A DNA stretch of 64,000 nt. It comes from Flavobacterium sp. SUN052 (GTDB taxonomy: Bacteria > Bacteroidota > Bacteroidia > Flavobacteriales > Flavobacteriaceae). Each line of letters opens with the position of its first letter. The stretch's first letter is position 1. Of the stretch, positions 1 to 64,000 are shown piece after piece. The translations under genes and the position numbers were made by a program. Location: the NCBI RefSeq assembly GCF_028867935.1, contig NZ_JAPQNS010000018.1:1-64000 (forward strand). Reading direction: 5' to 3'. The notes beneath the pieces were generated by a model that was not told where the DNA came from, made no database searches, and worked only from the letters and a program-made list of their open reading frames with translations.

Positions 1-2
1 AG

Positions 3-104
3 GCGCTAAGGTTGCGCCATTTGGACAAGAACTTACATGCTCTTCAACTAAGCAAAGAGGAACTGGAGAAGCTGTTTTCAAAGCACTCATTATCAGTTAC
101 GTAA
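3..104 (+). CDS. C-terminal fragment of an unidentified protein (cut by window edge)
   Basis: An open frame enters from the left edge and ends at TAA 102-104, giving about 33 residues that end in EKLFSKHSLSVT. The composition (charged, amphipathic, LSKEELEKLF) looks like real protein. A strong bidirectional hairpin starts 20 bp after the stop, which fits a true gene end convergent with the efflux operon. The fragment is too short to assign a family. Confidence 0.55.
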   Translation, partial: ALRLRHLDKNLHALQLSKEELEKLFSKHSLSVT

Positions 105-124
105 TAATGAGTTGTACAGAAAAA

Positions 125-157
125 GGCCTGTCATCTCTCTAAACGAGATGACAGGCC
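125..157. terminator. Bidirectional intrinsic terminator
   Basis: A perfect 13-bp stem (GGCCTGTCATCTC, 125-137, with its complement at 145-157) encloses a 7-nt loop. The stem is flanked by A-runs on the left and by AAAAATT on the right, so each strand reads as stem plus U-rich tail. It lies between two convergent genes and can stop both the left-edge gene and the efflux operon. Confidence 0.85.
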
Positions 158-176
158 AAAAATTCTGCAAAATCTA

Positions 177-1610
177 TTACCGCCAGCCGCCACCTAAGGC
201 CCGGTAGATATTGACCATAGCCGTCATTTGCCGCATTTTGGTTTCAACCAGGTCAAATCTTGCTTCCAGCGCGTCGCGTTGGGTGAATAACACTTCCGAG
301 TATTCAGCCCGGGCAGAGTTGAACAGATTGTTCGAAATATCGACCGATTGCGTCAGTGCCTGTACCTCCTGCGTTTTTACCCCGTAACTCTTTTCGAGAT
401 TACTGATGTTCGATAGCTGGTTGGCGACCTCGATATATGCATTCAGAATGGTCCGTTCGTAATTGTAAACGACCTGAATTTGACGCGCATTGGCACTGTT
501 GTACGCAGCAATAATCCCATTCTTGTTGATCAGCGGAGCCGCCAGATCACCCGCCAGGGACAGAATCAGTGACTCTGGTGTTTTCAGCAGATAAGCCGGG
601 TTAAAGGCCTGGTAACCAATGCCTGCCGAAATGGCTAACCTCGGATAAAACTGAGCTTTTGCCACCTGAACGTCCAGCTTAGCTGCTGCCAACTCTTGCT
701 CGGCCTGCCGAATATCCGGCCGGTTGGCCAACAACTGCGATGGAATTCCCGTCTGCACGGTGGCTGGAATGAAATTGTTGAAATTCTGCGAATTTCGAAC
801 CACCGGCTGTGGGTACCGGCCTACCAGAAAATTGATTCGGTTTTCGGTTTCGATAATCCGCTGCTGAAGCCCGTACTGAAGGTTCTGGGTGTTAAGCACC
901 TGGGCTTCAAACCGGCGGACGGCCAGTTCAGTAACCCGGGTGGCTTCTTTTTGCACCCGCACGATCCGCAACGCATTGTTCTGAAGCTCAATGTTCTGTT
1001 GCACAATGGCCAGTTGATTGTCCAGCGCCATCAGTTCGTAATACGACGTGGCGATTTCGGAAATCAGGTTCGTAATCGTAAAATTTCGGCCTTCCACACT
1101 GGCCAGATACCGGTTGATAGCTGCTTTTTTTGCGTTCCGCAGCTTGTGCCAAATGTCGACTTCCCAGGTAGCAAAGGCTCCTCCCATAAAATTGGGTAGG
1201 GGTTCAGGTACGCCTTTACCCGGTTTGATCTCCGCATTTTCCTCAGCGGCTCCCAGTAGCGTATGGCGGCCCACCTTGTCGACGCCAGCCCCACCGCGTA
1301 GCCCTACAAAGGGCATGTATTCACCCTGCCGGGCCCGAATTTCATTTTGAGAAATCTGGATTTCCTGCGCCGTTATGTTCAACTCCTGGTTGTTTCGCAG
1401 GGCAGTATCGATCAGAGACACCAGGTTGGGATCGGTGAAAAACTCGTTCCACCGGACCCGGCCCGTGTTGGTCGAGTCCGATGAGTTATTGAAACTCATC
1501 GGAACCGTCCGGTTTTCTGTTCGGGTGATCAACGTTGGGGTTTTGCAGGATGCTATGGCTAACGACAGACAGGCTCCCCCCAGGCACTTATATATGAGGT
1601 TCTTATTCAT
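177..1610 (-). CDS. RND efflux outer-membrane lipoprotein (OprM/TolC family)
   Basis: Outer-membrane channel of a tripartite RND pump, about 477 residues. The N-terminus has a lipoprotein signal ending in LAIASC, so it is probably lipidated. Two OEP (outer membrane efflux protein) repeats follow, with the family-typical segment LLANRPDIRQAEQELAAAK near residue 300. I chose ATG 1608-1610: the frame extends 9 bp further to a TTG, but the ATG overlaps the permease stop (TAA 1603-1605) by 8 bp, a normal translational-coupling arrangement. It is the last gene of the operon, followed by a strong terminator. Confidence 0.93.
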   Translation of the reverse strand: MNKNLIYKCLGGACLSLAIASCKTPTLITRTENRTVPMSFNNSSDSTNTGRVRWNEFFTDPNLVSLIDTALRNNQELNITAQEIQISQNEIRARQGEYMPFVGLRGGAGVDKVGRHTLLGAAEENAEIKPGKGVPEPLPNFMGGAFATWEVDIWHKLRNAKKAAINRYLASVEGRNFTITNLISEIATSYYELMALDNQLAIVQQNIELQNNALRIVRVQKEATRVTELAVRRFEAQVLNTQNLQYGLQQRIIETENRINFLVGRYPQPVVRNSQNFNNFIPATVQTGIPSQLLANRPDIRQAEQELAAAKLDVQVAKAQFYPRLAISAGIGYQAFNPAYLLKTPESLILSLAGDLAAPLINKNGIIAAYNSANARQIQVVYNYERTILNAYIEVANQLSNISNLEKSYGVKTQEVQALTQSVDISNNLFNSARAEYSEVLFTQRDALEARFDLVETKMRQMTAMVNIYRALGGGWR

Positions 1611-4600
1611 TGATGTCAACTTCTTCTGGTTGTGGGAAAACGTCTATTGAGTGAGCCAGATTCTCGGTCAATGAATCACTTTCTTCATCCCGAATCATCT
1701 TGCGACCGTCGGCCAGGGTACCAAAAATGTAGTACAGACCAGGGATGATGATGACCCCGAAAATGGTTCCGAACAACATCCCGCCCAGGGCCGAAGCACC
1801 AATAGTACGGTTTCCAATAGCACCAGCACCCGTTGCAATGATCAAGGGAATCAGACCCGCCACAAAAGCGAAGGACGTCATCAGAATTGGTCGGAAACGC
1901 ACCTTGGCTCCTTCGATGGCGGCATTAAGAATCGTTTCGCCCTGCTGTCGCTTCTGAACAGCAAACTCCACAATCAGTACGGCGTTTTTACCCAACAAAC
2001 CAACCAGCATGATGAGTCCGATCTGAGCGTAGATGTTGTTTTCCAAACCCATCATCTTGAGCACCAGGAACGACCCAAATACCCCCACGGGCAGCGAGAA
2101 CACCACTGCCAACGGAATAATGAAACTTTCGTATTGGGCGGCTAGCACAAAATACACGAAGGCCAATACAATCAGGAACACATACAAAGCCTCGTTACCC
2201 CGGATCGATTCGTCGTACGAAAGACCTTCAAAGGCGATGTCATATCCTTTGGGCAACGTTTGAACAGCTACCTCCCGGATGGCTGCAATGGCCTCAGCGG
2301 TGGTATAGCCCTTGGCCGGAAGTCCCTGAATAGCAGCCGAGTTATACAGGTTGAACCGGGTAATTTCGTTGGGACCCTGACCTTTCTTCAGCTTCATGAA
2401 CGCCGAGTAAGGCACCATTTCGCCTGCATCGTTCTTAACAAAAAGCTTCAACAAATCAGTTGGAAGCCGCCGGAAACTGGGGTCAGACTGTACGTATACT
2501 TTGAAGAACTGGTTGAACTTAATAAAGCCCTGTTCGTAGGTACTACCGATCATGATGTTGAGGTTTTCCATCGCTTTGCCGATTGATACCCCTTTTTGCA
2601 TAGCCAGCTTGTTATCGATCTCCAGTTCGTATTGCGGATAGTTCGCGGCAAAGAAGGTGAATAGACCCGTAAGCTCTTTACGCTTGCCCAGGTTGTCCAT
2701 GAACTCCTTGTTTATTTTGTCGAACTCAGCGTAGTCCGTATCGGTGTTTTTGTCCAGTAAACGCATCGAGAAACCGCCCGATGTACCGAAGCCCGGAATA
2801 GCGGGTGGTTCAAAAAATTCGACTGTTGCGCCGAGACCTTTGGATTTCTCCTCCAGTTCTTCCATGATCTCCTTCACGTTCAACTCGCGCTCCGACCAGG
2901 GCTTTAGGTTGATCAGACAGGTACCGGCATTGGAGCCCCGGCCCTCGGTCATGATTTCGTAGCCAGCCAGCGACGAGATGGATTCGATTCCTTCAACGTC
3001 TTCGCATATTTTTTGGAGCCGACGGGAAACTTCGTTGGTTTTTTCCAGAGTAGAACCCGGTGGCGTCTGGATAATGGCATAAATCGTACTCTGGTCTTCG
3101 TTCGGGATAAACCCGGCTGGAAGCACTTTATTCACATATACAGTTCCCAGACAGAACGCCACTAAAATACCGAATGTAACAACCCGTCGGCTAGCGATTG
3201 ATTTCAACAGGCTTACGTACCGTCCTGTGAGTTTATCAAAACCCCGGTTGAAACTATCGAGCGCCCTGGTTAGCAGGTTTCTCTTTTTGGCGTGTCCGTG
3301 TGCATGATGATTTTTCAGCAGCATAGCACACAATACGGGCGTAAGTGTCAGGGCGATGAGGGCCGAAATCACAATGGAACTGGCCATCGTAATCGAAAAC
3401 TGACGATAGAACGTACCTACCGGCCCCGTCATGAATGAGATAGGCAGGAATACCGATACCATAACGGCCGTGATGGCAATAATGGCCCCGCTGATCTCGC
3501 CAAGCACTTTTCGAACCGCCCCAAACGGAGATAGATGCGGCTCTTCCTCCATTTTGGCGTGTACTGCTTCGACCACCACAATGGCATCATCGACCACAAT
3601 ACCGATAGCCAGTACCAGAGCAAAAAGAGTGATCAGGTTAATGGAAATCCCAAAGAACTGAATCACGAAAAAGGCCCCGATAAGCGATACTGGAACCGCC
3701 AGAATTGGAATCAGCGTAGAGCGCCAGTCACCCAGGAATATGAATACGACAAATGCTACCAGAATAAAGGCGTCGCGCAGGGTATGGATTACCTGCTCGA
3801 TAGACGCATCCAGGAAGTTAGACACGTCGTAGCTGATTTTGTAATCAACTCCCGGAGGAAAAGAGGCTTTCATGATTTCAAGCTTCTTTTTTACCTCGGC
3901 AATTACATCACTGGCATTACTGCCATAGTTTTGCCGCAACACAATAGCGGCCGATGCGTGACCATCCAGGTTTGAATAAATGTCAAAGAATTCACTACCG
4001 AGTTCCACTTTAGCAATATCCCGTAAATGGACACTTTCACCGGCTGAATTGGCCCGAACAATGATATCTTCATACTCTTCGGGCTTGTTAAACCGTCCCT
4101 TGTAAGTAAGTACATATTCCAGCGACTGGGCTGCTATACCGGAGCTTTGCCCAATCCGGCCAGGCCGACCAATAATACTCTGCTCGCCGATTGCCTTCAT
4201 TACCTCTTCGGTGGAAATGTTGTAGGCCCGCATACGCTCAGGGTTTAGCCAAACGCGCATGGCATACCGACGACTACCCAATATCTGCGCCCTGGCTACC
4301 CCTCTGGTCCGCTGAATTTCAGGGATCATTTTGACGGTAGCGTAGTTAAACAGGAATTTTTCGTCAATGCTCTTATCCTTCGAATAGAGGTTGACGTACA
4401 TCAACATACTGGGCTGGATCGGCGTGATGATAACCCCTTCCCGCTGAACCAGTTCGGGTAGGAGAGGCATCACCTGGTCAACCCTGGTTTTTACCCGGAT
4501 AACGGCGTCGTTGGGGTCGGTGCCGGGTTCAAAAATGATGCGGAGGGTAGCCTCACCAGCACTGGTAGCGTCGGTGGCGATGTAGCGCATATCCTGGACA

Positions 4601-4812
4601 CCGTTGATGGCCTGCTCCAGGGTGATCAGTGTGGATTTAACCAGTACGTCGGCACTGGAACCGGGGTAAGCAATAAAAATATTGACCGTTGTGGGCGCAA
4701 TATCGGGGAACTGCGAGATGGGTAATCTCGTGATCGCCAGTGTACCCACAAATACAATCATAATCGATATGACGATCGCGAATACAGGTCTGCGTATGAA
4801 TTTACTAAACAT
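1603..4812 (-). CDS. RND multidrug efflux permease (HAE1/AcrB-like)
   Basis: Inner-membrane proton-driven drug transporter of 1069 residues, the usual length for the HAE1 family. It begins with MFSKFIRRPVFAIVIS, typical of the first transmembrane helix. TM4 carries GIVVDDAIVVVEAVHAKMEE, which has the paired aspartates of the proton relay (near D407/D408 in AcrB). The C-terminal half has the second set of helices with GKNAVLIVEFA. It lies 24 bp downstream of the adaptor gene and overlaps the channel gene, so the three form one operon. The substrate cannot be read from the sequence. Confidence 0.96.
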   Translation of the reverse strand: MFSKFIRRPVFAIVISIMIVFVGTLAITRLPISQFPDIAPTTVNIFIAYPGSSADVLVKSTLITLEQAINGVQDMRYIATDATSAGEATLRIIFEPGTDPNDAVIRVKTRVDQVMPLLPELVQREGVIITPIQPSMLMYVNLYSKDKSIDEKFLFNYATVKMIPEIQRTRGVARAQILGSRRYAMRVWLNPERMRAYNISTEEVMKAIGEQSIIGRPGRIGQSSGIAAQSLEYVLTYKGRFNKPEEYEDIIVRANSAGESVHLRDIAKVELGSEFFDIYSNLDGHASAAIVLRQNYGSNASDVIAEVKKKLEIMKASFPPGVDYKISYDVSNFLDASIEQVIHTLRDAFILVAFVVFIFLGDWRSTLIPILAVPVSLIGAFFVIQFFGISINLITLFALVLAIGIVVDDAIVVVEAVHAKMEEEPHLSPFGAVRKVLGEISGAIIAITAVMVSVFLPISFMTGPVGTFYRQFSITMASSIVISALIALTLTPVLCAMLLKNHHAHGHAKKRNLLTRALDSFNRGFDKLTGRYVSLLKSIASRRVVTFGILVAFCLGTVYVNKVLPAGFIPNEDQSTIYAIIQTPPGSTLEKTNEVSRRLQKICEDVEGIESISSLAGYEIMTEGRGSNAGTCLINLKPWSERELNVKEIMEELEEKSKGLGATVEFFEPPAIPGFGTSGGFSMRLLDKNTDTDYAEFDKINKEFMDNLGKRKELTGLFTFFAANYPQYELEIDNKLAMQKGVSIGKAMENLNIMIGSTYEQGFIKFNQFFKVYVQSDPSFRRLPTDLLKLFVKNDAGEMVPYSAFMKLKKGQGPNEITRFNLYNSAAIQGLPAKGYTTAEAIAAIREVAVQTLPKGYDIAFEGLSYDESIRGNEALYVFLIVLAFVYFVLAAQYESFIIPLAVVFSLPVGVFGSFLVLKMMGLENNIYAQIGLIMLVGLLGKNAVLIVEFAVQKRQQGETILNAAIEGAKVRFRPILMTSFAFVAGLIPLIIATGAGAIGNRTIGASALGGMLFGTIFGVIIIPGLYYIFGTLADGRKMIRDEESDSLTENLAHSIDVFPQPEEVDINE

Positions 4813-4836
4813 AACGTCTGGATTAAGACTCGTTGA

Positions 4837-5922
4837 TTACTCGGCGTACAGGCTCAAATGAGAGATGACGGATTCTGGCTGGATGAGTTTGCAGTGTATT
4901 TTTTGATTTTCCCGCACCTGACGTAAGCCTTCCAGCAAGATTCGGTCGTCTTTTTTCAGACCCGATTGAACTGCAAAAATGTGGGGCATTTCAGCGGCTA
5001 TCTTGATCTCTCTGGACCGGATCACGTTGTCTTTATCCACCACATACACATACTTCTTTTCCAGCACTTCGAAGGTGGCCTTCTGCGGAATAAGCAGGGC
5101 ATTTTTCAGCGGTACTGTCATGCGTACGTTACCGGTTTCGCCGTGGCGCAGCAGGCCTTTTGGATTGGGGAAAGTGGCCCGAAAAGCAATGTTGCCCGTT
5201 TCGTTGTTGAAGTCAGCTTCGATGGTTTCTACCACGCCGGGGTACGGAAATACGTCGTTGTTGGCCATCACCAGGTTTACATTCACCCGATTGTCTTTTT
5301 GGGTATGGGTTTTGAAATCGAGGTATTCGGCTTCCGGTACGTTGAAATACACCCACATTTTGCTGTTGTCCGACAGCGTTGTCAGCAAATCGCCCTCATC
5401 AACCAGGCTACCCTGCCGAACCTGGAAGTGGTCCATGATGCCCGAGAAAGGAGCTTTGATTTTGGTGAAACCCAGATGTGTTTGCGCCAGAGATACCTCT
5501 GCTTTGGCCTTGTCTAACTTGGCGTTAGCCATCGACAATTCGTTGGGCGCCACAATCTTGTTGTCGGCCAGTTTCTTGGTGTTCTGGTACTCAATGTTCG
5601 CAAAGCTAGCTTCGGCCTGTGCCTTTTGCAGTTCGGCTTCGTACAACTGGGGCATAATCTGAAACATCATCTGCCCTTCGCGTACTGATTGACCTTCATC
5701 CACGAAAATGTTCTGGATGTAGCCCCGTTGCTGCGCCCGCATTTCGATGTGGCGGAAAGCGTGAATTTGCGACACGTAGTCTTTAGTAACCGTGGTGTCT
5801 TTTTGCAAAGGGGTGGTAACCTGGTAGCTGACCTCCTCTTCTTTTTTTTCTTCTGCCTGCGTTGAGCAACCCGTGTTGTATAACAAGGCGCACATACTCA
5901 GGAACATTGGGAATTTTTTCAT
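4837..5922 (-). CDS. RND efflux periplasmic adaptor (membrane fusion protein), lipoprotein
   Basis: Adaptor linking the RND permease to the outer-membrane channel, 361 residues. The N-terminal signal ends in a lipobox-like YNTGC, followed by an acidic/lysine stretch. The order is lipoyl half-motif (QNIFVDEGQSVREGQMMFQI), an alpha-hairpin rich in Ala/Lys/Glu, the second lipoyl half (FTKIKAPFSGIMDHFQV), then beta-barrel and membrane-proximal domains. It sits between a small membrane-protein gene (21 bp upstream) and the permease (24 bp downstream). Confidence 0.94.
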   Translation of the reverse strand: MKKFPMFLSMCALLYNTGCSTQAEEKKEEEVSYQVTTPLQKDTTVTKDYVSQIHAFRHIEMRAQQRGYIQNIFVDEGQSVREGQMMFQIMPQLYEAELQKAQAEASFANIEYQNTKKLADNKIVAPNELSMANAKLDKAKAEVSLAQTHLGFTKIKAPFSGIMDHFQVRQGSLVDEGDLLTTLSDNSKMWVYFNVPEAEYLDFKTHTQKDNRVNVNLVMANNDVFPYPGVVETIEADFNNETGNIAFRATFPNPKGLLRHGETGNVRMTVPLKNALLIPQKATFEVLEKKYVYVVDKDNVIRSREIKIAAEMPHIFAVQSGLKKDDRILLEGLRQVRENQKIHCKLIQPESVISHLSLYAE

Positions 5923-5943
5923 ACGAATGTTATTGGAAAGGTA

Positions 5944-6249
5944 TTAATTGGGGGATGTGTGTTGAAGGGTGATCGCCTTGCCCGGAGGTGCGTTAGGGGA
6001 GTGCTCCAGACGTTGAATGAGGCTGTCTTTTTGCTGATTAGCTCGCTTGCAATCGGAAAGCTGTTGTTGCCAGGCTACGTAGCCCACCGGAAAGGCTGAG
6101 GTTCCTAATTCGTATTCATTATTACTCCGCAGCCGACTTTGCTTATAAAGCAAAAAGCTGTTGAACGCCAGCGAAAGAGCCAGGGCGAGTCCAAAACCAT
6201 AGAGCAAAATCGAATCGGTCCGTTGAGTGGGGAAATTCCGGCGTTGCAT
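5944..6249 (-). CDS. Small single-pass membrane protein at the head of the efflux operon
   Basis: 101 residues: a short basic N-terminus (MQRRNFPTQ), one transmembrane segment at about residues 15-35 (LLYGFGLALALSLAFNSFLLY), then a polar, probably coiled-coil tail (RANQQKDSLIQRLEH). I do not recognise the family. It is the first gene of the operon, only 21 bp before the adaptor, so it is likely co-transcribed. It might be an accessory of the pump, but nothing in the sequence shows that. Confidence 0.7.
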   Translation of the reverse strand: MQRRNFPTQRTDSILLYGFGLALALSLAFNSFLLYKQSRLRSNNEYELGTSAFPVGYVAWQQQLSDCKRANQQKDSLIQRLEHSPNAPPGKAITLQHTSPN

Positions 6250-6387
6250 GTGTCGTATCTACGTTAAGCGATACAAAACAGGCATCATAGCATTAGAACT
6301 GTATGAGAAGGAAATTAGAAAACATTAGAAAAGTGTAAAGGCACAGGCCAAGATTTAGTCTAATGCTGTTTTTAACTATGAATAGTG

Positions 6388-6395
6388 CAAATTTA
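6388..6395 (-). promoter_or_regulatory. Candidate -7 box for the efflux operon
   Basis: The minus strand reads TAAATTTG here, an exact match to the Bacteroidota -7 consensus TAnnTTTG, about 140 bp upstream of the first operon gene. No well-spaced -33 TTTG is evident (the nearest is 13 nt away), so support is moderate. The rest of the 6250-6528 gap is AT-rich with no other clear feature. Confidence 0.35.
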
Positions 6396-6528
6396 TATAT
6401 TATAGAGCCAAAACGGCGGGTATTATTAGTATTAAAAAAAGCCTGAATAGTCGCTCTTTAACAGGTAAATCCACTGATTTATGTCGAATTAATTAGGCAC
6501 CCTGAGCCGTTTTTCTCGCCGAACCCCA

Positions 6529-7254
6529 CTATTTCTTAAATCGGTATAAATAAGGAGCTTTGTTGGCAGCGCCCGTATATTTCTTTTCCAAGCGTTCTAA
6601 CACGTTCAAATCCAGAATTTTCTTCTGAAAATTGGTGATGACAAACGGTCTATTATAAACGGCCTCGTAGAGTTCCTGAACTTCCCGCATCGTGAACGTG
6701 TCAGGCAACAGGTTAAAACCAATCAATTTCTGGTCAAGGTTTTGGTGAAGAGCTTCGAGCGCAACCGTTAGGATCTCGCTATGGTCATGCACCATTTCGG
6801 GAATGTCTTTCACACTTCGCCATTCGAGATATTCATCGAACTCGCCAGCTTGAGGGTTTACTTTATTGATGTCGACCAGGGCATAATACCCAATACAGAC
6901 AAATCGGCTGGTTAGCCATTCGGTTACTTCAGGGGCGAATCGCTGGTTGTCAAACTTAGTCAACTCCGACTTTATCGTGTCCTTATTACGACTGTTCACA
7001 ATCCGGTTTTCATCGCCAAACACACGAAACTGCTCCAGATAGATATTTTCTAAGCCCGTTCGTTCTTTCAATATTCTGCTGGCAGCCTTATCAATTCCTT
7101 CTGTTTTAAGGATATAGCCACCCGGTAACGACCAACTGCCTTTCCCAAATTTGAATTTAGAAATCAGCACTTTCAGCTCTTTATCCCGGTAGCCAAAAAT
7201 CACACAGTCAATCGACAGGTGTGAGATGTAATCATTATCGCCTAACTTCTTCAT
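6529..7254 (-). CDS. Nudix-domain transcriptional regulator (NrtR/AraR-like) with degenerate catalytic box
   Basis: 241 residues from ATG 7252-7254. The frame runs on upstream, but the extension is AT-rich and unlike protein. The N-terminal Nudix fold keeps G46, E52, R60, E64 and G67, but the REUxEE core reads RILKER, so two of the catalytic glutamates are gone (I61 and R65). The C-terminal third (FTMREVQELYEAVYNRPF...APYLYRFKK) is the winged helix of the NrtR/AraR group. Such proteins sense nucleotide or sugar ligands and repress neighbouring catabolic genes (known for the family). It is divergent from the TolB-like and oxidoreductase genes, its probable targets. The inducer is unknown. Confidence 0.82.
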   Translation of the reverse strand: MKKLGDNDYISHLSIDCVIFGYRDKELKVLISKFKFGKGSWSLPGGYILKTEGIDKAASRILKERTGLENIYLEQFRVFGDENRIVNSRNKDTIKSELTKFDNQRFAPEVTEWLTSRFVCIGYYALVDINKVNPQAGEFDEYLEWRSVKDIPEMVHDHSEILTVALEALHQNLDQKLIGFNLLPDTFTMREVQELYEAVYNRPFVITNFQKKILDLNVLERLEKKYTGAANKAPYLYRFKK

Positions 7255-7261
7255 CGTGCTG

Positions 7262-7382
7262 CAAAAGTAAGGTTTATTGTGCTGATTTATAATTTTCATA
7301 ATATACCTATTCCAAGCTGGATAATAATTAATACAATCTATTTTATTTTTTTTATAAAATAAGAAGAAACTGATTACTTTTG
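7262..7382. promoter_or_regulatory. Divergent promoter region with candidate operator
   Basis: Both directions carry an identical -7-type octamer TACTTTTG: on the minus strand at 7262-7269 (8 bp from the regulator ATG, so the transcript would be almost leaderless) and on the plus strand at 7375-7382. A 7-bp inverted repeat (ATTTTAT at 7340-7346, ATAAAAT at 7354-7360) falls where the -33 region of the plus-strand promoter would lie, a sensible place for the Nudix regulator to bind. The -7 matches are seen in the sequence; the operator role is inference. Confidence 0.45.
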
Positions 7383-7422
7383 CTTTTGCCAATCTTCAGG
7401 TGGCAACCAAAACCTTACTTCT

Positions 7423-8379
7423 ATGAAAAATTCTCCCTTAGTACAAGCCTTTCCTGCTTGTTTCTGCTGTCTGGCTCTGCTTGCCTTTTGTGTGCTCTGT
7501 TCGTTCGGCGCAGCGGCACAAACTAAAAAAGACACCACGAGCTTCATCCAGACGCTCGACATCAGAACGGGTAAGATAGACACCGTCCTTGCCGTCAAAA
7601 ACCATTTCGAAGCCCCGAATTGGCATCCCGACAACTATTTGGTTCTCAATAGCAAGGGTAAAATTTATACCCTGAATCTGGCGTCGAAAAAAGTAACCGA
7701 ACTCAACACAGGCTTTGCCACCCAGTGCAATAACGACCACGGCATTTCGCCCGATAAAAAATGGTTGGTAGTTAGCCATAATGACAAAAGCGACCCCTCA
7801 ACAAAATCCTACAAATCGGCTCTTTACCTCATTCCAATCAAGGGTGGGCAACCCAAACGGGTGACGCCCGAAGTGCCTTCGTTCTGGCATGGCTGGACAC
7901 CCGACGGCAAGACCTTGGCCTATTGTGCCGAACGCAATGGCAATTTTGATATTTACACCATCGGCATTGACGGTGGCACCGAAAAACGGCTGACCAGCAC
8001 TGAGGGACTAGACGATGGACCCGATTATTCGCCCGATGGGAAATACATCTACTTTAACTCCTACCGTACCGGCCATATGCAAATCTGGCGGATGCTGGCC
8101 GATGGGTCGAACCCCGAACAGTTGACCTTCGATGAAAATTCGAACTGGTTTGCGCACCCATCTCCCGATAACAACTGGATTGCTTACATCGCCTACACTT
8201 CTGATGAAAAACAGGCTCACCTGTTTGGCAAAAATGTTAAACTGCGGCTGATGAACCTCAAGACTAAAGAAATCAACGATATTACCCCCGTTTTTTATGG
8301 TGGTCAGGGCACAATCAACGTCCCCTCGTGGAGCCCCAACAGCCAGAAAATCGCCTTTGTGAGCTACTTAGTAAAATAG
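7423..8379 (+). CDS. Exported TolB-like beta-propeller protein (PD40 repeats)
   Basis: 318 residues. A hydrophobic signal peptide covers residues 1-32 (cleavage likely near GAAAQ). The remainder is built of WD40-like PD40 repeats with the hallmark S-PDGK-YI-F and W-M--DG pattern ([26 protein letters not shown]). Such six-bladed periplasmic propellers act as scaffolds or as C-terminal parts of peptidases; here no catalytic domain is attached. It is 24 bp upstream of the Gfo/Idh/MocA gene and probably co-transcribed with it under the divergent Nudix regulator. Confidence 0.85.
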
Positions 8380-8403
8380 TGGTAAACCCTCCTTTATATT
8401 CCT

Positions 8404-9822
8404 ATGAAAAAAGATACCGGCCACGGCCAATCGTCAGCCTCAAGGAGGCAATTTTTGCAGCAAATTGGCGCAACCAGCCTGGTGGCAGCGTCTTCGCCCT
8501 TTGCGTCGCTAGCCGCACAGGAAAAAGCGGAAGAACGCATTCTGCGTTACGAACGGCCGGTTTCATCTAATGATACAGTCCGGTTGGGGGTTATTGGTTA
8601 CGGTGTGCAAGGTCATTTCGACCTGAATACTGCGCTCAAAGTGCCGGGTGTTGAACTGGCGGGCATTTGCGATTTATACACGGGTCGAATCGAGAACGCC
8701 AAAGAAACGTACGGGCCACAGCTCTATACCACCCGTAATTACAAAGAACTGCTGGCGCGCAAAGACATCGATGCAGTGATTATTGCCACGCATGATGTAT
8801 GGCACGCACGTATTACACTGGATGCGCTGGCTGCGGGTAAGCACGTGTACTGCGAAAAGCCGATGGTCTACAAAATCAGCCAGGGTTACCCAGTGATTGC
8901 TGCTGCCAAAAAGGCGGGTAAGGTATTACAGGTGGGTAGCCAACGGGTGAGCAGTCTCGGTTACGCCAAGGCTAAAGAATTGTTGGCGGCTGGCGAAATT
9001 GGCAAACTCAACATGGTGAACGCCGTGTATGATCGGCAAAGCTCAATTGGTGCCTGGGAATACACGATTCCGAAAGATGCCGATGCCATGACGACCGACT
9101 GGGACCGGTTTGTTGCCGTTACGGGCACTAAAATGCCCTATGATGGCAAGAAGTTTTTCTGGTGGCGGGCATTTAAAGAAGTGGGTACGGGTGTTGCGGG
9201 CGACTTGTTTATTCACCTGCTGAGCGGCACCCACTTTATCACCAACTCAAAAGGACCCAAGTCCATTTACAGCACGGGGCAGTTCAGTTACTGGAAAGAT
9301 GGCCGCAACCTGCCCGATGTAATGTCGGGTGTGATGCAATATCCCGACAGCCCAGAACATACTGCTTTTCAGTTGACGTTGCAGGTTAATTTCATCAGCG
9401 GTACGGGTGGGCAAGAAGTAATTCGGCTGGTTGGTTCGGAGGGTGTGATTGATGTCATTGGTAACAACATCAACGTCAAACACAGCCTGATGCCCGAAGC
9501 GCCCGGCTTTGGTGGTTATGATTCAGTGTTCACATTTGCCAAAACAATGCAGGACGAAATGAAAGCGGAATACGACGCAAAATGGACGGCAGATCAGCGG
9601 AAAAGACCTAAAAAAGACGATATTGTTTTCAAAGCACCTGATGGCTACAGCGACCATTTAGACCACTTTACCAACTTCTTCGACTCGATCAGAACGGGTA
9701 AAGTCGTTGTAGAAGATGCAACGTTCGGTTTCCGTGCAGCCGCACCGGCCCTGTCGTGTAATACCAGTTTTTTGACCAAAAAGATCGTAAACTGGGACCC
9801 CGTCAGCATGAAATTGGTGTGA
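8404..9822 (+). CDS. Tat-exported Gfo/Idh/MocA-family oxidoreductase
   Basis: 472 residues. The N-terminus carries a twin-arginine signal (SASRRQFLQQIGATS, then AASSPFASLAAQ), so a folded, NAD(P)-loaded enzyme is expected in the periplasm. The Rossmann motif is VIGYGVQGH at about residue 61, and the family signature GKHVYCEKPMVY at about residue 150 contains the catalytic EKP lysine. The C-terminal alpha/beta domain ends with DHFTNFFDSIRTGK. In Bacteroidota, exported members oxidise sugar derivatives or act as glycosidases by redox chemistry; the substrate here cannot be told. A strong terminator follows. Confidence 0.92.
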   Translation: MKKDTGHGQSSASRRQFLQQIGATSLVAASSPFASLAAQEKAEERILRYERPVSSNDTVRLGVIGYGVQGHFDLNTALKVPGVELAGICDLYTGRIENAKETYGPQLYTTRNYKELLARKDIDAVIIATHDVWHARITLDALAAGKHVYCEKPMVYKISQGYPVIAAAKKAGKVLQVGSQRVSSLGYAKAKELLAAGEIGKLNMVNAVYDRQSSIGAWEYTIPKDADAMTTDWDRFVAVTGTKMPYDGKKFFWWRAFKEVGTGVAGDLFIHLLSGTHFITNSKGPKSIYSTGQFSYWKDGRNLPDVMSGVMQYPDSPEHTAFQLTLQVNFISGTGGQEVIRLVGSEGVIDVIGNNINVKHSLMPEAPGFGGYDSVFTFAKTMQDEMKAEYDAKWTADQRKRPKKDDIVFKAPDGYSDHLDHFTNFFDSIRTGKVVVEDATFGFRAAAPALSCNTSFLTKKIVNWDPVSMKLV

Positions 9823-9828
9823 TAGGCG

Positions 9829-9872
9829 AACTTGTTACCTTTAATTCTGTGTCTAATTAAAGGTAACAAGTT
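9829..9872. terminator. Perfect 18-bp hairpin, intrinsic terminator
   Basis: AACTTGTTACCTTTAATT (9829-9846) is perfectly complementary to 9855-9872 with an 8-nt loop. It starts 6 bp after the stop of the oxidoreductase gene and is followed by a short T-containing stretch. It separates this transcription unit from the Bcr/CflA exporter. Confidence 0.8.
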
Positions 9873-9892
9873 TACGGGTTTACAATGCCGTA

Positions 9893-9920
9893 TTGTAGTA
9901 GGCAGGAGATCGTAAGTTTG
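9893..9920 (+). promoter_or_regulatory. Bacteroidota-type promoter of the Bcr/CflA gene
   Basis: TTG (9893-9895), 17 nt, then TAAGTTTG (9913-9920) matches the -33 and TAnnTTTG -7 pattern with acceptable spacing. Transcription would begin around 9926, which is exactly where the longest open frame of the next gene has its TTG codon. This argues for the downstream GTG as the real start. Confidence 0.6.
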
Positions 9921-9970
9921 ACCGATTGTACGCAACAAAGCGCCCCCGTCCTGACGAACAAATACGCCTG

Positions 9971-11212
9971 GTGAAAATCAATAATCGTAAAACAACTATC
10001 CTGATTCTGGGCCTATTGGCGGCTGTATGTCCTTTTTCTATCGACATGTACCTGCCGGGTTTTCCGGTCATCGCCCAAGGGCTCCACACCACTGTTGATC
10101 AGCTAGCCTATTCACTTTCCAGTTTTTTCATTGGGGTCTGCCTGGGTCAGTTGGCCTGTGGTCCTCTGCTGGATCGCTTTGGTCGCAAAAAGCCGCTGCT
10201 GATCGGTTTAGGCATCTATATCCTGGCGTCTATTGGGTGTGCGCTGTCACCCTCCGTCGAAGCCCTGATCGCGTTTCGGTTTTTGCAGGCGTTGGGGGCC
10301 TGTGTTGGCATGGTCACACCAAATGCCATTGTACGGGATTTATTTCCGGTGGAGGAAAACGCCAAAATTCTTTCGCTGCTGGTCTTGATCTTAGGCGTTT
10401 CGCCCCTGCTGGCTCCTACGATCGGGGGCTATCTCATTGCAGCCAGTGGATGGCCTATGGTTTTTGCGGTGCTGACTATTGTGGCTACCCTACTGCTGCT
10501 GGCTGTTATACGATGGTTGCCCGAAAGTCGGGAGGCCGATTCAGGCTTTTCCCTAAAACCAGCGGCTATTGTTCAGGGCTATTATCAGGTTATAAAAGAG
10601 CCTCAGTTTAGTACGTACGCGGGGGCGGGAGCCCTGGCATCGGCGGGTTTATTCGCCTATCTGGCAGGTTCACCGTTTATCTTCATGAAGCTGTACGGCG
10701 TGAGTGAACAGCAATACGGATTCATTTTTGCCATTATTGCTGCCGGGCTCATTGGCAGCAGTCAGCTGAATAATCTGGTATTGCGGCATTATTCGAGCAG
10801 CCAGGTACTACGCGTTGTTTTGATAACCCAGTCCCTGATCGGATTGCTTTTAGTGATTGGTATAGGCAGTGGCTCATTGGGCCTGTATACTCTGATTGGG
10901 CTGCTGTTTTTATTTCTGAGTTGTCAGGGGTTTACATTCCCCAACTCAGCTGCTTTAGCCATGGCCCCCTTCACGCAGCGGGCGGGTAGCGCATCGGCCT
11001 TATTGGGTGCCCTGCAAATGGTGTGCGGATCGGTCGCATCGGCTCTGGTGGGAGTCTTTTTCAATAGCACCGCAACCCCAATGGTCGTGATTATGTCTGT
11101 TTGTTGTTTGCTGGGTCTGGCGATGTTACTAATCGGCCACAGGCGCATAGCGTATGCCGCCAGACAGGACGCAGCTGCCCGGCAGAGCCTGGAAATGCTG
11201 GAGAAGTTCTAA
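9971..11212 (+). CDS. Bcr/CflA-family multidrug MFS exporter
   Basis: About 413 residues and 12 transmembrane segments. The start region contains the subfamily signature CPFSIDMYLPGFPVIA, and loop 2-3 has the MFS motif LDRFGRKKPLLIG. No ATG exists near the start; I use GTG 9971 because the promoter -7 box ends at 9920 and the alternative TTG 9926 would coincide with the transcription start. Bcr/CflA proteins export bicyclomycin, sulfonamides, chloramphenicol or cysteine. A Crp/Fnr-type regulator gene follows 46 bp downstream. Confidence 0.9.
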   Translation: MKINNRKTTILILGLLAAVCPFSIDMYLPGFPVIAQGLHTTVDQLAYSLSSFFIGVCLGQLACGPLLDRFGRKKPLLIGLGIYILASIGCALSPSVEALIAFRFLQALGACVGMVTPNAIVRDLFPVEENAKILSLLVLILGVSPLLAPTIGGYLIAASGWPMVFAVLTIVATLLLLAVIRWLPESREADSGFSLKPAAIVQGYYQVIKEPQFSTYAGAGALASAGLFAYLAGSPFIFMKLYGVSEQQYGFIFAIIAAGLIGSSQLNNLVLRHYSSSQVLRVVLITQSLIGLLLVIGIGSGSLGLYTLIGLLFLFLSCQGFTFPNSAALAMAPFTQRAGSASALLGALQMVCGSVASALVGVFFNSTATPMVVIMSVCCLLGLAMLLIGHRRIAYAARQDAAARQSLEMLEKF

Positions 11213-11258
11213 CAATACAGCCTTACTTCTGCCAGCCAGATAGGTAACACAACCGACC

Positions 11259-11837
11259 ATGTACGACCGTTTCTTCCAGCATTTTACCGGAAAAGTGCCA
11301 CTTTCGGCCGATGAGCGGGCATTGATTCAGAGCTTCCTGTCGGTGAAGAAAATTCGCAAAAAGCAATATCTGTTGCAGGAGGGCAACGTTTGTACTGTTG
11401 TGGCATTCGTTGATGAGGGTGCCTTACGTTCGTATACTAATGATAGCGAAGGCAAAGAACACATTCTGCAATTCGCGCTGGAAGGCTGGTTTATCTCGGA
11501 TCTCTACAGCTTTTTGACCGGCGAAGTGTCCAGTTATACCATCGAAGCTATTGAGGATTCGGAACTGGTGCTCATCAATCAGTTGGCTTATCAGGAACTA
11601 CTGAAACGTTCGCCTAGCTACCAGGCCTACATGTTACAACTGATTACGGGGGCATACATTGCCTTACAAAAGCGGCTGACGACCACTATCAGTTTGTCGC
11701 CAGAAGAGCGGTATCAGCAACTCATTGGGCTCTACCCCAATATTGTTCAGCGGGTGTCGCAGCGCATGGTTGCCTCCTACCTTGGCCTTACGCCAGAAAC
11801 GCTCAGCCGAATTAGACGACGACTGGCCCATGAATAA
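11259..11837 (+). CDS. Crp/Fnr-family transcriptional regulator
   Basis: 192 residues. An N-terminal cyclic-nucleotide-binding beta-barrel fold covers about residues 20-125 (KKQYLLQEGNVCTVVAFVDEGALRSY). A dimerisation helix and a compact C-terminal HTH (RMVASYLGLTPETLSRIRRRLA) follow. There is no Fnr-type cysteine cluster, and the phosphate-binding Arg-Ser pattern of true Crp is not obvious, so the ligand is unknown. This short Bacteroidota type commonly regulates its neighbour; here that is the upstream exporter. Confidence 0.88.
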   Translation: MYDRFFQHFTGKVPLSADERALIQSFLSVKKIRKKQYLLQEGNVCTVVAFVDEGALRSYTNDSEGKEHILQFALEGWFISDLYSFLTGEVSSYTIEAIEDSELVLINQLAYQELLKRSPSYQAYMLQLITGAYIALQKRLTTTISLSPEERYQQLIGLYPNIVQRVSQRMVASYLGLTPETLSRIRRRLAHE

Positions 11838-11909
11838 GCAACCTGTAATAATGTAGGGCGGAGTAGCTTTTCTTGATTCAAATCAATGGAAATGAGCACC
11901 TCAGGTTGG

Positions 11910-11917
11910 TAATTTTG
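11910..11917 (+). promoter_or_regulatory. -7 box before the dioxygenase-like gene
   Basis: TAATTTTG is an exact TAnnTTTG match ending 23 bp before ATG 11941. It overlaps an in-frame GTG (11917) that would otherwise be taken as the start, so it decides the start in favour of the ATG. No clear -33 box is seen. Confidence 0.45.
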
Positions 11918-11940
11918 TGCTGTCACAACCTACTTTACCA

Positions 11941-12840
11941 ATGAAGACGACTGACATTGAACGACGCCGGTTCGTGCAGTTACTCCTAACAGGAACAACA
12001 GCTATGTCAACCTTATCTGCTTTTACTAATTTCACCGATGGTTTGCCCATACAGGACCAACTGATGCCGGTACTGTTTGTCGGACACGGTTCACCCATGA
12101 ACGGTATCGAGGATACTGAATTCAGCCGCCGATGGGCCACACTGGCAAAAGAAATCCCCGTTCCAACTGCCGTGCTGGTGGTTTCGGCCCACTGGTTCAT
12201 ACGGGGAACGCGCATTACAGCGATGGATAATCCGAAAACCATTCACGATTTCGGTGGCTTCCCGCAGGCCCTGTTCGATGTTCAGTATCCCGCGCCTGGT
12301 AAGCCCGCGCTGGCGCTGGAAACGACCAAGCTGATTCATTCGGCACAGGTTGAACTGGACCACGACTGGGGACTAGACCACGGCACCTGGACCATTGTGC
12401 GGCACATGTACCCGAAAGCAAACATACCGGTGCTACAACTCAGCATCGACTACACCAAAGGCCCGCAATACCACTACGATCTGGCCCGCGAACTAGCTGC
12501 CCTACGGAAAAAGGGCGTACTCATCATAGGGAGCGGCAACATGGTACATAACCTACGGATGGTCGCCTGGGATCGTCTAAAAGATGACTCTTACGGCTAC
12601 GACTGGGCCGTGGGAATGAACGATACGTTTAAATCACTGATCGAATCGGGTGATCACAAGCCCTTGATCAACTACAGCACGCTGGGGAAAGAAGCGATGC
12701 TGGCTATTCCTACGCCGGAACACTACCTCCCACTGATGTACACGCTGGGTTTGCAGACCCCTAAAGACAAGGTATCGTTTTTTAACGACAAGGCCGTGGG
12801 TGGTTCGCTGACCATGACTTCGGTCAAACTGGCGGCATAG
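11941..12840 (+). CDS. LigB/DODA-type class III extradiol dioxygenase family protein (YgiD-like), Tat-like signal
   Basis: 299 residues from ATG 11941. The N-terminus ERRRFVQLLLTGTTAMSTL resembles a twin-arginine signal, unusual for this mostly cytoplasmic family. The metal site is recognisable: FVGHGSPMN (His 49), SAHWF (His 84), a later IGSGNMVHNLR histidine, and the DHGTW segment. Bacterial relatives (E. coli YgiD) are zinc enzymes cleaving DOPA at the 4,5 bond. The substrate here is unknown. It is followed 44 bp later by an MDR-type dehydrogenase. Confidence 0.88.
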   Translation: MKTTDIERRRFVQLLLTGTTAMSTLSAFTNFTDGLPIQDQLMPVLFVGHGSPMNGIEDTEFSRRWATLAKEIPVPTAVLVVSAHWFIRGTRITAMDNPKTIHDFGGFPQALFDVQYPAPGKPALALETTKLIHSAQVELDHDWGLDHGTWTIVRHMYPKANIPVLQLSIDYTKGPQYHYDLARELAALRKKGVLIIGSGNMVHNLRMVAWDRLKDDSYGYDWAVGMNDTFKSLIESGDHKPLINYSTLGKEAMLAIPTPEHYLPLMYTLGLQTPKDKVSFFNDKAVGGSLTMTSVKLAA

Positions 12841-12884
12841 GAACATCTCTGGGCCTAACCAAGCTCCATAAATCGTTTAGGCTT

Positions 12885-13853
12885 ATGAAAGCTGCCGTCG
12901 TCTATCGCTCCGGCTCTGCCGAAGAACTTGTTTTAGAGGAATGGCCCATACCTGTTCCAGGCGTCGGGCAGGTGTTGATCCGGGTGAAAGCTTTTGGCCT
13001 GAATCGGTCCGAACTGATGACCCGCAAAGGATTCTCGCCCTACGTTCAGTTTCCGCGTGTGCTGGGTATCGAGTGTGTTGGTGAGGTAGAAGATGATCCG
13101 TCGGGAGAATTCAAAAAAGGGGAGCAGATAGCCGTCTGCATGGGGGGCATGGGCCGTGATTTCGACGGGAGCTATGCCGACTATACCGTGGTGCCAAAGT
13201 CTATTACCTACCCGTTTAGCAGCACGCTTCCCTGGGAGGTACTCGGGGCCATTCCCGAAATGTTTCAGACAGTCTATGGCTCGCTGTATCTGGCACTAGG
13301 CATTCAGCCCGGCGAAACATTGCTTGTTCGCGGAGGTACGTCGTCGGTGGGAATGCTGGCAACTCAAATGGCTAAAAACGCCGGGCTTACGGTCATTGCC
13401 ACCACCCGTAACCCGCAAAAAGAAAAGGCCTTACTTGACAACGGTGCTTCGTATGTGCTTATTGATGAGGGTCACCTGACCAATAAGGTTAGGGCAATTT
13501 TCCAGGAAGGTGTCGATAAAGTATTAGAGTTGGTGGGCACCTCTACTCTTCGCGATTCGCTGCATTGTCTCAAGCCGGGCGGAACGGGTTGCATGACGGG
13601 TATGCTGGCTGAAAGCTGGTCTATCGCCGATTTTGCCCCTATGGAGTTTATTCCGGCCACCGTTCGGCTCACGATTTTTGATAGTGGCCAGATCAGGAGT
13701 TCGGTGCCGGTATTTCAGGAGTTCATCCGCGAGGTGGAAGCGGGCAGGGTGAAACTCGCAGTGAGTCAGGTATTTCGCTTAAATCACATTGTGGCCGCTC
13801 ACCAATTCATGGAAACCAATCAGGGAGCCGGTAAGATTGTTGTATTGCCCTGA
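12885..13853 (+). CDS. Zinc-independent MDR-family dehydrogenase (quinone oxidoreductase-like)
   Basis: 322 residues of the medium-chain dehydrogenase fold: a GroES-like N-terminal domain (VKAFGLNRSELMTRKG), then a Rossmann NADPH site GGTSSVGMLATQMAK at about residue 150. It ends with GAGKIVVLP, typical for the quinone oxidoreductase branch. The cysteine/histidine set for structural or catalytic zinc is missing. The substrate cannot be assigned. It converges on the histidine kinase gene with a 75-bp gap. Confidence 0.88.
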   Translation: MKAAVVYRSGSAEELVLEEWPIPVPGVGQVLIRVKAFGLNRSELMTRKGFSPYVQFPRVLGIECVGEVEDDPSGEFKKGEQIAVCMGGMGRDFDGSYADYTVVPKSITYPFSSTLPWEVLGAIPEMFQTVYGSLYLALGIQPGETLLVRGGTSSVGMLATQMAKNAGLTVIATTRNPQKEKALLDNGASYVLIDEGHLTNKVRAIFQEGVDKVLELVGTSTLRDSLHCLKPGGTGCMTGMLAESWSIADFAPMEFIPATVRLTIFDSGQIRSSVPVFQEFIREVEAGRVKLAVSQVFRLNHIVAAHQFMETNQGAGKIVVLP

Positions 13854-13928
13854 TCAGTGCAAATCAATCCTGAACGGTGTTCGACATAAAGGAGTAATCA
13901 TGCCTATGTTAGTATCATTAAATAGACA

Positions 13929-15497
13929 CTAAGCAGGTAAATATACCCAAAAGGTAGCTCCTTCACCAGGCTTGCTGGTAGCAGTAATACCACCACCATG
14001 ACTGGTAGCTACCCGCTGGCAGATGGCTAAGCCGATCCCAGTTCCTGCGTATTCGTTTTTACCGTGCAACCGCTGAAAAACCTGGAAGATGCGGTCTGCA
14101 TACTGGGAGTCAAAACCAATTCCGTCATCATGCACACTAATTTGGTGAAACATGGCCGCTGGGTTAGTTGGTCCAACTTCCTTAGGTAGTTTACTCCGCG
14201 GCAATAAGGTACTCCTCACCTCTACCTGCGGTTGTTGATTAGGTCGGCTAAACTTCAGGGCATTCGATAACAAATTCTGAAATAGCTGAGCTAGTTGCAT
14301 CGCATCGCCAGTTACCCACGGCAAGTCGTCGACAGCTATTTTCGCATTACGTTGGCTAATCATCCAGTCGAGCGTAGTCAGTACGTCGGCTACCACGTCA
14401 GAGAGTGATACTAGAACGTGGTCCTGATCCTGTTGCTGGATTGAAATACGGGAATAGGCCAGTAAATCTTTTATCAGCGCCGACATTCGGACACCCGCCT
14501 GATTAATACGTTGGAGGTAGTCACGGTTAGCATCAGTCAACTGACCAGCGAGCTGCTCCTGTAATAGCGAGCTGAACGACTGGATTTTGCGCAGAGGCTC
14601 CTGCAAATCATGGCTGGCGACATAGGCAAACTGCTGTAAACTATCGTTTGAACTGTTTAGTTCGTCAATTTTGCTTTCGAGCTGAATTTGCAACTGTCGC
14701 AGGTGAGTGAAATCGGTAAAGTGGATAATCACCCCATCGTCCACTTTGGATGTACTCATTAAATTATAAAGGTCAAGCCCATCTTTGTTATAGTGTATTT
14801 CAAAGGTGAGCGACCGACCCGTTTTATACGTTTCAACCGGGTTCGTAAAGCTTGCCGTCTCAAAATAACCAGGGAAAACTTCACCTACCCTTTTACCATG
14901 CAACTTTTCAGGGGTTGTGTTGGCGTAAGAGGCATAAGCCTGGTTGGTAAGCTTGAAACGAAAGTCAATAATCTCGCCGTTCTCAAAAACCGGTTGAAGC
15001 ACCTGCATGGGTTCTTTAAACGAGTTAATGATCATTTGGAGATACTGGTTAGCCTGGGAAATTTCCACTAGTTGTACCTCGGGAGTAACATCTTCAATCG
15101 TGTGAATAATGTAGGCTAATTCACCATCATGGCCAATCACAGGCTTATTAATCGGTCGCCAGACTCGCCACTCCAAAACGTCCGTTTGAACATAAGGCCA
15201 CTCAAAAGGCTGGTCTGCCATTAAGTGGGTTTGCTTGGTTTGTACTACTTGAGTTAACGATTGCAGAAGCTGTACAGCAATAGATTGCTTGCTCCGGCCA
15301 GTGAAAAACACATTGAAAATACTGCTACCTACCAGAGCCTTGCGCTCAATACTGACAGCTGACAGATAATCGTCTGACACGGCCGCAATGGTAAACGTTG
15401 GCGCATCGGGTAATAATACCAGATGATTACCGGGCATTGCATTAATGAGTAGGGAATAGAAAGCCAGGCCATCCTTGCTGGTTGCGATTGTGCTCAT
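13929..15497 (-). CDS. Soluble PAS-domain sensor histidine kinase
   Basis: 522 residues with no transmembrane helix, so it is cytoplasmic. Two PAS-like domains (about 10-140 and 150-270) precede a coiled coil. The HisKA box is FAYVASHDLQEPLRKIQ with phospho-acceptor H296, the form seen in phytochrome-type kinases. HATPase motifs follow: QNLLSNALKFS (N box), DDGIGFD (G1) and GTGIGLAICQR (G2). No receiver domain or partner regulator is adjacent. The downstream 245-bp gap (15498-15742) shows no clear feature. Confidence 0.92.
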   Translation of the reverse strand: MSTIATSKDGLAFYSLLINAMPGNHLVLLPDAPTFTIAAVSDDYLSAVSIERKALVGSSIFNVFFTGRSKQSIAVQLLQSLTQVVQTKQTHLMADQPFEWPYVQTDVLEWRVWRPINKPVIGHDGELAYIIHTIEDVTPEVQLVEISQANQYLQMIINSFKEPMQVLQPVFENGEIIDFRFKLTNQAYASYANTTPEKLHGKRVGEVFPGYFETASFTNPVETYKTGRSLTFEIHYNKDGLDLYNLMSTSKVDDGVIIHFTDFTHLRQLQIQLESKIDELNSSNDSLQQFAYVASHDLQEPLRKIQSFSSLLQEQLAGQLTDANRDYLQRINQAGVRMSALIKDLLAYSRISIQQQDQDHVLVSLSDVVADVLTTLDWMISQRNAKIAVDDLPWVTGDAMQLAQLFQNLLSNALKFSRPNQQPQVEVRSTLLPRSKLPKEVGPTNPAAMFHQISVHDDGIGFDSQYADRIFQVFQRLHGKNEYAGTGIGLAICQRVATSHGGGITATSKPGEGATFWVYLPA

Positions 15498-15742
15498 TAT
15501 CGAGATTTTTACTGTCCTTTTGCTTTATTAACCATTATGTGCGGATTAGTACAAAGCAATTTCAAATAAATGGCCATACTATTTACTACGGGTTCTAAAT
15601 TATAGATAAGTTAGTTATTTCGTTAATGTACGTAGCCAATGATTCAGACCAATGGAATTAATTTTTTACAAATCCACGAGATAGATGGGAAACGAGGCCG
15701 ATTTAACTTTATTTCCGTCCACTTCGGTTAACGCTTGCGATG

Positions 15743-17101
15743 TTAACCAATCTGGCTCGGCAAACTGATGGTAACAGTAGTACCCTGGTTTTCTTCGGAG
15801 CTGATTTGGATGGTTCCCTGATGCAGCTCAATGATTTTTTGGGTTACTGCCAGCCCAATACCATAGCCCGGAACACCCTGCACATTGCTGCCCCGGTAAA
15901 GAGGGTCGAGTATATGATCCGCATCGGCTTTAGCAATGCCCCTCCCTTTGTCGACCGCCGTCACGGTAATTTGGCCGTTTTTTGATTCCAGCTGTACAGA
16001 AACTGCTTCGCTCGAATATTTACAGGCGTTATCTAGCACGTTCAGAAAAGCCGTTGTCAGCAGAGTCATGCTGCCTTTCACCGTCAGCGATTCATCTTCG
16101 TTAGTTGTGAAATGGAGCGGCAGGTGTCGCCCCGGATACTTTGTCTGCACCTGGCTAATAGCGGTGAGTAGGCTATCATCTACCTGAACGGCCGTTAGGC
16201 TTAAGCTTCCATCGGTAATTTTGGCTAAACCCAGCAACCCATTTGTGAGGGCAATCACCTTTTTCAATTCATCAACGGCAACCTCCATACTATCGCGCCA
16301 GTCGGCGGGGTCGTGATCGTAACGGAGGGATGTTTCCAGCGTACCCAGCGTGTTGGTGAGCGGAGTACGCAGTTCGTGGGAAGCATGGGCAACAAAGCTG
16401 CGTTGCGACACAAAGGCATCTTCGAGCCGAAACAGCATCTGATTGAAGGTCATGGCCAACTGAGCAATTTCGTCACGACGATTGCCTTCATTCACCCGCT
16501 TATGCAGATCCACAGCGGTAATCTGTTCTACTTCGTCCACAATCTGGGATATTGGTCGCAACACCCTGCCCGAAAAATACCAGCCCGCCAGCACAATCAG
16601 TGCAAACCCCAGCAGGTTGGCCAGTATCAGAATCTGTTGCAAAGTACCTAATTTGGCTAAACCGATCCGGTCGTAGCCAGAGGCAAAAATGTAAAACAAT
16701 TGTCCACGATCGCGGTAGGGGATCATGATCGACTCAAGATGCCCACTCCTAAACTCGGATAGCGAATCGGTGTCCAGCAGCGGTATCTTTTCTTTATAGT
16801 ATTCCGATTCTTTCAGGGTCCGGTTGGTGAATACCAGTTTGCGCTGCTGATCGTAAATGCTGATTTGCTCTTCTACAATGGTAAGCAGGTCGGTGCGCAC
16901 CATGTTCTTGAAAAAGTCATCGTGTAGGTGTCGCCGGGAGATCAGAACGCGCCCGGTCTCGCGGGCTTTCCCTTCCAGCCGACTGTAAAATTCTTCCTGT
17001 CGGTACAGCGAATAAAAGTACCAGACCAGCAGCGACAGCGTAATCTGAATAGCCGTTGCCAGCAGCGTAAAAATGATTGTCAGGCGATTCCGAATGAGCA
17101 T
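15743..17101 (-). CDS. Membrane sensor histidine kinase with HAMP domain
   Basis: 452 residues. TM1 is near residues 10-32 and TM2 near 155-175, flanking a periplasmic sensor domain of about 120 residues. A HAMP domain (RPISQIVDEVEQIT) and HisKA (FVAHASHELRTPLTNT) follow. The HATPase domain carries NVLDNACKYSSE, DKGRGIAKAD and GYGIGLAV. It lies 18 bp downstream of its response regulator gene, so the two make one operon. The arrangement resembles CusS/PhoQ-class OmpR systems; the signal is unknown. Confidence 0.94.
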   Translation of the reverse strand: MLIRNRLTIIFTLLATAIQITLSLLVWYFYSLYRQEEFYSRLEGKARETGRVLISRRHLHDDFFKNMVRTDLLTIVEEQISIYDQQRKLVFTNRTLKESEYYKEKIPLLDTDSLSEFRSGHLESIMIPYRDRGQLFYIFASGYDRIGLAKLGTLQQILILANLLGFALIVLAGWYFSGRVLRPISQIVDEVEQITAVDLHKRVNEGNRRDEIAQLAMTFNQMLFRLEDAFVSQRSFVAHASHELRTPLTNTLGTLETSLRYDHDPADWRDSMEVAVDELKKVIALTNGLLGLAKITDGSLSLTAVQVDDSLLTAISQVQTKYPGRHLPLHFTTNEDESLTVKGSMTLLTTAFLNVLDNACKYSSEAVSVQLESKNGQITVTAVDKGRGIAKADADHILDPLYRGSNVQGVPGYGIGLAVTQKIIELHQGTIQISSEENQGTTVTISLPSQIG

Positions 17102-17119
17102 GCAGGTGTGTCGACTAGA

Positions 17120-17791
17120 TTAACTCTCGCGGAGAACGTATCCCATACCCACAATTGTATGCAACAGCTTGGGCGAATAGCCTTTATCAATTTTCTTGCG
17201 TAAATAGCTGATATACACATCAATAACGTTTGTGCTACTGTCGAAGTTGAGGCTCCAGACCCGTTCGCTGATGTCGACCCTCGAAATAATTTTCCCTTTG
17301 TTGAGCATCAGGTATTCCATCAGGGCGTATTCGCGGGTGGTCAGGTCAATGCGGTTGCCCGCCCGGCTCACGGTTTTGGTATCCAGGTTCAACTCCAAAT
17401 CGGCCAGTTGGAGTATTTGTTTCGGTTTGGAACGGTTCCGGCGGGTCAGCGCTCTGATGCGTAAGAGCAATTCCTGAAATTCAAACGGTTTTGCCAGGTA
17501 ATCGTCGGCTCCGGCATTGAATCCGTCCGACTTGTCGGCCAGACTATCCAGCGCGGTGAGCATCAGCACGGGTACGGTCTCATTGTCGGCCCGAATCAAC
17601 CGGCACACTTCAAAGCCGTTGATTTGGGGGAGGTTAACGTCCAGTATAATGATATCGTAGAGGTCCTTTCGGAACAGCGACAGGCCAGTGCGACCATCAA
17701 AAGCGACTTCGACTTCGTAGCCTTCGGCCGATATACCTTTGCGGATAAAAGAGGCCAGGCGCTCCTCGTCTTCAACTAAAAGGACTTTCAT
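17120..17791 (-). CDS. OmpR/PhoB-family response regulator
   Basis: 223 residues. Receiver domain 1-120: acidic pair in LLVEDEER, phospho-acceptor Asp in IIILDVNLP, MLTA, and the conserved Lys in YLAKPFEF. The C-terminal winged helix includes LTTREYALMEYLMLNKGKIISR and ISYLRKKIDKG. It is the first gene of a two-gene operon with the kinase downstream. Confidence 0.96.
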   Translation of the reverse strand: MKVLLVEDEERLASFIRKGISAEGYEVEVAFDGRTGLSLFRKDLYDIIILDVNLPQINGFEVCRLIRADNETVPVLMLTALDSLADKSDGFNAGADDYLAKPFEFQELLLRIRALTRRNRSKPKQILQLADLELNLDTKTVSRAGNRIDLTTREYALMEYLMLNKGKIISRVDISERVWSLNFDSSTNVIDVYISYLRKKIDKGYSPKLLHTIVGMGYVLRES

Positions 17792-17808
17792 AAAAAGACT
17801 GGTTCAGT

Positions 17809-17833
17809 GCTTTAGCCTGGTGTTGGCTAAAGC
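17809..17833. terminator. Hairpin between DUF1772 gene and two-component operon
   Basis: GCTTTAGCC (17809-17817), a 7-nt loop and GGCTAAAGC (17825-17833) form a perfect 9-bp stem, 18 bp upstream of the response regulator ATG. There is no U-tract on the minus strand, so it may equally be a regulatory site for the two-component operon. Confidence 0.4.
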
Positions 17834-17875
17834 TAAAACTAGCGGACATCCTGTCGACGGAAAGCGAACCATTGC

Positions 17876-18346
17876 CTACGGCTTCTTCAAGCCAGCGACA
17901 TGTTGTAAGTTAGCCCATATCAATAAGCATAGCCCGACCAATGAGGTGAAAAATCGTATCTTATGGTATAACCACCACTTGTCCCGCCACTCGGTCCAGT
18001 CGGCTGGTGGGCTTGTCGGCTTCCAGGTCATGACCAAAGCGTTTATGGGCTGATTCCCAAATCGAGTTAAAAGCCCCGTAACAACAAAGAGAATGGCCGC
18101 TGTTAAGAATAAAACCATTAGGGGCTTATTTGTTTTATTTAAATAGGCTAGACCTAAACTTGATACGATTATCAATCCCCCCATAGCGGGCAGGAGCACG
18201 TTCAAACCGTTGACCAACTGTTGATGTTGTTCTACGTAAGAAGTGGCAGGAAGGCTGGTTGGGTTGAAACAGACCAAAATACCGAACACGCTACCCACTA
18301 CTAAAGCCGCAACCAGGAGATTAAGAAATCGGAGAATCTTTTCCAT
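17876..18346 (-). CDS. DUF1772 (anthrone oxygenase-like) membrane protein
   Basis: 156 residues with four hydrophobic segments (about 7-28, 50-70, 77-97, 130-150). The family signature follows the third helix: FGNQPINALVMTW...WRDKWWLYHKIR. DUF1772 members include the fungal anthrone oxygenase-like proteins; bacterial ones have no settled function. It stands alone at the edge of the accessory stretch. Confidence 0.75.
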   Translation of the reverse strand: MEKILRFLNLLVAALVVGSVFGILVCFNPTSLPATSYVEQHQQLVNGLNVLLPAMGGLIIVSSLGLAYLNKTNKPLMVLFLTAAILFVVTGLLTRFGNQPINALVMTWKPTSPPADWTEWRDKWWLYHKIRFFTSLVGLCLLIWANLQHVAGLKKP

Positions 18347-18451
18347 AAGCTAAACGGGTTTGTTAAGGAGACAAATTCGCTGAACGTTTCAGGAATGGTG
18401 CGGTTCACTTGGGGCCTTTATTCCCTCTGTTTGGTGGTCAGAAAGTACTCG

Positions 18452-18471
18452 CCCAGATATACGTATCTGGG
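18452..18471. terminator. Hairpin downstream of the HD-domain gene
   Basis: CCCAGATA, loop TACG, TATCTGGG: a perfect 8-bp stem with a tetraloop, 24 bp beyond the stop of the HD-domain gene. No U-run follows on the minus strand, so its efficiency is uncertain. Confidence 0.4.
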
Positions 18472-18495
18472 AGTCGGAAAAGGCGATCGTTTACG

Positions 18496-19086
18496 CTATT
18501 TTTTCAGTATTCCCCTATCAACACTTTGATTGATTAGGTCCTCTGCGTAGTTCCAAATCGTAGTCGATCCGTTTTTGATAGCTTTTTTCTTATCGTACAC
18601 TTTTTGGTAGTTCACATCAAATTCTACCCAAGTCCCGCCATTGTTAGACGTATTTTGTAGCAGTGGTTCAAACCTATCCATTGCTCTGGCAAACTTCGCT
18701 TCATTCGTTATGCCTTCCTCAAACTCTTCCCAGATAGCAATAAACTCATCAGCCTGCTCTTGCGGCAACAGCCCGAATATTCGTTTTGCTGCCACTAGTT
18801 CTTCCGTGGTATTTGTATGATTTTTTTGACTGTCATAAATGAATGTATCACCGGCATCTATCTCTACAATATCATGAATCAAAACCATTTTTAGCACTTT
18901 CAGTACATCAATCGGAACGTCTGAATGCTCTGCCAAAACGATTGTCATCATGGCTAAATGCCAGCTATGTTCTGCATCATTCTCATTCCTGTTGCTGTTG
19001 AACAACTTGGTTTTACGCTGTATGTACTTGAGCTTGTCAATCTCCTTGATAAAGTCGACTTGCTTCAGTAGGTTGTCAGTTTTCAT
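18496..19086 (-). CDS. HD-domain phosphohydrolase (YfbR/HDDC2-like)
   Basis: 196 residues. HD superfamily metal site: H40 in NDAEHSWHLA, H71-D72 in VLIHDIVEIDAGD, and a late Asp in ARAMDRFEPLL. The family includes 5'-deoxynucleotidases (E. coli YfbR, human HDDC2), so nucleotide dephosphorylation is the likely reaction. A -7-type box lies about 35 bp upstream of the ATG, suggesting its own promoter. Confidence 0.85.
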   Translation of the reverse strand: MKTDNLLKQVDFIKEIDKLKYIQRKTKLFNSNRNENDAEHSWHLAMMTIVLAEHSDVPIDVLKVLKMVLIHDIVEIDAGDTFIYDSQKNHTNTTEELVAAKRIFGLLPQEQADEFIAIWEEFEEGITNEAKFARAMDRFEPLLQNTSNNGGTWVEFDVNYQKVYDKKKAIKNGSTTIWNYAEDLINQSVDRGILKK

Positions 19087-19120
19087 GCTCGTTTATGATT
19101 AAATCCACCCATCTACTGTA

Positions 19121-19128
19121 CAAACATA
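19121..19128 (-). promoter_or_regulatory. -7 box of the HD-domain gene
   Basis: The minus strand reads TATGTTTG, an exact TAnnTTTG match, leaving about 30 nt of leader before ATG 19086. A matching -33 TTTG is not evident. Confidence 0.4.
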
Positions 19129-19208
19129 AAGTAATAACGCCATCCGATGAACGGAAGAGTTTACTTTATTGCTTGGTGGAGTTGTTCGACTATCAATCGG
19201 AGCGGGTA

Positions 19209-20153
19209 TCAAAGCCCTAACTTGTCCATTGAGGCTTTTTCATAGTCTCCATCTTCTGCTGGATACCTCAGCACTTTGTCAAATTTGCCGGTTTGCTTTG
19301 CCAGCGCCCAAATAAGACTTTCCCCGGCTGGAACGTTGTTCGGAGTTTCGTTGTAGATTTTGTCTTTATAGGCCTCGTCAGCGGCAATTACCTCCCAGCC
19401 GTTATCCTTAAAATGCTGAATTAGGTCGTCCAGGAAAAGTGCCGCTGCTAAATTGTGGTGCAGAAGGATTACGTGATTGATTCGCCTACCCGTTAGTGCG
19501 TGAGCCAACGAATCGTAATATTGAGCCCGATTAAATAGGTGATCTTTATAATAATTCTTAAAACCGGAAATGTCAGCGCTGGGATTTTCTTTAAGGCGTT
19601 TTATAAGACGTCCGTCTATATACCAATCTGAAGCATCAATAGAAACGTGTCCATTTTTATAGCCTTTCTGCTTCATGAATACTCTGAAGCCATCTATTTT
19701 TTCTTTTGTGTCGCCCTCTTTTAAATACGGAAATCTAAAATAACGGTAGTAGTTTGAATAGCTCTTTATTAGCTGATCATTTCTGGTAAGCTCAAGTTTG
19801 AAGACTTCCAGGGTTGTATTTTTATTGTTAAAGTTTGGGTGCAAAAAAGTATGATTTGCAATCAAATGGCCTGAGTTATTCCAGGAGGTTAAAACGTATT
19901 TTCCTTTCGCGTTCGATTTATTGGCTCCCGCCGAGAATAGAATTGCCTTGACTTGGTGCTTTTTCAACTTGTCAAGCAATAGTTGATTCCACTGTTCTAA
20001 TTTGTATTCACCGACGTCATTTATTGAGCCATCGTCGAAGGTAAACGCTATTTTAGGTTTAGCTGGCTTTTCGGATTGAGCATTACACTGAAAAGTAAGG
20101 TTCAATCCGAAAATTAATACGTTCAAAAGGAAAATAAGCCTGTCTTTTATCAT
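19209..20153 (-). CDS. Exported polysaccharide deacetylase-family protein (NodB fold)
   Basis: 314 residues with a signal peptide (FLLNVLIFGLNLTFQCNAQ). NodB motifs can be read in order: IAFTFDDGS (motif 1, catalytic and metal Asp), NHTFLHPNF (motif 2, metal histidines), YFRFPYLKEGD (motif 3), SIDASDWYID (motif 4) and VILLHHN (motif 5). It should be a metal-dependent de-N- or O-acetylase acting outside the cytoplasm; the substrate is unknown. Codon use is AT-richer than in the flanking core genes. Confidence 0.88.
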   Translation of the reverse strand: MIKDRLIFLLNVLIFGLNLTFQCNAQSEKPAKPKIAFTFDDGSINDVGEYKLEQWNQLLLDKLKKHQVKAILFSAGANKSNAKGKYVLTSWNNSGHLIANHTFLHPNFNNKNTTLEVFKLELTRNDQLIKSYSNYYRYFRFPYLKEGDTKEKIDGFRVFMKQKGYKNGHVSIDASDWYIDGRLIKRLKENPSADISGFKNYYKDHLFNRAQYYDSLAHALTGRRINHVILLHHNLAAALFLDDLIQHFKDNGWEVIAADEAYKDKIYNETPNNVPAGESLIWALAKQTGKFDKVLRYPAEDGDYEKASMDKLGL

Positions 20154-20183
20154 GATCTTTTGCTTCTCGTCATGAGTACGCGA

Positions 20184-20486
20184 TCATACTATTTTACTAA
20201 AAACACGATCCACCAAAATCACAAATGTCATCCAGACTACAATCAGAATTAGCATTACATTGATGATTGTAAGTGTCGTGTAATAATTCCGCTGGAAGCC
20301 ACTAGACTTGCTACTAATCTTTTTAGCGAAGAATCTAGACCCAATAGGAATCAGGGCTACTACCGACAAGACAAGAATTCCCGGATAAAGACCGGTAATT
20401 GTGATACCAATGATGCTGAGTAGGGCTACCGTAAGGGCAAACCCCATCGATACGGAAGTAACAACACTAAAGGTTTTCGTCTTCAT
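20184..20486 (-). CDS. Hypothetical membrane protein
   Basis: 100 residues with about three transmembrane segments (8-30, 34-50, 70-92). I do not recognise the family. It is 17 bp downstream of the SnoaL-like gene and 30 bp upstream of the deacetylase gene, so a short operon is possible. Confidence 0.6.
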   Translation of the reverse strand: MKTKTFSVVTSVSMGFALTVALLSIIGITITGLYPGILVLSVVALIPIGSRFFAKKISSKSSGFQRNYYTTLTIINVMLILIVVWMTFVILVDRVFSKIV

Positions 20487-20503
20487 TTCGACAACAATTC
20501 ACC

Positions 20504-20869
20504 CTATGAAGGGGTGTCTAAATACAGATATAGTTCTTTAATTAGCCCATTCTCAACGATGGCAATATCCATACCGCTGGCAACGGGGGGCGCCTGATCT
20601 GGTCCGAGTGTCCAGGATACATGACTAAGGCCGTGATTAATTACGGCTGGCTTGGTGAGGGCAAAGACAAACTCAGGAGGCCATTGACTTTGAAGTGTTT
20701 TTATCAGCGCATCAATCGCTTGATGCCCTCTGATAGCATCCCCTTTATCGGTTTCATAAAAAACGATATCTGGGGCGTAAATCTGTTGCATCACTGCGAG
20801 CCGCTGTTCATCGTTACGCTCACTCCACACCTTAAGAAGGCTATCTTCCAGTAATTGTTTATCATCCAT
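20504..20869 (-). CDS. SnoaL-like / NTF2-fold protein
   Basis: 121 residues of the cystatin-like NTF2 fold: LLKVWSERNDEQRLAVMQQIYAPD, then RGHQAIDALIKTLQSQWP, and a strand-rich second half ending GLIKELYLYLD. Members are polyketide cyclases, isomerases or binding proteins; function cannot be predicted here. Immediately upstream on the other strand lies a truncated SRPBCC remnant. Confidence 0.75.
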   Translation of the reverse strand: MDDKQLLEDSLLKVWSERNDEQRLAVMQQIYAPDIVFYETDKGDAIRGHQAIDALIKTLQSQWPPEFVFALTKPAVINHGLSHVSWTLGPDQAPPVASGMDIAIVENGLIKELYLYLDTPS

Positions 20870-20915
20870 AATTGCTTGGTTCTATTCAATCGTTAAACAT
20901 ACCCACAACGTTGGG

Positions 20916-21020
20916 TTAGAAGCAGATCTTGATGCTAAAACTATTCACGTAGCCCGAGAATTTGACACCCTAGTTGACAAAGTGTGGAAGGAGTGGACCG
21001 AGCCTGCTGCAATAGATCAG
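20916..21020 (+). pseudogene. N-terminal remnant of an AHSA1/SRPBCC gene
   Basis: The plus strand, read from 20916, encodes DAKTIHVAREFDTLVDKVW followed by KEWTEPAAIDQ. This is the clear start of an SRPBCC (AHSA1) domain, alignable with [21 protein letters not shown] in the intact gene at 23592-24080. There is no start codon, homology ends where the WWAP motif should begin, and a stop follows at once. The remnant abuts the 3' end of the minus-strand gene at 21031. It records a gene loss or rearrangement. Confidence 0.75.
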
Positions 21021-21030
21021 ATTGCCATCC

Positions 21031-21294
21031 TCAAACCACGTTGTTTCTGGAATTGAGTTCTTTCTTTATTTCTTTCAAACTGTTAAAATTCAGAAATACA
21101 ATAGGCATTAACGCAAAGGGAATTACGCCCAAAGCCATACTTGTAGCGTTAAATCCTTGTTTGATTGATAGAAGGACAACCATGATAAGTAACGCCGAGA
21201 GCATACCGGCAAGAATTCCTGTTACGAGCTGTATTGTTTTTTTCTGCTTCTCTAACTCGTCACTACTCATTTCAGTGAATTTCTTATTTGCCAT
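21031..21294 (-). CDS. Hypothetical two-helix membrane protein
   Basis: 87 residues: a charged N-terminus (SSDELEKQKKTIQ), two transmembrane segments (about 22-44 and 52-70), and a basic/acidic tail (SLKEIKKELNSRNN). I do not recognise the family. Upstream (21295-21413) is a T-run with a loose inverted repeat built on TTCTAGA and CGG, possibly its promoter region. Confidence 0.6.
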   Translation of the reverse strand: MANKKFTEMSSDELEKQKKTIQLVTGILAGMLSALLIMVVLLSIKQGFNATSMALGVIPFALMPIVFLNFNSLKEIKKELNSRNNVV

Positions 21295-21413
21295 TTGGTT
21301 GATAGTAAGTTCTAGAAAATAACGGATTTTTTTTACGTACGTACCGAGTTCTAGAGGTTAATTTTTAAGCATTGTCTGATTGTTGGGCTTTGAGTTGTGC
21401 CTTGTCGGAACGG

Positions 21414-21620
21414 CTAGTTTACCTTCAATGAAGCAATAGGGAAGTGATCTTCTTGTAAAGTTCCGGTTGAATTAAACCATTGGCACTTAACCTGTTCTCT
21501 GTCCTCTACGGGTGTAGCCAGAATAGAGCCAAATTTAAGCTTTGTCCCGTATGCCACAACTGTCATTTGAGGGCCACCTGATTTGAGTGTAACTACGCTG
21601 CCAATTGAAATCTGTTCCAT
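21414..21620 (-). CDS. YodC-like DUF2158 small protein
   Basis: 68 residues. It begins ISIGSVVTLKSGGPQMTV and continues to VKCQWFNSTGTLQEDHFP, the DUF2158 pattern (G-V-LKSGGP-MTV, C-WF). Proteins of this family are small SH3-like barrels with no proven function. It is preceded by an A-rich leader directly at the ATG. Confidence 0.82.
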   Translation of the reverse strand: MEQISIGSVVTLKSGGPQMTVVAYGTKLKFGSILATPVEDREQVKCQWFNSTGTLQEDHFPIASLKVN

Positions 21621-21708
21621 TTTTTTTTGTGTTATTTTTTGTTGTCGCCCGAAACAGGAAACGAAATTTTATTGAGTGAAAAGCTAATAAAGTAAACTAA
21701 AACTGAAT

Positions 21709-22473
21709 TTATAGTAATGCCTTCGAGATTAAAAAGAGTAATACAAAGAAAACCGCTATAAGTACGAGGAATAAGATATAACTTATTATGGTAAGGACTA
21801 GTTTTTTAACTCCATGTATAGTATCGAAAAACTGGTAATACGTCCAAAAAGTCAATATAAAGCCCAAAATTAGTTCTATGTAATCTAATGTGTAACTAGT
21901 GGTTTTTTTATTGATAAAGTAGGTGAAAAATAAATAGATAATATGAAATACTGCAATTTGACCCGATTGAAACGAATTTAGAACTAGATGTTGAAAATAA
22001 TTGTATCTCGACTTTATGAATGCTAAGTAGGATGCAAGGGATGATATTGGTATAATTAACAAACTAGTGTATGCATAGTGAGCGATTATCCAATCAATCA
22101 CCATGTAAGGAGTGGGTGAGTTTTTATCGTCAGGTACTGATTTGAAGCCCAGCATTGCGCTTTCGATGAACGTGTGGTCTTCTAAGGAGTGACTCAGAAA
22201 TGCATAAACAGTTGATATAATTAGTAAAAATGCTAGTGGCTTAAAATGCTCAACTCGTTTCCCTTCAATATATTCTCTGATTGTATCACCTGGTCTGGTA
22301 AAAAGCTCTTTGATCGTAAAAAAAAATCCTCTATCAACATGAACAATTCCATGCTGAATTTCATGAACTACAAAATGCAGATTAATTTCATGAGTATGCG
22401 ACGATTGTCCGCACGAATTACAAAAATTTCCTTCAAATTGGTGGGCGCAATTTTTACAAATTATTATTCCCAT
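21709..22473 (-). CDS. DUF3667 zinc-ribbon membrane protein
   Basis: 254 residues. The N-terminal zinc ribbon has C6-x2-C9 and C18-x2-C21 (CKNCAHQFEGNFCNSCG). An amphipathic segment HGIVHVDRGFFFTIKELFTRPG and then about five transmembrane helices follow, beginning HFKPLAFLLIISTVYAFL. This arrangement is typical of the Bacteroidota DUF3667 family, whose function is unknown. It is the most AT-rich gene of this stretch. Confidence 0.85.
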   Translation of the reverse strand: MGIIICKNCAHQFEGNFCNSCGQSSHTHEINLHFVVHEIQHGIVHVDRGFFFTIKELFTRPGDTIREYIEGKRVEHFKPLAFLLIISTVYAFLSHSLEDHTFIESAMLGFKSVPDDKNSPTPYMVIDWIIAHYAYTSLLIIPISSLASYLAFIKSRYNYFQHLVLNSFQSGQIAVFHIIYLFFTYFINKKTTSYTLDYIELILGFILTFWTYYQFFDTIHGVKKLVLTIISYILFLVLIAVFFVLLFLISKALL

Positions 22474-22604
22474 AATTACTTATACATATGCCTGCCCAAT
22501 GGCAGACAAAACAAAAAGCCTAAAATAAGTACAGTTTAGTAGAGTCACAACAGGCAGCCCCAAAAAGCGACTCTATTGGGGATAATTTCTGGTAATCTAA
22601 ACAA

Positions 22605-23030
22605 TCACTTTACAACCTCACTGATCAGTATAGTAGGGCTAATATTGGTGTATTTTGGGAAATCTGCCCTTATGGCATCTCTATTGGGAGCAATAGCCGC
22701 CTGATAATCAGGTAGGCTCCTAACATAAAAACTTCCGATCGCCATAAAGGGTAGGGGAGAGTTGGGGATGCCGCTTGAAATGCCTTTTTCTATGGTATAA
22801 CGTACCAAATTAGACCCTAACAAACCTGCTACAAATGGCATATGATTTTTTTCGTAGTAATCCATATCGAACGTTTTACCTTCTGCAAAAGGGTACAAAA
22901 TGGACACCTTGATCAACCCTTTTTCGACGATATCTGCCTTGGTTTCGAATTTAGGGGCTTGTTTTTGTTGAGCAAATGTTGATACACATGCGCCAAGAAC
23001 TAGGGCAACTGCTACGAGTTTAGTTTTCAT
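22605..23030 (-). CDS. Exported EthD-family protein
   Basis: 141 residues with a signal peptide (VAVALVLGACVSTFAQ, cleavage after AQ). The EthD ferredoxin-like domain contains KVSILYPFAEGKTFDMDYYEKNHMPF, with the family-typical Y-x-HMP. EthD proteins accompany some cytochrome P450 ether-degrading systems, but most orphan members, like this one, have no known partner. There is no P450 nearby. Confidence 0.82.
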   Translation of the reverse strand: MKTKLVAVALVLGACVSTFAQQKQAPKFETKADIVEKGLIKVSILYPFAEGKTFDMDYYEKNHMPFVAGLLGSNLVRYTIEKGISSGIPNSPLPFMAIGSFYVRSLPDYQAAIAPNRDAIRADFPKYTNISPTILISEVVK

Positions 23031-23136
23031 AATGATAGCTTTTAATTGTCCGGCGCTAATCTAGCAGAAACGTTCTAAAAATTTGCTTTTGTGAGGCCGC
23101 AGTTTGTGCCGCGCTTGTGCTGCCAGCCTGATCCTC

Positions 23137-23445
23137 CTACTTATAATACTTTTGAGCTCTGGCCAAAGCCACTACTCCGCTAATCATAGAGAGGACCATA
23201 AAAGCAACAAAGGAGAACAGGTCAGACTTTGTGGATAAGAACAGGTAATTCATTAGAGCGATAACCAAAGCGGATAGTCCCGTGCCAATGGCACATTTTC
23301 CCATCCAAGTGGACAATCCAGCCCTATTCTTTACCAGGTTAGGATCATAACCGGCGATCAACCTTGCCAGCCTGAACTTAATGATTATGAAGCCCATAAA
23401 GGCAAACAATGTACCAATAATTGATAAAACTACTGTGGCTGCCAT
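23137..23445 (-). CDS. DUF3784-like membrane protein
   Basis: 102 residues, three transmembrane segments (about 5-22, 48-68, 74-94). The loop after TM1 reads LIAGYDPNLVKNRAGLSTWMG, resembling the DUF3784 family. Function unknown. The downstream gap contains a weak GC-rich hairpin (about 23090-23125) but no certain terminator. Confidence 0.65.
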   Translation of the reverse strand: MAATVVLSIIGTLFAFMGFIIIKFRLARLIAGYDPNLVKNRAGLSTWMGKCAIGTGLSALVIALMNYLFLSTKSDLFSFVAFMVLSMISGVVALARAQKYYK

Positions 23446-23515
23446 TCGCTGAATTTGTTGCTAGTTGATTATTGCGGCACCTACCGGCTGTTTGCATGTT
23501 CAATCAACGGTTTAC

Positions 23516-23568
23516 GGCTTGACAAAGTGAGACTGAACGTTCTATATTCAGTTTCACTTCGCCAAGCC
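23516..23568. terminator. Long imperfect hairpin after the SRPBCC gene
   Basis: Two 22-nt arms (23516-23537 and 23547-23568) pair with only three mismatches around a 9-nt loop; the stem starts GGCTTG and ends CAAGCC. It begins 24 bp beyond the stop of the SRPBCC gene. AAC lies before it (23506-23508) and GTT after it (23572-23574), which faintly recalls an attC layout, but the heptamers do not fit. A terminator is the simpler reading. Confidence 0.5.
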
Positions 23569-23591
23569 GATGTTAAGGGTAATTTACTCCT

Positions 23592-24080
23592 TTACTTTTG
23601 TTGCGATAAAGTTGCCAATAACTCTTCCAGGTTTTTCAAGTTCATAGCACTTCCTTCTTTGAAGCCCATTTCAAGCATCTTCTCTAAGCGGGCAAGCGAT
23701 TCATTATAAATACTGATACGGACTGTCGTCTTCCCGTTTTGCTCGCTGAACGTTAAATCCCATTCAGAACCGGGCAATTCTGGGTTTTCGTCTTTGTCTG
23801 CGAACGCATTCAACAACTTGAAATTGGTTTTCGGGCTGATGGACATGTATTTCTGAATGGACCAATGCTCTTGTCCCTCAGGGCTTACCATAGCGTAAAA
23901 CCGTCGGCCGCCAACCTCAAAATCCATAACTTTTGTTTTTGAAGTCCAGGGTTTGGGTGCCCACCATTGATCAAGAATTTCCTGCTTCGTATAAGCGTCC
24001 CACACCAACGAAAGGTCGGCATTAAATTCTCGGGAGAAGGTTACTGTTTTTGTTGCTTTGTCAACCGTGAAATCGTTCAT
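23592..24080 (-). CDS. SRPBCC (AHSA1) domain protein
   Basis: 162 residues spanning one complete START-like fold: [19 protein letters not shown], then [11 protein letters not shown], and a closing helix [20 protein letters not shown]. It binds hydrophobic ligands in a cavity; most bacterial members have no known ligand. Its start is 2 bp from the stop of the ArsR gene, the usual ArsR-SRPBCC two-gene operon of Bacteroidota. Confidence 0.9.
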
Positions 24081-24082
24081 TT

Positions 24083-24397
24083 TTATTGTTTTTTAAGTGT
24101 TGCTAATACGTCGTCAAGTTGATTGAAACGAGTTTCCCAAATTTTCCTGAATTGGCTTACCCACTGATCAACTTCTTTTATTTTTTCAATTTCGAGTGAG
24201 TAATAGATCTCCCTACCTTGCTGCTCCTGTTTCACCAGGTCGCATTCTGTAAGTATGCGAAGGTGTTTGGAAACGGATTGCCGGGTCGTGTTGAAGTTCT
24301 CAGCAATGGCGTTCGGTGTCATTGCCTGCAAGGCAATCAGGGCGATAATGGCCCGCCTTGTGGGGTCGGCTATTGCCTGAAAAATATCTCGTCTCAT
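24083..24397 (-). CDS. ArsR-family winged-helix repressor (SdpR-like)
   Basis: 104 residues from ATG 24395-24397. The frame continues upstream into the promoter hairpin, so the longer version is not used. The helix-turn-helix is [20 protein letters not shown], preceded by [14 protein letters not shown], the family hallmark. No metal-binding CxC is present, so this is the SdpR/YdfF branch found with SRPBCC partners. Two matching operators flank its own -7 box, so it almost certainly represses itself and the SRPBCC gene. Confidence 0.92.
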
Positions 24398-24418
24398 CTT
24401 GTTTATATAGTAGTTTAT

Positions 24419-24465
24419 GAAACCGAATGGTTGCAAATATACGCGCAACCATTCGGTTTCGCAAA
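24419..24465 (-). promoter_or_regulatory. Autoregulated promoter with paired AACC-N4-GGTT operators
   Basis: On the minus strand, TTTG (24465-24462), a 20-nt spacer and TATATTTG (24441-24434) form a good Bacteroidota promoter. A perfect 16-bp inverted repeat (24419-24434 and 24445-24460) surrounds the -7 box. Each arm is itself a small AACC-N4-GGTT palindrome (24421-24432 and 24447-24458), giving two ArsR-sized sites 26 bp centre to centre: one in the spacer, one just downstream of the -7 box. Binding there would block RNA polymerase. Confidence 0.75.
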
Positions 24466-24600
24466 TTTTTCAGGTTGGAAAAAAATTAGTTGGAATTGTA
24501 GGCTTTGAGGGTCGCTCCCCTGTCAGACAAAAGCCGGAAAATGATGATGGTTTTAGTAAACTGACAAATCCGCTTGAGCGTGATAGCTTCTAAGTGACCA

Positions 24601-24781
24601 TGGGGCTCAAACAGGTACCCGAAAGCTGAAAGTTGGAGCAACTTTCGGCCCCACCACCCAACAACGCCATGTGCTGATGAGCGCGTAGCGCACATTTACA
24701 CACATGGACGGTTGGGATGTGTCGGCCCGGTGCAGGGACGTGCTCGCTGTCGCACGATGCCCGAAAATGGCCGACAAACCG
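24601..24781. repeat. Cluster of three adjacent GC-rich hairpins including one attC-like site
   Basis: This lies in a gene-free stretch (24466-24877). Hairpin 1 (24601-24653) pairs TGGGG/CCCCA and CCGAAAG/CTTTCGG. Hairpin 2 (24656-24717) has ACCCAAC and GTTGGGA at its ends, then CCATGTG/CACATGG inside: the R''-L''-L'-R' order and 62-bp length of an integron attC. GTTGGGA departs from GTTRRRY only in its last base. Hairpin 3 (24709-24781) pairs CGGTT/AACCG, TGTCGGCC/GGCCGACA and CGTGC/GCACG. The region is clearly more GC-rich than the genes beside it. A 69-residue frame inside it looks spurious. Confidence 0.5.
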
Positions 24782-24877
24782 ATAAATGCAGTTCGATTCT
24801 GCTCGTTCGCCGAGGATTGGTATGGAGGGATGTTCGATTCATCTAGGCTACTGAAAAGTAGTTAACTGCCAGTGGGG

Positions 24878-25522
24878 TTAAAGGCGCGTCCGCTGGGTGT
24901 ACGATAAACCCAGCTTTTTTATTTCCTCACAAATGGTTTCATACTCTTGGGCAAAATCAATCTTCCGAAATGGAACATAGGCCTTGTCTAAAATCTTCTC
25001 ATCAAAATCAAGCTGGGCAATCAGTTCGGGAAATTCTTTGCCTATATTCTTGGTAATCAAAGCTGCAAGCTCGCCTAAAAGTAAGGTTTCGTCATGCGAA
25101 TTAGGAACATTAAAAGAGAGTACTTCAGAGTCAAAAATTGATGTATTGTCTTTTAATCGAAGGTTATGGGCCAAAATATGGTTGCGATAACGTTTTAAAT
25201 CATTCCATTGGTTTATTCGGGTAAGAACAGGCTTTATTTGCTTCCTGAATAGGTGTATTCTCTCTTGGAGAACCGGGCATTTGTTAGGTATGAATTGCTC
25301 GTTATACTCGTCCAAAAACGAGCAGATCAAAATGATAATGTAATCGCCTAAGTAAGCATTGGCTAATGCAAAATGTGGAGTTGTACCATAATGTCCAGTT
25401 GCCCAAACTTGGAAAGGGAGATCATGGTGTAATTCCCAATTTTTGTCGATTGTCGCCAGGATGCCAAATACTTTTGTGAGTAATTGCATCATGATTTTAT
25501 ACGAACCAACGATTATTTCCAT
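24878..25522 (-). CDS. HEPN-like hypothetical protein
   Basis: 214 residues, mostly helical and soluble. A segment at about residue 110 reads LKRYRNHILAHNLRLKD, containing R-N-x4-H, the RNase motif shape of HEPN proteins such as AbiU2. Upstream helices (YLGDYIIILICSFLDEYNEQF) fit a four-helix bundle. HEPN nucleases act in toxin-antitoxin, abortive-infection and other defence systems; no antitoxin or nucleotidyltransferase partner is visible. It sits between the attC-like site and the recombinase. Confidence 0.6.
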   Translation of the reverse strand: MEIIVGSYKIMMQLLTKVFGILATIDKNWELHHDLPFQVWATGHYGTTPHFALANAYLGDYIIILICSFLDEYNEQFIPNKCPVLQERIHLFRKQIKPVLTRINQWNDLKRYRNHILAHNLRLKDNTSIFDSEVLSFNVPNSHDETLLLGELAALITKNIGKEFPELIAQLDFDEKILDKAYVPFRKIDFAQEYETICEEIKKLGLSYTQRTRL

Positions 25523-25594
25523 TTACCTTACTGGGGCGTTTGCACTGTCAGCCGAAACTACCCTGACGGACGAGGGTTTATTTACTCAGGCGTA

Positions 25595-25675
25595 CCATTT
25601 GTCAACCGGAAGCTGGCAACGGATAAAAGCTCAAAATAACTCAAGTGCCATTTGTCGCCAGGAAGATGGCAACGG
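25595..25675. repeat. Imperfect 28-bp direct repeats beside the recombinase
   Basis: Two copies, 25595-25622 and 25648-25675, begin CCATTTGTC and end TGGCAACGG with four mismatches in 28, start-to-start 53 bp. A third, weaker copy (TGTCAGCCGAAACT...ACGG) lies near 25537-25560. They sit in a 334-bp non-coding gap (25523-25856) between the HEPN-like gene and the recombinase end. Direct repeats of this size beside a tyrosine recombinase can be its binding sites; that role is inferred. Confidence 0.5.
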
Positions 25676-25718
25676 GAATGCTTAGACGGGTCACCCAACA
25701 AGCTATTGTACGAAACTT

Positions 25719-25763
25719 CGCTTAATATCAATTGATTGATTATGAGCGAATTGATATTAAGCG
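25719..25763. repeat. Perfect 15-bp inverted repeat
   Basis: CGCTTAATATCAATT (25719-25733) pairs perfectly with 25749-25763 around a 15-nt loop. A T-run (CCTTTTTTGG) follows 7 bp later on the plus strand. It may be a terminator or a recombinase core/operator site; it does not terminate any plus-strand gene I can see. Confidence 0.5.
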
Positions 25764-25856
25764 TATGCTCCTTTTTTGGTGTCTTTGTTAATGCAATTCA
25801 ATAGCCATACCAAGATGGTACAATCATAGAAAGTTACATAGAGTTATGCAAACTAT

Positions 25857-26123
25857 ATGGCAAAAAAAGTTTCTGTTACTCAGCTAGTTGACCGAGTTTG
25901 GGATATCGATGGCTACCCCAACTACTTTTTTGGACACGATAAGAAACTGTACCGTTTCGACTCGCGGGGGCAGGTCAAGATTAACAAACGGATAATCATT
26001 GGCACTACACAAGGTTATATTCTGAAAAGCAAATTCTTCAGTCTATCACAACTCCGTTCCATGCTTTCGCGGCATAATTCACAGGAGTGGCCACTATCTA
26101 CAAATCATCCAACGGACTTTTAA
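25857..26123 (+). CDS. Small protein with NUMOD-like motif, tail-to-tail with the recombinase
   Basis: 88 residues. The stretch VWDIDGYPNYFFGHDKKLYRF followed by DSRGQVKINKRII resembles the NUMOD-type DNA-binding modules (W-x-I-x-GY-x-Y...G-V) found with homing endonucleases, but no nuclease domain is attached. Its last 26 bp overlap the 3' end of the recombinase gene on the opposite strand. The coding look is good but the family call is tentative. Confidence 0.5.
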   Translation: MAKKVSVTQLVDRVWDIDGYPNYFFGHDKKLYRFDSRGQVKINKRIIIGTTQGYILKSKFFSLSQLRSMLSRHNSQEWPLSTNHPTDF

Positions 26124-27294
26124 GTGTGCTAATCTTGTCGGCCGTTACGTGCGTATAGCGCATGGTAGTCATGATGCTCTCGTGACCAAGCAATACCTGA
26201 ATTTGGCGAATATCAGTTCCTGATTCCAATAAGTGTGTAGCAAAGCTATGCCGAAGGGTATGAATACCTCCTTTTTTTGTAATTCTCGCAAACCTAACCG
26301 TATCGCTGTATACCAGTTGAATAACCCGATTTTGTAGTGGCTCGTAGTTTTCAGGGTTTTCAAAAAGGTACGTTTTGGGTTTGTGCTGAGCCAGATATTC
26401 GTTGATGGCTATTGCGAGTTTATCCGTTAGCATGACCACCCGATCTTTTTTGCCTTTTCCTCCTCGAACAGTAAGTAGCTTTCTATCGTAATCGAGGTCG
26501 GTCAACTTCAAATGAGCTACTTCGTTCAGGCGTAGGCCGGTTGCGTATACCACCTGAAAGAGAGTCCTGTATTTCGAACTGGTCGTTGCCTTGAAAATAG
26601 CTTTTACTTCGGCCACGCTATACACGGTGGGAAGTTTGGTTGGTTGCCGGGGATACTGAATGTCGTAAAATTCCTTGTCGCGCTGCAATACCTTCTCGCA
26701 ATAGAACTTCCACGAGTTAATATGGACGTTGATTGTAGCGGTTTGCAGTTTTTTCTTTTCGATCAGAAACAGCAGGTATTTCTGGTACTGGGTCTTAGTT
26801 AGTTCGTCTAACGGCTTTGGTTCGGCGTAGCGAATGAGGGCGATCAGCGCCTGTTTATAATTCTTAAGCGTTTTATAGCTGTAGTTTCCAATCCGCAGGG
26901 CATCTGCAACAGCCAAAATAGCGGGGTGTCGGTCATACTCACGAATTGGCGGGGCAAACCGAAACGGTAGTCGGTGACTTCCGGGGGGCCTAACCCCAAC
27001 CGTTCGTTTGCTGATTGGCGGCCATGACGGATTTGTAGCCTGTTCAACCTCGGCAGCAGTGGAGGCTGGTTTGTAAAGCCGCACCACCGCTTCATCGAAC
27101 CGGCAGTATTCTTTGCCAAACAACTGCCCAATCTGCACTACCGAAGCGCGGGTGTTGGGTACGAGCCAGCCCCGGCGCGACCGGCTGAACCGGCGGCCCG
27201 GAACCTGGCTAATAAGGTCATTGCCGATGGGGTTTCCAGGGAAATAAACACCCAACAGGGTAGGGTCTTGTTCGTCGATCTGGATCGTAACCAC
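26098..27294 (-). CDS. Tyrosine recombinase (XerC/IntI-related) with N-terminal extension
   Basis: 398 residues. Catalytic set complete: R255 (ATGLRLNEV), K280 region (GGKGKKDR), H345 and R348 (HTLRHSFATHL), H371 (LLGHES), Y380 (MRYTHV). A SAM-like core-binding domain occupies about 120-205. The first 75 residues are an extra module (PGRRFSRSRRGWLVP) I cannot name. The ending YTHV...LKSPLDDL resembles integron integrases, but the extra IntI-specific insertion before the HTLRH box is missing. Its 3' end faces the hairpin and direct-repeat region, as in reverse-oriented integrons such as that of Treponema. Confidence 0.88.
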   Translation of the reverse strand: MVTIQIDEQDPTLLGVYFPGNPIGNDLISQVPGRRFSRSRRGWLVPNTRASVVQIGQLFGKEYCRFDEAVVRLYKPASTAAEVEQATNPSWPPISKRTVGVRPPGSHRLPFRFAPPIREYDRHPAILAVADALRIGNYSYKTLKNYKQALIALIRYAEPKPLDELTKTQYQKYLLFLIEKKKLQTATINVHINSWKFYCEKVLQRDKEFYDIQYPRQPTKLPTVYSVAEVKAIFKATTSSKYRTLFQVVYATGLRLNEVAHLKLTDLDYDRKLLTVRGGKGKKDRVVMLTDKLAIAINEYLAQHKPKTYLFENPENYEPLQNRVIQLVYSDTVRFARITKKGGIHTLRHSFATHLLESGTDIRQIQVLLGHESIMTTMRYTHVTADKISTLKSPLDDL

Positions 27295-27303
27295 AGCCTT
27301 GCT

Positions 27304-27951
27304 TTACTTGGGTAATACCTTGATGCTCTTGATGGTATTTTGAGTTCGTTCCTTGAAATACCCCACCACAACGGAGCCGTTGGCTGCAACCATTTCTTTA
27401 GTTACGAAATACGCAAATGTCTCGGTGGTATTGTCGTCGGTGGTGATGCTGATCTTGCTCGGTTCGTCGCCCGTGGTTTCTTTGTTGGCACCCCTGAGCT
27501 TGCCCATAATCTGTTTGGTATCGGCCGCCAGGGTTGGTGCATCATCACCTAGCAGCGATTCGCCATCCTTTTGAATATCGAGTAGGGCATTAGTGAGTTC
27601 GCTCGTATAGGTGAACGATACATACCGGCCTACCCACCCCGAAATAGTCGACAAGTTGGCCCCCTTTACCTCTTCAAGGTTAATGGTAAACTGTTCGGTG
27701 AATTTGCGCTCTGGAAATTCAATAGTCAGCACTGCATACGGATAGCCGGAATCTTCCACTTCTTTGAGCAGGCCCGTTTCCTTTATCTCGTCGTCGGTGG
27801 TGGCGGGTTTGGGAGCACTGGCCGGGGTTTTCAGGCTGGCGGTAGTGTCGGGGGATTTCTCTGTTTCAGAAACGGCTGATTTACTTTCGTTTGTAGCGCA
27901 CGAAATAAACAAACTCAGGGTCAGAGCCCCAGCTAAGATATTAATTTTCAT
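27304..27951 (-). CDS. Hypothetical lipoprotein
   Basis: 215 residues from ATG 27949-27951; the frame continues upstream without protein-like sequence. A lipobox TLSLFISC precedes a Ser/Thr/Pro/Glu-rich linker and a globular domain with two repeats of beta-rich sequence (AVLTIEFPERKFTEQFTINLEE; KISITTDDNTTETFAYFV). It ends 10 bp before the recombinase start. I do not recognise the family. Confidence 0.75.
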   Translation of the reverse strand: MKINILAGALTLSLFISCATNESKSAVSETEKSPDTTASLKTPASAPKPATTDDEIKETGLLKEVEDSGYPYAVLTIEFPERKFTEQFTINLEEVKGANLSTISGWVGRYVSFTYTSELTNALLDIQKDGESLLGDDAPTLAADTKQIMGKLRGANKETTGDEPSKISITTDDNTTETFAYFVTKEMVAANGSVVVGYFKERTQNTIKSIKVLPK

Positions 27952-28140
27952 GTAACGTAGTGAATGAATGGCTTGAGCAGTTGTACTCGTGTGCAAATGA
28001 AAGGAAACCTGTTTTGATCTGCAAACAGGGCTTCGTTCTGGCACTTATTGAGCGCGATACAATCAGTTGATCCGTAATGACTTCGCATGTCGCGCTGGGG
28101 AAGCACGCGTTGCCCAACATTTTGAAGAACTGCTATTCAC

Positions 28141-29463
28141 TCAATCCATTACCACTTCTGCCGATTGCGGCTCGTAGTTTCCCGCCAGTTGTTTGTACGA
28201 CTGCGAGCGCATTGCGAGCACGGTTATTATGAGGCCAATTATGCCCGTCACGCTGAATAGCAGCGCTAATCCCCGGTCTTTCCCGGTGCCGAACCAGTTT
28301 CCAATAAGATCTGCCCCAGCACCGGTAGTCATAAACGGGATGAAGATGAACTGGGCGATAGGGCCAATAAAAAAAGCCGTTACGGGCGAAGCTGCCTGCT
28401 CGATGCTTTGGGCGAACCCAAAAACGCGCCCTTGTCGTTCGGGTGAGATCAGTTTTTGGACGATGGTTTGCTCAGCCGCTTCAACAACTGGAATCAGACA
28501 CATGTAGACAAGTAAACCGGCTGAAAGCAATACGATAGAGGCTTGTATGGTGAAGAAGATACAAACCACCCACATAACGATGTTGGCCAGGAAAAGCGTC
28601 CGTATAGGGTTTTCTCCCAATCCTCTTTTGGCAACAATCAGCCCGCCTATAATGAAGCCAAGACTTAGGAAGCCCCACAATATTCCCCATACCTGCACCG
28701 AAACGAGTGATAAGCCGTAGGCATCCATGAGCGACATGAACACTCCCCCCAGGAAATTGTTGAAGGTGTTGAAAAAGATAAGTGCCAGCAAACCGGGAAT
28801 TTCCCGCACCGCTCGAATAGTGCCCCGAATGTCTATGTGATTGGTTTTTGTTTCAGATGACTCTGGGTTTTGGTTGCCTGCGGGAATAGGCAGGAACCAA
28901 AGGTGGATAATAACCAACCCGGTAAGTGCCACCGCCAGAACCAGCATCCAGAACATACCCAGAAAACCAATAATCAACCCGCTGAACAGCGACGCAACTA
29001 GAAACGAAACGCCATTTGCTGTGCCAACCAGACCGTTTGCTTTATCGCGACCCTCTTCAGGAATTAGAATGGTGACAATTGTAGAAAGGGCAATGGAGCG
29101 TAGGTTGCCCGCAATGGCTCCAAACAAGCCAAGGATGATAAATGCCCAGAGCGCCGGGCTCGATGGGTTGGTGAAAACTTGGGAAGGAGTTGAGATATAG
29201 GTGGCCCAGGCGAGCAGATAAAGCACCAGAGAGCACAAACTCGATACCATCATGGTGGTTTTCTTGGGGTACCGATCAACCAGTGAACCCAGAAAAAAGC
29301 CCGATACGGCCACCGTCCCCAAATACACACCAGCCATCACCGACGTAGCAATTACCGACTTGGTTTCCAGATAGACCCAGAACGTGATTGCAAACCAAAC
29401 AAATGTATTCGTCAGAGAGGCCACCAATGTATTGGCGACGATGGCATAAAATCGGTTTGTCAT
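28141..29463 (-). CDS. MFS transporter (EntS/MFS_3-like)
   Basis: 440 residues, 12 transmembrane segments. Loop 2-3 reads LGSLVDRYPKKTTMM, the MFS A-motif, and a charged central loop of about 20 residues (NQNPESSETKTNHID) separates the halves. The pattern GRVFGFAQSIEQAASPV is typical of the MFS_3 branch that includes enterobactin exporter EntS. Substrate unknown. It is the last gene of a three-gene operon with DoxX and DUF1801. Confidence 0.88.
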   Translation of the reverse strand: MTNRFYAIVANTLVASLTNTFVWFAITFWVYLETKSVIATSVMAGVYLGTVAVSGFFLGSLVDRYPKKTTMMVSSLCSLVLYLLAWATYISTPSQVFTNPSSPALWAFIILGLFGAIAGNLRSIALSTIVTILIPEEGRDKANGLVGTANGVSFLVASLFSGLIIGFLGMFWMLVLAVALTGLVIIHLWFLPIPAGNQNPESSETKTNHIDIRGTIRAVREIPGLLALIFFNTFNNFLGGVFMSLMDAYGLSLVSVQVWGILWGFLSLGFIIGGLIVAKRGLGENPIRTLFLANIVMWVVCIFFTIQASIVLLSAGLLVYMCLIPVVEAAEQTIVQKLISPERQGRVFGFAQSIEQAASPVTAFFIGPIAQFIFIPFMTTGAGADLIGNWFGTGKDRGLALLFSVTGIIGLIITVLAMRSQSYKQLAGNYEPQSAEVVMD

Positions 29464-29486
29464 GACGAGAGCGAATTTTCCGGCGC

Positions 29487-29903
29487 TTAGGAAGCCACCG
29501 TTTCCACGAGCGAAACATAGTCGCTTATAATCCGTTCGAGTTCGGCTTTGTTAGCTTCAACGGCTGCCATATTCTCGAAATACATCATTCTCCGGTCTTT
29601 GTAGCTGCCCAGAAGAAGGTCGGATTTTACATTTACAATGGCCTCATGATGAAAGACCAAATGAACTTTGGTGGCCATGCGCAGATTGAATGTTACCAGA
29701 TCGACACTGGTAAAATAGCTGGGGGCAGCCCATTTTATGCGCTCCGAAATAGCAGAGTTAGTGTTTTTGATAATGGCTCTTACAGCGTTGATTTCAGCTT
29801 TCAACGGATGCTCGAGTTGCCCCATAAATTCAAACACTAACTCTGCTTCGGTCGGCTTATTGCGATTGCCTTTGGGGGATGCTTTTTGGGTGGATTTGGC
29901 CAT
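29487..29903 (-). CDS. DUF1801 domain protein
   Basis: 138 residues. A Lys-rich N-terminus is followed by a DUF1801 fold (LVFEFMGQLEHPLKAEINAVR; SERIKWAAPSYF; VHLVFHHEA). Proteins with this fold include Ydhg and frataxin-like shapes; no biochemical function is settled. It sits 23 bp upstream of the MFS gene and 36 bp downstream of the DoxX gene. Confidence 0.85.
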   Translation of the reverse strand: MAKSTQKASPKGNRNKPTEAELVFEFMGQLEHPLKAEINAVRAIIKNTNSAISERIKWAAPSYFTSVDLVTFNLRMATKVHLVFHHEAIVNVKSDLLLGSYKDRRMMYFENMAAVEANKAELERIISDYVSLVETVAS

Positions 29904-29939
29904 TGGGTAAGTTGATTTTGACGGTGCTGATCGATCAAT

Positions 29940-30359
29940 CTACACCGCTGTCAACTTTCCCTGTGCCTTGCCCGACGCTGCGTAGCCGTTGGCTTTCTCC
30001 TGTAAGCGTTTGTGGTAAAGAAAATAAGAGCCAAACCCCAGCGCAACAAAGATCAAAATGGGTGCCCAATTGCCAAGAGTTTTGCCACTGTTGGCAACCG
30101 AATAAGTTGCGCCAATCAGGTCGAACATCAGTCCGGCGTAGGCCCATTCTTTAATTCGGGGGAAGCCCGGCACCAGAATAGCGATTACACCAAGCAGTTT
30201 GGCCCAGCCCAGAAACGGAATCAGGTACGTTGGGTAACCCATTTCGTGGAAGCCCTGCACCGACATTGGATTAACCATAATGTTGGGAATGGCTGAACCT
30301 GTCATAACGAAGGCGAACAATCCAGTGAGAACCCAGTACGCGATTTTTGTCTTTTTCAT
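29940..30359 (-). CDS. DoxX-family membrane protein
   Basis: 139 residues, four transmembrane helices (about 8-25, 45-65, 72-92, 97-115). DoxX-like features include VQGFHEMGYPTYLIPFLGWAKLLGVIAIL. Bacteroidota DoxX-like proteins often appear with DUF1801 or AHSA1 genes, as here; their role is unknown. It is the first gene of the operon, with its own -7 box. Confidence 0.85.
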   Translation of the reverse strand: MKKTKIAYWVLTGLFAFVMTGSAIPNIMVNPMSVQGFHEMGYPTYLIPFLGWAKLLGVIAILVPGFPRIKEWAYAGLMFDLIGATYSVANSGKTLGNWAPILIFVALGFGSYFLYHKRLQEKANGYAASGKAQGKLTAV

Positions 30360-30399
30360 GGCTCGTAAAAGTTTAGTATTTGTTGGTTGATTAACAGAA

Positions 30400-30407
30400 C
30401 AAATTTA
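30400..30407 (-). promoter_or_regulatory. -7 box of the DoxX-DUF1801-MFS operon
   Basis: The minus strand reads TAAATTTG, an exact TAnnTTTG match about 40 bp upstream of the DoxX ATG. A TTTG lies upstream, but with only 14 nt between the elements, shorter than usual. Confidence 0.4.
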
Positions 30408-30475
30408 CGCTCCAGTGCGGACAAAATAGGGGGTAAAAACGGCAATAATAGGGTGTATTGCGACACCTTCTGGAC

Positions 30476-31582
30476 TTACGGTGTACCCCATACTTTTATG
30501 GCTGTATTGACCACTAATTCCATCTTTTTCCACTGGTCATCGTGGGTCAAATCGTTGCCATGATGCGTGGACGAAAACCCGCATTGTGGACTCACGCACA
30601 TGTTTTCGAGGGGCATATACTGGGCAGCTTCGTCGATCCGGCGAGCCATATCATCCACTGTTTCCAACTCTCTGAGCTTTGAAGAAATGATACCTAACAC
30701 AACCCGCTTGTTAGCCGGTACAAACCGGAGTGGAGCAAAATCACCACTGCGTTCGTCGTCATATTCGAGGAAGTACGCATCTACGTTGATGGAATTGAAC
30801 AGCACTTCGGCAACGGGTTCGTAACCGCCCTCCGCGAACCACGTGCTGCGGTAATTCCCCCGGCACAAGTGAATGCCCACCGTCAGATCATCGGGTCGGC
30901 CATCGAGGACTGAGTTAATCAGAGCCGCGTAAGTTTTGGGAAGCTCGTTGGGGTCTTCGCCCCGTTCAACGGCAGCAGCCCGCATTTTGGGGTCGCAGAG
31001 GTAGGCCAGATTCGTATCGTCTAGTTGCAGATATCGTAAGCCAGCTTTATACAAATGATCAATTTCTTCGCGGTAGGCAGCTGATAAATCATGGAAAAAC
31101 TCGTCCATGTCGGGATACGAGTTAATATCAATCGACTTACGGCCGCCCCTAAAATGCACCATCGTGGGCGATGGAATCGATACTTTCGGTGTTTGGCTCA
31201 CCACCGATTTCAGGTAATTAAAATCGGCCACCTGGATGTCTTTGGTGTGTTTTAGTTTTCCGGTTACACTCAGTTGAGGGGGCGTAAAACCGTCCTGGGC
31301 CACTTTGGCGTTAGGGTTGGCTCCAATGCCACCGGTAACGGTCACACCTTCCAGTTCTTTCAAAAAATCAAGGTGAAAATAATCCCGACGAAACTCACCG
31401 TCGGTAATTGATTTCATCCCCGTCGATTCCAGTTTGCTTACGGTTTCGGCAATGGCGGCATCTTCAATAGCCCGTAATTCGTCCGCTGAAATTTCGCCTT
31501 TTTTCCACCGTTCGCGGTTTTCTTTTACGGCTTGCGTTCTCAATAAACTGCCAACATGGTCGGCTCTAAATGGGAGATTCAT
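30476..31582 (-). CDS. MetE-C-like zinc methyltransferase family protein (cobalamin-independent methionine synthase II family)
   Basis: 368 residues, only the catalytic barrel of MetE. Zinc ligands can be read: GIHLCRGN (His and Cys), a Glu in FLEYDDERSGD, and a Cys in SPQCGFSS. It starts FRADHVGSLLR, typical of this stand-alone group. True MetE uses methyl-folate and homocysteine; stand-alone relatives also transfer alkyl groups from other donors. In a catabolic cluster it could accept a methyl group released from a methoxylated substrate, which is speculation. It is the last gene of the 16-gene cluster; 7-bp repeats precede its ATG. Confidence 0.85.
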   Translation of the reverse strand: MNLPFRADHVGSLLRTQAVKENRERWKKGEISADELRAIEDAAIAETVSKLESTGMKSITDGEFRRDYFHLDFLKELEGVTVTGGIGANPNAKVAQDGFTPPQLSVTGKLKHTKDIQVADFNYLKSVVSQTPKVSIPSPTMVHFRGGRKSIDINSYPDMDEFFHDLSAAYREEIDHLYKAGLRYLQLDDTNLAYLCDPKMRAAAVERGEDPNELPKTYAALINSVLDGRPDDLTVGIHLCRGNYRSTWFAEGGYEPVAEVLFNSINVDAYFLEYDDERSGDFAPLRFVPANKRVVLGIISSKLRELETVDDMARRIDEAAQYMPLENMCVSPQCGFSSTHHGNDLTHDDQWKKMELVVNTAIKVWGTP

Positions 31583-31620
31583 ATAAGATTTTAGATTTTG
31601 GATGTCGGATTTTGGATTAA
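31583..31620 (-). repeat. 7-bp phased repeat before the MetE-like gene
   Basis: The minus strand reads five heptads TTAATCC AAAATCC, GACATCC, AAAATCT AAAATCT, then TAT and the ATG. It is the same degenerate (AAATCCN) unit as at three other genes of the cluster. Confidence 0.6.
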
Positions 31621-31640
31621 TTACGGTTTATGAATTCTCA

Positions 31641-32414
31641 TTAAGCAAAAGCTCCCCCGTCAACGGGTAGAGCATGGCCGGTCATAAAGGTAGCTTCATC
31701 AGAACAAAGCCAGAGCGCTACATCGGCTACTTCTTCGGGTTGCCCCATGCGTTTCATGGCCTGATAGTTAATCGCCTGTTGTCGGGCTTCGGGGTTGTAC
31801 GCCAGTTTCCGGCGACCTTCCATGAGCATCGGGGTTTCGATAGCCGTGGGACAAAGGGCATTAATTCGGATGTTTTTAGTAGCGTATTCAATAGCCGCTG
31901 TACGGGTGATGCCCACCACCCCGTGTTTAGAAGCCGCATACGGCACGTTTTCGGGTTGGCCCCGCAGGCCAGCTGCTGAGGCTATGTTGACGATAGTTCC
32001 ACCGCCCTGCTTGAGCATTTGAGCCAGTTGACTTTTCATACAATACCAGGTTCCAGTCAGATTTACGGCCAACATTTGTAGCCAGGCACCTTCGGGGTAT
32101 TCATGGGTGGGGAGTGACAGCGTGCCTGCAATTCCGGCACTGTTTACGGCACAATCCAGCCAACCAAACGTCTCGACAGCAACAGTAATCATGTGCTCAA
32201 CCTGTTCCCTCTGGGCAATATCGACCGGTACGAAAACGCCTTTTCCACCCATCGCCAGTATGTCGAAAAGTGTCTTTTCACCGGCTTCTACATTCAGTTC
32301 GGCCACTACCACAGCGGCTCCTTCGCGGGCAAATGACAAGGCTGTTGCCCGGCCAATTCCCGATCCAGCTCCGGTGACGAGACATACTTTATTTGTAAAT
32401 CTGTTTCTACTCAT
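31641..32414 (-). CDS. Short-chain dehydrogenase/reductase
   Basis: 257 residues from ATG 32412-32414; the longer frame would begin at a TTG. Classical SDR features: NAD site TGAGSGIGRA near residue 14, NNAG equivalent CAVNSAGIAG, catalytic Ser in IVNIASAAG, YxxxK in YAASKHG, and a C-terminal TGHALPVDGG. It probably oxidises or reduces an alcohol/ketone intermediate of the cluster pathway. It lies 11 bp after the SMP-30 gene. Confidence 0.92.
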   Translation of the reverse strand: MSRNRFTNKVCLVTGAGSGIGRATALSFAREGAAVVVAELNVEAGEKTLFDILAMGGKGVFVPVDIAQREQVEHMITVAVETFGWLDCAVNSAGIAGTLSLPTHEYPEGAWLQMLAVNLTGTWYCMKSQLAQMLKQGGGTIVNIASAAGLRGQPENVPYAASKHGVVGITRTAAIEYATKNIRINALCPTAIETPMLMEGRRKLAYNPEARQQAINYQAMKRMGQPEEVADVALWLCSDEATFMTGHALPVDGGAFA

Positions 32415-32425
32415 GGTTGGTATTG

Positions 32426-33493
32426 TTACCAATGAATCATAGGTTGGCCCGCCACGGGGCTTCGGAAATAGGGAATTGTAGTACCCCGTAAGCTACCTAG
32501 ATAAACGGTTTGCAAATCAGGTCCGCCGAAGGTCAGACTGGCCATCCAGGGGGCAATGGTGCCGTGGGTTGCGCCCAGTATTTCAGGAGTCAGCGTACCT
32601 GCCTCAAAAGTCTCAAACAAACGCTTGGCTGTTTCGGGTTGACTATCGTCGAGCAACGTCAGAATTTCACCGTTAGGGGTGAGCGCAATCAACACGTCCG
32701 TAAAAATCAGGGTGATCCAGAGATTACCAAAGGCGTCAAAGGCAAAGCCGTCGGGGAAGCCTCCTAAACTTTCGGGGCCATACGTTTCCCGGTCGGTTAG
32801 GGTGCCGTTTGGTTGTAGCCGCAGTCGGGAAATTTTATGGCCAGTACTTTCCACTACGTACAACCATTCTTCGTCTGGGTCAAAACGAATTTCATTGGTG
32901 CCGCAGAAGCCTTCAGCCGCAATTCGCACCCCATTTTCATCCATTACGGCGATATATCCGTCGGTGGCTTTGGTGGTCAATTGGGCTGTCCAGGGTTGCG
33001 TGCGGGTTGTCACAGAGAACCAGATTCGTCCTTTGGAATCACGCAGGGGAAAGTTGGCTTTTCCGAGGAGTTGGCCATTAATACCGATGCAGAGCGTTGT
33101 CAGATGACCGGTGCGGGTCATTCGCTGGATGGAATCGGTGCCCCAGTTGGCTATAATAAAATCGCCGTTAGTGTCGAAACAAAGGCCGTTTGGAAGCGAG
33201 CCCTGCGCTTGAACATACCTGTCTTCGAAGTTTACCTCACCCGAATCGTCGGACCGCCCCGACCCCCTCTCCTGAAAACCAGGAGAGGGGGTGGCAAACG
33301 GGGTAATAAGCTGCTGCGACCCATCTGGATTCAGGCGCATAACACCGCCACGGGCATCGGCCGTCCAGATTGTTCCGTCGCGCTCGGCCAGAATACATTC
33401 CGGGCGTTGCAAATCGTGACCGAGAAACTGAATCACTTCCCGGTCAACTTGCCAGCCTTTCAGCGGATTTTCCTTGTGGTGCTTAATGAACAT
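32426..33493 (-). CDS. SMP-30/gluconolactonase-family lactonase with in-frame REP-like insertion
   Basis: 355 residues from ATG 33491-33493. Six-bladed propeller with the family metal-site features PECILAERDGTIWTAD (Glu), SLPNGLCFDTNGD (Asn), CGTNEIRFDPDEE and GFPDGFAFDAFG (Asp). It should hydrolyse a lactone. Between blades one and two is an unusual stretch ATPSPGFQERGSGRSDDSGE; the DNA encoding it contains a perfect 13-bp palindromic repeat, so a repeat element seems to have inserted without breaking the frame. It starts 7 bp after the monooxygenase stop. Confidence 0.9.
   Translation of the reverse strand: MFIKHHKENPLKGWQVDREVIQFLGHDLQRPECILAERDGTIWTADARGGVMRLNPDGSQQLITPFATPSPGFQERGSGRSDDSGEVNFEDRYVQAQGSLPNGLCFDTNGDFIIANWGTDSIQRMTRTGHLTTLCIGINGQLLGKANFPLRDSKGRIWFSVTTRTQPWTAQLTTKATDGYIAVMDENGVRIAAEGFCGTNEIRFDPDEEWLYVVESTGHKISRLRLQPNGTLTDRETYGPESLGGFPDGFAFDAFGNLWITLIFTDVLIALTPNGEILTLLDDSQPETAKRLFETFEAGTLTPEILGATHGTIAPWMASLTFGGPDLQTVYLGSLRGTTIPYFRSPVAGQPMIHW
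33262..33292. repeat. REP-like palindrome inside a coding sequence
   Basis: ACCCCCTCTCCTG (33262-33274), a 5-nt loop AAAAC and CAGGAGAGGGGGT (33280-33292) make a perfect 13-bp stem. The CCCCTCTCCT core is of the kind found as extragenic palindromes in many Bacteroidota genomes. Here it lies inside the SMP-30-type gene, encoding a low-complexity loop. Confidence 0.75.
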
Positions 33494-33500
33494 TGTAGGG

Positions 33501-34634
33501 TCAAATCGGTGCACCCATAGCGCCAAGTGTTTTACCCATCAGAGCCCCCATGTTGGCTCCTTCGGGAAGTTGGCCCTGCCACTCCAGTTGCTCCCATTCG
33601 CCCAGAGTATTCGACGCATCGACCACCATCTTGCACCGACCAAACCGGCGGTTCATGAAGTTCTCCAGAATCACAGGCACAGGATCGTCCGACCGAACCA
33701 ATTCGCCCAGCACCACGGCATCCTCAATGGCTAATCCCGCTCCCTGACCCAATTGGGGAATGGTGGCATGAACGGCGTCACCAATGAGCAACACCCGGTT
33801 ATTGTACCAGGGAGCGGGTAGCAGCAACGTTTCCAGTGGGCGATAAATCACGCCTTTCGGGTCAGTGATTTGATCCACAACGGCGCGTACCATCGGGGTT
33901 TCGTATTCGGCGAGTAGCGCTTTCAGGCGTGGCACCAGCTCTGCTTCGGGAATCTTTGGGTCTTCGCCCTCGGCCGAGACCACGAACATATACATGGTGT
34001 CGGCTGTCATTGGGATCAAACCCACTTTAGTTTTCTTGCCAAAAAAGATGTAGCCAGTATCCAGATCAGCGGGGCGTGGGAAAGCATAGCGCCAAACCGA
34101 CTGACCAGTATAACGCGGTTTGTAATCGCCTAACACCAAACTACGAACGTGTGAGTAAACGCCATCGGAACCCACAACCAGATCATACTGCTCAGTGCTG
34201 CCATCGGTAAACGTCACTGTCACAGCGTCGGGTCCGTTATCCAGCGTTGCCACGGTTAAACCCATGCGAATGGGAACGTTGTTAGCTGCGGCTCCTGCGA
34301 GTAGTACCTCGTGCAAAATACGACGCGATATACCATTATGAACGGGCAGACGGCCCATTGGTGGCGTACCTGTCTCCGCAAATTTGAAGCCGTTGGACGC
34401 GCACATTTTCACTGGTCCGTAGGGCGAACCGCGCTCCATGCAGGCATCAGCCAGACCCAGTGAGTCAAGGGCACGTAACGCATTAGACGGCTGAATAATG
34501 CCCACACCGTAGACGTTGAAGCTAGGGTGAAGCTCAACGATTTCTGCATCGATACCGGCCTGCCGCAGGGCAATACCTGTCGATAAGCCGCCAATGCCGC
34601 CCCCGACAACGAGAGCTTTTTTTATAAATGTCAT
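33501..34634 (-). CDS. FAD-dependent aromatic-ring monooxygenase (salicylate hydroxylase-like)
   Basis: 377 residues of the class A flavoprotein hydroxylases. FAD motif VVGGGIGGLSTGIALRQAG at residues 9-27, DG motif DLVVGSDGVYSHVRSL, and GD motif LLIGDAVHATIPQLGQGAGL. Such enzymes use NAD(P)H and oxygen to hydroxylate phenolic rings. Lying in one operon with an extradiol dioxygenase and FAA hydrolase, it probably prepares a ring for cleavage. Degenerate 7-bp repeats fill the space directly upstream of its ATG. Confidence 0.93.
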   Translation of the reverse strand: MTFIKKALVVGGGIGGLSTGIALRQAGIDAEIVELHPSFNVYGVGIIQPSNALRALDSLGLADACMERGSPYGPVKMCASNGFKFAETGTPPMGRLPVHNGISRRILHEVLLAGAAANNVPIRMGLTVATLDNGPDAVTVTFTDGSTEQYDLVVGSDGVYSHVRSLVLGDYKPRYTGQSVWRYAFPRPADLDTGYIFFGKKTKVGLIPMTADTMYMFVVSAEGEDPKIPEAELVPRLKALLAEYETPMVRAVVDQITDPKGVIYRPLETLLLPAPWYNNRVLLIGDAVHATIPQLGQGAGLAIEDAVVLGELVRSDDPVPVILENFMNRRFGRCKMVVDASNTLGEWEQLEWQGQLPEGANMGALMGKTLGAMGAPI

Positions 34635-34636
34635 GT

Positions 34637-34749
34637 TGGTTATAGGATTTGGGTTTTGATATGTGGGATGTCAGTTTGAGGCTGTATGGCGGAAGAGGAC
34701 TGGCGTGTGCAAAAAATCCGCAATCCGCAATCCGACATCCTAAATCATT
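34637..34749. repeat. Inverted pair of 7-bp phased repeats between cyclase and monooxygenase genes
   Basis: On the minus strand, heptads GACATCC CACATAT, CAAAACC CAAATCC and TATAACC run up to AAC-ATG of the monooxygenase. On the plus strand, AATCCGC AATCCGC, AATCCGA CATCCTA and AATCATT (34715-34749) overlap the stop codon of the cyclase gene. The two arrays face each other and can form a hairpin. Confidence 0.65.
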
Positions 34750-35503
34750 CAATTATGGCTACAGCCCGGCACCAGCCTGCACTGCCGCCTTTGATCTTGG
34801 CCGGGAAACAACTCACTTTGAAACCAAAAGGAGGTAACTGGTCGAGGTTGGCCAGCTTCTCGATCTGGCAGTATTCTTTCTCGCGGCCGACGTAATGAGC
34901 CGCCCAGATAACGCCGGGACGCGGATTGCTGAAATAATCTTCGGCCTGAATATGCAACGGAATATCCCATCCCCAGCCGTCGGTACCCATTACTTTAATA
35001 CCCTGATCGATCAGCCAGTGCGTGGCTTCGGCCGAAGCTCCGACGTGGATTTTTACAAAGTCGTCATCGTGCAGACGCTTGTCGGCGTCGCAGCGGATCA
35101 GGACAATATCGAATGGTTTAAGGGTATAATTGATCGCAGCCAGTTTCTCTTTCAGGTCGTCGGACGAGAAGCAGTAGCCATCGGGTTTGTCGGTGAAATC
35201 GATGACCACACCATCGTGGAAGAACCAGTCGAGCGGCATCTCGTCGATGGTGCGCGAGGGTTTGCCCTCTGAGGTTGGGAAATAGTGCCAGGGTGCATCG
35301 ATGTGCGTTCCGGTGTGGCCGGTTATGTACAGAAACTCGCCAGCGGGACCATTTCCTTCGAGGAAAACGCCTTCTGAAGCACCACCGAAAAGTTTAGAAC
35401 CCATCTTTTTGGCTCCTTCCTTGTGGTCTTCGTAATCAATTCGAGTGGGTAACGGTTCTTTGATGTCGGTCGAGATCGTTACCGATAAGTCGATTATTTT
35501 CAT
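34745..35503 (-). CDS. Cyclase-family metal hydrolase (kynurenine formamidase-like)
   Basis: 252 residues. The metal signature ITGHTGTHIDAPWHYFP (HxGTHxDxPxH) near residue 60 is intact. Family members hydrolyse formylkynurenine, isatin or lactone-like rings with Zn or Mn. Here it could open a cyclic or lactone intermediate in the ring-cleavage pathway; an amide substrate cannot be excluded. The gene starts 30 bp after the FAA hydrolase stop. Confidence 0.88.
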   Translation of the reverse strand: MKIIDLSVTISTDIKEPLPTRIDYEDHKEGAKKMGSKLFGGASEGVFLEGNGPAGEFLYITGHTGTHIDAPWHYFPTSEGKPSRTIDEMPLDWFFHDGVVIDFTDKPDGYCFSSDDLKEKLAAINYTLKPFDIVLIRCDADKRLHDDDFVKIHVGASAEATHWLIDQGIKVMGTDGWGWDIPLHIQAEDYFSNPRPGVIWAAHYVGREKEYCQIEKLANLDQLPPFGFKVSCFPAKIKGGSAGWCRAVAIIE

Positions 35504-35533
35504 GGATTCAAAATGTCAACGTGTGTTCAAAAA

Positions 35534-36511
35534 TCATACGACGGTGTTTTTCAAAATGCCAATTCCCTCAATCTCCAGTTCTACCACATCACCCGGTTCG
35601 AGGGGGCGGTGAACGGTGAAGTTATTTTCAATTAAGCTGCCCCAACCTACTGTTCCAGAGCCTAACATATCGCCGGGCATCAGGTTTACACCGTTCTCCG
35701 AAGCCCGTTCAATCATCTGCTCAAAATTGTAGTAGGCCGTTTTGTAATTGCCTTCACAAATGGTTGCACCGTTGATCCGGGTTCGCATCTTCAGGTCGAG
35801 CCGGTCGGTAGGGCCGTGGGGAAAACGTAGAGGAGCGGCAAAATCAGCTTCCGTGATCGTGCAGCGGTAAGCTTCCATTTCATCCGCAGTTACGATGCAG
35901 GGACCAATGGCATTGGCAAAATCTTTGCCCTTATGCGGCCCCAGCGGCACTTCCATCTCGCGCCGTTGAATAGCCCGCGCTGTCCAGTCGTTGAAAATGG
36001 TGTAACCAAAAATGTAGGGGCGTGCCTCTGTGGCTTTAATGTCGCTGCCCTTTTTGCCAATAATACAGCCTAGTTCCAGTTCAATATCCAGCTTGGTTTC
36101 GGTGGCGGGCCGCTTGATTTCGTCGTCGGGTCCGTAAATAGCCTGATGGTTGGTGAAATAGAAAATGGGCATCTCGTACCAGGCTGGTCCAATGGAGTGC
36201 CCAAACGACCGTGATGCATTGAGCATGTGCATCTCAAAACCAATATAGTCGCGGAAACTGCGCGGATTGGGCAACGGAGCCAGCAGCGTCACCTCACTCA
36301 TGGCGTGAGTCGGGGCGGCATTCTCCCAGTTATTATCCTGAATTAGCCTCCTGTACTGCTCATGATTGTCGATAAATGAGAGCATATCAGCGGGCAATGC
36401 ACCGTTGCTGATCTGGTGCATATCGACTACACCAGGAGACGAATCGCCGTCGGCTGTCAGCCAGCCCGCACGGGGCTGTTGGTCGGAGGTTTTGAAGGTT
36501 ACGAGTTTCAA
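35534..36511 (-). CDS. Fumarylacetoacetate hydrolase-family protein, TTG start
   Basis: 325 residues. The C-terminal FAH catalytic fold shows DIELELGCIIGKKGSDI (metal-binding Glu residues), FGYTIFNDWTARAIQRRE, FANAIGPCIVT and GDMLGSGTVGWGS. Members hydrolyse C-C bonds, decarboxylate or tautomerise diketo acids from ring cleavage. The start is TTG (36509-36511) giving the expected MKLVTF; no in-frame ATG exists nearby. Directly before it are 7-bp repeats, so the normal leader appears to have been replaced. Confidence 0.92.
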   Translation of the reverse strand: MKLVTFKTSDQQPRAGWLTADGDSSPGVVDMHQISNGALPADMLSFIDNHEQYRRLIQDNNWENAAPTHAMSEVTLLAPLPNPRSFRDYIGFEMHMLNASRSFGHSIGPAWYEMPIFYFTNHQAIYGPDDEIKRPATETKLDIELELGCIIGKKGSDIKATEARPYIFGYTIFNDWTARAIQRREMEVPLGPHKGKDFANAIGPCIVTADEMEAYRCTITEADFAAPLRFPHGPTDRLDLKMRTRINGATICEGNYKTAYYNFEQMIERASENGVNLMPGDMLGSGTVGWGSLIENNFTVHRPLEPGDVVELEIEGIGILKNTVV

Positions 36512-36632
36512 GGGATTTCGGATTGGAGATTTATAATGTCGGATTAACTGCTGACTGGTCTACTGATGCGGCCTGGGTTTGCGCTGGCGTCAGCAACAAA
36601 TCCCAAATCCGCGATCCTAAATCCCAAATCAG
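36511..36632. repeat. Inverted pair of 7-bp phased repeats between FAH and SDR genes
   Basis: Minus strand: AATCCGA CATTATA, AATCTCC AATCCGA and AATCCCT run from 36545 to 36511 and include the first base of the FAH start. Plus strand: AAATCCC AAATCCG, CGATCCT AAATCCC and AAATCAG (36598-36632) are perfectly phased and overlap the stop of the SDR gene. The two arrays can pair as a long stem. Confidence 0.7.
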
Positions 36633-37375
36633 TTTAGCGCTCTGCCGCCATCGACTGAAATGATGCTGCCGGTGGTGAAGGTGAGCGTTGTGGCTAGGGC
36701 GAGTACCGCGTTGGCTACATCATCGGGAGTGGCCAGGCAACCCAAGGGTGTTGCGTTTAGCTGCTTCTCTAAATAAACAGGATCAACGCGACTGGCATAG
36801 TCGCCCAGAACCCAGCCCGGTGAAACGGAAACGACCCGGATTTTTGGCGCTAACGCCCGTGCCAGTGAACGAGTCATGGAATCAATGGCGGCTTTAGACG
36901 CACAATAGGCCACGTTACTGCCAATGCCCGTTTGCCCCGCAATCGACGAAATATTGACGATCAGACCTCCAGATCCAGCCAATAGTAAGGGTTTGCAGGC
37001 CCGGATCATGGCAAACGAACCCCGCCAGTTGGTCTGAAAAATCGTGTCGATCCACTCGTCAGTCAGGCTATCCAGATCGTCGTGGGCAACGGGGGTAGTG
37101 ATGCCCGCATTGTTAACCAGCATATCCAGTTGGCCGTATGTATCGGTCAGGTAGGTGATCAAAGCAGCCACTCGCTCTGGGTTATTCACCGGGGCATGCA
37201 CAATAGCATGTCCGTTGCCGGGGAGCGTATCGAGCAGCCGTTGGGCTTTCTCGGCATCACTATTATAGGTGATCACGACGGAGGCTCCGTCTTCAGCTAA
37301 GTGTCGGCAAATGGCCGAGCCAATGCCGCCTGCTCCGCCCGTAACGAGGGCTATTTTGTTCTGTAACGCGGTCAT
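36629..37375 (-). CDS. Short-chain dehydrogenase/reductase
   Basis: 248 residues. NAD(P) site TGGAGGIGSAICRHL at residues 13-27, LVNNAGITTP, catalytic Ser in IVNISSIAG, YxxxK as YCASKAA, and TTGSIISVDGG near the end. A second redox enzyme of the cluster. Its stop codon lies within the phased repeat array; its start is 10 bp after the MFS stop. Confidence 0.92.
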   Translation of the reverse strand: MTALQNKIALVTGGAGGIGSAICRHLAEDGASVVITYNSDAEKAQRLLDTLPGNGHAIVHAPVNNPERVAALITYLTDTYGQLDMLVNNAGITTPVAHDDLDSLTDEWIDTIFQTNWRGSFAMIRACKPLLLAGSGGLIVNISSIAGQTGIGSNVAYCASKAAIDSMTRSLARALAPKIRVVSVSPGWVLGDYASRVDPVYLEKQLNATPLGCLATPDDVANAVLALATTLTFTTGSIISVDGGRALN

Positions 37376-37385
37376 CTTCCGAGTA

Positions 37386-38615
37386 TTAAACGGCTATTGA
37401 GGTTTCCTGATGACCGATCTCCATTGTCGCCGGGGCGGTTTCCTGCAACTTCATCACGAAAAGAAGTCCCAATGCCGCCATGACCGACGATACCCACAGA
37501 AAGGCGGAGGGAGTGACTGTATCGGACAGAACGCCCGAAACGGCTGGCACCAGCACCCCCCCAACAACTTCACCAATGCCCGTTATGAGACCAATGGCTT
37601 TGGCTTTCAAATGGTCGGGTACTGACTCTGAGGGGACCACTGCTGCCACAAGTGGTATTATTCCCATTGTAAAATACGTCAGAAACATGGCGGGTAATTG
37701 TATGGCCGTGCCCGCCAGAAAATGCACTGCGAATGGGTATAAAATGCCCACAAGCATAAAGCTGATCAGCACTTTTTTGCGACCAATTTTATCGGATAGC
37801 CCTGGCACGATAATCGAAGCCACCAGGCCTGAAACGCCCAGAAGTCCCATCGTTTTGCCCATGTCGTCGGCCGACATCCCCTGCGTATTGACCAGATAGT
37901 TGGCCATGAACGGTAGCGTTGCAAACCACCACCCAAACACACAGCAGGCTGCCGGAATCCCCCAGCGGATGTTATTATACTTTGTGAGTTCCGAAAAATT
38001 GATGGTCGACTTTTTGCCCTGGTCGGTGCTTTCGGTCGTTGATTTTTTAACAAATCGCCAGGCCAGTAACCCAATGAGCAGACCGGGAGCACCTGCCACA
38101 AAAAAGGCATTACGCCACCCCACATTTTCAGCAATCTGCACCAGAACAACCGGGGCCAAAATAGACCCAAACAAAGCTGAACCAACGGCCTGCAACAAAC
38201 CGGCATTGAGACCTAAGCGATTAGGAGACGATTCGCGCTCCACAAAATTCTGGGCCAATGGGATAACAGGACCTTCGGCAAAACCCATCACCAGCCGGGC
38301 CAGCAGAAGGGTAATAAACGAAACGGCAAGGCCAGACCCAAATGAGCAGACCGAAAAGGTGAAAACGGCGACCAAAAAAACGAGCTTTTTCCGGTTGTTG
38401 GTCTCGGCCCAGGCGGTTGTGAGGAAACTTGAAAAGGCCCAGGCCAGCGATAAAGCCCCCGCCAGCAAACCAATCTGGGTGTTGTTCAGCTGGAGGTCTT
38501 TTGCCACGTAGGGCATCAGAAAGTTGAGGGCCAGGCGGTCGAAAAATAAGCAGCCAAACGTGAATGCCATCATCAGCACAACGCCATTCTCATACGTAAA
38601 AAGCCCTTTTTTCAT
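37386..38615 (-). CDS. MFS transporter (anion:cation symporter type)
   Basis: 409 residues, 12 transmembrane helices. The N-terminal region FDRLALNFLMPYVAKDLQL and the helix-5 motif VMGFAEGPVIPLAQNFV are typical of the ACS family (hexuronate, phthalate, 4-hydroxyphenylacetate importers). It is the only small-molecule importer of the cluster and probably brings in the aglycone, an aromatic acid or a sugar acid across the inner membrane. Confidence 0.9.
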   Translation of the reverse strand: MKKGLFTYENGVVLMMAFTFGCLFFDRLALNFLMPYVAKDLQLNNTQIGLLAGALSLAWAFSSFLTTAWAETNNRKKLVFLVAVFTFSVCSFGSGLAVSFITLLLARLVMGFAEGPVIPLAQNFVERESSPNRLGLNAGLLQAVGSALFGSILAPVVLVQIAENVGWRNAFFVAGAPGLLIGLLAWRFVKKSTTESTDQGKKSTINFSELTKYNNIRWGIPAACCVFGWWFATLPFMANYLVNTQGMSADDMGKTMGLLGVSGLVASIIVPGLSDKIGRKKVLISFMLVGILYPFAVHFLAGTAIQLPAMFLTYFTMGIIPLVAAVVPSESVPDHLKAKAIGLITGIGEVVGGVLVPAVSGVLSDTVTPSAFLWVSSVMAALGLLFVMKLQETAPATMEIGHQETSIAV

Positions 38616-38650
38616 GAGTGTAGTAGGTTTCGGTAGGGTACAGGTGTCGG

Positions 38651-40408
38651 TTAATTTCGGTACAGCCTTATTTTCAAAACAGTCAGCTGATTGTCGGGTA
38701 GGCTTGCCTTTTGTTCATCCCCATTCCAGCGCTTTTTAGCGATGAATTTTTCGTTTTGGAAGGCCCCTTCATCAATGGATAAAAAGCCTAAATGGTTGAA
38801 TGCGATGCCTTCTTTCAACTCGAACTGAAGCTTCACGCCGTACCCAATTACATAGAACTCATCGGCAGCGTTTTGAATAATAATGGCCGAGCCAATTGGT
38901 TTGGGCGTGCCGCCAAAAGGGGAAGGTGGAGCAGCGGGTGGCGCTTGAGCGGCTGGGGCCGACGGTGCTGGCGGGGCGTCATTACCGGATAGTTGGGCGA
39001 AAGAAATTTTCTTTTTGCCTACCTGTTCCAGCGACTTTCCAAAATCGAGGCTGAACCCACCCATTCCCCCTGAAGTCGAAGCGGTAAGGTGATAATCGCC
39101 GATGTCGATTTTGTGCTCATTCCGTTTCGGATTGATGTAGACGGCCCGCATGGTAGGGGAATTGTATCTGTCGGTTATGAGCGAAGTCATTTGGCCGATG
39201 TTCTCATTCAGGGCTGTCAGTATCCGTACATTAGTGGCGTTTTCGGGGCTTTTCAGTGAAGGTCCATCAATGCCAAAGGGCGAGAAACCAATCGCGTTGA
39301 ACGCCCCGATTGCATACAACCCTCCGGCAGGAATCGGTAAGCTCTCGGGTACAAAAAGGGTGTTGCCGCCTGTTGTGTATCCCTGGAAAAGCTCATCGTA
39401 ATCAATCGTATACACATTGGGCGAGTAAAAGTCCAGCGCTGAGCCACCTGCCCGGTAGGCATCGAGCACATGCGGGTTAATGGTCGCGTGGGGGTAGAAT
39501 CCTTTTTTGTTGTACAGCCAGCCGTTGCAAAACGTGGGTAAATTAAGTTGCTTTCGACCTTCAGCAGCCACGTAATTGATGTAGCGCGAATAATAATAGG
39601 CCATAAACAGCTCCTCCGGGTAATACGCATAGTCGCCCTGGTCGGTGCTTTTGCCGAAAATGTCTTCCCAGGTGCCGTTGGTTTTGTTGCCCTTTTCGGC
39701 CCATGCTTTCTCCAGTGCAGGGAAAAGCTTTCCTTTGTTCGCCTTCAAATAGCTGATCATGTCGGCTGGAACCTGACTTTGCCAGGCTTTGAGCGCTGCG
39801 GGCGAAAAGTCACGGTAGTTTTCGAAACAGCCCGGCTCATTTTCAACCTGCGCCACAATCACCGTGTGCCGCGTATCCACCGCCTTGATATGTTGCATCA
39901 GCGCGGCATAGGCTTTGGCATCGGCCTGCCTGTTTTCGTCGCTGAACGGCGACAGAATTTCAAGCGTTTTGCCATCGGCCAGCGTATATCTCGGGAATCG
40001 TTTTGGATTGGTCTTAACCCATTCGGGTGCATAGGTTGAAGCAGTGCTTTTCCAACTGCCGAACCAAACCAGCGCAACCTTAACATTCTCTTTTTCAGCG
40101 CCTTTGATAAGCTCATCGACCAGTTCAAAGTTAAATTTTCCTTCAATGGGTTCAATGAGCTCCCAGTACGCATAAGCAAGCACTGTGTTCAAATGCATGG
40201 CCTTCAGGGCGGGCCAAACCTGCGCCAAAGCCTCCTTATCGGAGCCCGTTGAATTATGAAGTTCACCCCCCATCATGATAAAAGGCTTGCCGTCCACCAT
40301 TAATCGGGTGGCGTTGGCCTTTTTGTCCAGATACGGAAGCTGTGCGTAGGTGCTGATAGCACTAAACACCAGTAGGGAGACGAGGAAAATTCTGGAGATG
40401 ACGTTCAT
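38651..40408 (-). CDS. GH35-like beta-galactosidase with DUF5597 domain, Pro/Ala insertion
   Basis: 585 residues with a signal peptide (SLLVFSAISTYAQ). The TIM-barrel begins PFIMMGGELHNSTGS; the acid/base Glu is in IVAQVENEPG near residue 193. A DUF5597 C-terminal domain follows. Within it, near residues 475-505, is an unusual Ala/Pro run (APPPAPS type) that looks like a late insertion. It should remove a terminal beta-linked sugar, probably galactose, in the periplasm or outside the cell. It starts 46 bp after the HisD-like gene. Confidence 0.88.
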   Translation of the reverse strand: MNVISRIFLVSLLVFSAISTYAQLPYLDKKANATRLMVDGKPFIMMGGELHNSTGSDKEALAQVWPALKAMHLNTVLAYAYWELIEPIEGKFNFELVDELIKGAEKENVKVALVWFGSWKSTASTYAPEWVKTNPKRFPRYTLADGKTLEILSPFSDENRQADAKAYAALMQHIKAVDTRHTVIVAQVENEPGCFENYRDFSPAALKAWQSQVPADMISYLKANKGKLFPALEKAWAEKGNKTNGTWEDIFGKSTDQGDYAYYPEELFMAYYYSRYINYVAAEGRKQLNLPTFCNGWLYNKKGFYPHATINPHVLDAYRAGGSALDFYSPNVYTIDYDELFQGYTTGGNTLFVPESLPIPAGGLYAIGAFNAIGFSPFGIDGPSLKSPENATNVRILTALNENIGQMTSLITDRYNSPTMRAVYINPKRNEHKIDIGDYHLTASTSGGMGGFSLDFGKSLEQVGKKKISFAQLSGNDAPPAPSAPAAQAPPAAPPSPFGGTPKPIGSAIIIQNAADEFYVIGYGVKLQFELKEGIAFNHLGFLSIDEGAFQNEKFIAKKRWNGDEQKASLPDNQLTVLKIRLYRN

Positions 40409-40454
40409 AATTAGTTTAGGTTTCTACGCAAAGACCGGTTTTATTTCCTGCCAG

Positions 40455-41753
40455 CTAATCCTGCTGGGCCAACTCGGGCTGACCGTAGCGTTTTACGCGC
40501 AGGTCGGCCTGGGCTTTGTGACCCGCAAAGTTTTCGATAGCGCACAAGCGAGAACAATATTCACCTATCAGGGCACTGGCTTCAGCGGTTCGGATTTCCT
40601 GATAGGTGCATGTTTTCAGAAATTTACCCACCCACAGGCCACCCGTGTAGCGTGCGGCCTCTTTAGTTGGCAAGGTGTGGTTGGTGCCAATCACCTTGTC
40701 GCCGTAGGCTACGTTGGTTTTTTCGCCGAGGAAAAGGCCGCCGTAATTGGTCATCCGGTCGAGGAAAAGGCGCGGGTTTTCAGTCATTACCTGCACGTGT
40801 TCGCTGGCGATGCGGTCGGCTTCCGAGATCAGTTCATCTACGCTGTCCACCAGAATCACCTGCCCGTAATTGCGCCAGGCTACACCAGCAACATCCGCTG
40901 TGGGCAAGGTTTCGAGTTGCCGCTCAATTTCGGCCTGAATGCCGTGGGCGATGGTTGCGCTTGTCGTCAGCAGAATAGCGGGAGAAGTGGGGCCGTGTTC
41001 GGCTTGCCCCAACAGATCAGTAGCACACACTTCTACATCGCTGGTATCGTCGGCAATGATGAGCGTTTCGGTGGGACCAGCTAATAAATCGATGCCTATT
41101 TTGCCGAAAAGTTGTCGCTTGGCCTCCGCAACATAAGCGTTTCCGGGGCCAACAATCATATCGACACCCTGCACCGTTTCGGTGCCAAGCGCCATCATGG
41201 CTACTGCCTGAACGCCCCCGAGCAGATAAATTTCGTCGGCCCCGGCCATTGCCATAGCTGCTACTGTTGCCGCCGGGATTTCACCATTGATCGGTGGTGT
41301 ACAGGCAATAACGCGCTTCACACCAGCAACTTTAGCCGTCAGTACGCTCATATGGGCAGAGGCTACCATCGGATAACGCCCACCCGGAACGTAACACCCC
41401 ACACTGTTGACCGGGATGTTTTTGTGTCCCAAGAACACACCGGGCAGCGTTTCGACTTCAACGTCGCGGATGGCTTCGCGCTGGATCTGGGCGAAGTGGC
41501 GGATCTGTTTTTGGGCAAATCCGATGTCTTCAATAACCTGATCGGGGAGGGTAGCGATAATGGCGGCAATCTCGTCTTCAGATAACCGGAAACTGGCAGG
41601 CGACCAATTGTCTAATCGTCTCGACAGAGCCAGAACAGCTTCGTCGCCCCCCGCCCGAACGTCTGCCAACATCTGCTCAACAGTGGCTCGTACGCGGGCA
41701 TCAGCCTCGCCTGATTCGGCGTAGGTAATGCCTTTTTTGATTTGTTGTATCAC
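40455..41753 (-). CDS. Catabolic histidinol-dehydrogenase homologue (HisD fold), GTG start
   Basis: 432 residues, full-length HisD fold: [41 protein letters not shown] and [15 protein letters not shown] (zinc-binding Gln/His) are present, with a later Glu/His pair in ASEHVQVM and GTNHTLPT. No other histidine genes are near, so it is probably one of the HisD-like NAD alcohol-to-acid dehydrogenases known from sulfonate and other catabolic routes. The start is GTG 41751-41753, the only suitable codon. Confidence 0.88.
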
Positions 41754-41777
41754 GGCAAGTGTTTCGTTGGCTGGTGG

Positions 41778-42890
41778 TTATGCCTTTATTTTCTCCGCAA
41801 TCCAGTCGTACATGTTGAATGTCTTCGTGAAATCGTCGACTGAACAGTGCGCCGAACCACTGGAGTCTTTCGGAACAATTTCCATGACATGTTCGCAGGT
41901 GAGCGCTGCGTTCACTTTATAGGCATTCTCGACAAAGTTTTGGCGGTCGTCTTCCCCGTGTAAGATGTAGGTTGGACAGGTTATTTTCTCGGCCACTCCT
42001 TCGAGCGTAAAGTCCTTTAACCGCTCACGGGCATCGGTCATGTTATCGGCACCAACGATGTGCTGAACAATTTCGGCCAGGGGGTGGGTATCGGGGCGAT
42101 TTTTCCAGATGTCGTAGTACGACCAAACGGCGCCAAAAATCATACACACCTTAAATCGCGGTTCAAAGGCAGCACAGCGGGCAGCCATATAGCCCCCCAT
42201 CGATACGGCGCCGATGCCAACCCGCGACGTATCGACATGCTGGCCAAGATTCTCGATGATGTAATCCAGCACCGCTGTGCCCGGCACGTTGTAATCGTAG
42301 CGGGTGTGCATGTGGTTTAGCCGAAGTGCCGCACCCTGTCCCGGCCCATCAACGGCCATCATGGCAATACCCCGTTCGTTAAGGTGCTGGGCAATGCCGA
42401 AGTACAACTCCTCGGCCAGGCTATCGAGGCCACCAAACATGACCACTACGGGTGGGTTTTTCACGCCCGCTGGCTTAAACAGATAAGCCGGCAGGAATCC
42501 GCCTTCAAACGGAATATCGACGGTCACGGGCCGCTCGTCGAATAAATCGATGGCTTTCAGGAAGGCGTCCCGGCACTTGAGGTAGTAAGGAATCTTACGG
42601 TCGTCGTGCAAGGTCATAAAAAACTCAGCAGTACGCAGGTAGTTAAACGCACGCAGGTACGTCCGCCGGGCCGACACTCCTTTATTTGCTTTCGCGTAGT
42701 TTTCAGCCAACTCATAGACGTCATCGCCCATGTTAGCCCATGCTTTATTGAAACTTTCGCGGTCGAGCGGGTCGATTTGGCTCGCTACTTCCAGGATTTC
42801 GGCGAACTCCCCGCCACCATAGTGTGCCTGGGTCAACGCTCTGTTTATCTGATACGAGGGCATGTACTGCCCCGGAAAATAATGCCACAT
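41778..42890 (-). CDS. Alpha/beta hydrolase, 2,6-dihydroxypseudooxynicotine hydrolase-like (C-C hydrolase candidate)
   Basis: 370 residues from ATG 42888-42890, 13 bp after the dioxygenase stop. An N-terminal helical cap of about 130 residues precedes the alpha/beta core: VVVMFGGLDSLAEE (oxyanion region), DGPGQGAALR, nucleophile Ser in GAVSMGGYMAAR, acid in LHGEDDRQNFVENA, and a His in SGSAHCSVDD. This family includes enzymes that hydrolyse C-C bonds of ring-derived diketones. Next to a dioxygenase, it is the likely meta-cleavage-product hydrolase. Confidence 0.87.
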   Translation of the reverse strand: MWHYFPGQYMPSYQINRALTQAHYGGGEFAEILEVASQIDPLDRESFNKAWANMGDDVYELAENYAKANKGVSARRTYLRAFNYLRTAEFFMTLHDDRKIPYYLKCRDAFLKAIDLFDERPVTVDIPFEGGFLPAYLFKPAGVKNPPVVVMFGGLDSLAEELYFGIAQHLNERGIAMMAVDGPGQGAALRLNHMHTRYDYNVPGTAVLDYIIENLGQHVDTSRVGIGAVSMGGYMAARCAAFEPRFKVCMIFGAVWSYYDIWKNRPDTHPLAEIVQHIVGADNMTDARERLKDFTLEGVAEKITCPTYILHGEDDRQNFVENAYKVNAALTCEHVMEIVPKDSSGSAHCSVDDFTKTFNMYDWIAEKIKA

Positions 42891-42903
42891 AGAATTTCGA
42901 ATA

Positions 42904-43902
42904 TTAAATATCAACCGGTTTGACCACGCCATCGGTCAGGCCTAGCTTCTTGCCTTTGCCCATTTCGGCGAATGGATTGGCAGTGCCCCAGGCATCGTTT
43001 GGGTTGTCTTTGATGTAGTGAATGTCGGGGCCGTGATCGGGGGCAAAAATGAGCCGGGCACAGGCGTAGAACTCAAATAAGATTCCGCTGCCGGGTTCAA
43101 TGATATAGATGAAAAAGCCTTCGTCGGCTTTGTGGCGGGTGGGGGCACCCATGACGCTTTTGTAGCCTTTTTCGAGGAAGTAATCGAGGGCAATCAGCAC
43201 CTCTTCGCGACTGTCAAAATTCCAGGCGATGTGATTGAACGTACCCAGGCCCGGCCCTTCGATATTGGGGTCGGTGAACACAGCAATGTCATGCGAGAGG
43301 TTGCCGATTGTCCACAGGCCACCGATGGGCGGAATCTCGTCGCTCATCCGTACTTCGTCGGGGTTTTTAAGGCCCATACCTTTCCAGAACTCTTTTTCTT
43401 TCTGATACTGGAATTTGGCGACCATGTACGTGATGTGGTCGAACCGGCGGGGGTTGACCCCAATCCGGCGATTGCTGGCGTAGCGGTCGGCGTAGATGCT
43501 GCCCCGTTCACCGGTTTCACGCAACCAGACCACATCCCAGAATACCTCGTGCGTGTGTCCATCAGGCGACTGGAACCGGTACGCCCTGCCATGCCCCAAA
43601 TCCCCCTCAACCCAGCCTAAGCCAGCCCCGATCGATTCAAGATAGGCTACGCATTCTTCCAGCGCTTCGGGGCTGTCGGCTCGCCAGCCGAGGTGTCCCA
43701 GGCCGTTGGTTTCGCGGTAGGTTACTTTCAGGGTGTGGTGGAAATAATCGCCCCAGGCGCGAAAATAAACAGAGCCATGCTCATCGCGGCCGGTTTCGTC
43801 CAACCCAACTACGTCGCGCAGGAAGTGAACCGACTTTTCTACGTCGGGTGAATAAATCTCAATGTGAGCCAGTTGCGATAGGTAATGTGGGTTCTTAGCC
43901 AT
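42904..43902 (-). CDS. Two-domain extradiol (type I, VOC) ring-cleavage dioxygenase
   Basis: 332 residues from ATG 43900-43902; a longer frame exists but is not protein-like. Two VOC modules: AHIEIYSPDVEKSVHFL and, in the C-terminal half, the iron ligands H156 (RRFDHITYM), H224 (TFNHIAWNF) and E277 (GILFEFYAC). The intact 2-His-1-Glu triad at the usual places for BphC/CatE-type enzymes indicates an active Fe(II) or Mn(II) dioxygenase cleaving a catechol-like ring next to its hydroxyls. 7-bp repeats lie right upstream of the ATG. Confidence 0.9.
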   Translation of the reverse strand: MAKNPHYLSQLAHIEIYSPDVEKSVHFLRDVVGLDETGRDEHGSVYFRAWGDYFHHTLKVTYRETNGLGHLGWRADSPEALEECVAYLESIGAGLGWVEGDLGHGRAYRFQSPDGHTHEVFWDVVWLRETGERGSIYADRYASNRRIGVNPRRFDHITYMVAKFQYQKEKEFWKGMGLKNPDEVRMSDEIPPIGGLWTIGNLSHDIAVFTDPNIEGPGLGTFNHIAWNFDSREEVLIALDYFLEKGYKSVMGAPTRHKADEGFFIYIIEPGSGILFEFYACARLIFAPDHGPDIHYIKDNPNDAWGTANPFAEMGKGKKLGLTDGVVKPVDI

Positions 43903-43937
43903 TGGATTTCGAATTGGGGATGTATGATTTCGGATAG
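43903..43937 (-). repeat. 7-bp phased repeat before the dioxygenase gene
   Basis: The minus strand reads CTATCCG AAATCAT, ACATCCC CAATTCG, AAATCCA and then ATG directly. The unit and phase are those seen upstream of the MetE-like, monooxygenase and FAH genes. Confidence 0.6.
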
Positions 43938-43967
43938 TCAATTTGTGGTCGGTACGCCGATGCCAAC

Positions 43968-44852
43968 TTATTTTTTCAATAGTCCATTCAGGTTTAGCCA
44001 GTCGCCGAAGCGATCGATCCAGGCATCGGTGGGTAGGTTTTGTTTTCGCATACCGAAACCGTGGCCGCCTTTCTGGTAGATGTGCAATTCGGCGATTTTC
44101 TTTGCAGCCAGCCAATCGTTATACAGTTTGGTACTGTGTGGGGCCAGTCCCAACTGATCATCGGAAGCGGCACAAACAAATAGGGGAGGAGCGTCGGCGG
44201 GAACTACCTGTTTGGCAATGGCCATCTCGCCGAGATACGGGTAAATAGGAGCCAGAAAATCGGGCCGGTTAGCGGGTGAATAATCAAAACCAACGCCCAT
44301 TGTGACAGTACCGCCCGCCGAAAAGCCCATCAAACCAACGCGGTTTGTCGCAATGCCAAAGTCTTTAGCGTGTTGCCGAACGTATTCAATGGCGCGTTTC
44401 CCGTCGGCAATAGCAAGGGGAATGACGGGCGCGTTTTCTTCGTCCAGCTTCTTGAAATCAGCCATTTTGGCCATCAGTTCAGTAACCGGGTTGTCGGTCA
44501 TGCTGCGCACCACGCGGTATTTTAGCACAAAAGCGGCTACTCCTTTGGCGTTGAGCCATTTGGCGACGTCAATGCCTTCCGAATCAATAGAAAGGGTATG
44601 AAAGGCTCCGCCGGGGGCCACAATGACGGCAGTACCCGTGGCCAGTTCGGGCTTGGGGAGGTAGGCCGTAATGGTTGGGGTGGCTACGTTATAAATGACC
44701 CGCGTATTGAATGGGTTCTTGCTGTTTTCTGCTTCGTCCCAGGTCCAGCTTTCTGAACCGGGTGCTTTGCCTTCATACAATCGGATTACCTGCTGGGCGT
44801 GCGCAAACTGGGTTGCCAGTAAAAGCAGCGCGAGTGTTCTAATGCGAATCAT
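43968..44852 (-). CDS. Exported alpha/beta-hydrolase esterase (BD-FAE/acetyl-esterase-like)
   Basis: 294 residues with a signal peptide (LALLLLATQFAHAQQ). Esterase features: VIVAPGGAFHTLS (oxyanion hole), nucleophile Ser in VGLMGFSAGGTVTMG, acid in FVCAASDDQLGL, His in YQKGGHGFGMR. Relatives are acetyl-xylan or feruloyl esterases. It may cut ester groups from the glycosylated substrate before uptake. It is 12 bp downstream of the GH106 gene. Confidence 0.88.
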   Translation of the reverse strand: MIRIRTLALLLLATQFAHAQQVIRLYEGKAPGSESWTWDEAENSKNPFNTRVIYNVATPTITAYLPKPELATGTAVIVAPGGAFHTLSIDSEGIDVAKWLNAKGVAAFVLKYRVVRSMTDNPVTELMAKMADFKKLDEENAPVIPLAIADGKRAIEYVRQHAKDFGIATNRVGLMGFSAGGTVTMGVGFDYSPANRPDFLAPIYPYLGEMAIAKQVVPADAPPLFVCAASDDQLGLAPHSTKLYNDWLAAKKIAELHIYQKGGHGFGMRKQNLPTDAWIDRFGDWLNLNGLLKK

Positions 44853-44864
44853 AGGATAAGAGAG

Positions 44865-47800
44865 TTATCGACTTAATACCTGCACCGGTCCCATCAGGCC
44901 CGATGGCAAGAGGGGCGAGTTGGCTTGATAAAAAGGCATCGTAGTAAAGGTCGTTTTGGTTTTGACATCAGCTTGGGCATCGCCAATGAGCCGATTCACC
45001 CAGAGGTTTGTTACGTTCACTTCCAGCGTGTTCGAACCCGCTTTGAGCGCGTCGGTCACGTCGATTCGAAACGGCTTTTTCCAGACTGTACCTACGTTTT
45101 TGCCATTCACAATGACCTCGGCCATGTTCTTCACATCGCCCAAATCCAGCACGTAGGTTTGTCCTTTTTTCATCGTTGGTACCGTGAACGACTGGGTGTA
45201 TGCAGCCGTGCCGGAGAAGTAGCGGATGCCAGCCTCCGATTGGTCGGACAGAGAAGCCAGCTTCGTTAATGTGGTGGTTGCTGGTGCTCCACGTCCTTCC
45301 TGAAAAGCTACATTCCAGGAACCAGTTAACTGGACTACGGATGACTCGGTCACGGCTGGTTTGGTGTACGAAGCCACGCTGGTTTTTGCCCCAAATACAA
45401 TGAAACAGGCATCCCAGGGCGCAAACTCCAGCGGAATGATCGTCCGCCCATTTTCGATCCGATACGACACTTTCTCCGTTTTCCCGGTCTCTGGATTCCA
45501 CCGCTCTGGAACTTTGCCCGTTACCCGGAAGCTGATTTCGGCGGAATTGGGGCTTTCGCTGCGGCTGTTGAGCCAGTAGAAGTCCGATTGGGCATTTTCT
45601 GTCTGGCGGTGAACAAATAGTACGTCGGCTTTACTGTTTTTAACGATTACATCTTCCGCTACATTCATGGCCTTCAATACCTCCGCTACAGGTTTGGTCG
45701 ACACGGTTGGCTGGCTCCAGATCTGGTTGGCCAGCGAAGTGAACGCGGTTGCATCGTCGCTCAGGCTGGGCGACCGAAGGGGTTTTGCGCCTACGATGTG
45801 AATACCGGCGCTCGCCAGTTCGCCCATTCTTTTCAGCACAGGCAGGGTCATGTACCGTGCCGACGAGTCGAGCACCAATAGGCGGTAAGCCATCCCACTT
45901 GGAGCTACCAACCGGCCGTTTTGGGGGGTGATCACGTCGCGGATAACCGAGGCATTGGCAAAATCAAACTCATAGCCAGTTGGGATTGTCGGCAGCTTTT
46001 GGGCGCAGATTTGGGTGATGTTGTTATTTTCGCCGTAGTAATACAGAATATCAACCACGGCTTTACCCTGCTGCAACAGGTACGAACTGCGGCTTAAGTA
46101 ATCGACCCAGGCTTTGGCAGGTTCGGCCCAGGTTTCCTGCCGGGTAAAATACTGCCCGAAAGGCCCTAGCGAAAAACCGGGCTTTTTGTCGTCTAAAGGC
46201 TGGTGAACGGAGGTATGCACCACAAAGCGGTTTAGTCCCGACGCCATTTCCATGTCGGCGGTGCGTTTCAGCTTTTCGGGATGCCAACTGAAGGCATTAC
46301 CGATAGAGGTCATTGATTCGGCGGCAACTAAGTTCTGACCGTAGATGTGTGCAACCGAAGCGGCTTCGCGGATGTCGCCCATGCTACGGGCTTCCTCGTT
46401 AGCTCCACCAGCCAGACTACCAGGTGTCCACATGGCCGACATGGGTACATCAGCTTTGCGTTTCACGTCCATGCCATCGGCCAAGTAAATCCGCCCGTTT
46501 TCGTGCGATTCGGTGTAGCGTTTCATACCCCGCTTTTTCAAGGCTTCACCAATAGCCTCGTAGTGGTTCTCGACGATCAGCTCGCCAATGGTTTTGCGGT
46601 AATCCCACAGGAATTTTTCACTGGCCTCAGCGCTCTGGATTACGCGGCCCGCCAGTACCGGAAGCCAGGGGCGCAAATCGTACCCACGCCGACGGGCAAA
46701 CTCGCTGGGCAGGTCTTTGGTCCAGGTCATGTGGCCCGCTTCGTAACTGTCGAGAACCATGTACTGCAACCCCTGCGCACCCATCAGGCCACCGGTAGCG
46801 TCTTTGTACATGTCCAGGTAGGTTTCGATGTAGCGTTGAACGGCTGCTTTGTCGAGTTTATCCACTTCCAGTCCGGTTGCTTCGGGCGAAGCGGGGTGGT
46901 TTTGCCGACCTGTGAGCGTATAGCCCAGACGCATAATTACCCAGTTACCCGCTGGAACATCCCAGTTTAGTGTACCATCGGCCGTCATTTTACTCGTCAG
47001 GTCAACCACATCGCTGGTTGGAATGGCGTCGGCGGGTACTTCATTAATGAGCGAGTGCGTACTTTCTTTCCAGGGACTAAAACCCGCTTTTTGCTCAAAC
47101 AGGTCGACCCGGTCGGTGTTGTACAATACTAGTTCGGCCACGTTTACCCCTTCAGCTTTTGGCGGCTCCATTTTTGCCCCTGTCATAGCCGCAAAAGGGT
47201 TTCCCATTGGCGGTAGCGTCGTGAATGTAAAGCGGAAGAACCGGGTCGTTGTCGGCACAAGCCGCATGGTGCTTTGCGGTACGGTGCTGCCTTTGATCGG
47301 AACCACCGTGCGGAAGTTTACGCCATCGTCGCTAACTTGCAGGCTCCGGTTGTCGGGTGCGCCATTAAATTCTTCGAGGGGTAAATGGCTGGCTCCTACA
47401 ATGCTGAATGCTTTAACCGTTTGCGGCCGGTCGAATTCATATTGTATCCACATGTCTTTTCCCACCTCTACGGGGGGCAGCAACTGAGTGGTTGACAGGT
47501 CGCCATCGGTGAGGCCGGCCAGCGTAAACGTGCCCCCGCTCGATGTGATCTTGGGATTCAGGGCCGTCAGTGACTGCTCAACGGCAGGCAGTCGGTAAGC
47601 AATAACGGCCGCGTCGGCGTAATAAGTGGGTAGCTTATTTTCCGTGGCGCTACTCAACATACTGGATCCCATTGCTACATTCTGGAAGGTGCCAGTAGTG
47701 TTTGATGGCTGCGGCAGCGTGCCGGTAAAGGGTTTACCACCTGTGACATGCGTTTCGGTCCAGACGTATTTTTTCATGCCATCGCTGGGTTGCACCCACG

Positions 47801-48182
47801 GCCCACCTGTAACGCTCCAGCCTGGCGAACCGGCAATGGCCATTTCGAGACCCAGTTGGCTGGCCAGATTGGTTGTGAATTTGAATGCGTCTTTCCAATC
47901 GGGAGTCATGAACACCAGCTTCTTTGGGACAACCACCGGCGTAAATAGGCTGGCGTCGAAGTTCTGGAAACCACCAATACCTACGCGTTTCATCCATTCG
48001 AGGTCTTTTTGAATACCCTCCTTGGTGATGTTTCCGTTCATCCAGTGCCACCATACACGGGGCCGGGCGGCATTGGGTGGTGTTTGGAAATTTTTCTGAA
48101 TTGTGTTTTGAGCATGTCCATTGGATACACCAATGGTAAACAGCGCAAAGCCAATGTATAAGATACGAGGATACAGGTTCAT
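44865..48182 (-). CDS. GH106-type alpha-L-rhamnosidase
   Basis: 1105 residues, a typical length for GH106, with a signal peptide (ALFTIGVSNGHAQ). The N-terminal signature PRVWWHWMNGNITKEGIQKD and WMKRVGIGGFQNFD begins the barrel; MVLDSYEAGHMTW and MKRYTESHENGR carry acidic residues in the region where GH106 catalytic glutamates lie. The C-terminal beta-sandwich holds a galactose-binding-like domain (LDLGDVKNMAEVIVNGK). It should release alpha-rhamnose from plant glycosides or pectin side chains. Confidence 0.88.
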   Translation of the reverse strand: MNLYPRILYIGFALFTIGVSNGHAQNTIQKNFQTPPNAARPRVWWHWMNGNITKEGIQKDLEWMKRVGIGGFQNFDASLFTPVVVPKKLVFMTPDWKDAFKFTTNLASQLGLEMAIAGSPGWSVTGGPWVQPSDGMKKYVWTETHVTGGKPFTGTLPQPSNTTGTFQNVAMGSSMLSSATENKLPTYYADAAVIAYRLPAVEQSLTALNPKITSSGGTFTLAGLTDGDLSTTQLLPPVEVGKDMWIQYEFDRPQTVKAFSIVGASHLPLEEFNGAPDNRSLQVSDDGVNFRTVVPIKGSTVPQSTMRLVPTTTRFFRFTFTTLPPMGNPFAAMTGAKMEPPKAEGVNVAELVLYNTDRVDLFEQKAGFSPWKESTHSLINEVPADAIPTSDVVDLTSKMTADGTLNWDVPAGNWVIMRLGYTLTGRQNHPASPEATGLEVDKLDKAAVQRYIETYLDMYKDATGGLMGAQGLQYMVLDSYEAGHMTWTKDLPSEFARRRGYDLRPWLPVLAGRVIQSAEASEKFLWDYRKTIGELIVENHYEAIGEALKKRGMKRYTESHENGRIYLADGMDVKRKADVPMSAMWTPGSLAGGANEEARSMGDIREAASVAHIYGQNLVAAESMTSIGNAFSWHPEKLKRTADMEMASGLNRFVVHTSVHQPLDDKKPGFSLGPFGQYFTRQETWAEPAKAWVDYLSRSSYLLQQGKAVVDILYYYGENNNITQICAQKLPTIPTGYEFDFANASVIRDVITPQNGRLVAPSGMAYRLLVLDSSARYMTLPVLKRMGELASAGIHIVGAKPLRSPSLSDDATAFTSLANQIWSQPTVSTKPVAEVLKAMNVAEDVIVKNSKADVLFVHRQTENAQSDFYWLNSRSESPNSAEISFRVTGKVPERWNPETGKTEKVSYRIENGRTIIPLEFAPWDACFIVFGAKTSVASYTKPAVTESSVVQLTGSWNVAFQEGRGAPATTTLTKLASLSDQSEAGIRYFSGTAAYTQSFTVPTMKKGQTYVLDLGDVKNMAEVIVNGKNVGTVWKKPFRIDVTDALKAGSNTLEVNVTNLWVNRLIGDAQADVKTKTTFTTMPFYQANSPLLPSGLMGPVQVLSR

Positions 48183-48220
48183 GGAGTTTTAGGAAAGCAA
48201 GTGGGCATTGATTATTCAGG

Positions 48221-48514
48221 TCAATCCAACGGTTTGTAGTCTATTTCTAAAAAGTCTTCTACTGAGTTCAGCCAGACGTTTTGCACAAAATGAACATGGT
48301 CGGGATGGTTCGTATACTGGTCGTATTGGTCAACTGTCTCGAACGTCATCAGGATACCATAGTCGAAGTTGTTTTTGGGGCTGGTTTGCGCCAGAATTTC
48401 AAAATTCTGAACACCAGGAATTGAGGCTAATTTGTTGGCCTCATCGAAAAATATCTGTTTTTCGAGCGTGCTGGTTTCGCTTTTTAGGCTGAAAATGACC
48501 GAGTGTCGTATCAT
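48221..48514 (-). CDS. Dabb (stress-responsive alpha/beta barrel) protein
   Basis: 97 residues: IRHSVIFSLKSETS at the start, then FEILAQTSPKNNFDYGILMTFE and a late YTNHPDHVHFVQNVW. This is the Dabb ferredoxin-like fold; the H-P-x-H segment is conserved. Relatives include olivetolic-acid cyclase-type proteins and unknown stress proteins. Being inside the cluster, it could act on an aromatic or polyketide-like intermediate, but that is only a hint. Confidence 0.85.
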   Translation of the reverse strand: MIRHSVIFSLKSETSTLEKQIFFDEANKLASIPGVQNFEILAQTSPKNNFDYGILMTFETVDQYDQYTNHPDHVHFVQNVWLNSVEDFLEIDYKPLD

Positions 48515-48588
48515 GACTTTTCTTTATGGAGTAGTCCCTACTCGACTAGCAGGGCAAGTGATGATAGTTGGATTTTGTTTTATAAGCC

Positions 48589-50796
48589 TCACTTTATCAG
48601 CATGGTTTTTTGCAGCCGAATATCGTTTGAAGCCCCGCCTACCAGCATGACAACTGGTTCTTCTTCTACCTCCCACTGGTTTGTTTTTTCATTCCACCAG
48701 GCCAATGATTCCGCTTTTACCGGCACTGAAACGATTTTTGTTTCGCCCGGTTTTAAGAAGACCCGACTGAATCCTTTCAGTTCTTTTTTCGGTCGTGAGA
48801 TAGTTGACTGAGGGTGCTGTACATATAGCTGCACCACTTCGTCGCCCGCCCGGCTCCCTGTGTTTTTTACCTTAACCTGAACCGTTGCTGTGCCATTCTT
48901 AGGAATGGTTTCAGCGCTTAGTTTGAGATCAGAATAGGCGAAATTGGTGTAGCTGAGTCCATAGCCAAAGGGATACAGCGGTTCTTCGCTGGCGTACAGG
49001 TAGGTGCGCCCATGTCGAATATCGTAGTCGGAGAGCGGGGGGAGATGAGCCAGCGATTTAGGCCATGTTTGGGTTAGCCTTCCGGCTGGGTTGTAATCGC
49101 CAAAAATGACATCGGCGATCGCCGAACCCTGCTCCTGAGCAGTATGGGTAGTATGAAGAATTGCCGGTACATGCGCCTGTGTCCAGTTAATGGTGTAAGG
49201 AAAGCTGGATACGAGTACCACTATGGTATTAGCGTTTGCCGCAAACACCTCCTTAACGAGGTCTTCGGAAGGGATATCCATCGATTGACGATCACGACCT
49301 TCCCGGCCATCACCGTTTTCGGGGCAGGGCTTGGTACTCCCATCCCGATTGAAAGCCTCCCCAATATTCGTGGTTCCACACATGGGGTCATTGCCAATCA
49401 CGACAACAACAAAATCAGCAGATTTGGCTGCGTTTACGGCGACCTGTCCCTCATTGTCGGCCGCATAGTTGACCGTTACCGAAGGGCCTACTTTTTCTTT
49501 TATTGCCTGAAGCACTGTGCTGGCGTAGGGCGTGGGACCACTGTAAAAATCGGGTGATACCTGCACCGCTCGTGGGCCAATAACGGCTATTGATTTGATG
49601 GCTCCTTTGGTGCGTGGTAAAAAATCGCGTTCGTTTTTTAACAATACCACCGACTCCTGAGCTACCTGACGGGCCACCGCTTTGTGTTTTTCGGATAGCC
49701 AGGGTTCTGGCTCGCCCGGCTGTCCAATGCGGGTGTATGCCACTTGGGCGGGCGGGTCGAGTAAACCCAGTTTAATTAGGGTTTTAATTTTTCCGTGGAT
49801 TGCCGCATCAATGTCGGTTTCGGCTAGCTTTTTATCCGCAATGGCCCCTTTTATAATGTTTGGGATAGAATCGCCAAAAGTTAGAAATTGATTCATTCCC
49901 AGCTTAATGGCAGCCGCGTAGGCATCCCGATTTGTTTTGACGTATTTGTGCTGGTTGACCAGGTGGCTCATGGCCCCTGCATCCGAAGAAACAATCCCGG
50001 TAGCTCCCCATTCTTTGGCGAGCACATCTTTCAGCACCGGGTGAATCGTCATGGGTACTCCATTCCAGGCGTTGTAAGCAGCCATATACGACTCTGCCTT
50101 TCCTTCTGTGAATGCCATGCGAAAGGGGACGGAGTAATATTCGCGCATTAAGCGAATATCAAAGTCAGACGACGAACGGGCGCGGGTTGTCTCGTTGCTG
50201 TTGGCAAAAACGTGTTTGAGCAAGGCCGCAGCCTGCCAATAACGCGGGTCGTCGCCCTGAATGCCTTTAGTCAACGCCACAGCCATAGTCCCAGTCAAGA
50301 AAGGGTCTTCGCCAAAGCTTTCATCATTCCGACCCCAACGCGGATCGCGTGCCAGATCAGAAGCTGGTCCCCACAGTACCAGTGTATTGCGCAGATAGTC
50401 TTTATGCTGACTCAGATAGCGAGCTTCGTAGCCCATAACCGCTCCAGCGCGTTTAATCAGGTCGGGGTTCCAGGTTTCACCCATACCATATACCTGGGCA
50501 AACGAGGTGGTCTTAATTGGCTTTTTGGCCGGGTCCGGCCTGTCATAGAATTTTACCTGATGAATAGCTTCGGCATTACCAGGCGATTTTATGCCCAGAC
50601 GAGGCACGTCAAAATCAGTAATCAGTCTGATTTTTTCATCAAGAGTGAGCAGCGTAATCAGGTTAGCGACTCTACTTTCTGTGGCTAGATTCGGGTTTTG
50701 AAACGGGTAAGTTGTCTGGGCCTGAACAGGTGGGCTAGCCGTCAAACCAAATAGGGCACCAACAACCAGTGAATAAGCGTATGTCTTTTTTCTCAT
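48589..50796 (-). CDS. GH3-family beta-glucosidase
   Basis: 735 residues with signal peptide (LFGLTASPPVQAQ). GH3 barrel: GPASDLARDPRWGRNDESFGEDP, and the nucleophile Asp in TGIVSSDAGAMSHL. An alpha/beta sandwich follows, then a C-terminal fibronectin III-like domain (VKVKNTGSRAGDEVVQLYVQHP). A periplasmic or surface beta-glucosidase or beta-xylosidase. First gene of the minus-strand cluster, 275 bp from the AraC gene; that gap (50797-51071) is AT-rich and probably holds the cluster promoter, though no perfect -7 box is seen. Confidence 0.93.
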   Translation of the reverse strand: MRKKTYAYSLVVGALFGLTASPPVQAQTTYPFQNPNLATESRVANLITLLTLDEKIRLITDFDVPRLGIKSPGNAEAIHQVKFYDRPDPAKKPIKTTSFAQVYGMGETWNPDLIKRAGAVMGYEARYLSQHKDYLRNTLVLWGPASDLARDPRWGRNDESFGEDPFLTGTMAVALTKGIQGDDPRYWQAAALLKHVFANSNETTRARSSSDFDIRLMREYYSVPFRMAFTEGKAESYMAAYNAWNGVPMTIHPVLKDVLAKEWGATGIVSSDAGAMSHLVNQHKYVKTNRDAYAAAIKLGMNQFLTFGDSIPNIIKGAIADKKLAETDIDAAIHGKIKTLIKLGLLDPPAQVAYTRIGQPGEPEPWLSEKHKAVARQVAQESVVLLKNERDFLPRTKGAIKSIAVIGPRAVQVSPDFYSGPTPYASTVLQAIKEKVGPSVTVNYAADNEGQVAVNAAKSADFVVVVIGNDPMCGTTNIGEAFNRDGSTKPCPENGDGREGRDRQSMDIPSEDLVKEVFAANANTIVVLVSSFPYTINWTQAHVPAILHTTHTAQEQGSAIADVIFGDYNPAGRLTQTWPKSLAHLPPLSDYDIRHGRTYLYASEEPLYPFGYGLSYTNFAYSDLKLSAETIPKNGTATVQVKVKNTGSRAGDEVVQLYVQHPQSTISRPKKELKGFSRVFLKPGETKIVSVPVKAESLAWWNEKTNQWEVEEEPVVMLVGGASNDIRLQKTMLIK

Positions 50797-51071
50797 AGCG
50801 AGTGAACCTGGAAAGAGAGCCGACTACCCTGTCTTTAAACAGGAGCCTAACTGCGCTACAAATCACTTCACTAATGAGTACAAAATTTTATCAAAATCAG
50901 GCTATACATAGTCAATATCAATCAGGTTGCCCGGTTCTGTTATATTTTACCTTTGGTTTTTAGTCAGAAAACGGACTCCTTGTATGCACTTTGGGTTGAT
51001 TGATGTCTTAGTATGGATTGGATGTCGAGAGTAATAGAGAGCTCATAGTACATTCTGGCAAACCGTCAAAA

Positions 51072-51998
51072 TCAATCCACTTGGCGATACTCTTTCGGGG
51101 TAATGCCCATTTTGGTTTTGAAAAAGCGGCCAAAGTTACTGGGATCCTGTTTTCCGATCCGATAAGCAATCTCACTAATGCTCAAATCAGTCTGCGAAAG
51201 CAGTACTTTGGCTTCCAGCAAAATCATTTCGTCCAACAAATCCCGTGCGGATTGGCCGGTTGTTGTTTTCACACACTTGTTAAGGTGGTTTGGCGAAATG
51301 TGAAGCAAGTCGGCGTATTCAGCTACATTTTGCTTTTCGTAAATAAACTGACTGAGGGCGTTTTTGTAGAGTTGGGTAAAACGCGGAGCTGCGCTGTCGA
51401 AACGGTCGGGCGTAGTGCGTAAGCTAGCAGGCGTTGCCCGTTTTAATTCGGTGAATAAGGCAAGGGTATAAATTCTAAAAATATCGCCCGAATCGTGCCG
51501 ATGCTTTGTGTATTCTTTTTCTAACCGTTCTAAAAGAGGTTTTACTTGGTTAAGTGTTTCATTATCAAGGGAGATAAGTGGTTCGCCTAAAAACTTAAAA
51601 AAGGGGAATTCAATTTCTAGTTCTTGTTTTTGCCAGCGTTTGGTTAACAAATTGGTATCAAAATGGCAGTAATACCCCTCAATATCTTCACTCATCCAAT
51701 CGTCGAGACTGATTTGGTGGGCTGGTAGAAAAAAAAAGGTATTGGCACCAAATTGGTAGCTGGTGAGCCCCTTCATCCGAACCATATGCCCTTTGGTGAC
51801 CAGAATAAAATCGTTGACCGTTTTCCGGTGAGGAGCCAGCGGAAAGGTCATATCCTTTCGTACATCTTCGAGCCGGTTAATATGAAACAGATTATGATCG
51901 GGCCCCTGATTTAAGGCCAAATCCTGTTGTTTGAAAACTATGCCGCTGAGCGTATCGGGTGTAACTGTAGGAACTGCATCCAATTTTGTTTTTATCAT
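51072..51998 (-). CDS. AraC-family transcriptional regulator
   Basis: 308 residues. An N-terminal cupin-like sensing domain (FILVTKGHMVRMKGLTSYQFG) is followed by a C-terminal double HTH: YADLLHISPNHLNKCVKTTTG and ISEIAYRIGKQDPSNFGRFFK, ending MGITPKEYRQ. It lies just upstream of, and in the same direction as, the 16-gene cluster and is the obvious candidate activator; the inducer would be a small molecule from the substrate. Confidence 0.92.
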   Translation of the reverse strand: MIKTKLDAVPTVTPDTLSGIVFKQQDLALNQGPDHNLFHINRLEDVRKDMTFPLAPHRKTVNDFILVTKGHMVRMKGLTSYQFGANTFFFLPAHQISLDDWMSEDIEGYYCHFDTNLLTKRWQKQELEIEFPFFKFLGEPLISLDNETLNQVKPLLERLEKEYTKHRHDSGDIFRIYTLALFTELKRATPASLRTTPDRFDSAAPRFTQLYKNALSQFIYEKQNVAEYADLLHISPNHLNKCVKTTTGQSARDLLDEMILLEAKVLLSQTDLSISEIAYRIGKQDPSNFGRFFKTKMGITPKEYRQVD

Positions 51999-52148
51999 AT
52001 TATTTATGGCAACAGTTCTACACTGGTAACTTTTTTCGCAATCCCAAAAATAGCCTTGAAATCGTCAAAATCAATCTTCAGCAATCGCTAATGTTCTTTC
52101 CTGTTGATCGTTGTTTATCTTGGTAAGTCATTTTCGTACTCATACATG

Positions 52149-54338
52149 ATGAAACACCTTCTACTTACTGCCACCTGCCTTATATCATTAAACTCGTTTG
52201 CCCAGACAGATACTACCCGCTTGCCTGTCAATCTGGACGAAGTAAATATTGTGGCTCAGAAATTTCTGACTAAAACCACCACCGGTAGCCAGATTCAACT
52301 CATTACAAACACCCAGATTGGTCAGCGCAACCCAATGAATGCGGCAGATATGTTGCTGCAAACGGGTAATGTGTTTGTGCAAAAGAGCCAGGGTGGGGGC
52401 GGAAGCCCGGTACTGCGGGGGTTTGAGTCGAGCCGGGTGCTGATTGTGGTTGATGGGGTAAGAATGAACAACGCCATTTACCGGGCAGGCCACCTTCAAA
52501 ATGTGTTACGAATTGACCCGTCGATGCTGGAGCGGGCGGAGGTGATGTTCGGTCCGTCGTCGCTTATTTACGGAAGTGATGCCTTGGGTGGGGTTATGTA
52601 TTTTCAGAGCCGCAACCCTGAATTATCGGGGGCAAAAAATTGGCTGGTGAAACCCGCAGCCTACATCCGTTATGGGTCTGCTACGGGCGAGCGAACCGCT
52701 CACGTAGATGTAAGCGCAGGTAATCGACAGCTCGGTTTCCTAACGAGTGTAACATACGGTAGTTTCGGCGATGTGGTGCAGGGCAACCGTCGGCGGGATG
52801 CTTATTCAAACTTTGGTAAACTGCTTCAATATGTCGAACGGCCTAACAACGAAGATGTTATTGTGAACAACCCCAACCCGAACCGTCAGATTGGATCGGC
52901 CTACCATCAGTTGGATTTGTTACAAAAGGTTCTGTTCCGCCCCTCTGACGGTGTTCAGCACACCCTTAATCTACAGTATTCAACCACAGGAAATGTACCA
53001 CGCTATGATCGCTTGACGGAGGTAGCCTCAGGCAAACCCCGCTTCGCAGAATGGTACTACGGCCCTGAAAACCGCTTATTGGCTTCCTATAACCTCACGC
53101 TTTCGCGACCTACATCCGTTTACGACCGGGCTATGCTGACGGTTGCTTATCAGGACATTGACGAAAGCCGAATTAGCCGACGGTTAGGAGCTGCCAGCCG
53201 GAGTGAGCAGATTGAACAGGTTGGGGTATGGTCGCTGAATGCCGATTTGCAGAAACAGGCTGGTAAACACCTGATTCAGTATGGTTTGGAAGCCACGAAT
53301 AACAAAGTAAATTCAAGGGCTCAAAACGTGAATGCTACCACCGGTGCGATTACTCCGTTCAATACCCGTTATCCTGATGGCGGCAGTACGCTCCAAACGG
53401 CGGGTGTATACGTAAGCGATCAACTGGCACTCAGCAAGCAGGTAACGCTCAATGCTGGCCTGCGCTACAGCCTGTCAGAACTAAAGGCCAAGTTTATTGA
53501 CAAAACATTCTTCCCGTTTCCGTTCAATGATATTAAACAGCAACCCAGCGCCTTTACCGGCAATCTTGGCCTGTTGTATCGCCCGTCTGAACGCACCCGA
53601 ATCGCCTTATTGGGATCAACCGGTTTTCGGGCTCCCAATGTGGATGATTTAACTAAAGTATTTGAGTCAAAAGCGGGTTCGCTGGTGGTTCCCAACCCAA
53701 ACATCAAACCTGAATACACCTATAACGGCGAGCTATCGGTGAGTCAGTGGTTGGGCAACATCCTCCGACTCGATGGAACGTATTATTATACAGTGTTCGA
53801 CAATGCGATCGTGGTTGATGCTTTTACGCTCAACGGGCAAAGCCAGGTGCAGTATGCGGGCCAGTTGAGCCAGGTATTGGCCGCTCAGAATAAACGGAAA
53901 GCTATTATTAATGGATGGAACGTAGCGGCTTTGGTTCGGCTGACCAATCAACTTACCTTGACCAGTACCCTGAATGGAACAAATGGGAAGATCAAAAACG
54001 CGACCAATACCCCGCTCGACCACATCCCACCTACCTTCGGTCGTACGGCTCTGACGTATCAGACTCGCAAGCTACAAGCCGAGGTTTGGGCACTCTATAA
54101 CGGCTGGAAACGGATTGCCGATTATAACCCCGAAGGGGAAGATAATGCCCAATATGCTACCCCCGACGGAATGCCCGCCTGGACAACGGTAAACGCACGT
54201 GTTTCTGTGAAACTTGGCTCATACCTAACCGTTCAGGGAGCCGTAGAAAACATTATGGATGTAAACTACCGCTACTTTGCCAGCGGTATCAGCGCGCCAG
54301 GGCGCAACGTGGTCCTAACCCTAAGAGGAAGCCTTTGA
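52149..54338 (+). CDS. TonB-dependent outer-membrane receptor (hemin/hemoglobin-type)
   Basis: 729 residues from ATG 52149 (a tandem ATG is 3 bp earlier). Signal peptide LLLTATCLISLNSFAQ. Plug domain: NAADMLLQTGNVFVQKS, GGGSPVLRGFESSRVLIVVDG and FGPSSLIYGSDALGGV. The 22-stranded barrel contains the FRAPNVDDLTKVFES segment typical of HmuR/HutA-like heme or hemoglobin receptors, and ends NVVLTLRGSL. There is no SusD partner and no CarboxypepD repeat, so it is not a SusC-type glycan porin. Confidence 0.92.
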   Translation: MKHLLLTATCLISLNSFAQTDTTRLPVNLDEVNIVAQKFLTKTTTGSQIQLITNTQIGQRNPMNAADMLLQTGNVFVQKSQGGGGSPVLRGFESSRVLIVVDGVRMNNAIYRAGHLQNVLRIDPSMLERAEVMFGPSSLIYGSDALGGVMYFQSRNPELSGAKNWLVKPAAYIRYGSATGERTAHVDVSAGNRQLGFLTSVTYGSFGDVVQGNRRRDAYSNFGKLLQYVERPNNEDVIVNNPNPNRQIGSAYHQLDLLQKVLFRPSDGVQHTLNLQYSTTGNVPRYDRLTEVASGKPRFAEWYYGPENRLLASYNLTLSRPTSVYDRAMLTVAYQDIDESRISRRLGAASRSEQIEQVGVWSLNADLQKQAGKHLIQYGLEATNNKVNSRAQNVNATTGAITPFNTRYPDGGSTLQTAGVYVSDQLALSKQVTLNAGLRYSLSELKAKFIDKTFFPFPFNDIKQQPSAFTGNLGLLYRPSERTRIALLGSTGFRAPNVDDLTKVFESKAGSLVVPNPNIKPEYTYNGELSVSQWLGNILRLDGTYYYTVFDNAIVVDAFTLNGQSQVQYAGQLSQVLAAQNKRKAIINGWNVAALVRLTNQLTLTSTLNGTNGKIKNATNTPLDHIPPTFGRTALTYQTRKLQAEVWALYNGWKRIADYNPEGEDNAQYATPDGMPAWTTVNARVSVKLGSYLTVQGAVENIMDVNYRYFASGISAPGRNVVLTLRGSL

Positions 54339-54436
54339 CAGTTATCAGGGATCAGTGAATAACGAGCAGTAATCAGCTAACAGGTATTAATTCTGCCAAC
54401 GTAAACTGCTCGTTGTTCACTGATCCCTGCCAACTG
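54339..54436. terminator. Long inverted repeat between convergent genes
   Basis: Two 32-nt arms (54339-54370 and 54405-54436) pair with three mismatches around a 34-nt loop; each arm contains CAGGGATCAGTGAA. The left arm begins at the base after the receptor stop and the right arm ends just before the stop of the response regulator on the other strand. It fits a bidirectional terminator, but is unusually long. Confidence 0.6.
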
Positions 54437-54437
54437 T

Positions 54438-54836
54438 TTACAGCCATTGCTTCGAAAGCTCTTTGGTAAGTTCAACTAATTTGCCGTACTCGCTGGGTTT
54501 AGAAATGAAGGCATTGGCACCTTGTAGTATAGCTTGTTTATAGTCGGTATTGTTAGACGATGTGCTGAAAACAACAATTGGGAGTTGCACGTCAGAGTGG
54601 GCTCCCCTTACGGCCTGTAGCGTTTCAAAACCACCCATGCGAGCCATGTTCAGGTCGAGCAACACCAGTTTAGGCAGAGCAGATGCCCGGCTCAGTTGCG
54701 GCAATAACTGATCACCATCATCCAGAGTATGTACGGTTACGTTGGGATTAGCTAATTTAAATGCTGATCTAACAAGCAACTGGTCATCGCTGTCATCGTC
54801 GACCAGCCAAACCCAAGACGTATTCTCGATAGTCAT
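54438..54836 (-). CDS. Single-domain response regulator (Rcp1/CheY-like)
   Basis: 132 residues from ATG 54834-54836 (another in-frame ATG lies at 54851). Receiver domain only: acidic triple in WLVDDDSDDQ, phospho-acceptor Asp in VLLDLNMARMGG, VFSTSS and FISKPSEYGK with the conserved Lys. No output domain. This type pairs with hybrid or PAS kinases; the soluble PAS kinase at 13929-15497 is one candidate partner but is 39 kb away. Confidence 0.92.
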   Translation of the reverse strand: MTIENTSWVWLVDDDSDDQLLVRSAFKLANPNVTVHTLDDGDQLLPQLSRASALPKLVLLDLNMARMGGFETLQAVRGAHSDVQLPIVVFSTSSNNTDYKQAILQGANAFISKPSEYGKLVELTKELSKQWL

Positions 54837-54980
54837 AGGTACACAAAGCATAGTATGAGTTAGGTGATGTACGTAATAGTAAACAGTTTGGTTGTTCGAT
54901 TCATTGAGTGGAATAGGCCGTTTTTGGTTAATTTTTCATGAAAATTGCGAAAGACACCGGCTTACTAGACCCAACTCTCA

Positions 54981-56360
54981 ATGGCGTATCGCTATTTCGT
55001 TCATAATCAATCGTATGCGTTTGCTGATCTAAGAACGCTGCTAGCCAGAGCAACGCCCCTACGGTCGGGCGATCAGCTGGCAGCGGTAGCCGCCGAATCG
55101 GCTCAGGAGCGGGTGGCGGCTCAGTTGGCGCTGGCTGATTTACCGCTGAAAACCTTTCTGAACGAAACCGTAATTCCCTACGAGTCCGACGAGGTGACGC
55201 GCCTGATTATTGACTCACACCGAGCTGATTTGTTTGCGCCGGTGAGCCACCTGACCGTGGGTGAACTGCGCGACTTTTTGCTGGCTCAGTCGACTACAAC
55301 CGAAACCTTGCACCAGCTCAGTTGGGGACTTACGCCCGAAATGGTGGCGGCCGTAATCAAGTTGATGCGGAACCAGGATTTAATTGCTGTGGCGGCTAAA
55401 TGCGAAGTGGTAACCCGGTTTCGGAATACAATCGGCCTAAGCGGTCGGCTCTCCACCCGCCTTCAGCCCAATCACCCCACCGACGATTTTCGGGGTATAG
55501 CGGCCAGCGTTGTCGATGGACTGCTGTATGGTAACGGCGATGCCGTGATCGGTATTAACCCCGCCACAGATCATACGGGCACGGTGATTAACCTGCTGCA
55601 AATGCTCGACTCGATTCGCGAACGGTTTGCTATTCCCACTCAAACCTGCGTTCTGAGCCATATCACCACGACCATTGCTGCTATCGAACGCGGTGCCCCG
55701 GTCGATCTGGTGTTTCAGTCCATCGGTGGTACCGAGGCCACAAACCGTTCTTTTGGCGTATCGCTGGCCACATTGCAGGAAGGGCTGGAAGCGGGGCAAT
55801 CGCTGAAACGCGGCACGGTAGGGTCAAATCTGATGTACTTCGAGACCGGGCAAGGTAGTTCGCTCTCGGCGGGGGCGAACTACGGCGTCGATCAGCACAC
55901 CTGCGAAGTGCGGGCCTATGCGGTCGCGCGTGCTTTCGAACCGTTGCTCGTAAATTCGGTAGTTGGTTTTATTGGTCCCGAATACCTCTACGACAGCAAA
56001 CAGATTATTCGGGCTGGCCTCGAAGATCACTGTGCCGCTAAACTGCTGGGGTTACCCATGGGCGTTGACGTATGCTACACCAACCACGCCGAAGCCGACC
56101 AGGACGATATGGACAATCTCCTGACATTGCTGGGAACGGCGGGGGTAAACTTTATCATGGGTATACCCGGTGCCGACGATGTAATGTTGCATTACCAGAG
56201 TACTTCATTTCATGATGCGTTGTACCTTCGCCAGCTGCTCAATCGACGGCCGGCACCGGAGTTTGAATTGTGGCTTCAACAAATGAACCTCAGCGACGAT
56301 GGTCTTCGATTGAATCCGGTTTCGGCCACCCACCGGCTACTGAGTGGTATTACATCCTAG
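54981..56360 (+). CDS. eutB: Ethanolamine ammonia-lyase large subunit
   Basis: 459 residues, full length against the roughly 453-residue E. coli EutB. Conserved stretches: RSGDQLAAVAAESAQERVAA, GLSGRLSTRLQPNHPTDD, GNGDAVIGINPATD, LYFETGQGSSLSAGAN, FIGPEYLYDSKQIIRAGLEDH and VCYTNHAEADQDDMDN. The enzyme uses adenosylcobalamin to convert ethanolamine to acetaldehyde and ammonia, normally as a complex with EutC. No eutC follows; the next gene is a DUF1345 membrane protein. Cobalamin genes lie 6 kb to the right. Confidence 0.95.
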   Translation: MAYRYFVHNQSYAFADLRTLLARATPLRSGDQLAAVAAESAQERVAAQLALADLPLKTFLNETVIPYESDEVTRLIIDSHRADLFAPVSHLTVGELRDFLLAQSTTTETLHQLSWGLTPEMVAAVIKLMRNQDLIAVAAKCEVVTRFRNTIGLSGRLSTRLQPNHPTDDFRGIAASVVDGLLYGNGDAVIGINPATDHTGTVINLLQMLDSIRERFAIPTQTCVLSHITTTIAAIERGAPVDLVFQSIGGTEATNRSFGVSLATLQEGLEAGQSLKRGTVGSNLMYFETGQGSSLSAGANYGVDQHTCEVRAYAVARAFEPLLVNSVVGFIGPEYLYDSKQIIRAGLEDHCAAKLLGLPMGVDVCYTNHAEADQDDMDNLLTLLGTAGVNFIMGIPGADDVMLHYQSTSFHDALYLRQLLNRRPAPEFELWLQQMNLSDDGLRLNPVSATHRLLSGITS

Positions 56361-56370
56361 TTATTTCTTC

Positions 56371-57048
56371 ATGTCCATTCTTCATCGCATCAGTTACCTG
56401 GATGCCCATAAACGGCTTCTGATCAGTTTAGGAATTGCCGGTTTGGCAACGCTCGGTCTGTGTCGTTTTGTTGACCCCGCAACGCTGGTTATTGCCGTGT
56501 GGCTCATCTACACCGTAGCATCCATCAGTTTCATTTGGATCACCATTTTAACGGCCCACCCGCGTAACCTGAGTGCCTTGTTTAAGGCACAGGATATGAG
56601 CCGGACGCTCAGTTTTCTCTTTGTGATTTTGTCAGCTTTCGCCAGTTTAATAGCTATTTTTTTACTCTATAAAGAGGGCGTTGGAGCCAATAAGAGCTTA
56701 CATGCTGCCCTGTCGGCATTGGTTGTGCTCAGTTCGTGGCTATTGGTACACACTGTTTTTACGCTTCGCTACGCGCATTTGTATTATGAAAAGCAGCTAC
56801 AGGGAAATGGAAACGAGGAACATAAATACGCAGGAGGGCTGGACTTTCCGGATGATAATGCCCCCGATTACCTGGATTTCGCTTATTTCTCCTTTATTAT
56901 CGGCATGACAAGTCAGGTGTCTGACGTGGCCATTCAGTCAAAACGTATGCGTAGATTAGCCTTGGTTCATGGAATATTGGCGTTCTTTTTCAATACGTCA
57001 ATAATTGCTTTTACTATCAATACATTATCCTCTATTTTGCAGCACTGA
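56371..57048 (+). CDS. DUF1345 membrane protein
   Basis: 225 residues from ATG 56371, 10 bp after the eutB stop. About five transmembrane segments (25-45, 50-70, 90-112, 120-140, 195-220). The loop reads YAGGLDFPDDNAPDYLDFAYFSF followed by IIGMTSQVSDVAIQSKRMR, the DUF1345 signature. The spacing suggests co-transcription with eutB, yet no functional link is known. Confidence 0.85.
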   Translation: MSILHRISYLDAHKRLLISLGIAGLATLGLCRFVDPATLVIAVWLIYTVASISFIWITILTAHPRNLSALFKAQDMSRTLSFLFVILSAFASLIAIFLLYKEGVGANKSLHAALSALVVLSSWLLVHTVFTLRYAHLYYEKQLQGNGNEEHKYAGGLDFPDDNAPDYLDFAYFSFIIGMTSQVSDVAIQSKRMRRLALVHGILAFFFNTSIIAFTINTLSSILQH

Positions 57049-57117
57049 AAAAATCCTTGCCTAAAACCCTTCCTCTAGTTCACGGTTACAGAACATATCG
57101 CTTAACCGATCAACTGC

Positions 57118-58524
57118 ATGAATCAATCAATGCCCGAACGCTTCGATGCTATCATCATCGGAGTTGGGCAAGCCGGTAAACCCCTGGCTCAGGCCTTTGC
57201 CCAGCAAGGTCGCTCTGTTGTATTAATTGAACGGAAGTTTGTGGGGGGAACCTGCATCAACTACGGTTGCACTCCTACCAAAACGCTACTTGCATCTGCC
57301 GAAATGGCCTACCAAGCCCGCAGATCAAGTGAATATGGCATTGGGACGGGAGAAGTAAGCGTTGATTTTAAAGCGGTCATACAGCGAAAGAATGACATCG
57401 TCGAGATGTTCCGAAAAGGAATTGAGGATAGTTTCGCCAAAACAGATAACCTGACGCTTATTCAGGGCGAAGCCCGTTTTTCGGGACCTAAAGAAGTGCT
57501 GATTACAGCAGCCGATGGGCAAACACGGACACTCACCGCCGATCTGATTTTTATCAATGCGGGTACTCATCCCAAAAAGCCTGATACACCCGGCCTTGAC
57601 TCCGTGGATTGGCTGACCTCGACAACCTTGATGGACCTGACTACTCTGCCCGATCACTTGCTGATTATGGGTGGAGGATATATTGGCATAGAATTCAGTC
57701 AGATGCTCCGTCGATTTGGCAGTAAGGTTACACTCCTCGTTCGGGGTGGGCAACTGTTACCCCGAGAGGACCCCGATGTAGCTGAGGAACTAACGAAAAT
57801 TCTGACCGATGAGGGGATTAAGATTCACTTCAATACAAATATTGAACAAGTCAGCGAAACTACTTCTGGCGGTGTAAAACTTACGGCTAAAACTGACGGA
57901 AAGACAACCCATATCAGTGGCTCGCACCTGCTGGTTGCTGTGGGCACGACCCCCAATACTGAAGCGCTGAACCTATCGGCAGCCGGGGTAGAAACCGATG
58001 ATGCCGGTTTTATTCGGGTTAATGATCAACTTGAAACGGGCCAACCCGGAATTTATGCGTTGGGCGACATCAAAGGAGGTCCCGCGTTTACGCACATCTC
58101 CTACGACGATTATCGGGTCGTAAAACAAAATCTGCTCGAAAATGGCAGCGCCAGTATTGCCAACCGCCCGGTGCCATACACTGTGTTCACTGATCCGCAA
58201 CTAGGCCGCATTGGCTTGAGTGAACACGAAGCCAAACAACAGGGGAAAGCCGTTCGGGTCGCGAAAATGCCAATGGAGTGGGTGGGTCGCGCTATTGAAA
58301 CGGGCCATACCAAAGGGTTTATCAAAGTGTTGGTTGATGCCAATACCGATCAGTTGCTCGGTGCGGCCGTGCTGGGTATGGAAGGGGGCGAGATGATGAG
58401 TCTGCTCCAGATTGCTATGATGGGTCAACTGCCTTATCAAAGGCTGCGGGATGCCGTTTTCGCCCACCCAACCCTCGCCGAATCCCTCAATAATCTCTTT
58501 ACCAATCTCGATAAAAATGATTAG
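57118..58524 (+). CDS. Pyridine-nucleotide disulfide oxidoreductase, mercuric reductase/dihydrolipoamide dehydrogenase-like
   Basis: 468 residues. FAD site IIIGVGQAGKPLAQAFAQQG at residues 12-31; redox-active disulfide C46-x4-C51 (GGTCINYGCTPTK); NAD site MGGGYIGIEFSQMLRRFG; FAD site YALGDIKGGPAF; C-terminal dimer region AVFAHPTLAESLNNL. It lacks the extra C-terminal cysteine pair and heavy-metal domain of MerA, so mercury reduction is unlikely. Its end overlaps the egtB start by 8 bp, suggesting translational coupling and a role in thiol/redox metabolism with ergothioneine. Confidence 0.9.
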   Translation: MNQSMPERFDAIIIGVGQAGKPLAQAFAQQGRSVVLIERKFVGGTCINYGCTPTKTLLASAEMAYQARRSSEYGIGTGEVSVDFKAVIQRKNDIVEMFRKGIEDSFAKTDNLTLIQGEARFSGPKEVLITAADGQTRTLTADLIFINAGTHPKKPDTPGLDSVDWLTSTTLMDLTTLPDHLLIMGGGYIGIEFSQMLRRFGSKVTLLVRGGQLLPREDPDVAEELTKILTDEGIKIHFNTNIEQVSETTSGGVKLTAKTDGKTTHISGSHLLVAVGTTPNTEALNLSAAGVETDDAGFIRVNDQLETGQPGIYALGDIKGGPAFTHISYDDYRVVKQNLLENGSASIANRPVPYTVFTDPQLGRIGLSEHEAKQQGKAVRVAKMPMEWVGRAIETGHTKGFIKVLVDANTDQLLGAAVLGMEGGEMMSLLQIAMMGQLPYQRLRDAVFAHPTLAESLNNLFTNLDKND

Positions 58525-59728
58525 TTCGCCTACTGTAACTCCCTCTGCATTGCTCACCGACTATCAGGCCGTCCGTGACTGGTCAGTGCGGTTGTGTGCA
58601 TCGCTCGAAACCGACGACTATGTCGTGCAACCCATTGCTGATGTTAGCCCACCCAAATGGCATTTAGGCCACACCACCTGGTTTTGGGAAACCTTTGTGC
58701 TGGTGCCAAACGCACCCGGTTATCAGGTTTTTCACGACGATTTTAGTTTCGTTTTCAACAGCTATTACGAAACCGTTGGCCGCCGGGTACTACGCACGCA
58801 ACGGGGCAATATGACCCGACCAACGGTAGCCGAAGTGTATCGTTACCGCGACTATGTAGACCAGCACATGAGCCGTTTTCTAGAAGAGAACGAGCCGGAT
58901 GCAGAGCTTCACGCGCTGATTACGCTTGGCCTGAACCATGAGCAGCAACATCAGGAGTTGCTCATCACCGACATCAAATACATTCTGGGCCATAACCCAT
59001 TGTTTCCGGCCATCGCCATGCCAATTCGGGAACACGCCCCTGTCAGGAGTGGTCCATCTGTAACAGTGCCCGAAGGGGTGCATGAAATTGGTTTTCGGAA
59101 GGCCGACTCAGGTCAGTTTCATTTCGACAATGAGCTAGGTGTTCACAAAGTTTACCTGAACAAGACCACAATCGCCGGACAACTGATTACCAATGCCGAG
59201 TATCTTGAGTTTATTCAGGCGGGGGGGTACCGACAGTTTAGTCATTGGCTGGCTGATGGTTGGGCGTGGGTCAATGCCAATGCGGCACAGGCTCCGCTTT
59301 ACTGGCATCAGATTGATAAGCAGTGGTATAACTACACATTCGATGGGTTAGTACCGGTTGACCTTGATGCGCCCGTTTGTCACGTAAACCACTATGAAGC
59401 CGATGCTTACGCCCGCTGGCGGAGCCAAACCGAACCCGGTGTTCGTTTACCTACCGAATTTGAGTGGGAAACAGCCGCTTTAGCCGATCAGTCATTTGGC
59501 TGGGGACAAAGGTGGGAGTGGACGGCTTCTGCTTACTTGCCCTATCCCGGTTTTACAACGGCTGCGGGCGCTGTCGGCGAGTATAACGGCAAATTTATGA
59601 GTAGTCAAATGGTATTGCGGGGGGCCTCGGTGGCAACTCCTGCCGGGCATGAGCGCCCAACCTATCGTAACTTTTTTCAACCAGACAAGCAATGGCAATT
59701 CTCGGGGATTCGGTTAGTCAAATCGTAA
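58517..59728 (+). CDS. egtB: Ergothioneine biosynthesis sulfoxide synthase EgtB
   Basis: 403 residues from ATG 58517, which overlaps the preceding stop. N-terminal DinB-like domain with iron ligands in WHLGHTTWFWE and NHEQQHQELLITDIKY (the 3-His facial site); C-terminal FGE-sulfatase domain with LITNAEYLEFIQAGGY, VNHYEADAYARWR, RLPTEFEWETAA and QFSGIRLV. It couples hercynine to cysteine or gamma-glutamylcysteine with oxygen. The egtD start lies 37 bp inside its 3' end. No egtC is nearby, which would fit direct use of cysteine. Confidence 0.93.
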   Translation: MISSPTVTPSALLTDYQAVRDWSVRLCASLETDDYVVQPIADVSPPKWHLGHTTWFWETFVLVPNAPGYQVFHDDFSFVFNSYYETVGRRVLRTQRGNMTRPTVAEVYRYRDYVDQHMSRFLEENEPDAELHALITLGLNHEQQHQELLITDIKYILGHNPLFPAIAMPIREHAPVRSGPSVTVPEGVHEIGFRKADSGQFHFDNELGVHKVYLNKTTIAGQLITNAEYLEFIQAGGYRQFSHWLADGWAWVNANAAQAPLYWHQIDKQWYNYTFDGLVPVDLDAPVCHVNHYEADAYARWRSQTEPGVRLPTEFEWETAALADQSFGWGQRWEWTASAYLPYPGFTTAAGAVGEYNGKFMSSQMVLRGASVATPAGHERPTYRNFFQPDKQWQFSGIRLVKS

Positions 59729-60771
59729 ACGGACACACAAGACCGCTAACGGTCAATGGCAACGGGCACGCTATTCCGGCTCCCGACCAACCATCCAGAC
59801 TGGCTGAAACGCTGGCTGAAGAAGTAGTGACGGGCCTGACAAAATCGCCCAAAAGTTTGTCGTCTCGCTTCTTCTACGACGACGAAGGAAGCCGGTTGTT
59901 TCAGGCAATCATGCACTTGCCCGAATACTACCTTACACGGGCAGAGTTCGAGATTCTGGATACCCACAAGCAGGCTTTCCTGGACTTGTTTGGCGCTGAT
60001 AACCGCCCGTTTGAACTGGTAGAGCTTGGCGCAGGTGACGGCCTGAAAACGAAAGTTCTGATCGATTACTTTTGGAATCAGGGAGCTACCTTCAGTTATG
60101 CTCCCGTTGATATTTCGAAAGCAGCTTTAGATAACCTAACGGCTGATATTCGCGCTCAATGGCCGCATTTACAGGTTGATTCACAGTGTGGGGAATACCT
60201 GGAAGCCCTGAACCGACTAGCCGAAACGCCCCGTGAAAGTATAGCTGGTCTCCCCAACGTCCGGCGCGTGGTGTTATTCCTGGGGTCGAATATTGGCAAC
60301 TTCGCTCCTGCTGATGCGCTTGCCTTTTACCACAAAATCAGCCAGCAACTCGAACCCGGCGACCTTTTGCTGACCGGTTTTGATCTGCAAAAGCACCCCG
60401 CCATTATTCACGCTGCCTATAACGACAGCCAGGGACTGACACGAGCATTCAATCTAAACTTGCTCCGGCGCATAAACCGCGAACTCGACGCTGACTTCGA
60501 TCTTCTAGCCTTCGATCATTACGAAACTTACCAACCCGAAACCGGCGAAGCCCGGAGTTATTTGGTAAGTCGCGAAGAGCAACTGGTAACAGTCGGTTCG
60601 CTGGGCATGCGGGTACCTTTTGAGCGTGGCGAAGTTATTTACACCGAAATGTCGCGCAAGTTTACCCGCGCCGGAATCGAAGAATTAGCTGACCAAACTG
60701 GTTTTGCCGTAACCGGCTGGCTCACCGACTCAAAAGACTACTTTGCCGATGTGGTGTATGAGAAGCGATGA
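59692..60771 (+). CDS. egtD: L-histidine N-alpha-methyltransferase EgtD
   Basis: 359 residues. SAM-dependent Methyltransf_33 fold: SRFFYDDEGSRLFQAIMHLP and EYYLTRAEFEIL (the histidine-binding start), VELGAGDGLKTKVLID (SAM site), YAPVDISKAAL, VVLFLGSNIGNF and LLTGFDLQK. It trimethylates histidine to hercynine, the substrate of EgtB. Its gene overlaps egtB by 37 bp, so the pair is translated together. Confidence 0.94.
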   Translation: MAILGDSVSQIVNGHTRPLTVNGNGHAIPAPDQPSRLAETLAEEVVTGLTKSPKSLSSRFFYDDEGSRLFQAIMHLPEYYLTRAEFEILDTHKQAFLDLFGADNRPFELVELGAGDGLKTKVLIDYFWNQGATFSYAPVDISKAALDNLTADIRAQWPHLQVDSQCGEYLEALNRLAETPRESIAGLPNVRRVVLFLGSNIGNFAPADALAFYHKISQQLEPGDLLLTGFDLQKHPAIIHAAYNDSQGLTRAFNLNLLRRINRELDADFDLLAFDHYETYQPETGEARSYLVSREEQLVTVGSLGMRVPFERGEVIYTEMSRKFTRAGIEELADQTGFAVTGWLTDSKDYFADVVYEKR

Positions 60772-60774
60772 GGG

Positions 60775-61353
60775 TCACTTCTGCTGAAACTTGATCTTGA
60801 ATTCTCCTTTCCGAAAGCGCATTACCTGTTTGCTCGTATCGGTAAGTGTTGCCTCAAATTGGCCTTCAATTGTGTTCGTAGCGCGATCAATACGGTTGAC
60901 ACGAATCCAATTGGGGGTGTTTTTTTGATACCCGTACCTTCGAACTGTGCCTCCACCAGGAGCTGTTTGCCAGTAACGAAAGTCAGTAGTGTTGATGGTA
61001 TCACACAGGGCAAGCTTGCGTAATTTGTATTTGCCCTGCTTAAACGGAATATTCTCGAAATTTATCGCTTGTGTCGAATAGCAATCATCATTCAGGCATC
61101 CAGTCACTTTGGATGCTTTCCGGGTCGAAGGCATCCCCTTGTAGGGAATATCAGTTCTGGCGATGAGTACAAAACGCTTGCCTCTACAGCGCTTTTCGTC
61201 AAGTTCGTAAATGATAGCGGTAGGGGCTGTCCCGAACCACGTTGAGTCATTCAGCGTGGTATTAACACTGTACCGGCTTTCTGATACCCGGACTGGCCTG
61301 GCGCAGGCGAAACATGCGATTAGTAGGATAGTAATGGAGTGGATAGGTTTCAT
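60775..61353 (-). CDS. Hypothetical lipoprotein
   Basis: 192 residues from ATG 61351-61353. Signal with lipobox ITILLIAC near residue 12, then a beta-rich domain: AIIYELDEKRCRGKRFVLIA, a Cys-containing TGCLNDDCYSTQ, and TIEGQFEATLTDTSKQVMRF, reminiscent of DUF6252-like exported proteins but not identified. It converges on egtD with a 3-bp gap. Confidence 0.7.
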   Translation of the reverse strand: MKPIHSITILLIACFACARPVRVSESRYSVNTTLNDSTWFGTAPTAIIYELDEKRCRGKRFVLIARTDIPYKGMPSTRKASKVTGCLNDDCYSTQAINFENIPFKQGKYKLRKLALCDTINTTDFRYWQTAPGGGTVRRYGYQKNTPNWIRVNRIDRATNTIEGQFEATLTDTSKQVMRFRKGEFKIKFQQK

Positions 61354-61394
61354 AGAAGTAGGATTGATTGCAATATAATGCAATAATCCTATTT

Positions 61395-61931
61395 CTACGA
61401 AACCCCGTCGCCCAGCAACAAAGCCCGTAATTCGGTGGCTTCCTGGGGCTTCATACGACCGGCCAGTACAAGCCGTAACTGTCGCCGACGAAGGGCGCTC
61501 GCATAACGCTCTTTTTCAGCCTCCGTTTCGGGGATCACCGGGGCTACTTCAATGGGTCGGCCAATCTGGTCAACAGCCACAAAAGTATAGTAGGCACTGT
61601 TGGTGCTGACGCGAATTCCCGCTGGAATATCCTCGGCCCACACTTCGATAAATACTTCCATCGACGAACTGAACGACCTGGTTACCTGCGCTTTCATGGT
61701 CACGATATTGCCCAGGCGGATCGGTTCCGAAAACGACACGTTATCGACAGACGCCGTTACAACAATTCGGTTGGAGTGCTTTTGAGCGGCAATGGCAGCG
61801 GCAATATCCATGAAGTGGAGCAGGCGGCCCCCCATCAGGTTGTTAAGCGTATTGGTATCGTTAGGCAACACCATCTCAGTCATAATGGTGTGCGATTCGC
61901 TGGCTAGTTTGGGCTTCATATAAACGGTCAT
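61395..61931 (-). CDS. Acyl-CoA thioesterase (hotdog, YciA/ACOT-like)
   Basis: 178 residues. Hotdog fold: MVLPNDTNTLNNLMGGRLLHFMD with the catalytic Asn/Asp pair, then AAQKHSNRIVVTASVDNVSF and SAYYTFVAVD. It hydrolyses acyl-CoA. The first ATG (61931) lies inside a 10-bp phased repeat (ATGACC unit), so the second in-frame ATG (61919, MKPKLASES) may be the original start. Confidence 0.9.
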   Translation of the reverse strand: MTVYMKPKLASESHTIMTEMVLPNDTNTLNNLMGGRLLHFMDIAAAIAAQKHSNRIVVTASVDNVSFSEPIRLGNIVTMKAQVTRSFSSSMEVFIEVWAEDIPAGIRVSTNSAYYTFVAVDQIGRPIEVAPVIPETEAEKERYASALRRRQLRLVLAGRMKPQEATELRALLLGDGVS

Positions 61932-62015
61932 TTATGGTCATTGGTAGTCATTAATTGTCAGAAATCGCAAAAGCAATAAATGACTATTAATGCCAGTGAA
62001 ATGACCAAGAATGAC
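61927..62015. repeat. 10-bp phased GTCA/TGAC repeats, inverted pair
   Basis: GTCA occurs at 61927, 61937, 61947 and 61957, exactly every 10 bp. The inverted form (TGAC/TGCC) occurs at 61981, 61991, 62002 and 62012. The two blocks face each other across about 20 bp, lie between two co-directional genes, and include the start codon of the thioesterase. Confidence 0.65.
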
Positions 62016-62021
62016 AATAAA

Positions 62022-62558
62022 TTATGCAGGACGGAGAACGGAAAAACGCTGTTGTAGCCAGTAGTAGCCACCGAAAAGCAGCCCACTGAAAAACAGATCA
62101 CCCATAACGCCATTCAGGAAGAAAGACTGACCGTTGTAGAAGGCCAGACCAGCCGCGTAGCAACCCATCAGACCAGCGGCAGTTTGAGGATAAAACGAGC
62201 TGCCGTACCACACCGCAAAGTTGGTGATTAGGAAAAACAACACCGACGAACTCAGGGATGCCAACGCCACACGGGCAACCGTTGGCCGGCTTAGGGCTAC
62301 TGCGCCGATTACCCAGGTAAGACCAAAGGATAAATAAACCGCGCCCATGCTACCGTGGAAACCAATGATTGCATCGCTCAGAAGCATAGCGGCAAACGGG
62401 ACTGCCAGACCGAGCCATTTCTTTTCAAACATAGCAGCGCCAAAAAGAGCCAGAGCAGCTATGGGAGTGAAGTTGGGCCAGTGTGGAACCAGGCGAAAAA
62501 GGGCCGTGGTCAGAACAATTGTCAACAGGGTGGTAAGGCGGATGCTTAAAGCGTTCAT
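62022..62558 (-). CDS. DUF6580 putative transport membrane protein
   Basis: 178 residues, five to six transmembrane helices: RLVPHWPNFTPIAALALFGA, LGLAVPFAAMLLSDAIIGF, SMGAVYLSFGLTWVIGAVAL and a later FFLNGVMGDLFFSGLLFGGY. DUF6580 proteins look like ECF-type substrate-binding components and often sit beside cobalamin genes; here cobC and cobS are directly upstream. A role in cobalt or corrinoid uptake is plausible but unproven. Confidence 0.82.
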   Translation of the reverse strand: MNALSIRLTTLLTIVLTTALFRLVPHWPNFTPIAALALFGAAMFEKKWLGLAVPFAAMLLSDAIIGFHGSMGAVYLSFGLTWVIGAVALSRPTVARVALASLSSSVLFFLITNFAVWYGSSFYPQTAAGLMGCYAAGLAFYNGQSFFLNGVMGDLFFSGLLFGGYYWLQQRFSVLRPA

Positions 62559-62566
62559 AAAAAGAA

Positions 62567-62588
62567 GTCATTAATGACAATCAATGAC
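62567..62588. repeat. 10-bp phased repeat between DUF6580 and cobC-like genes
   Basis: GTCATTAATGACAATC is followed by AATGACGATA: TGAC units at 62575 and 62585 with an inverted GTCA at 62567. It is the same unit and period as at 61927-62015, so both ends of the DUF6580 gene carry it. Confidence 0.55.
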
Positions 62589-62596
62589 GATAAAAT

Positions 62597-63190
62597 TTAA
62601 CGGTTGACGTACTGAATTGTATAGTGTTGCCCGTTGGTTGATAATTTAGTAAGCGAACCGTAGTCGAGGTGAATTCGGTAGGCGTTCTGCAAAGATAAAT
62701 CCAGAAACAGACACAGCAAAGCCCTAATAACCCCCCCATGCGTAATGATATATACGGGCTCATTATTTTTGTCGACCAACGATACGATTTTCTCCTGCCA
62801 AAACTCATGTACCCGGTCGAACAACTCCTGAAACGTTTCGCCACGGGGTGGACCAACGTTTACAAAATCGGCCATCCAGGGGTCAAGCGTCGAGCGGGGA
62901 ATGTCGGCCCAGGGTGTCATCTCCCAGTCTCCGAAGTTGAGCTCCTTAATCCGGTCGTCGAACTGCACTGATTTTAAATCTATTTCAACCGAAGTAGCCA
63001 GATCGTTAGCTAATAAGCGACAGCGATTCAGGGGGCTGCTAAACAGATAGGCAGGGGCATCGGTGGGAAGATGAGTCAGAATTCGGTCGCGTTGTTCGGT
63101 GTAGTTGGTAGCCAATTCAACATCAGATTGGCCGTAGCTGACAGAACGACCCACGGCAACTTCGGTGTGACGAATGAGGTAAATATCCAT
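62597..63190 (-). CDS. cobC: Histidine phosphatase, alpha-ribazole phosphatase-like
   Basis: 197 residues of the phosphoglycerate-mutase fold. IYLIRHTEVAVG carries the phospho-accepting His (RHT); also SSPLNRCRLLAN, the acidic ELNFGDWEMTPW, and THGGVIRALLC with the second His. Directly downstream (3 bp) of cobS, which supports removal of the 5'-phosphate of alpha-ribazole in cobalamin lower-ligand assembly. Confidence 0.87.
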   Translation of the reverse strand: MDIYLIRHTEVAVGRSVSYGQSDVELATNYTEQRDRILTHLPTDAPAYLFSSPLNRCRLLANDLATSVEIDLKSVQFDDRIKELNFGDWEMTPWADIPRSTLDPWMADFVNVGPPRGETFQELFDRVHEFWQEKIVSLVDKNNEPVYIITHGGVIRALLCLFLDLSLQNAYRIHLDYGSLTKLSTNGQHYTIQYVNR

Positions 63191-63193
63191 GTA

Positions 63194-63973
63194 TTAAATT
63201 GATACCCAAAGCAGTGAGACAAACGACATGTAGACAATTACTTCGGTGAGTTGCTGGGTGGCTCCCAGGCAGTCGCCGGTATAACCACCTATCCATTTCC
63301 TGAAAAACCAGGCTAGCCGTCCCTGTACTAACGCGAGTGGAATCAGGAAGGTTAAATAAATCCAAAGACCGGTGTAAAGCACCAGAGCAAGTAAGGGGAG
63401 CAGACCGAATCCGGCGGCAATAGCCAACTGGCTGGCTGTAATCCCTTTAGCAATGGGTTTAACCTTGCTGGTTTCGTCTAAACGGGCGTAAGGAAGTTGC
63501 CGCATCATTGTCGTAGCAACCAGCCGACTCAGGCTATGGGCAGAAATGTATTTCAGCGCTACTGCCACACCAAAAGCCTCGACGGTAAACATGGTTTTAA
63601 GGGCAAAAAACTTGACCGTCAGTAAAAGCCCTATTCCAATAGCCCCGTACGTGCCCAAACGGCTGTCTTTCATAATGGTCAGAATTTGCTCGGCCGACCA
63701 GCCACCCCCAAACCCATCACACACATCAGCAAATCCATCTTCGTGAAAAGCGCCTGTTACCCAGATTGTCGAGATCAGGCTGAAGAGGACAGCCAGTTCG
63801 GGCGGGAAGAGGAACGAGCCCAACCAGTAAACCCCTACGCCGATTGTTCCAACGATCCATCCGATGAATGGGAAAAAGATGGTAGAACGATTCAATAAAT
63901 CCTCCGAATGGTCAATGCCTTTGGGTACCGGCAAGCGGGTATAGAACATCAGGGCAGTAAAAAATAACTTCAT
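63194..63973 (-). CDS. cobS: Adenosylcobinamide-GDP ribazoletransferase
   Basis: 259 residues, normal for CobS. Membrane protein with the signature GAFHEDGFADVCDGFGGGW and MKDSRLGTYGAIGIGLLL near residues 95-130 (Asp-rich metal site), and VATTMMRQLPYAR later. It joins adenosylcobinamide-GDP to alpha-ribazole in the last step of cobalamin assembly. The operon probably continues beyond the right edge, where other cob genes are expected. Confidence 0.95.
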   Translation of the reverse strand: MKLFFTALMFYTRLPVPKGIDHSEDLLNRSTIFFPFIGWIVGTIGVGVYWLGSFLFPPELAVLFSLISTIWVTGAFHEDGFADVCDGFGGGWSAEQILTIMKDSRLGTYGAIGIGLLLTVKFFALKTMFTVEAFGVAVALKYISAHSLSRLVATTMMRQLPYARLDETSKVKPIAKGITASQLAIAAGFGLLPLLALVLYTGLWIYLTFLIPLALVQGRLAWFFRKWIGGYTGDCLGATQQLTEVIVYMSFVSLLWVSI

Positions 63974-64000
63974 AATGGGGGAGCTTGAGAGGCCACTTTG

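Follow-up and report, generated by a model that had tools for sequence, protein, structure and literature searches.

The window analyzed here, a stretch of 64,000 nucleotides (C10:1-64000), comes from a Fibrella/Spirosoma-like bacterium and contains a gene run in which glycosidases are found next to enzymes for opening aromatic rings. The question is whether these genes belong to one pathway and, if so, which compound the bacterium takes apart with it. Our reading, held with reasonable confidence, is that the genes form an operon with which the bacterium uses a plant phenolic glycoside. The likeliest candidate is a rhamnosylated flavonoid O-glycoside, whose A-ring would be opened and whose B-ring would leave as 4-hydroxybenzoate or protocatechuate.

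Gene content of the proposed operon

The list of open reading frames and the Pfam and NCBIfam scans give a run of 16 genes on the minus strand, 15 at 30476-50796 and an AraC-family gene at 51072-51998. An earlier note on this DNA had described sixteen co-directional genes of named families within 30476-50796. The families and the shared direction agree with that description; the AraC gene lies just outside this interval, and the last gene, previously unnamed, is MetE-like (PF01717). With the dioxygenase start placed at 43926, intergenic distances are -29 to +117 bp across the run, except for AraC-GH3 (275 bp) and GH3-GH106 (406 bp).

In the order of transcription, the AraC-family regulator (51072-51998; PF12833, 2.5e-20) is at the head, with homologues in 26 of 44 full-length related loci. 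It is followed by a GH3 glycosidase (48589-50796; PF00933, PF01915, and PF14310), a member of the GH106 alpha-L-rhamnosidase family (44865-48182; PF17132, 1114.7 bits), and an alpha/beta-fold esterase that is BD-FAE or acetylesterase-like (43968-44852; PF20434, 6.6e-12; homologues in 15 of the 44). A two-domain VOC extradiol ring-cleavage dioxygenase of 332 aa is next (42904-43902, ATG at 43902), then a putative C-C hydrolase of the FrsA or 2,6-dihydroxypseudooxynicotine hydrolase kind (41778-42932), a HisD-like NAD-dependent dehydrogenase (40455-41753; PF00815, 6.2e-137), and a GH35/DUF5597 glycosidase of the beta-galactosidase family (38651-40408; PF18120; NF051902, 541.5 bits against a cut-off of 500). 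Judged by eye, all four sugar and ester hydrolases begin with a signal-peptide-like stretch and look exported, and the aromatic enzymes have no such stretch.

The second half begins with an MFS transporter (37386-38615; PF07690, 8.8e-45; 17 of 44), which is the presumed aglycone importer. A first SDR oxidoreductase (36629-37375; PF13561, 1e-55), an FAA hydrolase of the acylpyruvate type of C-C hydrolase (35534-36511; PF01557, 3.3e-52), and a cyclase-family metal-dependent hydrolase (34745-35503; PF04199, 4.4e-35; 27 of 44) are followed by a class A flavin monooxygenase (FMO), an aromatic hydroxylase (33501-34634; NF005313 (PRK06847)). The run closes with an SMP-30/gluconolactonase-like hydrolase (32426-33526; PF08450, 5.3e-23; 9 of 44), a second SDR (31641-32432; PF13561, 1.4e-64; 17 of 44), and a MetE C-terminal-like protein (30476-31582; PF01717, 7.1e-16; NF005085, 462.4 bits, cut-off 313). 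The MetE-like gene has the least secure claim to membership: the L029 cluster ends in an 84% homologue, truncated where the locus stops, and no other locus was seen to have one. These families bear out the suggestion that the locus joins sugar removal to ring cleavage.

Conservation of the core and variation of the front end

The dioxygenase scores 192.6 bits with TIGR03211, scored on the longer ORF and under the cut-off of 320.2. The ligands H156, H224, and E277, previously proposed, are intact and are invariant in 69 of 69 aligned sequences, including the window's own. Its best solved relative is 9wgj (2.2e-44), and the VOC proteins nearest to it come from gallate-type operons and a Deinococcus locus. 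By sequence, the dioxygenase belongs to a VOC subfamily other than that seen in the fde-like loci used for comparison; with the presumed fde-like VOCs of the Azospirillum and Burkholderia loci it aligns over just 55-122 residues (122 for L103, 55 for L110). The C-C hydrolase has DHPON hydrolase (2jbw, E 2.6e-24) as its best solved relative and is 30-31% identical to the hydrolases of L103 and L110. S244 is found in 66 of 67 aligned rows and H362 in 65 of 67, the remaining rows being gaps; D328, a guessed Asp, is Asp in only 51 of 67. The HisD-like gene is a second copy in the genome, 36% identical to the other copy, with Q250, H253, E318, H319, D352, and H412 conserved. The first SDR is found in exactly those 21 of the 44 full-length loci that have the HisD-like gene, and it is presented here as the partner of that enzyme.

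A total of 65 Bacteroidota and 2 Bacillota related loci were found, so the locus is not special to a Spirosoma-like bacterium. The dioxygenase, C-C hydrolase, FMO, and FAA hydrolase genes are together in all 44 full-length Bacteroidota loci (42 genomes), and the core grouping is therefore beyond chance. Dispersal of the genes among relatives, which the earlier note had named as grounds for giving up the idea, was not seen for the core in these 44 loci. Among 395 sampled genomes, the dioxygenase (at least 66% identity) and the C-C hydrolase (at least 54%) are confined to the same five, one of which is the window's own. G068 speaks against the reading: it has the dioxygenase and the cyclase with the C-C hydrolase about 21 kb away; no FMO or FAA hydrolase match was present in the 20 kb read around its dioxygenase. 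No description of such a locus was found in the open-access literature searched.

The glycosidases are the variable part of the locus and are poorly conserved with the core. A tracked glycosidase family is present in 19 of the 44 loci, GH106 in seven, and GH35 in two; the window type of GH3 is in none of the full-length loci, yet it is present in L021 and L031. The window GH106 is 42% identical to one beside the FMO, VOC, and hydrolase genes of Croceicoccus marinus. In six relatives, genes of the C-glycoside deglycosidase type lie upstream of the core (with PF19906 shown in the L064 pair), and a Deinococcus plasmid has such genes within the same gene run. In nine loci from marine genera (Maribacter, Zobellia, Arenibacter, and others), the core has a sulfatase gene next to it, and no member of a tracked glycosidase family is present at 40% identity or above.

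A broader reading, on which our judgment is evenly divided, is that the four-gene core is a portable flavonoid-mineralizing module. It would be widespread in Bacteroidota and would also occur in Bacillota, Deinococcota, and Pseudomonadota, there in forms that lack some parts or have others in their place. The front end would be exchanged to match the habitat, with O-glycosidases in terrestrial and freshwater species, a sulfatase in marine flavobacteria, and C-glycoside deglycosidases in lineages here and there. Sulfated flavones occur in seagrasses, and perhaps the marine sulfatase front end serves these.

Proposed route and other possible substrates

The exported GH3, GH106, GH35-like, and esterase proteins would strip sugars and acyl groups, and the MFS protein would take up the aglycone. 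The FMO could then hydroxylate the A-ring to a vicinal diol, which the VOC dioxygenase would cleave in the extradiol manner. The DHPON-like, FAA, cyclase-family, and SMP-30 hydrolases may split the product into central metabolites and a B-ring fragment. This fragment would become 4-hydroxybenzoate or protocatechuate and enter the beta-ketoadipate pathway by way of pobA and pca genes located elsewhere in the genome. The operon is probably inducible through the AraC regulator. We infer the substrate, the order of the steps, the regulation, and the transport, as well as any roles of the HisD-like protein, the SDRs, and the MetE-like protein.

The protocatechuate end of this route can be followed in other genomes. 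PcaH (protocatechuate 3,4-dioxygenase, at least 56% identity) is present in the five genomes with the dioxygenase and the C-C hydrolase and in one other of the 395 (one-sided Fisher 7.7e-11, kinship ignored). It was found in all 24 of the cluster-holding genomes that were tested, among them five from marine genera. Here, a pobA homologue lies with pcaH and a probable pcaG at C23:371998-375588, unlinked to the cluster; a Hymenobacter plasmid has pca genes and pobA in the same block.

The same logic of deglycosylation, hydroxylation, ring cleavage, and release of protocatechuate could serve a dihydrochalcone, xanthone, stilbene, coumarin, or lignan glycoside instead. Both class A FMOs and DHPON-type C-C hydrolases are active on a variety of aromatic compounds, a spread also shown by the solved relatives. 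The HisD-like protein and the extra SDRs are unaccounted for in the ifc/fde scheme, and the dioxygenase is from another VOC subfamily. However, flavonoids are the best fit both to the likeness of the gene set to ifc/fde and to the C-glycoside deglycosidase genes found with it in some relatives, and we regard a non-flavonoid substrate as unlikely, though worth keeping in mind.

A phloroglucinol-type substrate, for example algal phlorotannins, is the least probable option, with only a very slight chance that some versions, chiefly marine, serve it and that the flavonoid link is secondary. The sulfatase-bearing marine loci without a tracked glycosidase and the nearness of the dioxygenase to enzymes of gallate-type operons point that way, but phlorotannins have no B-ring, which leaves PcaH in every cluster genome tested unexplained. 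It is also improbable, if a little less so, that the SDR, SMP-30, and FAA hydrolase genes, an enzyme mix matching that of the oxidative L-rhamnose pathway (LRA1/2/5/6-like), act on the freed sugar, leaving the FMO, dioxygenase, and C-C hydrolase as the sole aromatic enzymes. The FAA hydrolase does match the 2,4-didehydro-3-deoxy-L-rhamnonate hydrolase model weakly (81.4 bits against a cut-off of 500). Yet it is in 44 of 44 full-length loci while GH106 is in just seven of those, no sugar-acid dehydratase was detected among the window cluster genes in the Pfam and NCBIfam scans, and SMP-30 proteins at 58-68% identity are in Azospirillum and Deinococcus loci with no rhamnosidase annotated in the stretches shown.

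Plant litter and root exudates are rich in flavonoid glycosides, and what the literature found says on the genetics of A-ring opening comes from Proteobacteria. If the flavonoid reading is true, a route from glycoside to protocatechuate is present in many Bacteroidota of soil, fresh water, and sea, and the front-end genes would hint at the sugars or sulfates that a given species is able to strip. The FMO, the dioxygenase, and the HisD-SDR pair are enzyme candidates without assigned chemistry. The question of who mineralizes flavonoids becomes directly testable.

Comparison with known systems

The locus resembles the polysaccharide-utilization loci of Bacteroidota in its glycosidases and regulator, and in the TonB receptor found in 16 of 44 relatives. 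It differs in that the window lacks a SusD-like_3 domain and the majority of its genes are for aromatic breakdown. The genome has 57 PF14322 (SusD-like_3) domains over the cut-off; the sole one on this contig is at 104608-105222, and none lies in the window (scored with PF14322, one of two SusD models, the other being PF07980). The window ORFs of at least 700 aa are one AcrB-like, the GH3, the GH106, and one TonB-dependent receptor, none of them a TonB receptor of SusC size. This receptor (52104-54338, plus strand) adjoins the AraC gene, has no carboxypeptidase-like domain, and scores best with heme/siderophore receptor models, under their cut-offs; it is probably unrelated to the operon. By PF14322 and receptor size, the window has no adjacent SusC/SusD pair of the kind looked for in a polysaccharide-utilization locus. 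The earlier claim that SusC/SusD are absent thus holds for the window and does not extend to the relatives, where the 16 receptors are like that of Hymenobacter, which has a SusC-like domain order.

The C-glycoside deglycosidase clusters (dgp, dfg, CarBC; PMC8563793) share genes with the six relatives and the Deinococcus run, and the characterized members of this enzyme family have flavonoid C-glycosides among their substrates. The window has O-glycosidase families instead, and no PF19906 (alpha/beta subunits) was detected in its cluster genes by Pfam scan.

The ifc cluster for isoflavone catabolism in Variovorax sp. V35 uses an oxidative A-ring route, as is proposed for the window (PMC11069340). 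IfcA is a group A FMO making 8-hydroxydaidzein, IfcB is a glyoxalase-type enzyme, and a DHPON-hydrolase-like gene is in the cluster; all three kinds are also in the window. This likeness leaves the substrate unfixed, because recombinant IfcA was restricted to isoflavone aglycones and did not take flavones, flavanones, or flavonols, IfcB had only weak activity in vitro, and Variovorax could do without the DHPON-like gene. Cupins IfcD1 and IfcD2 are jointly required in Variovorax for conversion of compound X3. No cupin domain was found among the 16 window genes by Pfam scan, and the family is present in 14 of 71 related loci. Compared with the ifc genes described in the passages covered, the window also has glycosidases, HisD, cyclase, FAA hydrolase, and SMP-30; HisD is absent from the ifc and fde genes that such passages describe.

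In the fde route for naringenin in Herbaspirillum seropedicae, FMO-type 8-hydroxylation of the A-ring is followed by its dioxygenation (PMC11303751, PMC4440368). FdeE substrates include flavanones, flavones, isoflavones, and flavonols (PMC11303751), and pca genes are named as possible users of naringenin intermediates (PMC11303751 / PMC4440368). The comparison is through presumed stand-in loci of Burkholderia anthina and Azospirillum. Similar gene sets are present in Azospirillum B510 (hydrolase, VOC, Rieske, FMO, SMP-30, cyclase, and FAA hydrolase), Croceicoccus (FMO, VOC, hydrolase, GH106, and TonB receptor), Burkholderia anthina, and Sphingobium. Where present, their proteins are identical to those of the window at 40-46% (FMO), 41-45% (cyclase; 41% for L103 and L110), and 58% (SMP-30); the SMP-30 of the Deinococcus locus reaches 68%. 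With PRK06847 (cut-off 372), the window FMO scores 415.7 bits, L103 535.4, L110 553.2, L109 476.6, and L098 455.5. By these scores, the window FMO shares its subfamily with the FMOs in the fde-like loci, themselves putative stand-ins for fde. The proposed likeness to fde is thus upheld for the gene set, as FMO, C-C hydrolase, cyclase, and FAA hydrolase counterparts are in Azospirillum and Burkholderia and an SMP-30 counterpart is in Azospirillum, and it does not extend to the dioxygenase, which is of another VOC subfamily than in these stand-ins. The window further differs from the stand-ins in having no Rieske gene among its 16, an AraC regulator rather than LysR, and sugar-removal genes inside the block.

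Gene content of the cluster and its surroundings

A total of 15 genes, all on the minus strand, were identified at 30476-50796 through ORFs and domain scans, and an AraC-family gene (51072-51998) heads them. In order of transcription on the minus strand, the genes encode the AraC-family protein, GH3, GH106, an esterase, a two-domain VOC extradiol dioxygenase (DIOX), an FrsA/DHPON-like C-C hydrolase (CCH), a HisD-like dehydrogenase, a GH35/DUF5597 protein, an MFS protein, SDR1, an FAA hydrolase (FAH), a cyclase-family hydrolase (CYC), a class A flavin monooxygenase (FMO), SMP-30, SDR2, and a MetE-like protein. The intergenic gaps range from -29 to +117 bp, except for 275 bp ahead of GH3 and 406 bp ahead of GH106. 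N-termini that resemble signal peptides, as judged by eye, are found on GH3, GH106, the esterase, and GH35, and on none of the aromatic enzymes. The GC content is 0.523 in the cluster, 0.468 in the left flank, and 0.493 in the right flank. A scan for Bacteroidota-type promoters returned six matches in the window, one of them at 52045-52074 (minus strand), 47-76 bp before the AraC start; the scan had no control and is given no weight.

The genome has two HisD-like genes, the one in the cluster sharing 36% identity with the other. In the alignment, the residues that we take to be metal ligands and catalytic residues are all intact. We infer that this enzyme, with SDR1, performs an alcohol-to-acid oxidation. 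An oxidative rhamnose pathway, as another role for the SDR, SMP-30, and FAH genes, was judged unlikely.

Other genes are present near the cluster. A TonB-dependent receptor (52104-54338, plus strand) is divergent from the AraC gene and probably lies outside the operon; its best matches are heme/siderophore receptor models, under their cut-offs. EutB, the large subunit of ethanolamine ammonia-lyase, and then a DUF1345 protein are encoded at 54981-57048 (plus strand). An FGE-sulfatase/DinB-domain protein and a histidine-specific methyltransferase follow at 58451-60771 (plus strand). This pair, which we take to be EgtB/EgtD-like, has a probable role in ergothioneine synthesis. A LigB-type extradiol dioxygenase-family gene (11917-12840, plus strand; PF02900, 2.7e-21) lies 18 kb from the cluster and represents a second ring-opening family in the window. 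Near the cluster end, where the window has the MetE-like gene (30476-31582), an Emticicia plasmid has a uroporphyrinogen-decarboxylase-family gene (L017:25888-26802). The two families share a fold superfamily with methyl-transfer enzymes, a hint that methoxylated substrates may be O-demethylated.

Conservation of the core and genomic setting

A search of genome contigs with the DIOX found 67 loci, 65 in Bacteroidota and 2 in Bacillota as assigned by record titles. The locus is thus not peculiar to one Spirosoma-like lineage, the setting in which the earlier note had described it. The full-length set comprised the 44 of 64 loci (L028-L091) that hold at least 20.9 kb, from 42 genomes (L038 and L091 share one, as do L039 and L084), and a gene was scored as present if it reached 40% identity across half or more of the query. 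DIOX, CCH, FMO, and FAH, the core, occur jointly in 44/44 of these loci, so that the scattering of genes in relatives that had been named as evidence against the cluster was not seen for the core. The other genes were found less often: CYC in 27 loci, AraC in 26, HisD and SDR1 in the identical 21, MFS and SDR2 in 17 each, the TonB receptor in 16, the esterase in 15, ABM in 14, SMP-30 in 9, GH106 in 7, and GH35 in 2. None of the 44 has a GH3 of the window type, which does occur in L021 and L031; counting every tracked GH family, with a second GH3 group among them, 19 of the 44 have at least one. Therefore, the aromatic core is steady and the sugar-removing part is not.

In a sample of 395 Bacteroidota genomes, five carry a DIOX with an identity of 66% or higher, namely the window's own genome (G000), G228, G409, G425, and G068, with 13 matching at E <= 0.001. 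CCH at 54% identity or more was found in exactly the same five (102 genomes at E <= 0.001). Chance co-location of the core genes is rejected on this matching presence and on the 44/44 loci. The arrangement is looser in G068, where about 21 kb separate CCH from DIOX; in the 20 kb surrounding DIOX that were read, CYC and AraC were found, with no match to FMO or FAH. No FMO match was found in the Paenibacillus locus, and no FAH match in the Bacillus locus. Variovorax RA8, Rhodococcus USK13, and Variovorax paradoxus also carry CCH relatives on plasmids, in stretches that lack the full set; the RA8 plasmid has FAH and a short VOC near the CCH relative, with no FMO or CYC annotated.

Features that bear on mobility are the plasmid location of the cluster in Emticicia and Hymenobacter, a tyrosine recombinase gene at 26098-27294 of the window, and a GC content above that of both flanks. 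The DIOX is 96% identical to its Fibrella counterpart, and the window genome is 8.1 Mb. A ribosomal RNA search detected no gene in the window genome and one in just 1 of 8 relatives, so EutB, a protein from outside the cluster, served to place the genome. The EutB gene, 3 kb past the AraC gene, is 74% identical to those of three Fibrella genomes and 70-71% to those of two Spirosoma genomes; one Runella and two Flavobacterium genomes gave no match. The kinship label of the window genome, which puts it in one genus with genomes of 2.4-5.7 Mb and outside the family of those matching Fibrella rubiginis and Runella aurantiaca, agrees neither with its size nor with these Fibrella identities and may be wrong. 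In F. forsythiae, EutB is at 545977-547329 of its contig and the cluster contig is only 348773 long; thus, the two are not neighbours there.

Variable front ends and a likely product

The genes that remove sugar, ester, or sulfate groups, the front end, differ among the loci. One or more of the families c29, c30, and c31 lie upstream of the core in six relatives, L038, L051, L064, L080, L090, and L092 (Paenibacillus). In L064, both the c30 and the c31 protein are PF19906, the beta subunit of C-glycoside deglycosidase (CGD). A Deinococcus aetherius plasmid encodes an alpha-like subunit, a PF19906 beta subunit, and a GMC oxidoreductase, followed by VOC, CYC, FAH, CCH, two FAD enzymes, SMP-30, and SDR. 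Marine genera (Polaribacter, Maribacter, Arenibacter, Aurantibacter, Muricauda, Zobellia, Winogradskyella, and Pseudozobellia) account for nine loci with a sulfatase family, whose Pfam assignment was shown in L065. Seven of these also have an O-methyltransferase family, and eight have the four core genes (L060 ends at DIOX). No tracked GH was found in the nine at 40% identity or more; weak GH3-like (L068, 23%) and GH1-like (L065, 29%) matches were seen. As a further variant, a GH2-family gene (c50; Pfam shown for L051) lies between SDR1 and the cyclase in L051 (14866-16701), L046, and L059.

On the DIOX tree, the front-end labels require at least seven changes, with 31 of the 75 rows carrying no label and left uncounted, L038 and L092 (GH and CGD) scored as CGD, and long Deinococcus and Bacillus branches. 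The six C-glycoside rows need six changes, no fewer than shuffled labels, and the sulfatase rows cluster. The pattern is consistent with front ends being swapped while the core stays the same, a reading that calls for caution since the loci are cut at 10 kb flanks.

A likely product is suggested by a block of the same type in Hymenobacter monticola. One strand of its plasmid encodes GH3, GH106, an esterase, GH43, and a TonB receptor, and the opposite strand AraC, GH1, DIOX, CCH, HisD, SDR, FAH, ABM, CYC, and FMO. The block continues into pcaHG, pcaB, pcaD, pcaC, 4-hydroxybenzoate 3-monooxygenase (PobA), CoA-transferase, and pcaF. PcaH is above its NCBIfam cut-off; PobA passes a subfamily model and is below the equivalog cut-off (511.1 of 538.7). 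In Fibrella forsythiae the cluster ends with a PobA homologue (59%), and the window genome has a pobA homologue (57%), pcaH (79%), and a probable pcaG on another contig (C23:371998-375588). PcaH reaches 56% identity or more only in the five DIOX/CCH genomes and G220; of the 395 genomes, 78 match at E <= 0.001, those beyond these six at 45% or less. The co-occurrence (one-sided Fisher, 7.7e-11) is uncorrected for kinship, and the five genomes are not independent, two being near the window's lineage. PcaH was also present at 59-88% identity in 24/24 cluster-holding genomes, a hand-picked subset of the 67 loci in which isolates with long contigs predominate. Together, these genes point to 4-hydroxybenzoate/protocatechuate as a product, as a flavonoid B-ring would give.

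Comparison with known ring-cleavage systems

The earlier note described the DIOX as a two-domain extradiol enzyme, and this stands: ligands H156, H224, and E277 hold for the 332-residue product of the ATG at 43902, without variation across 69/69 aligned sequences. Several homology searches used a DIOX query extended by 8 codons before the ATG, and the domain scans a longer ORF from 44115. The proposed kinship of the DIOX has to be revised: it shares 36-38% identity with the VOC protein of Deinococcus and with those encoded in gallate-type operons on plasmids of Rhizobium, Agrobacterium, and Pantoea. It is 24% identical to sphingomonad VOCs and alignable with those of Azospirillum and Burkholderia over just 55 and 122 residues. 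The DIOX is far from the VOCs of the compared loci resembling fde, the naringenin locus of Herbaspirillum seropedicae, so distant VOC lineages appear to serve similar gene sets.

On the three plasmids (L095:11227-14670, Agrobacterium; L096:6433-12981, Pantoea; L097:11203-14697, Rhizobium), the VOC genes adjoin genes for 4-oxalomesaconate tautomerase, CHA aldolase, and either PIG-L or 4-oxalmesaconate hydratase, and are candidates for a VOC-type gallate (or related) dioxygenase. A gallate pathway was rejected for the window, as the tautomerase and aldolase families beside these nearest pseudomonadotal relatives examined are absent among the cluster genes.

The window FMO belongs to NCBIfam subfamily PRK06847, as do those of the Burkholderia anthina, Azospirillum B510, Croceicoccus, and Deinococcus loci. 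The B. anthina and Azospirillum loci are presumably of the fde type, from their gene content and the gene order of fde, and the fde comparison was made through them as presumed representatives. CCH, VOC, Rieske, FMO, SMP-30, CYC, and FAH are consecutive in Azospirillum B510, with identities to the window of 41% (FMO), 58% (SMP-30), 41% (CYC), 31% (CCH), and 26% (FAH). FMO, VOC, CCH, GH106, and a TonB receptor are consecutive in Croceicoccus marinus, and FMO, VOC, CCH, CYC, and FAH on a Sphingobium plasmid, with a beta-glucosidase gene nearby.

The isoflavone cluster of Variovorax, ifc, is also similar. In its published description, the group A FMO IfcA converts daidzein to 8-hydroxydaidzein and accepts isoflavone aglycones only, loss of ifcB leads to accumulation of 8-hydroxydaidzein, and a little product was obtained with recombinant IfcB, a putative glyoxalase that shares 65.8% identity with FdeC (PMC11069340). 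The same paper reports a dispensable gene in the cluster like that for 2,6-dihydroxypseudooxynicotine (DHPON) hydrolase, and cupins, IfcD1/D2, that act later in a route the authors liken to the fde naringenin pathway (PMC11069340). DHPON hydrolase is also the best solved relative of the window CCH (2jbw, E 2.6e-24), whereas domain scans found no cupin among the 16 window genes. FdeE is described as hydroxylating C8 of flavanones, flavones, isoflavones, and flavonols (PMC11303751), and the paa, pca, and cat genes of H. seropedicae have been named as possibly serving naringenin intermediates (PMC4440368).

No description of the cluster in Bacteroidota was recognised among the papers listed by searches of an open-access library, a coverage outside which most subscription journals fall. 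The gene families of the earlier note were observed correctly and its fde-like model is judged right; the present analysis shows in addition that the core is conserved, points to a likely product, and describes a family of related loci. The cluster is rated as probably encoding a variant of the known oxidative A-ring catabolism of flavonoids, joined to deglycosylation in Bacteroidota.
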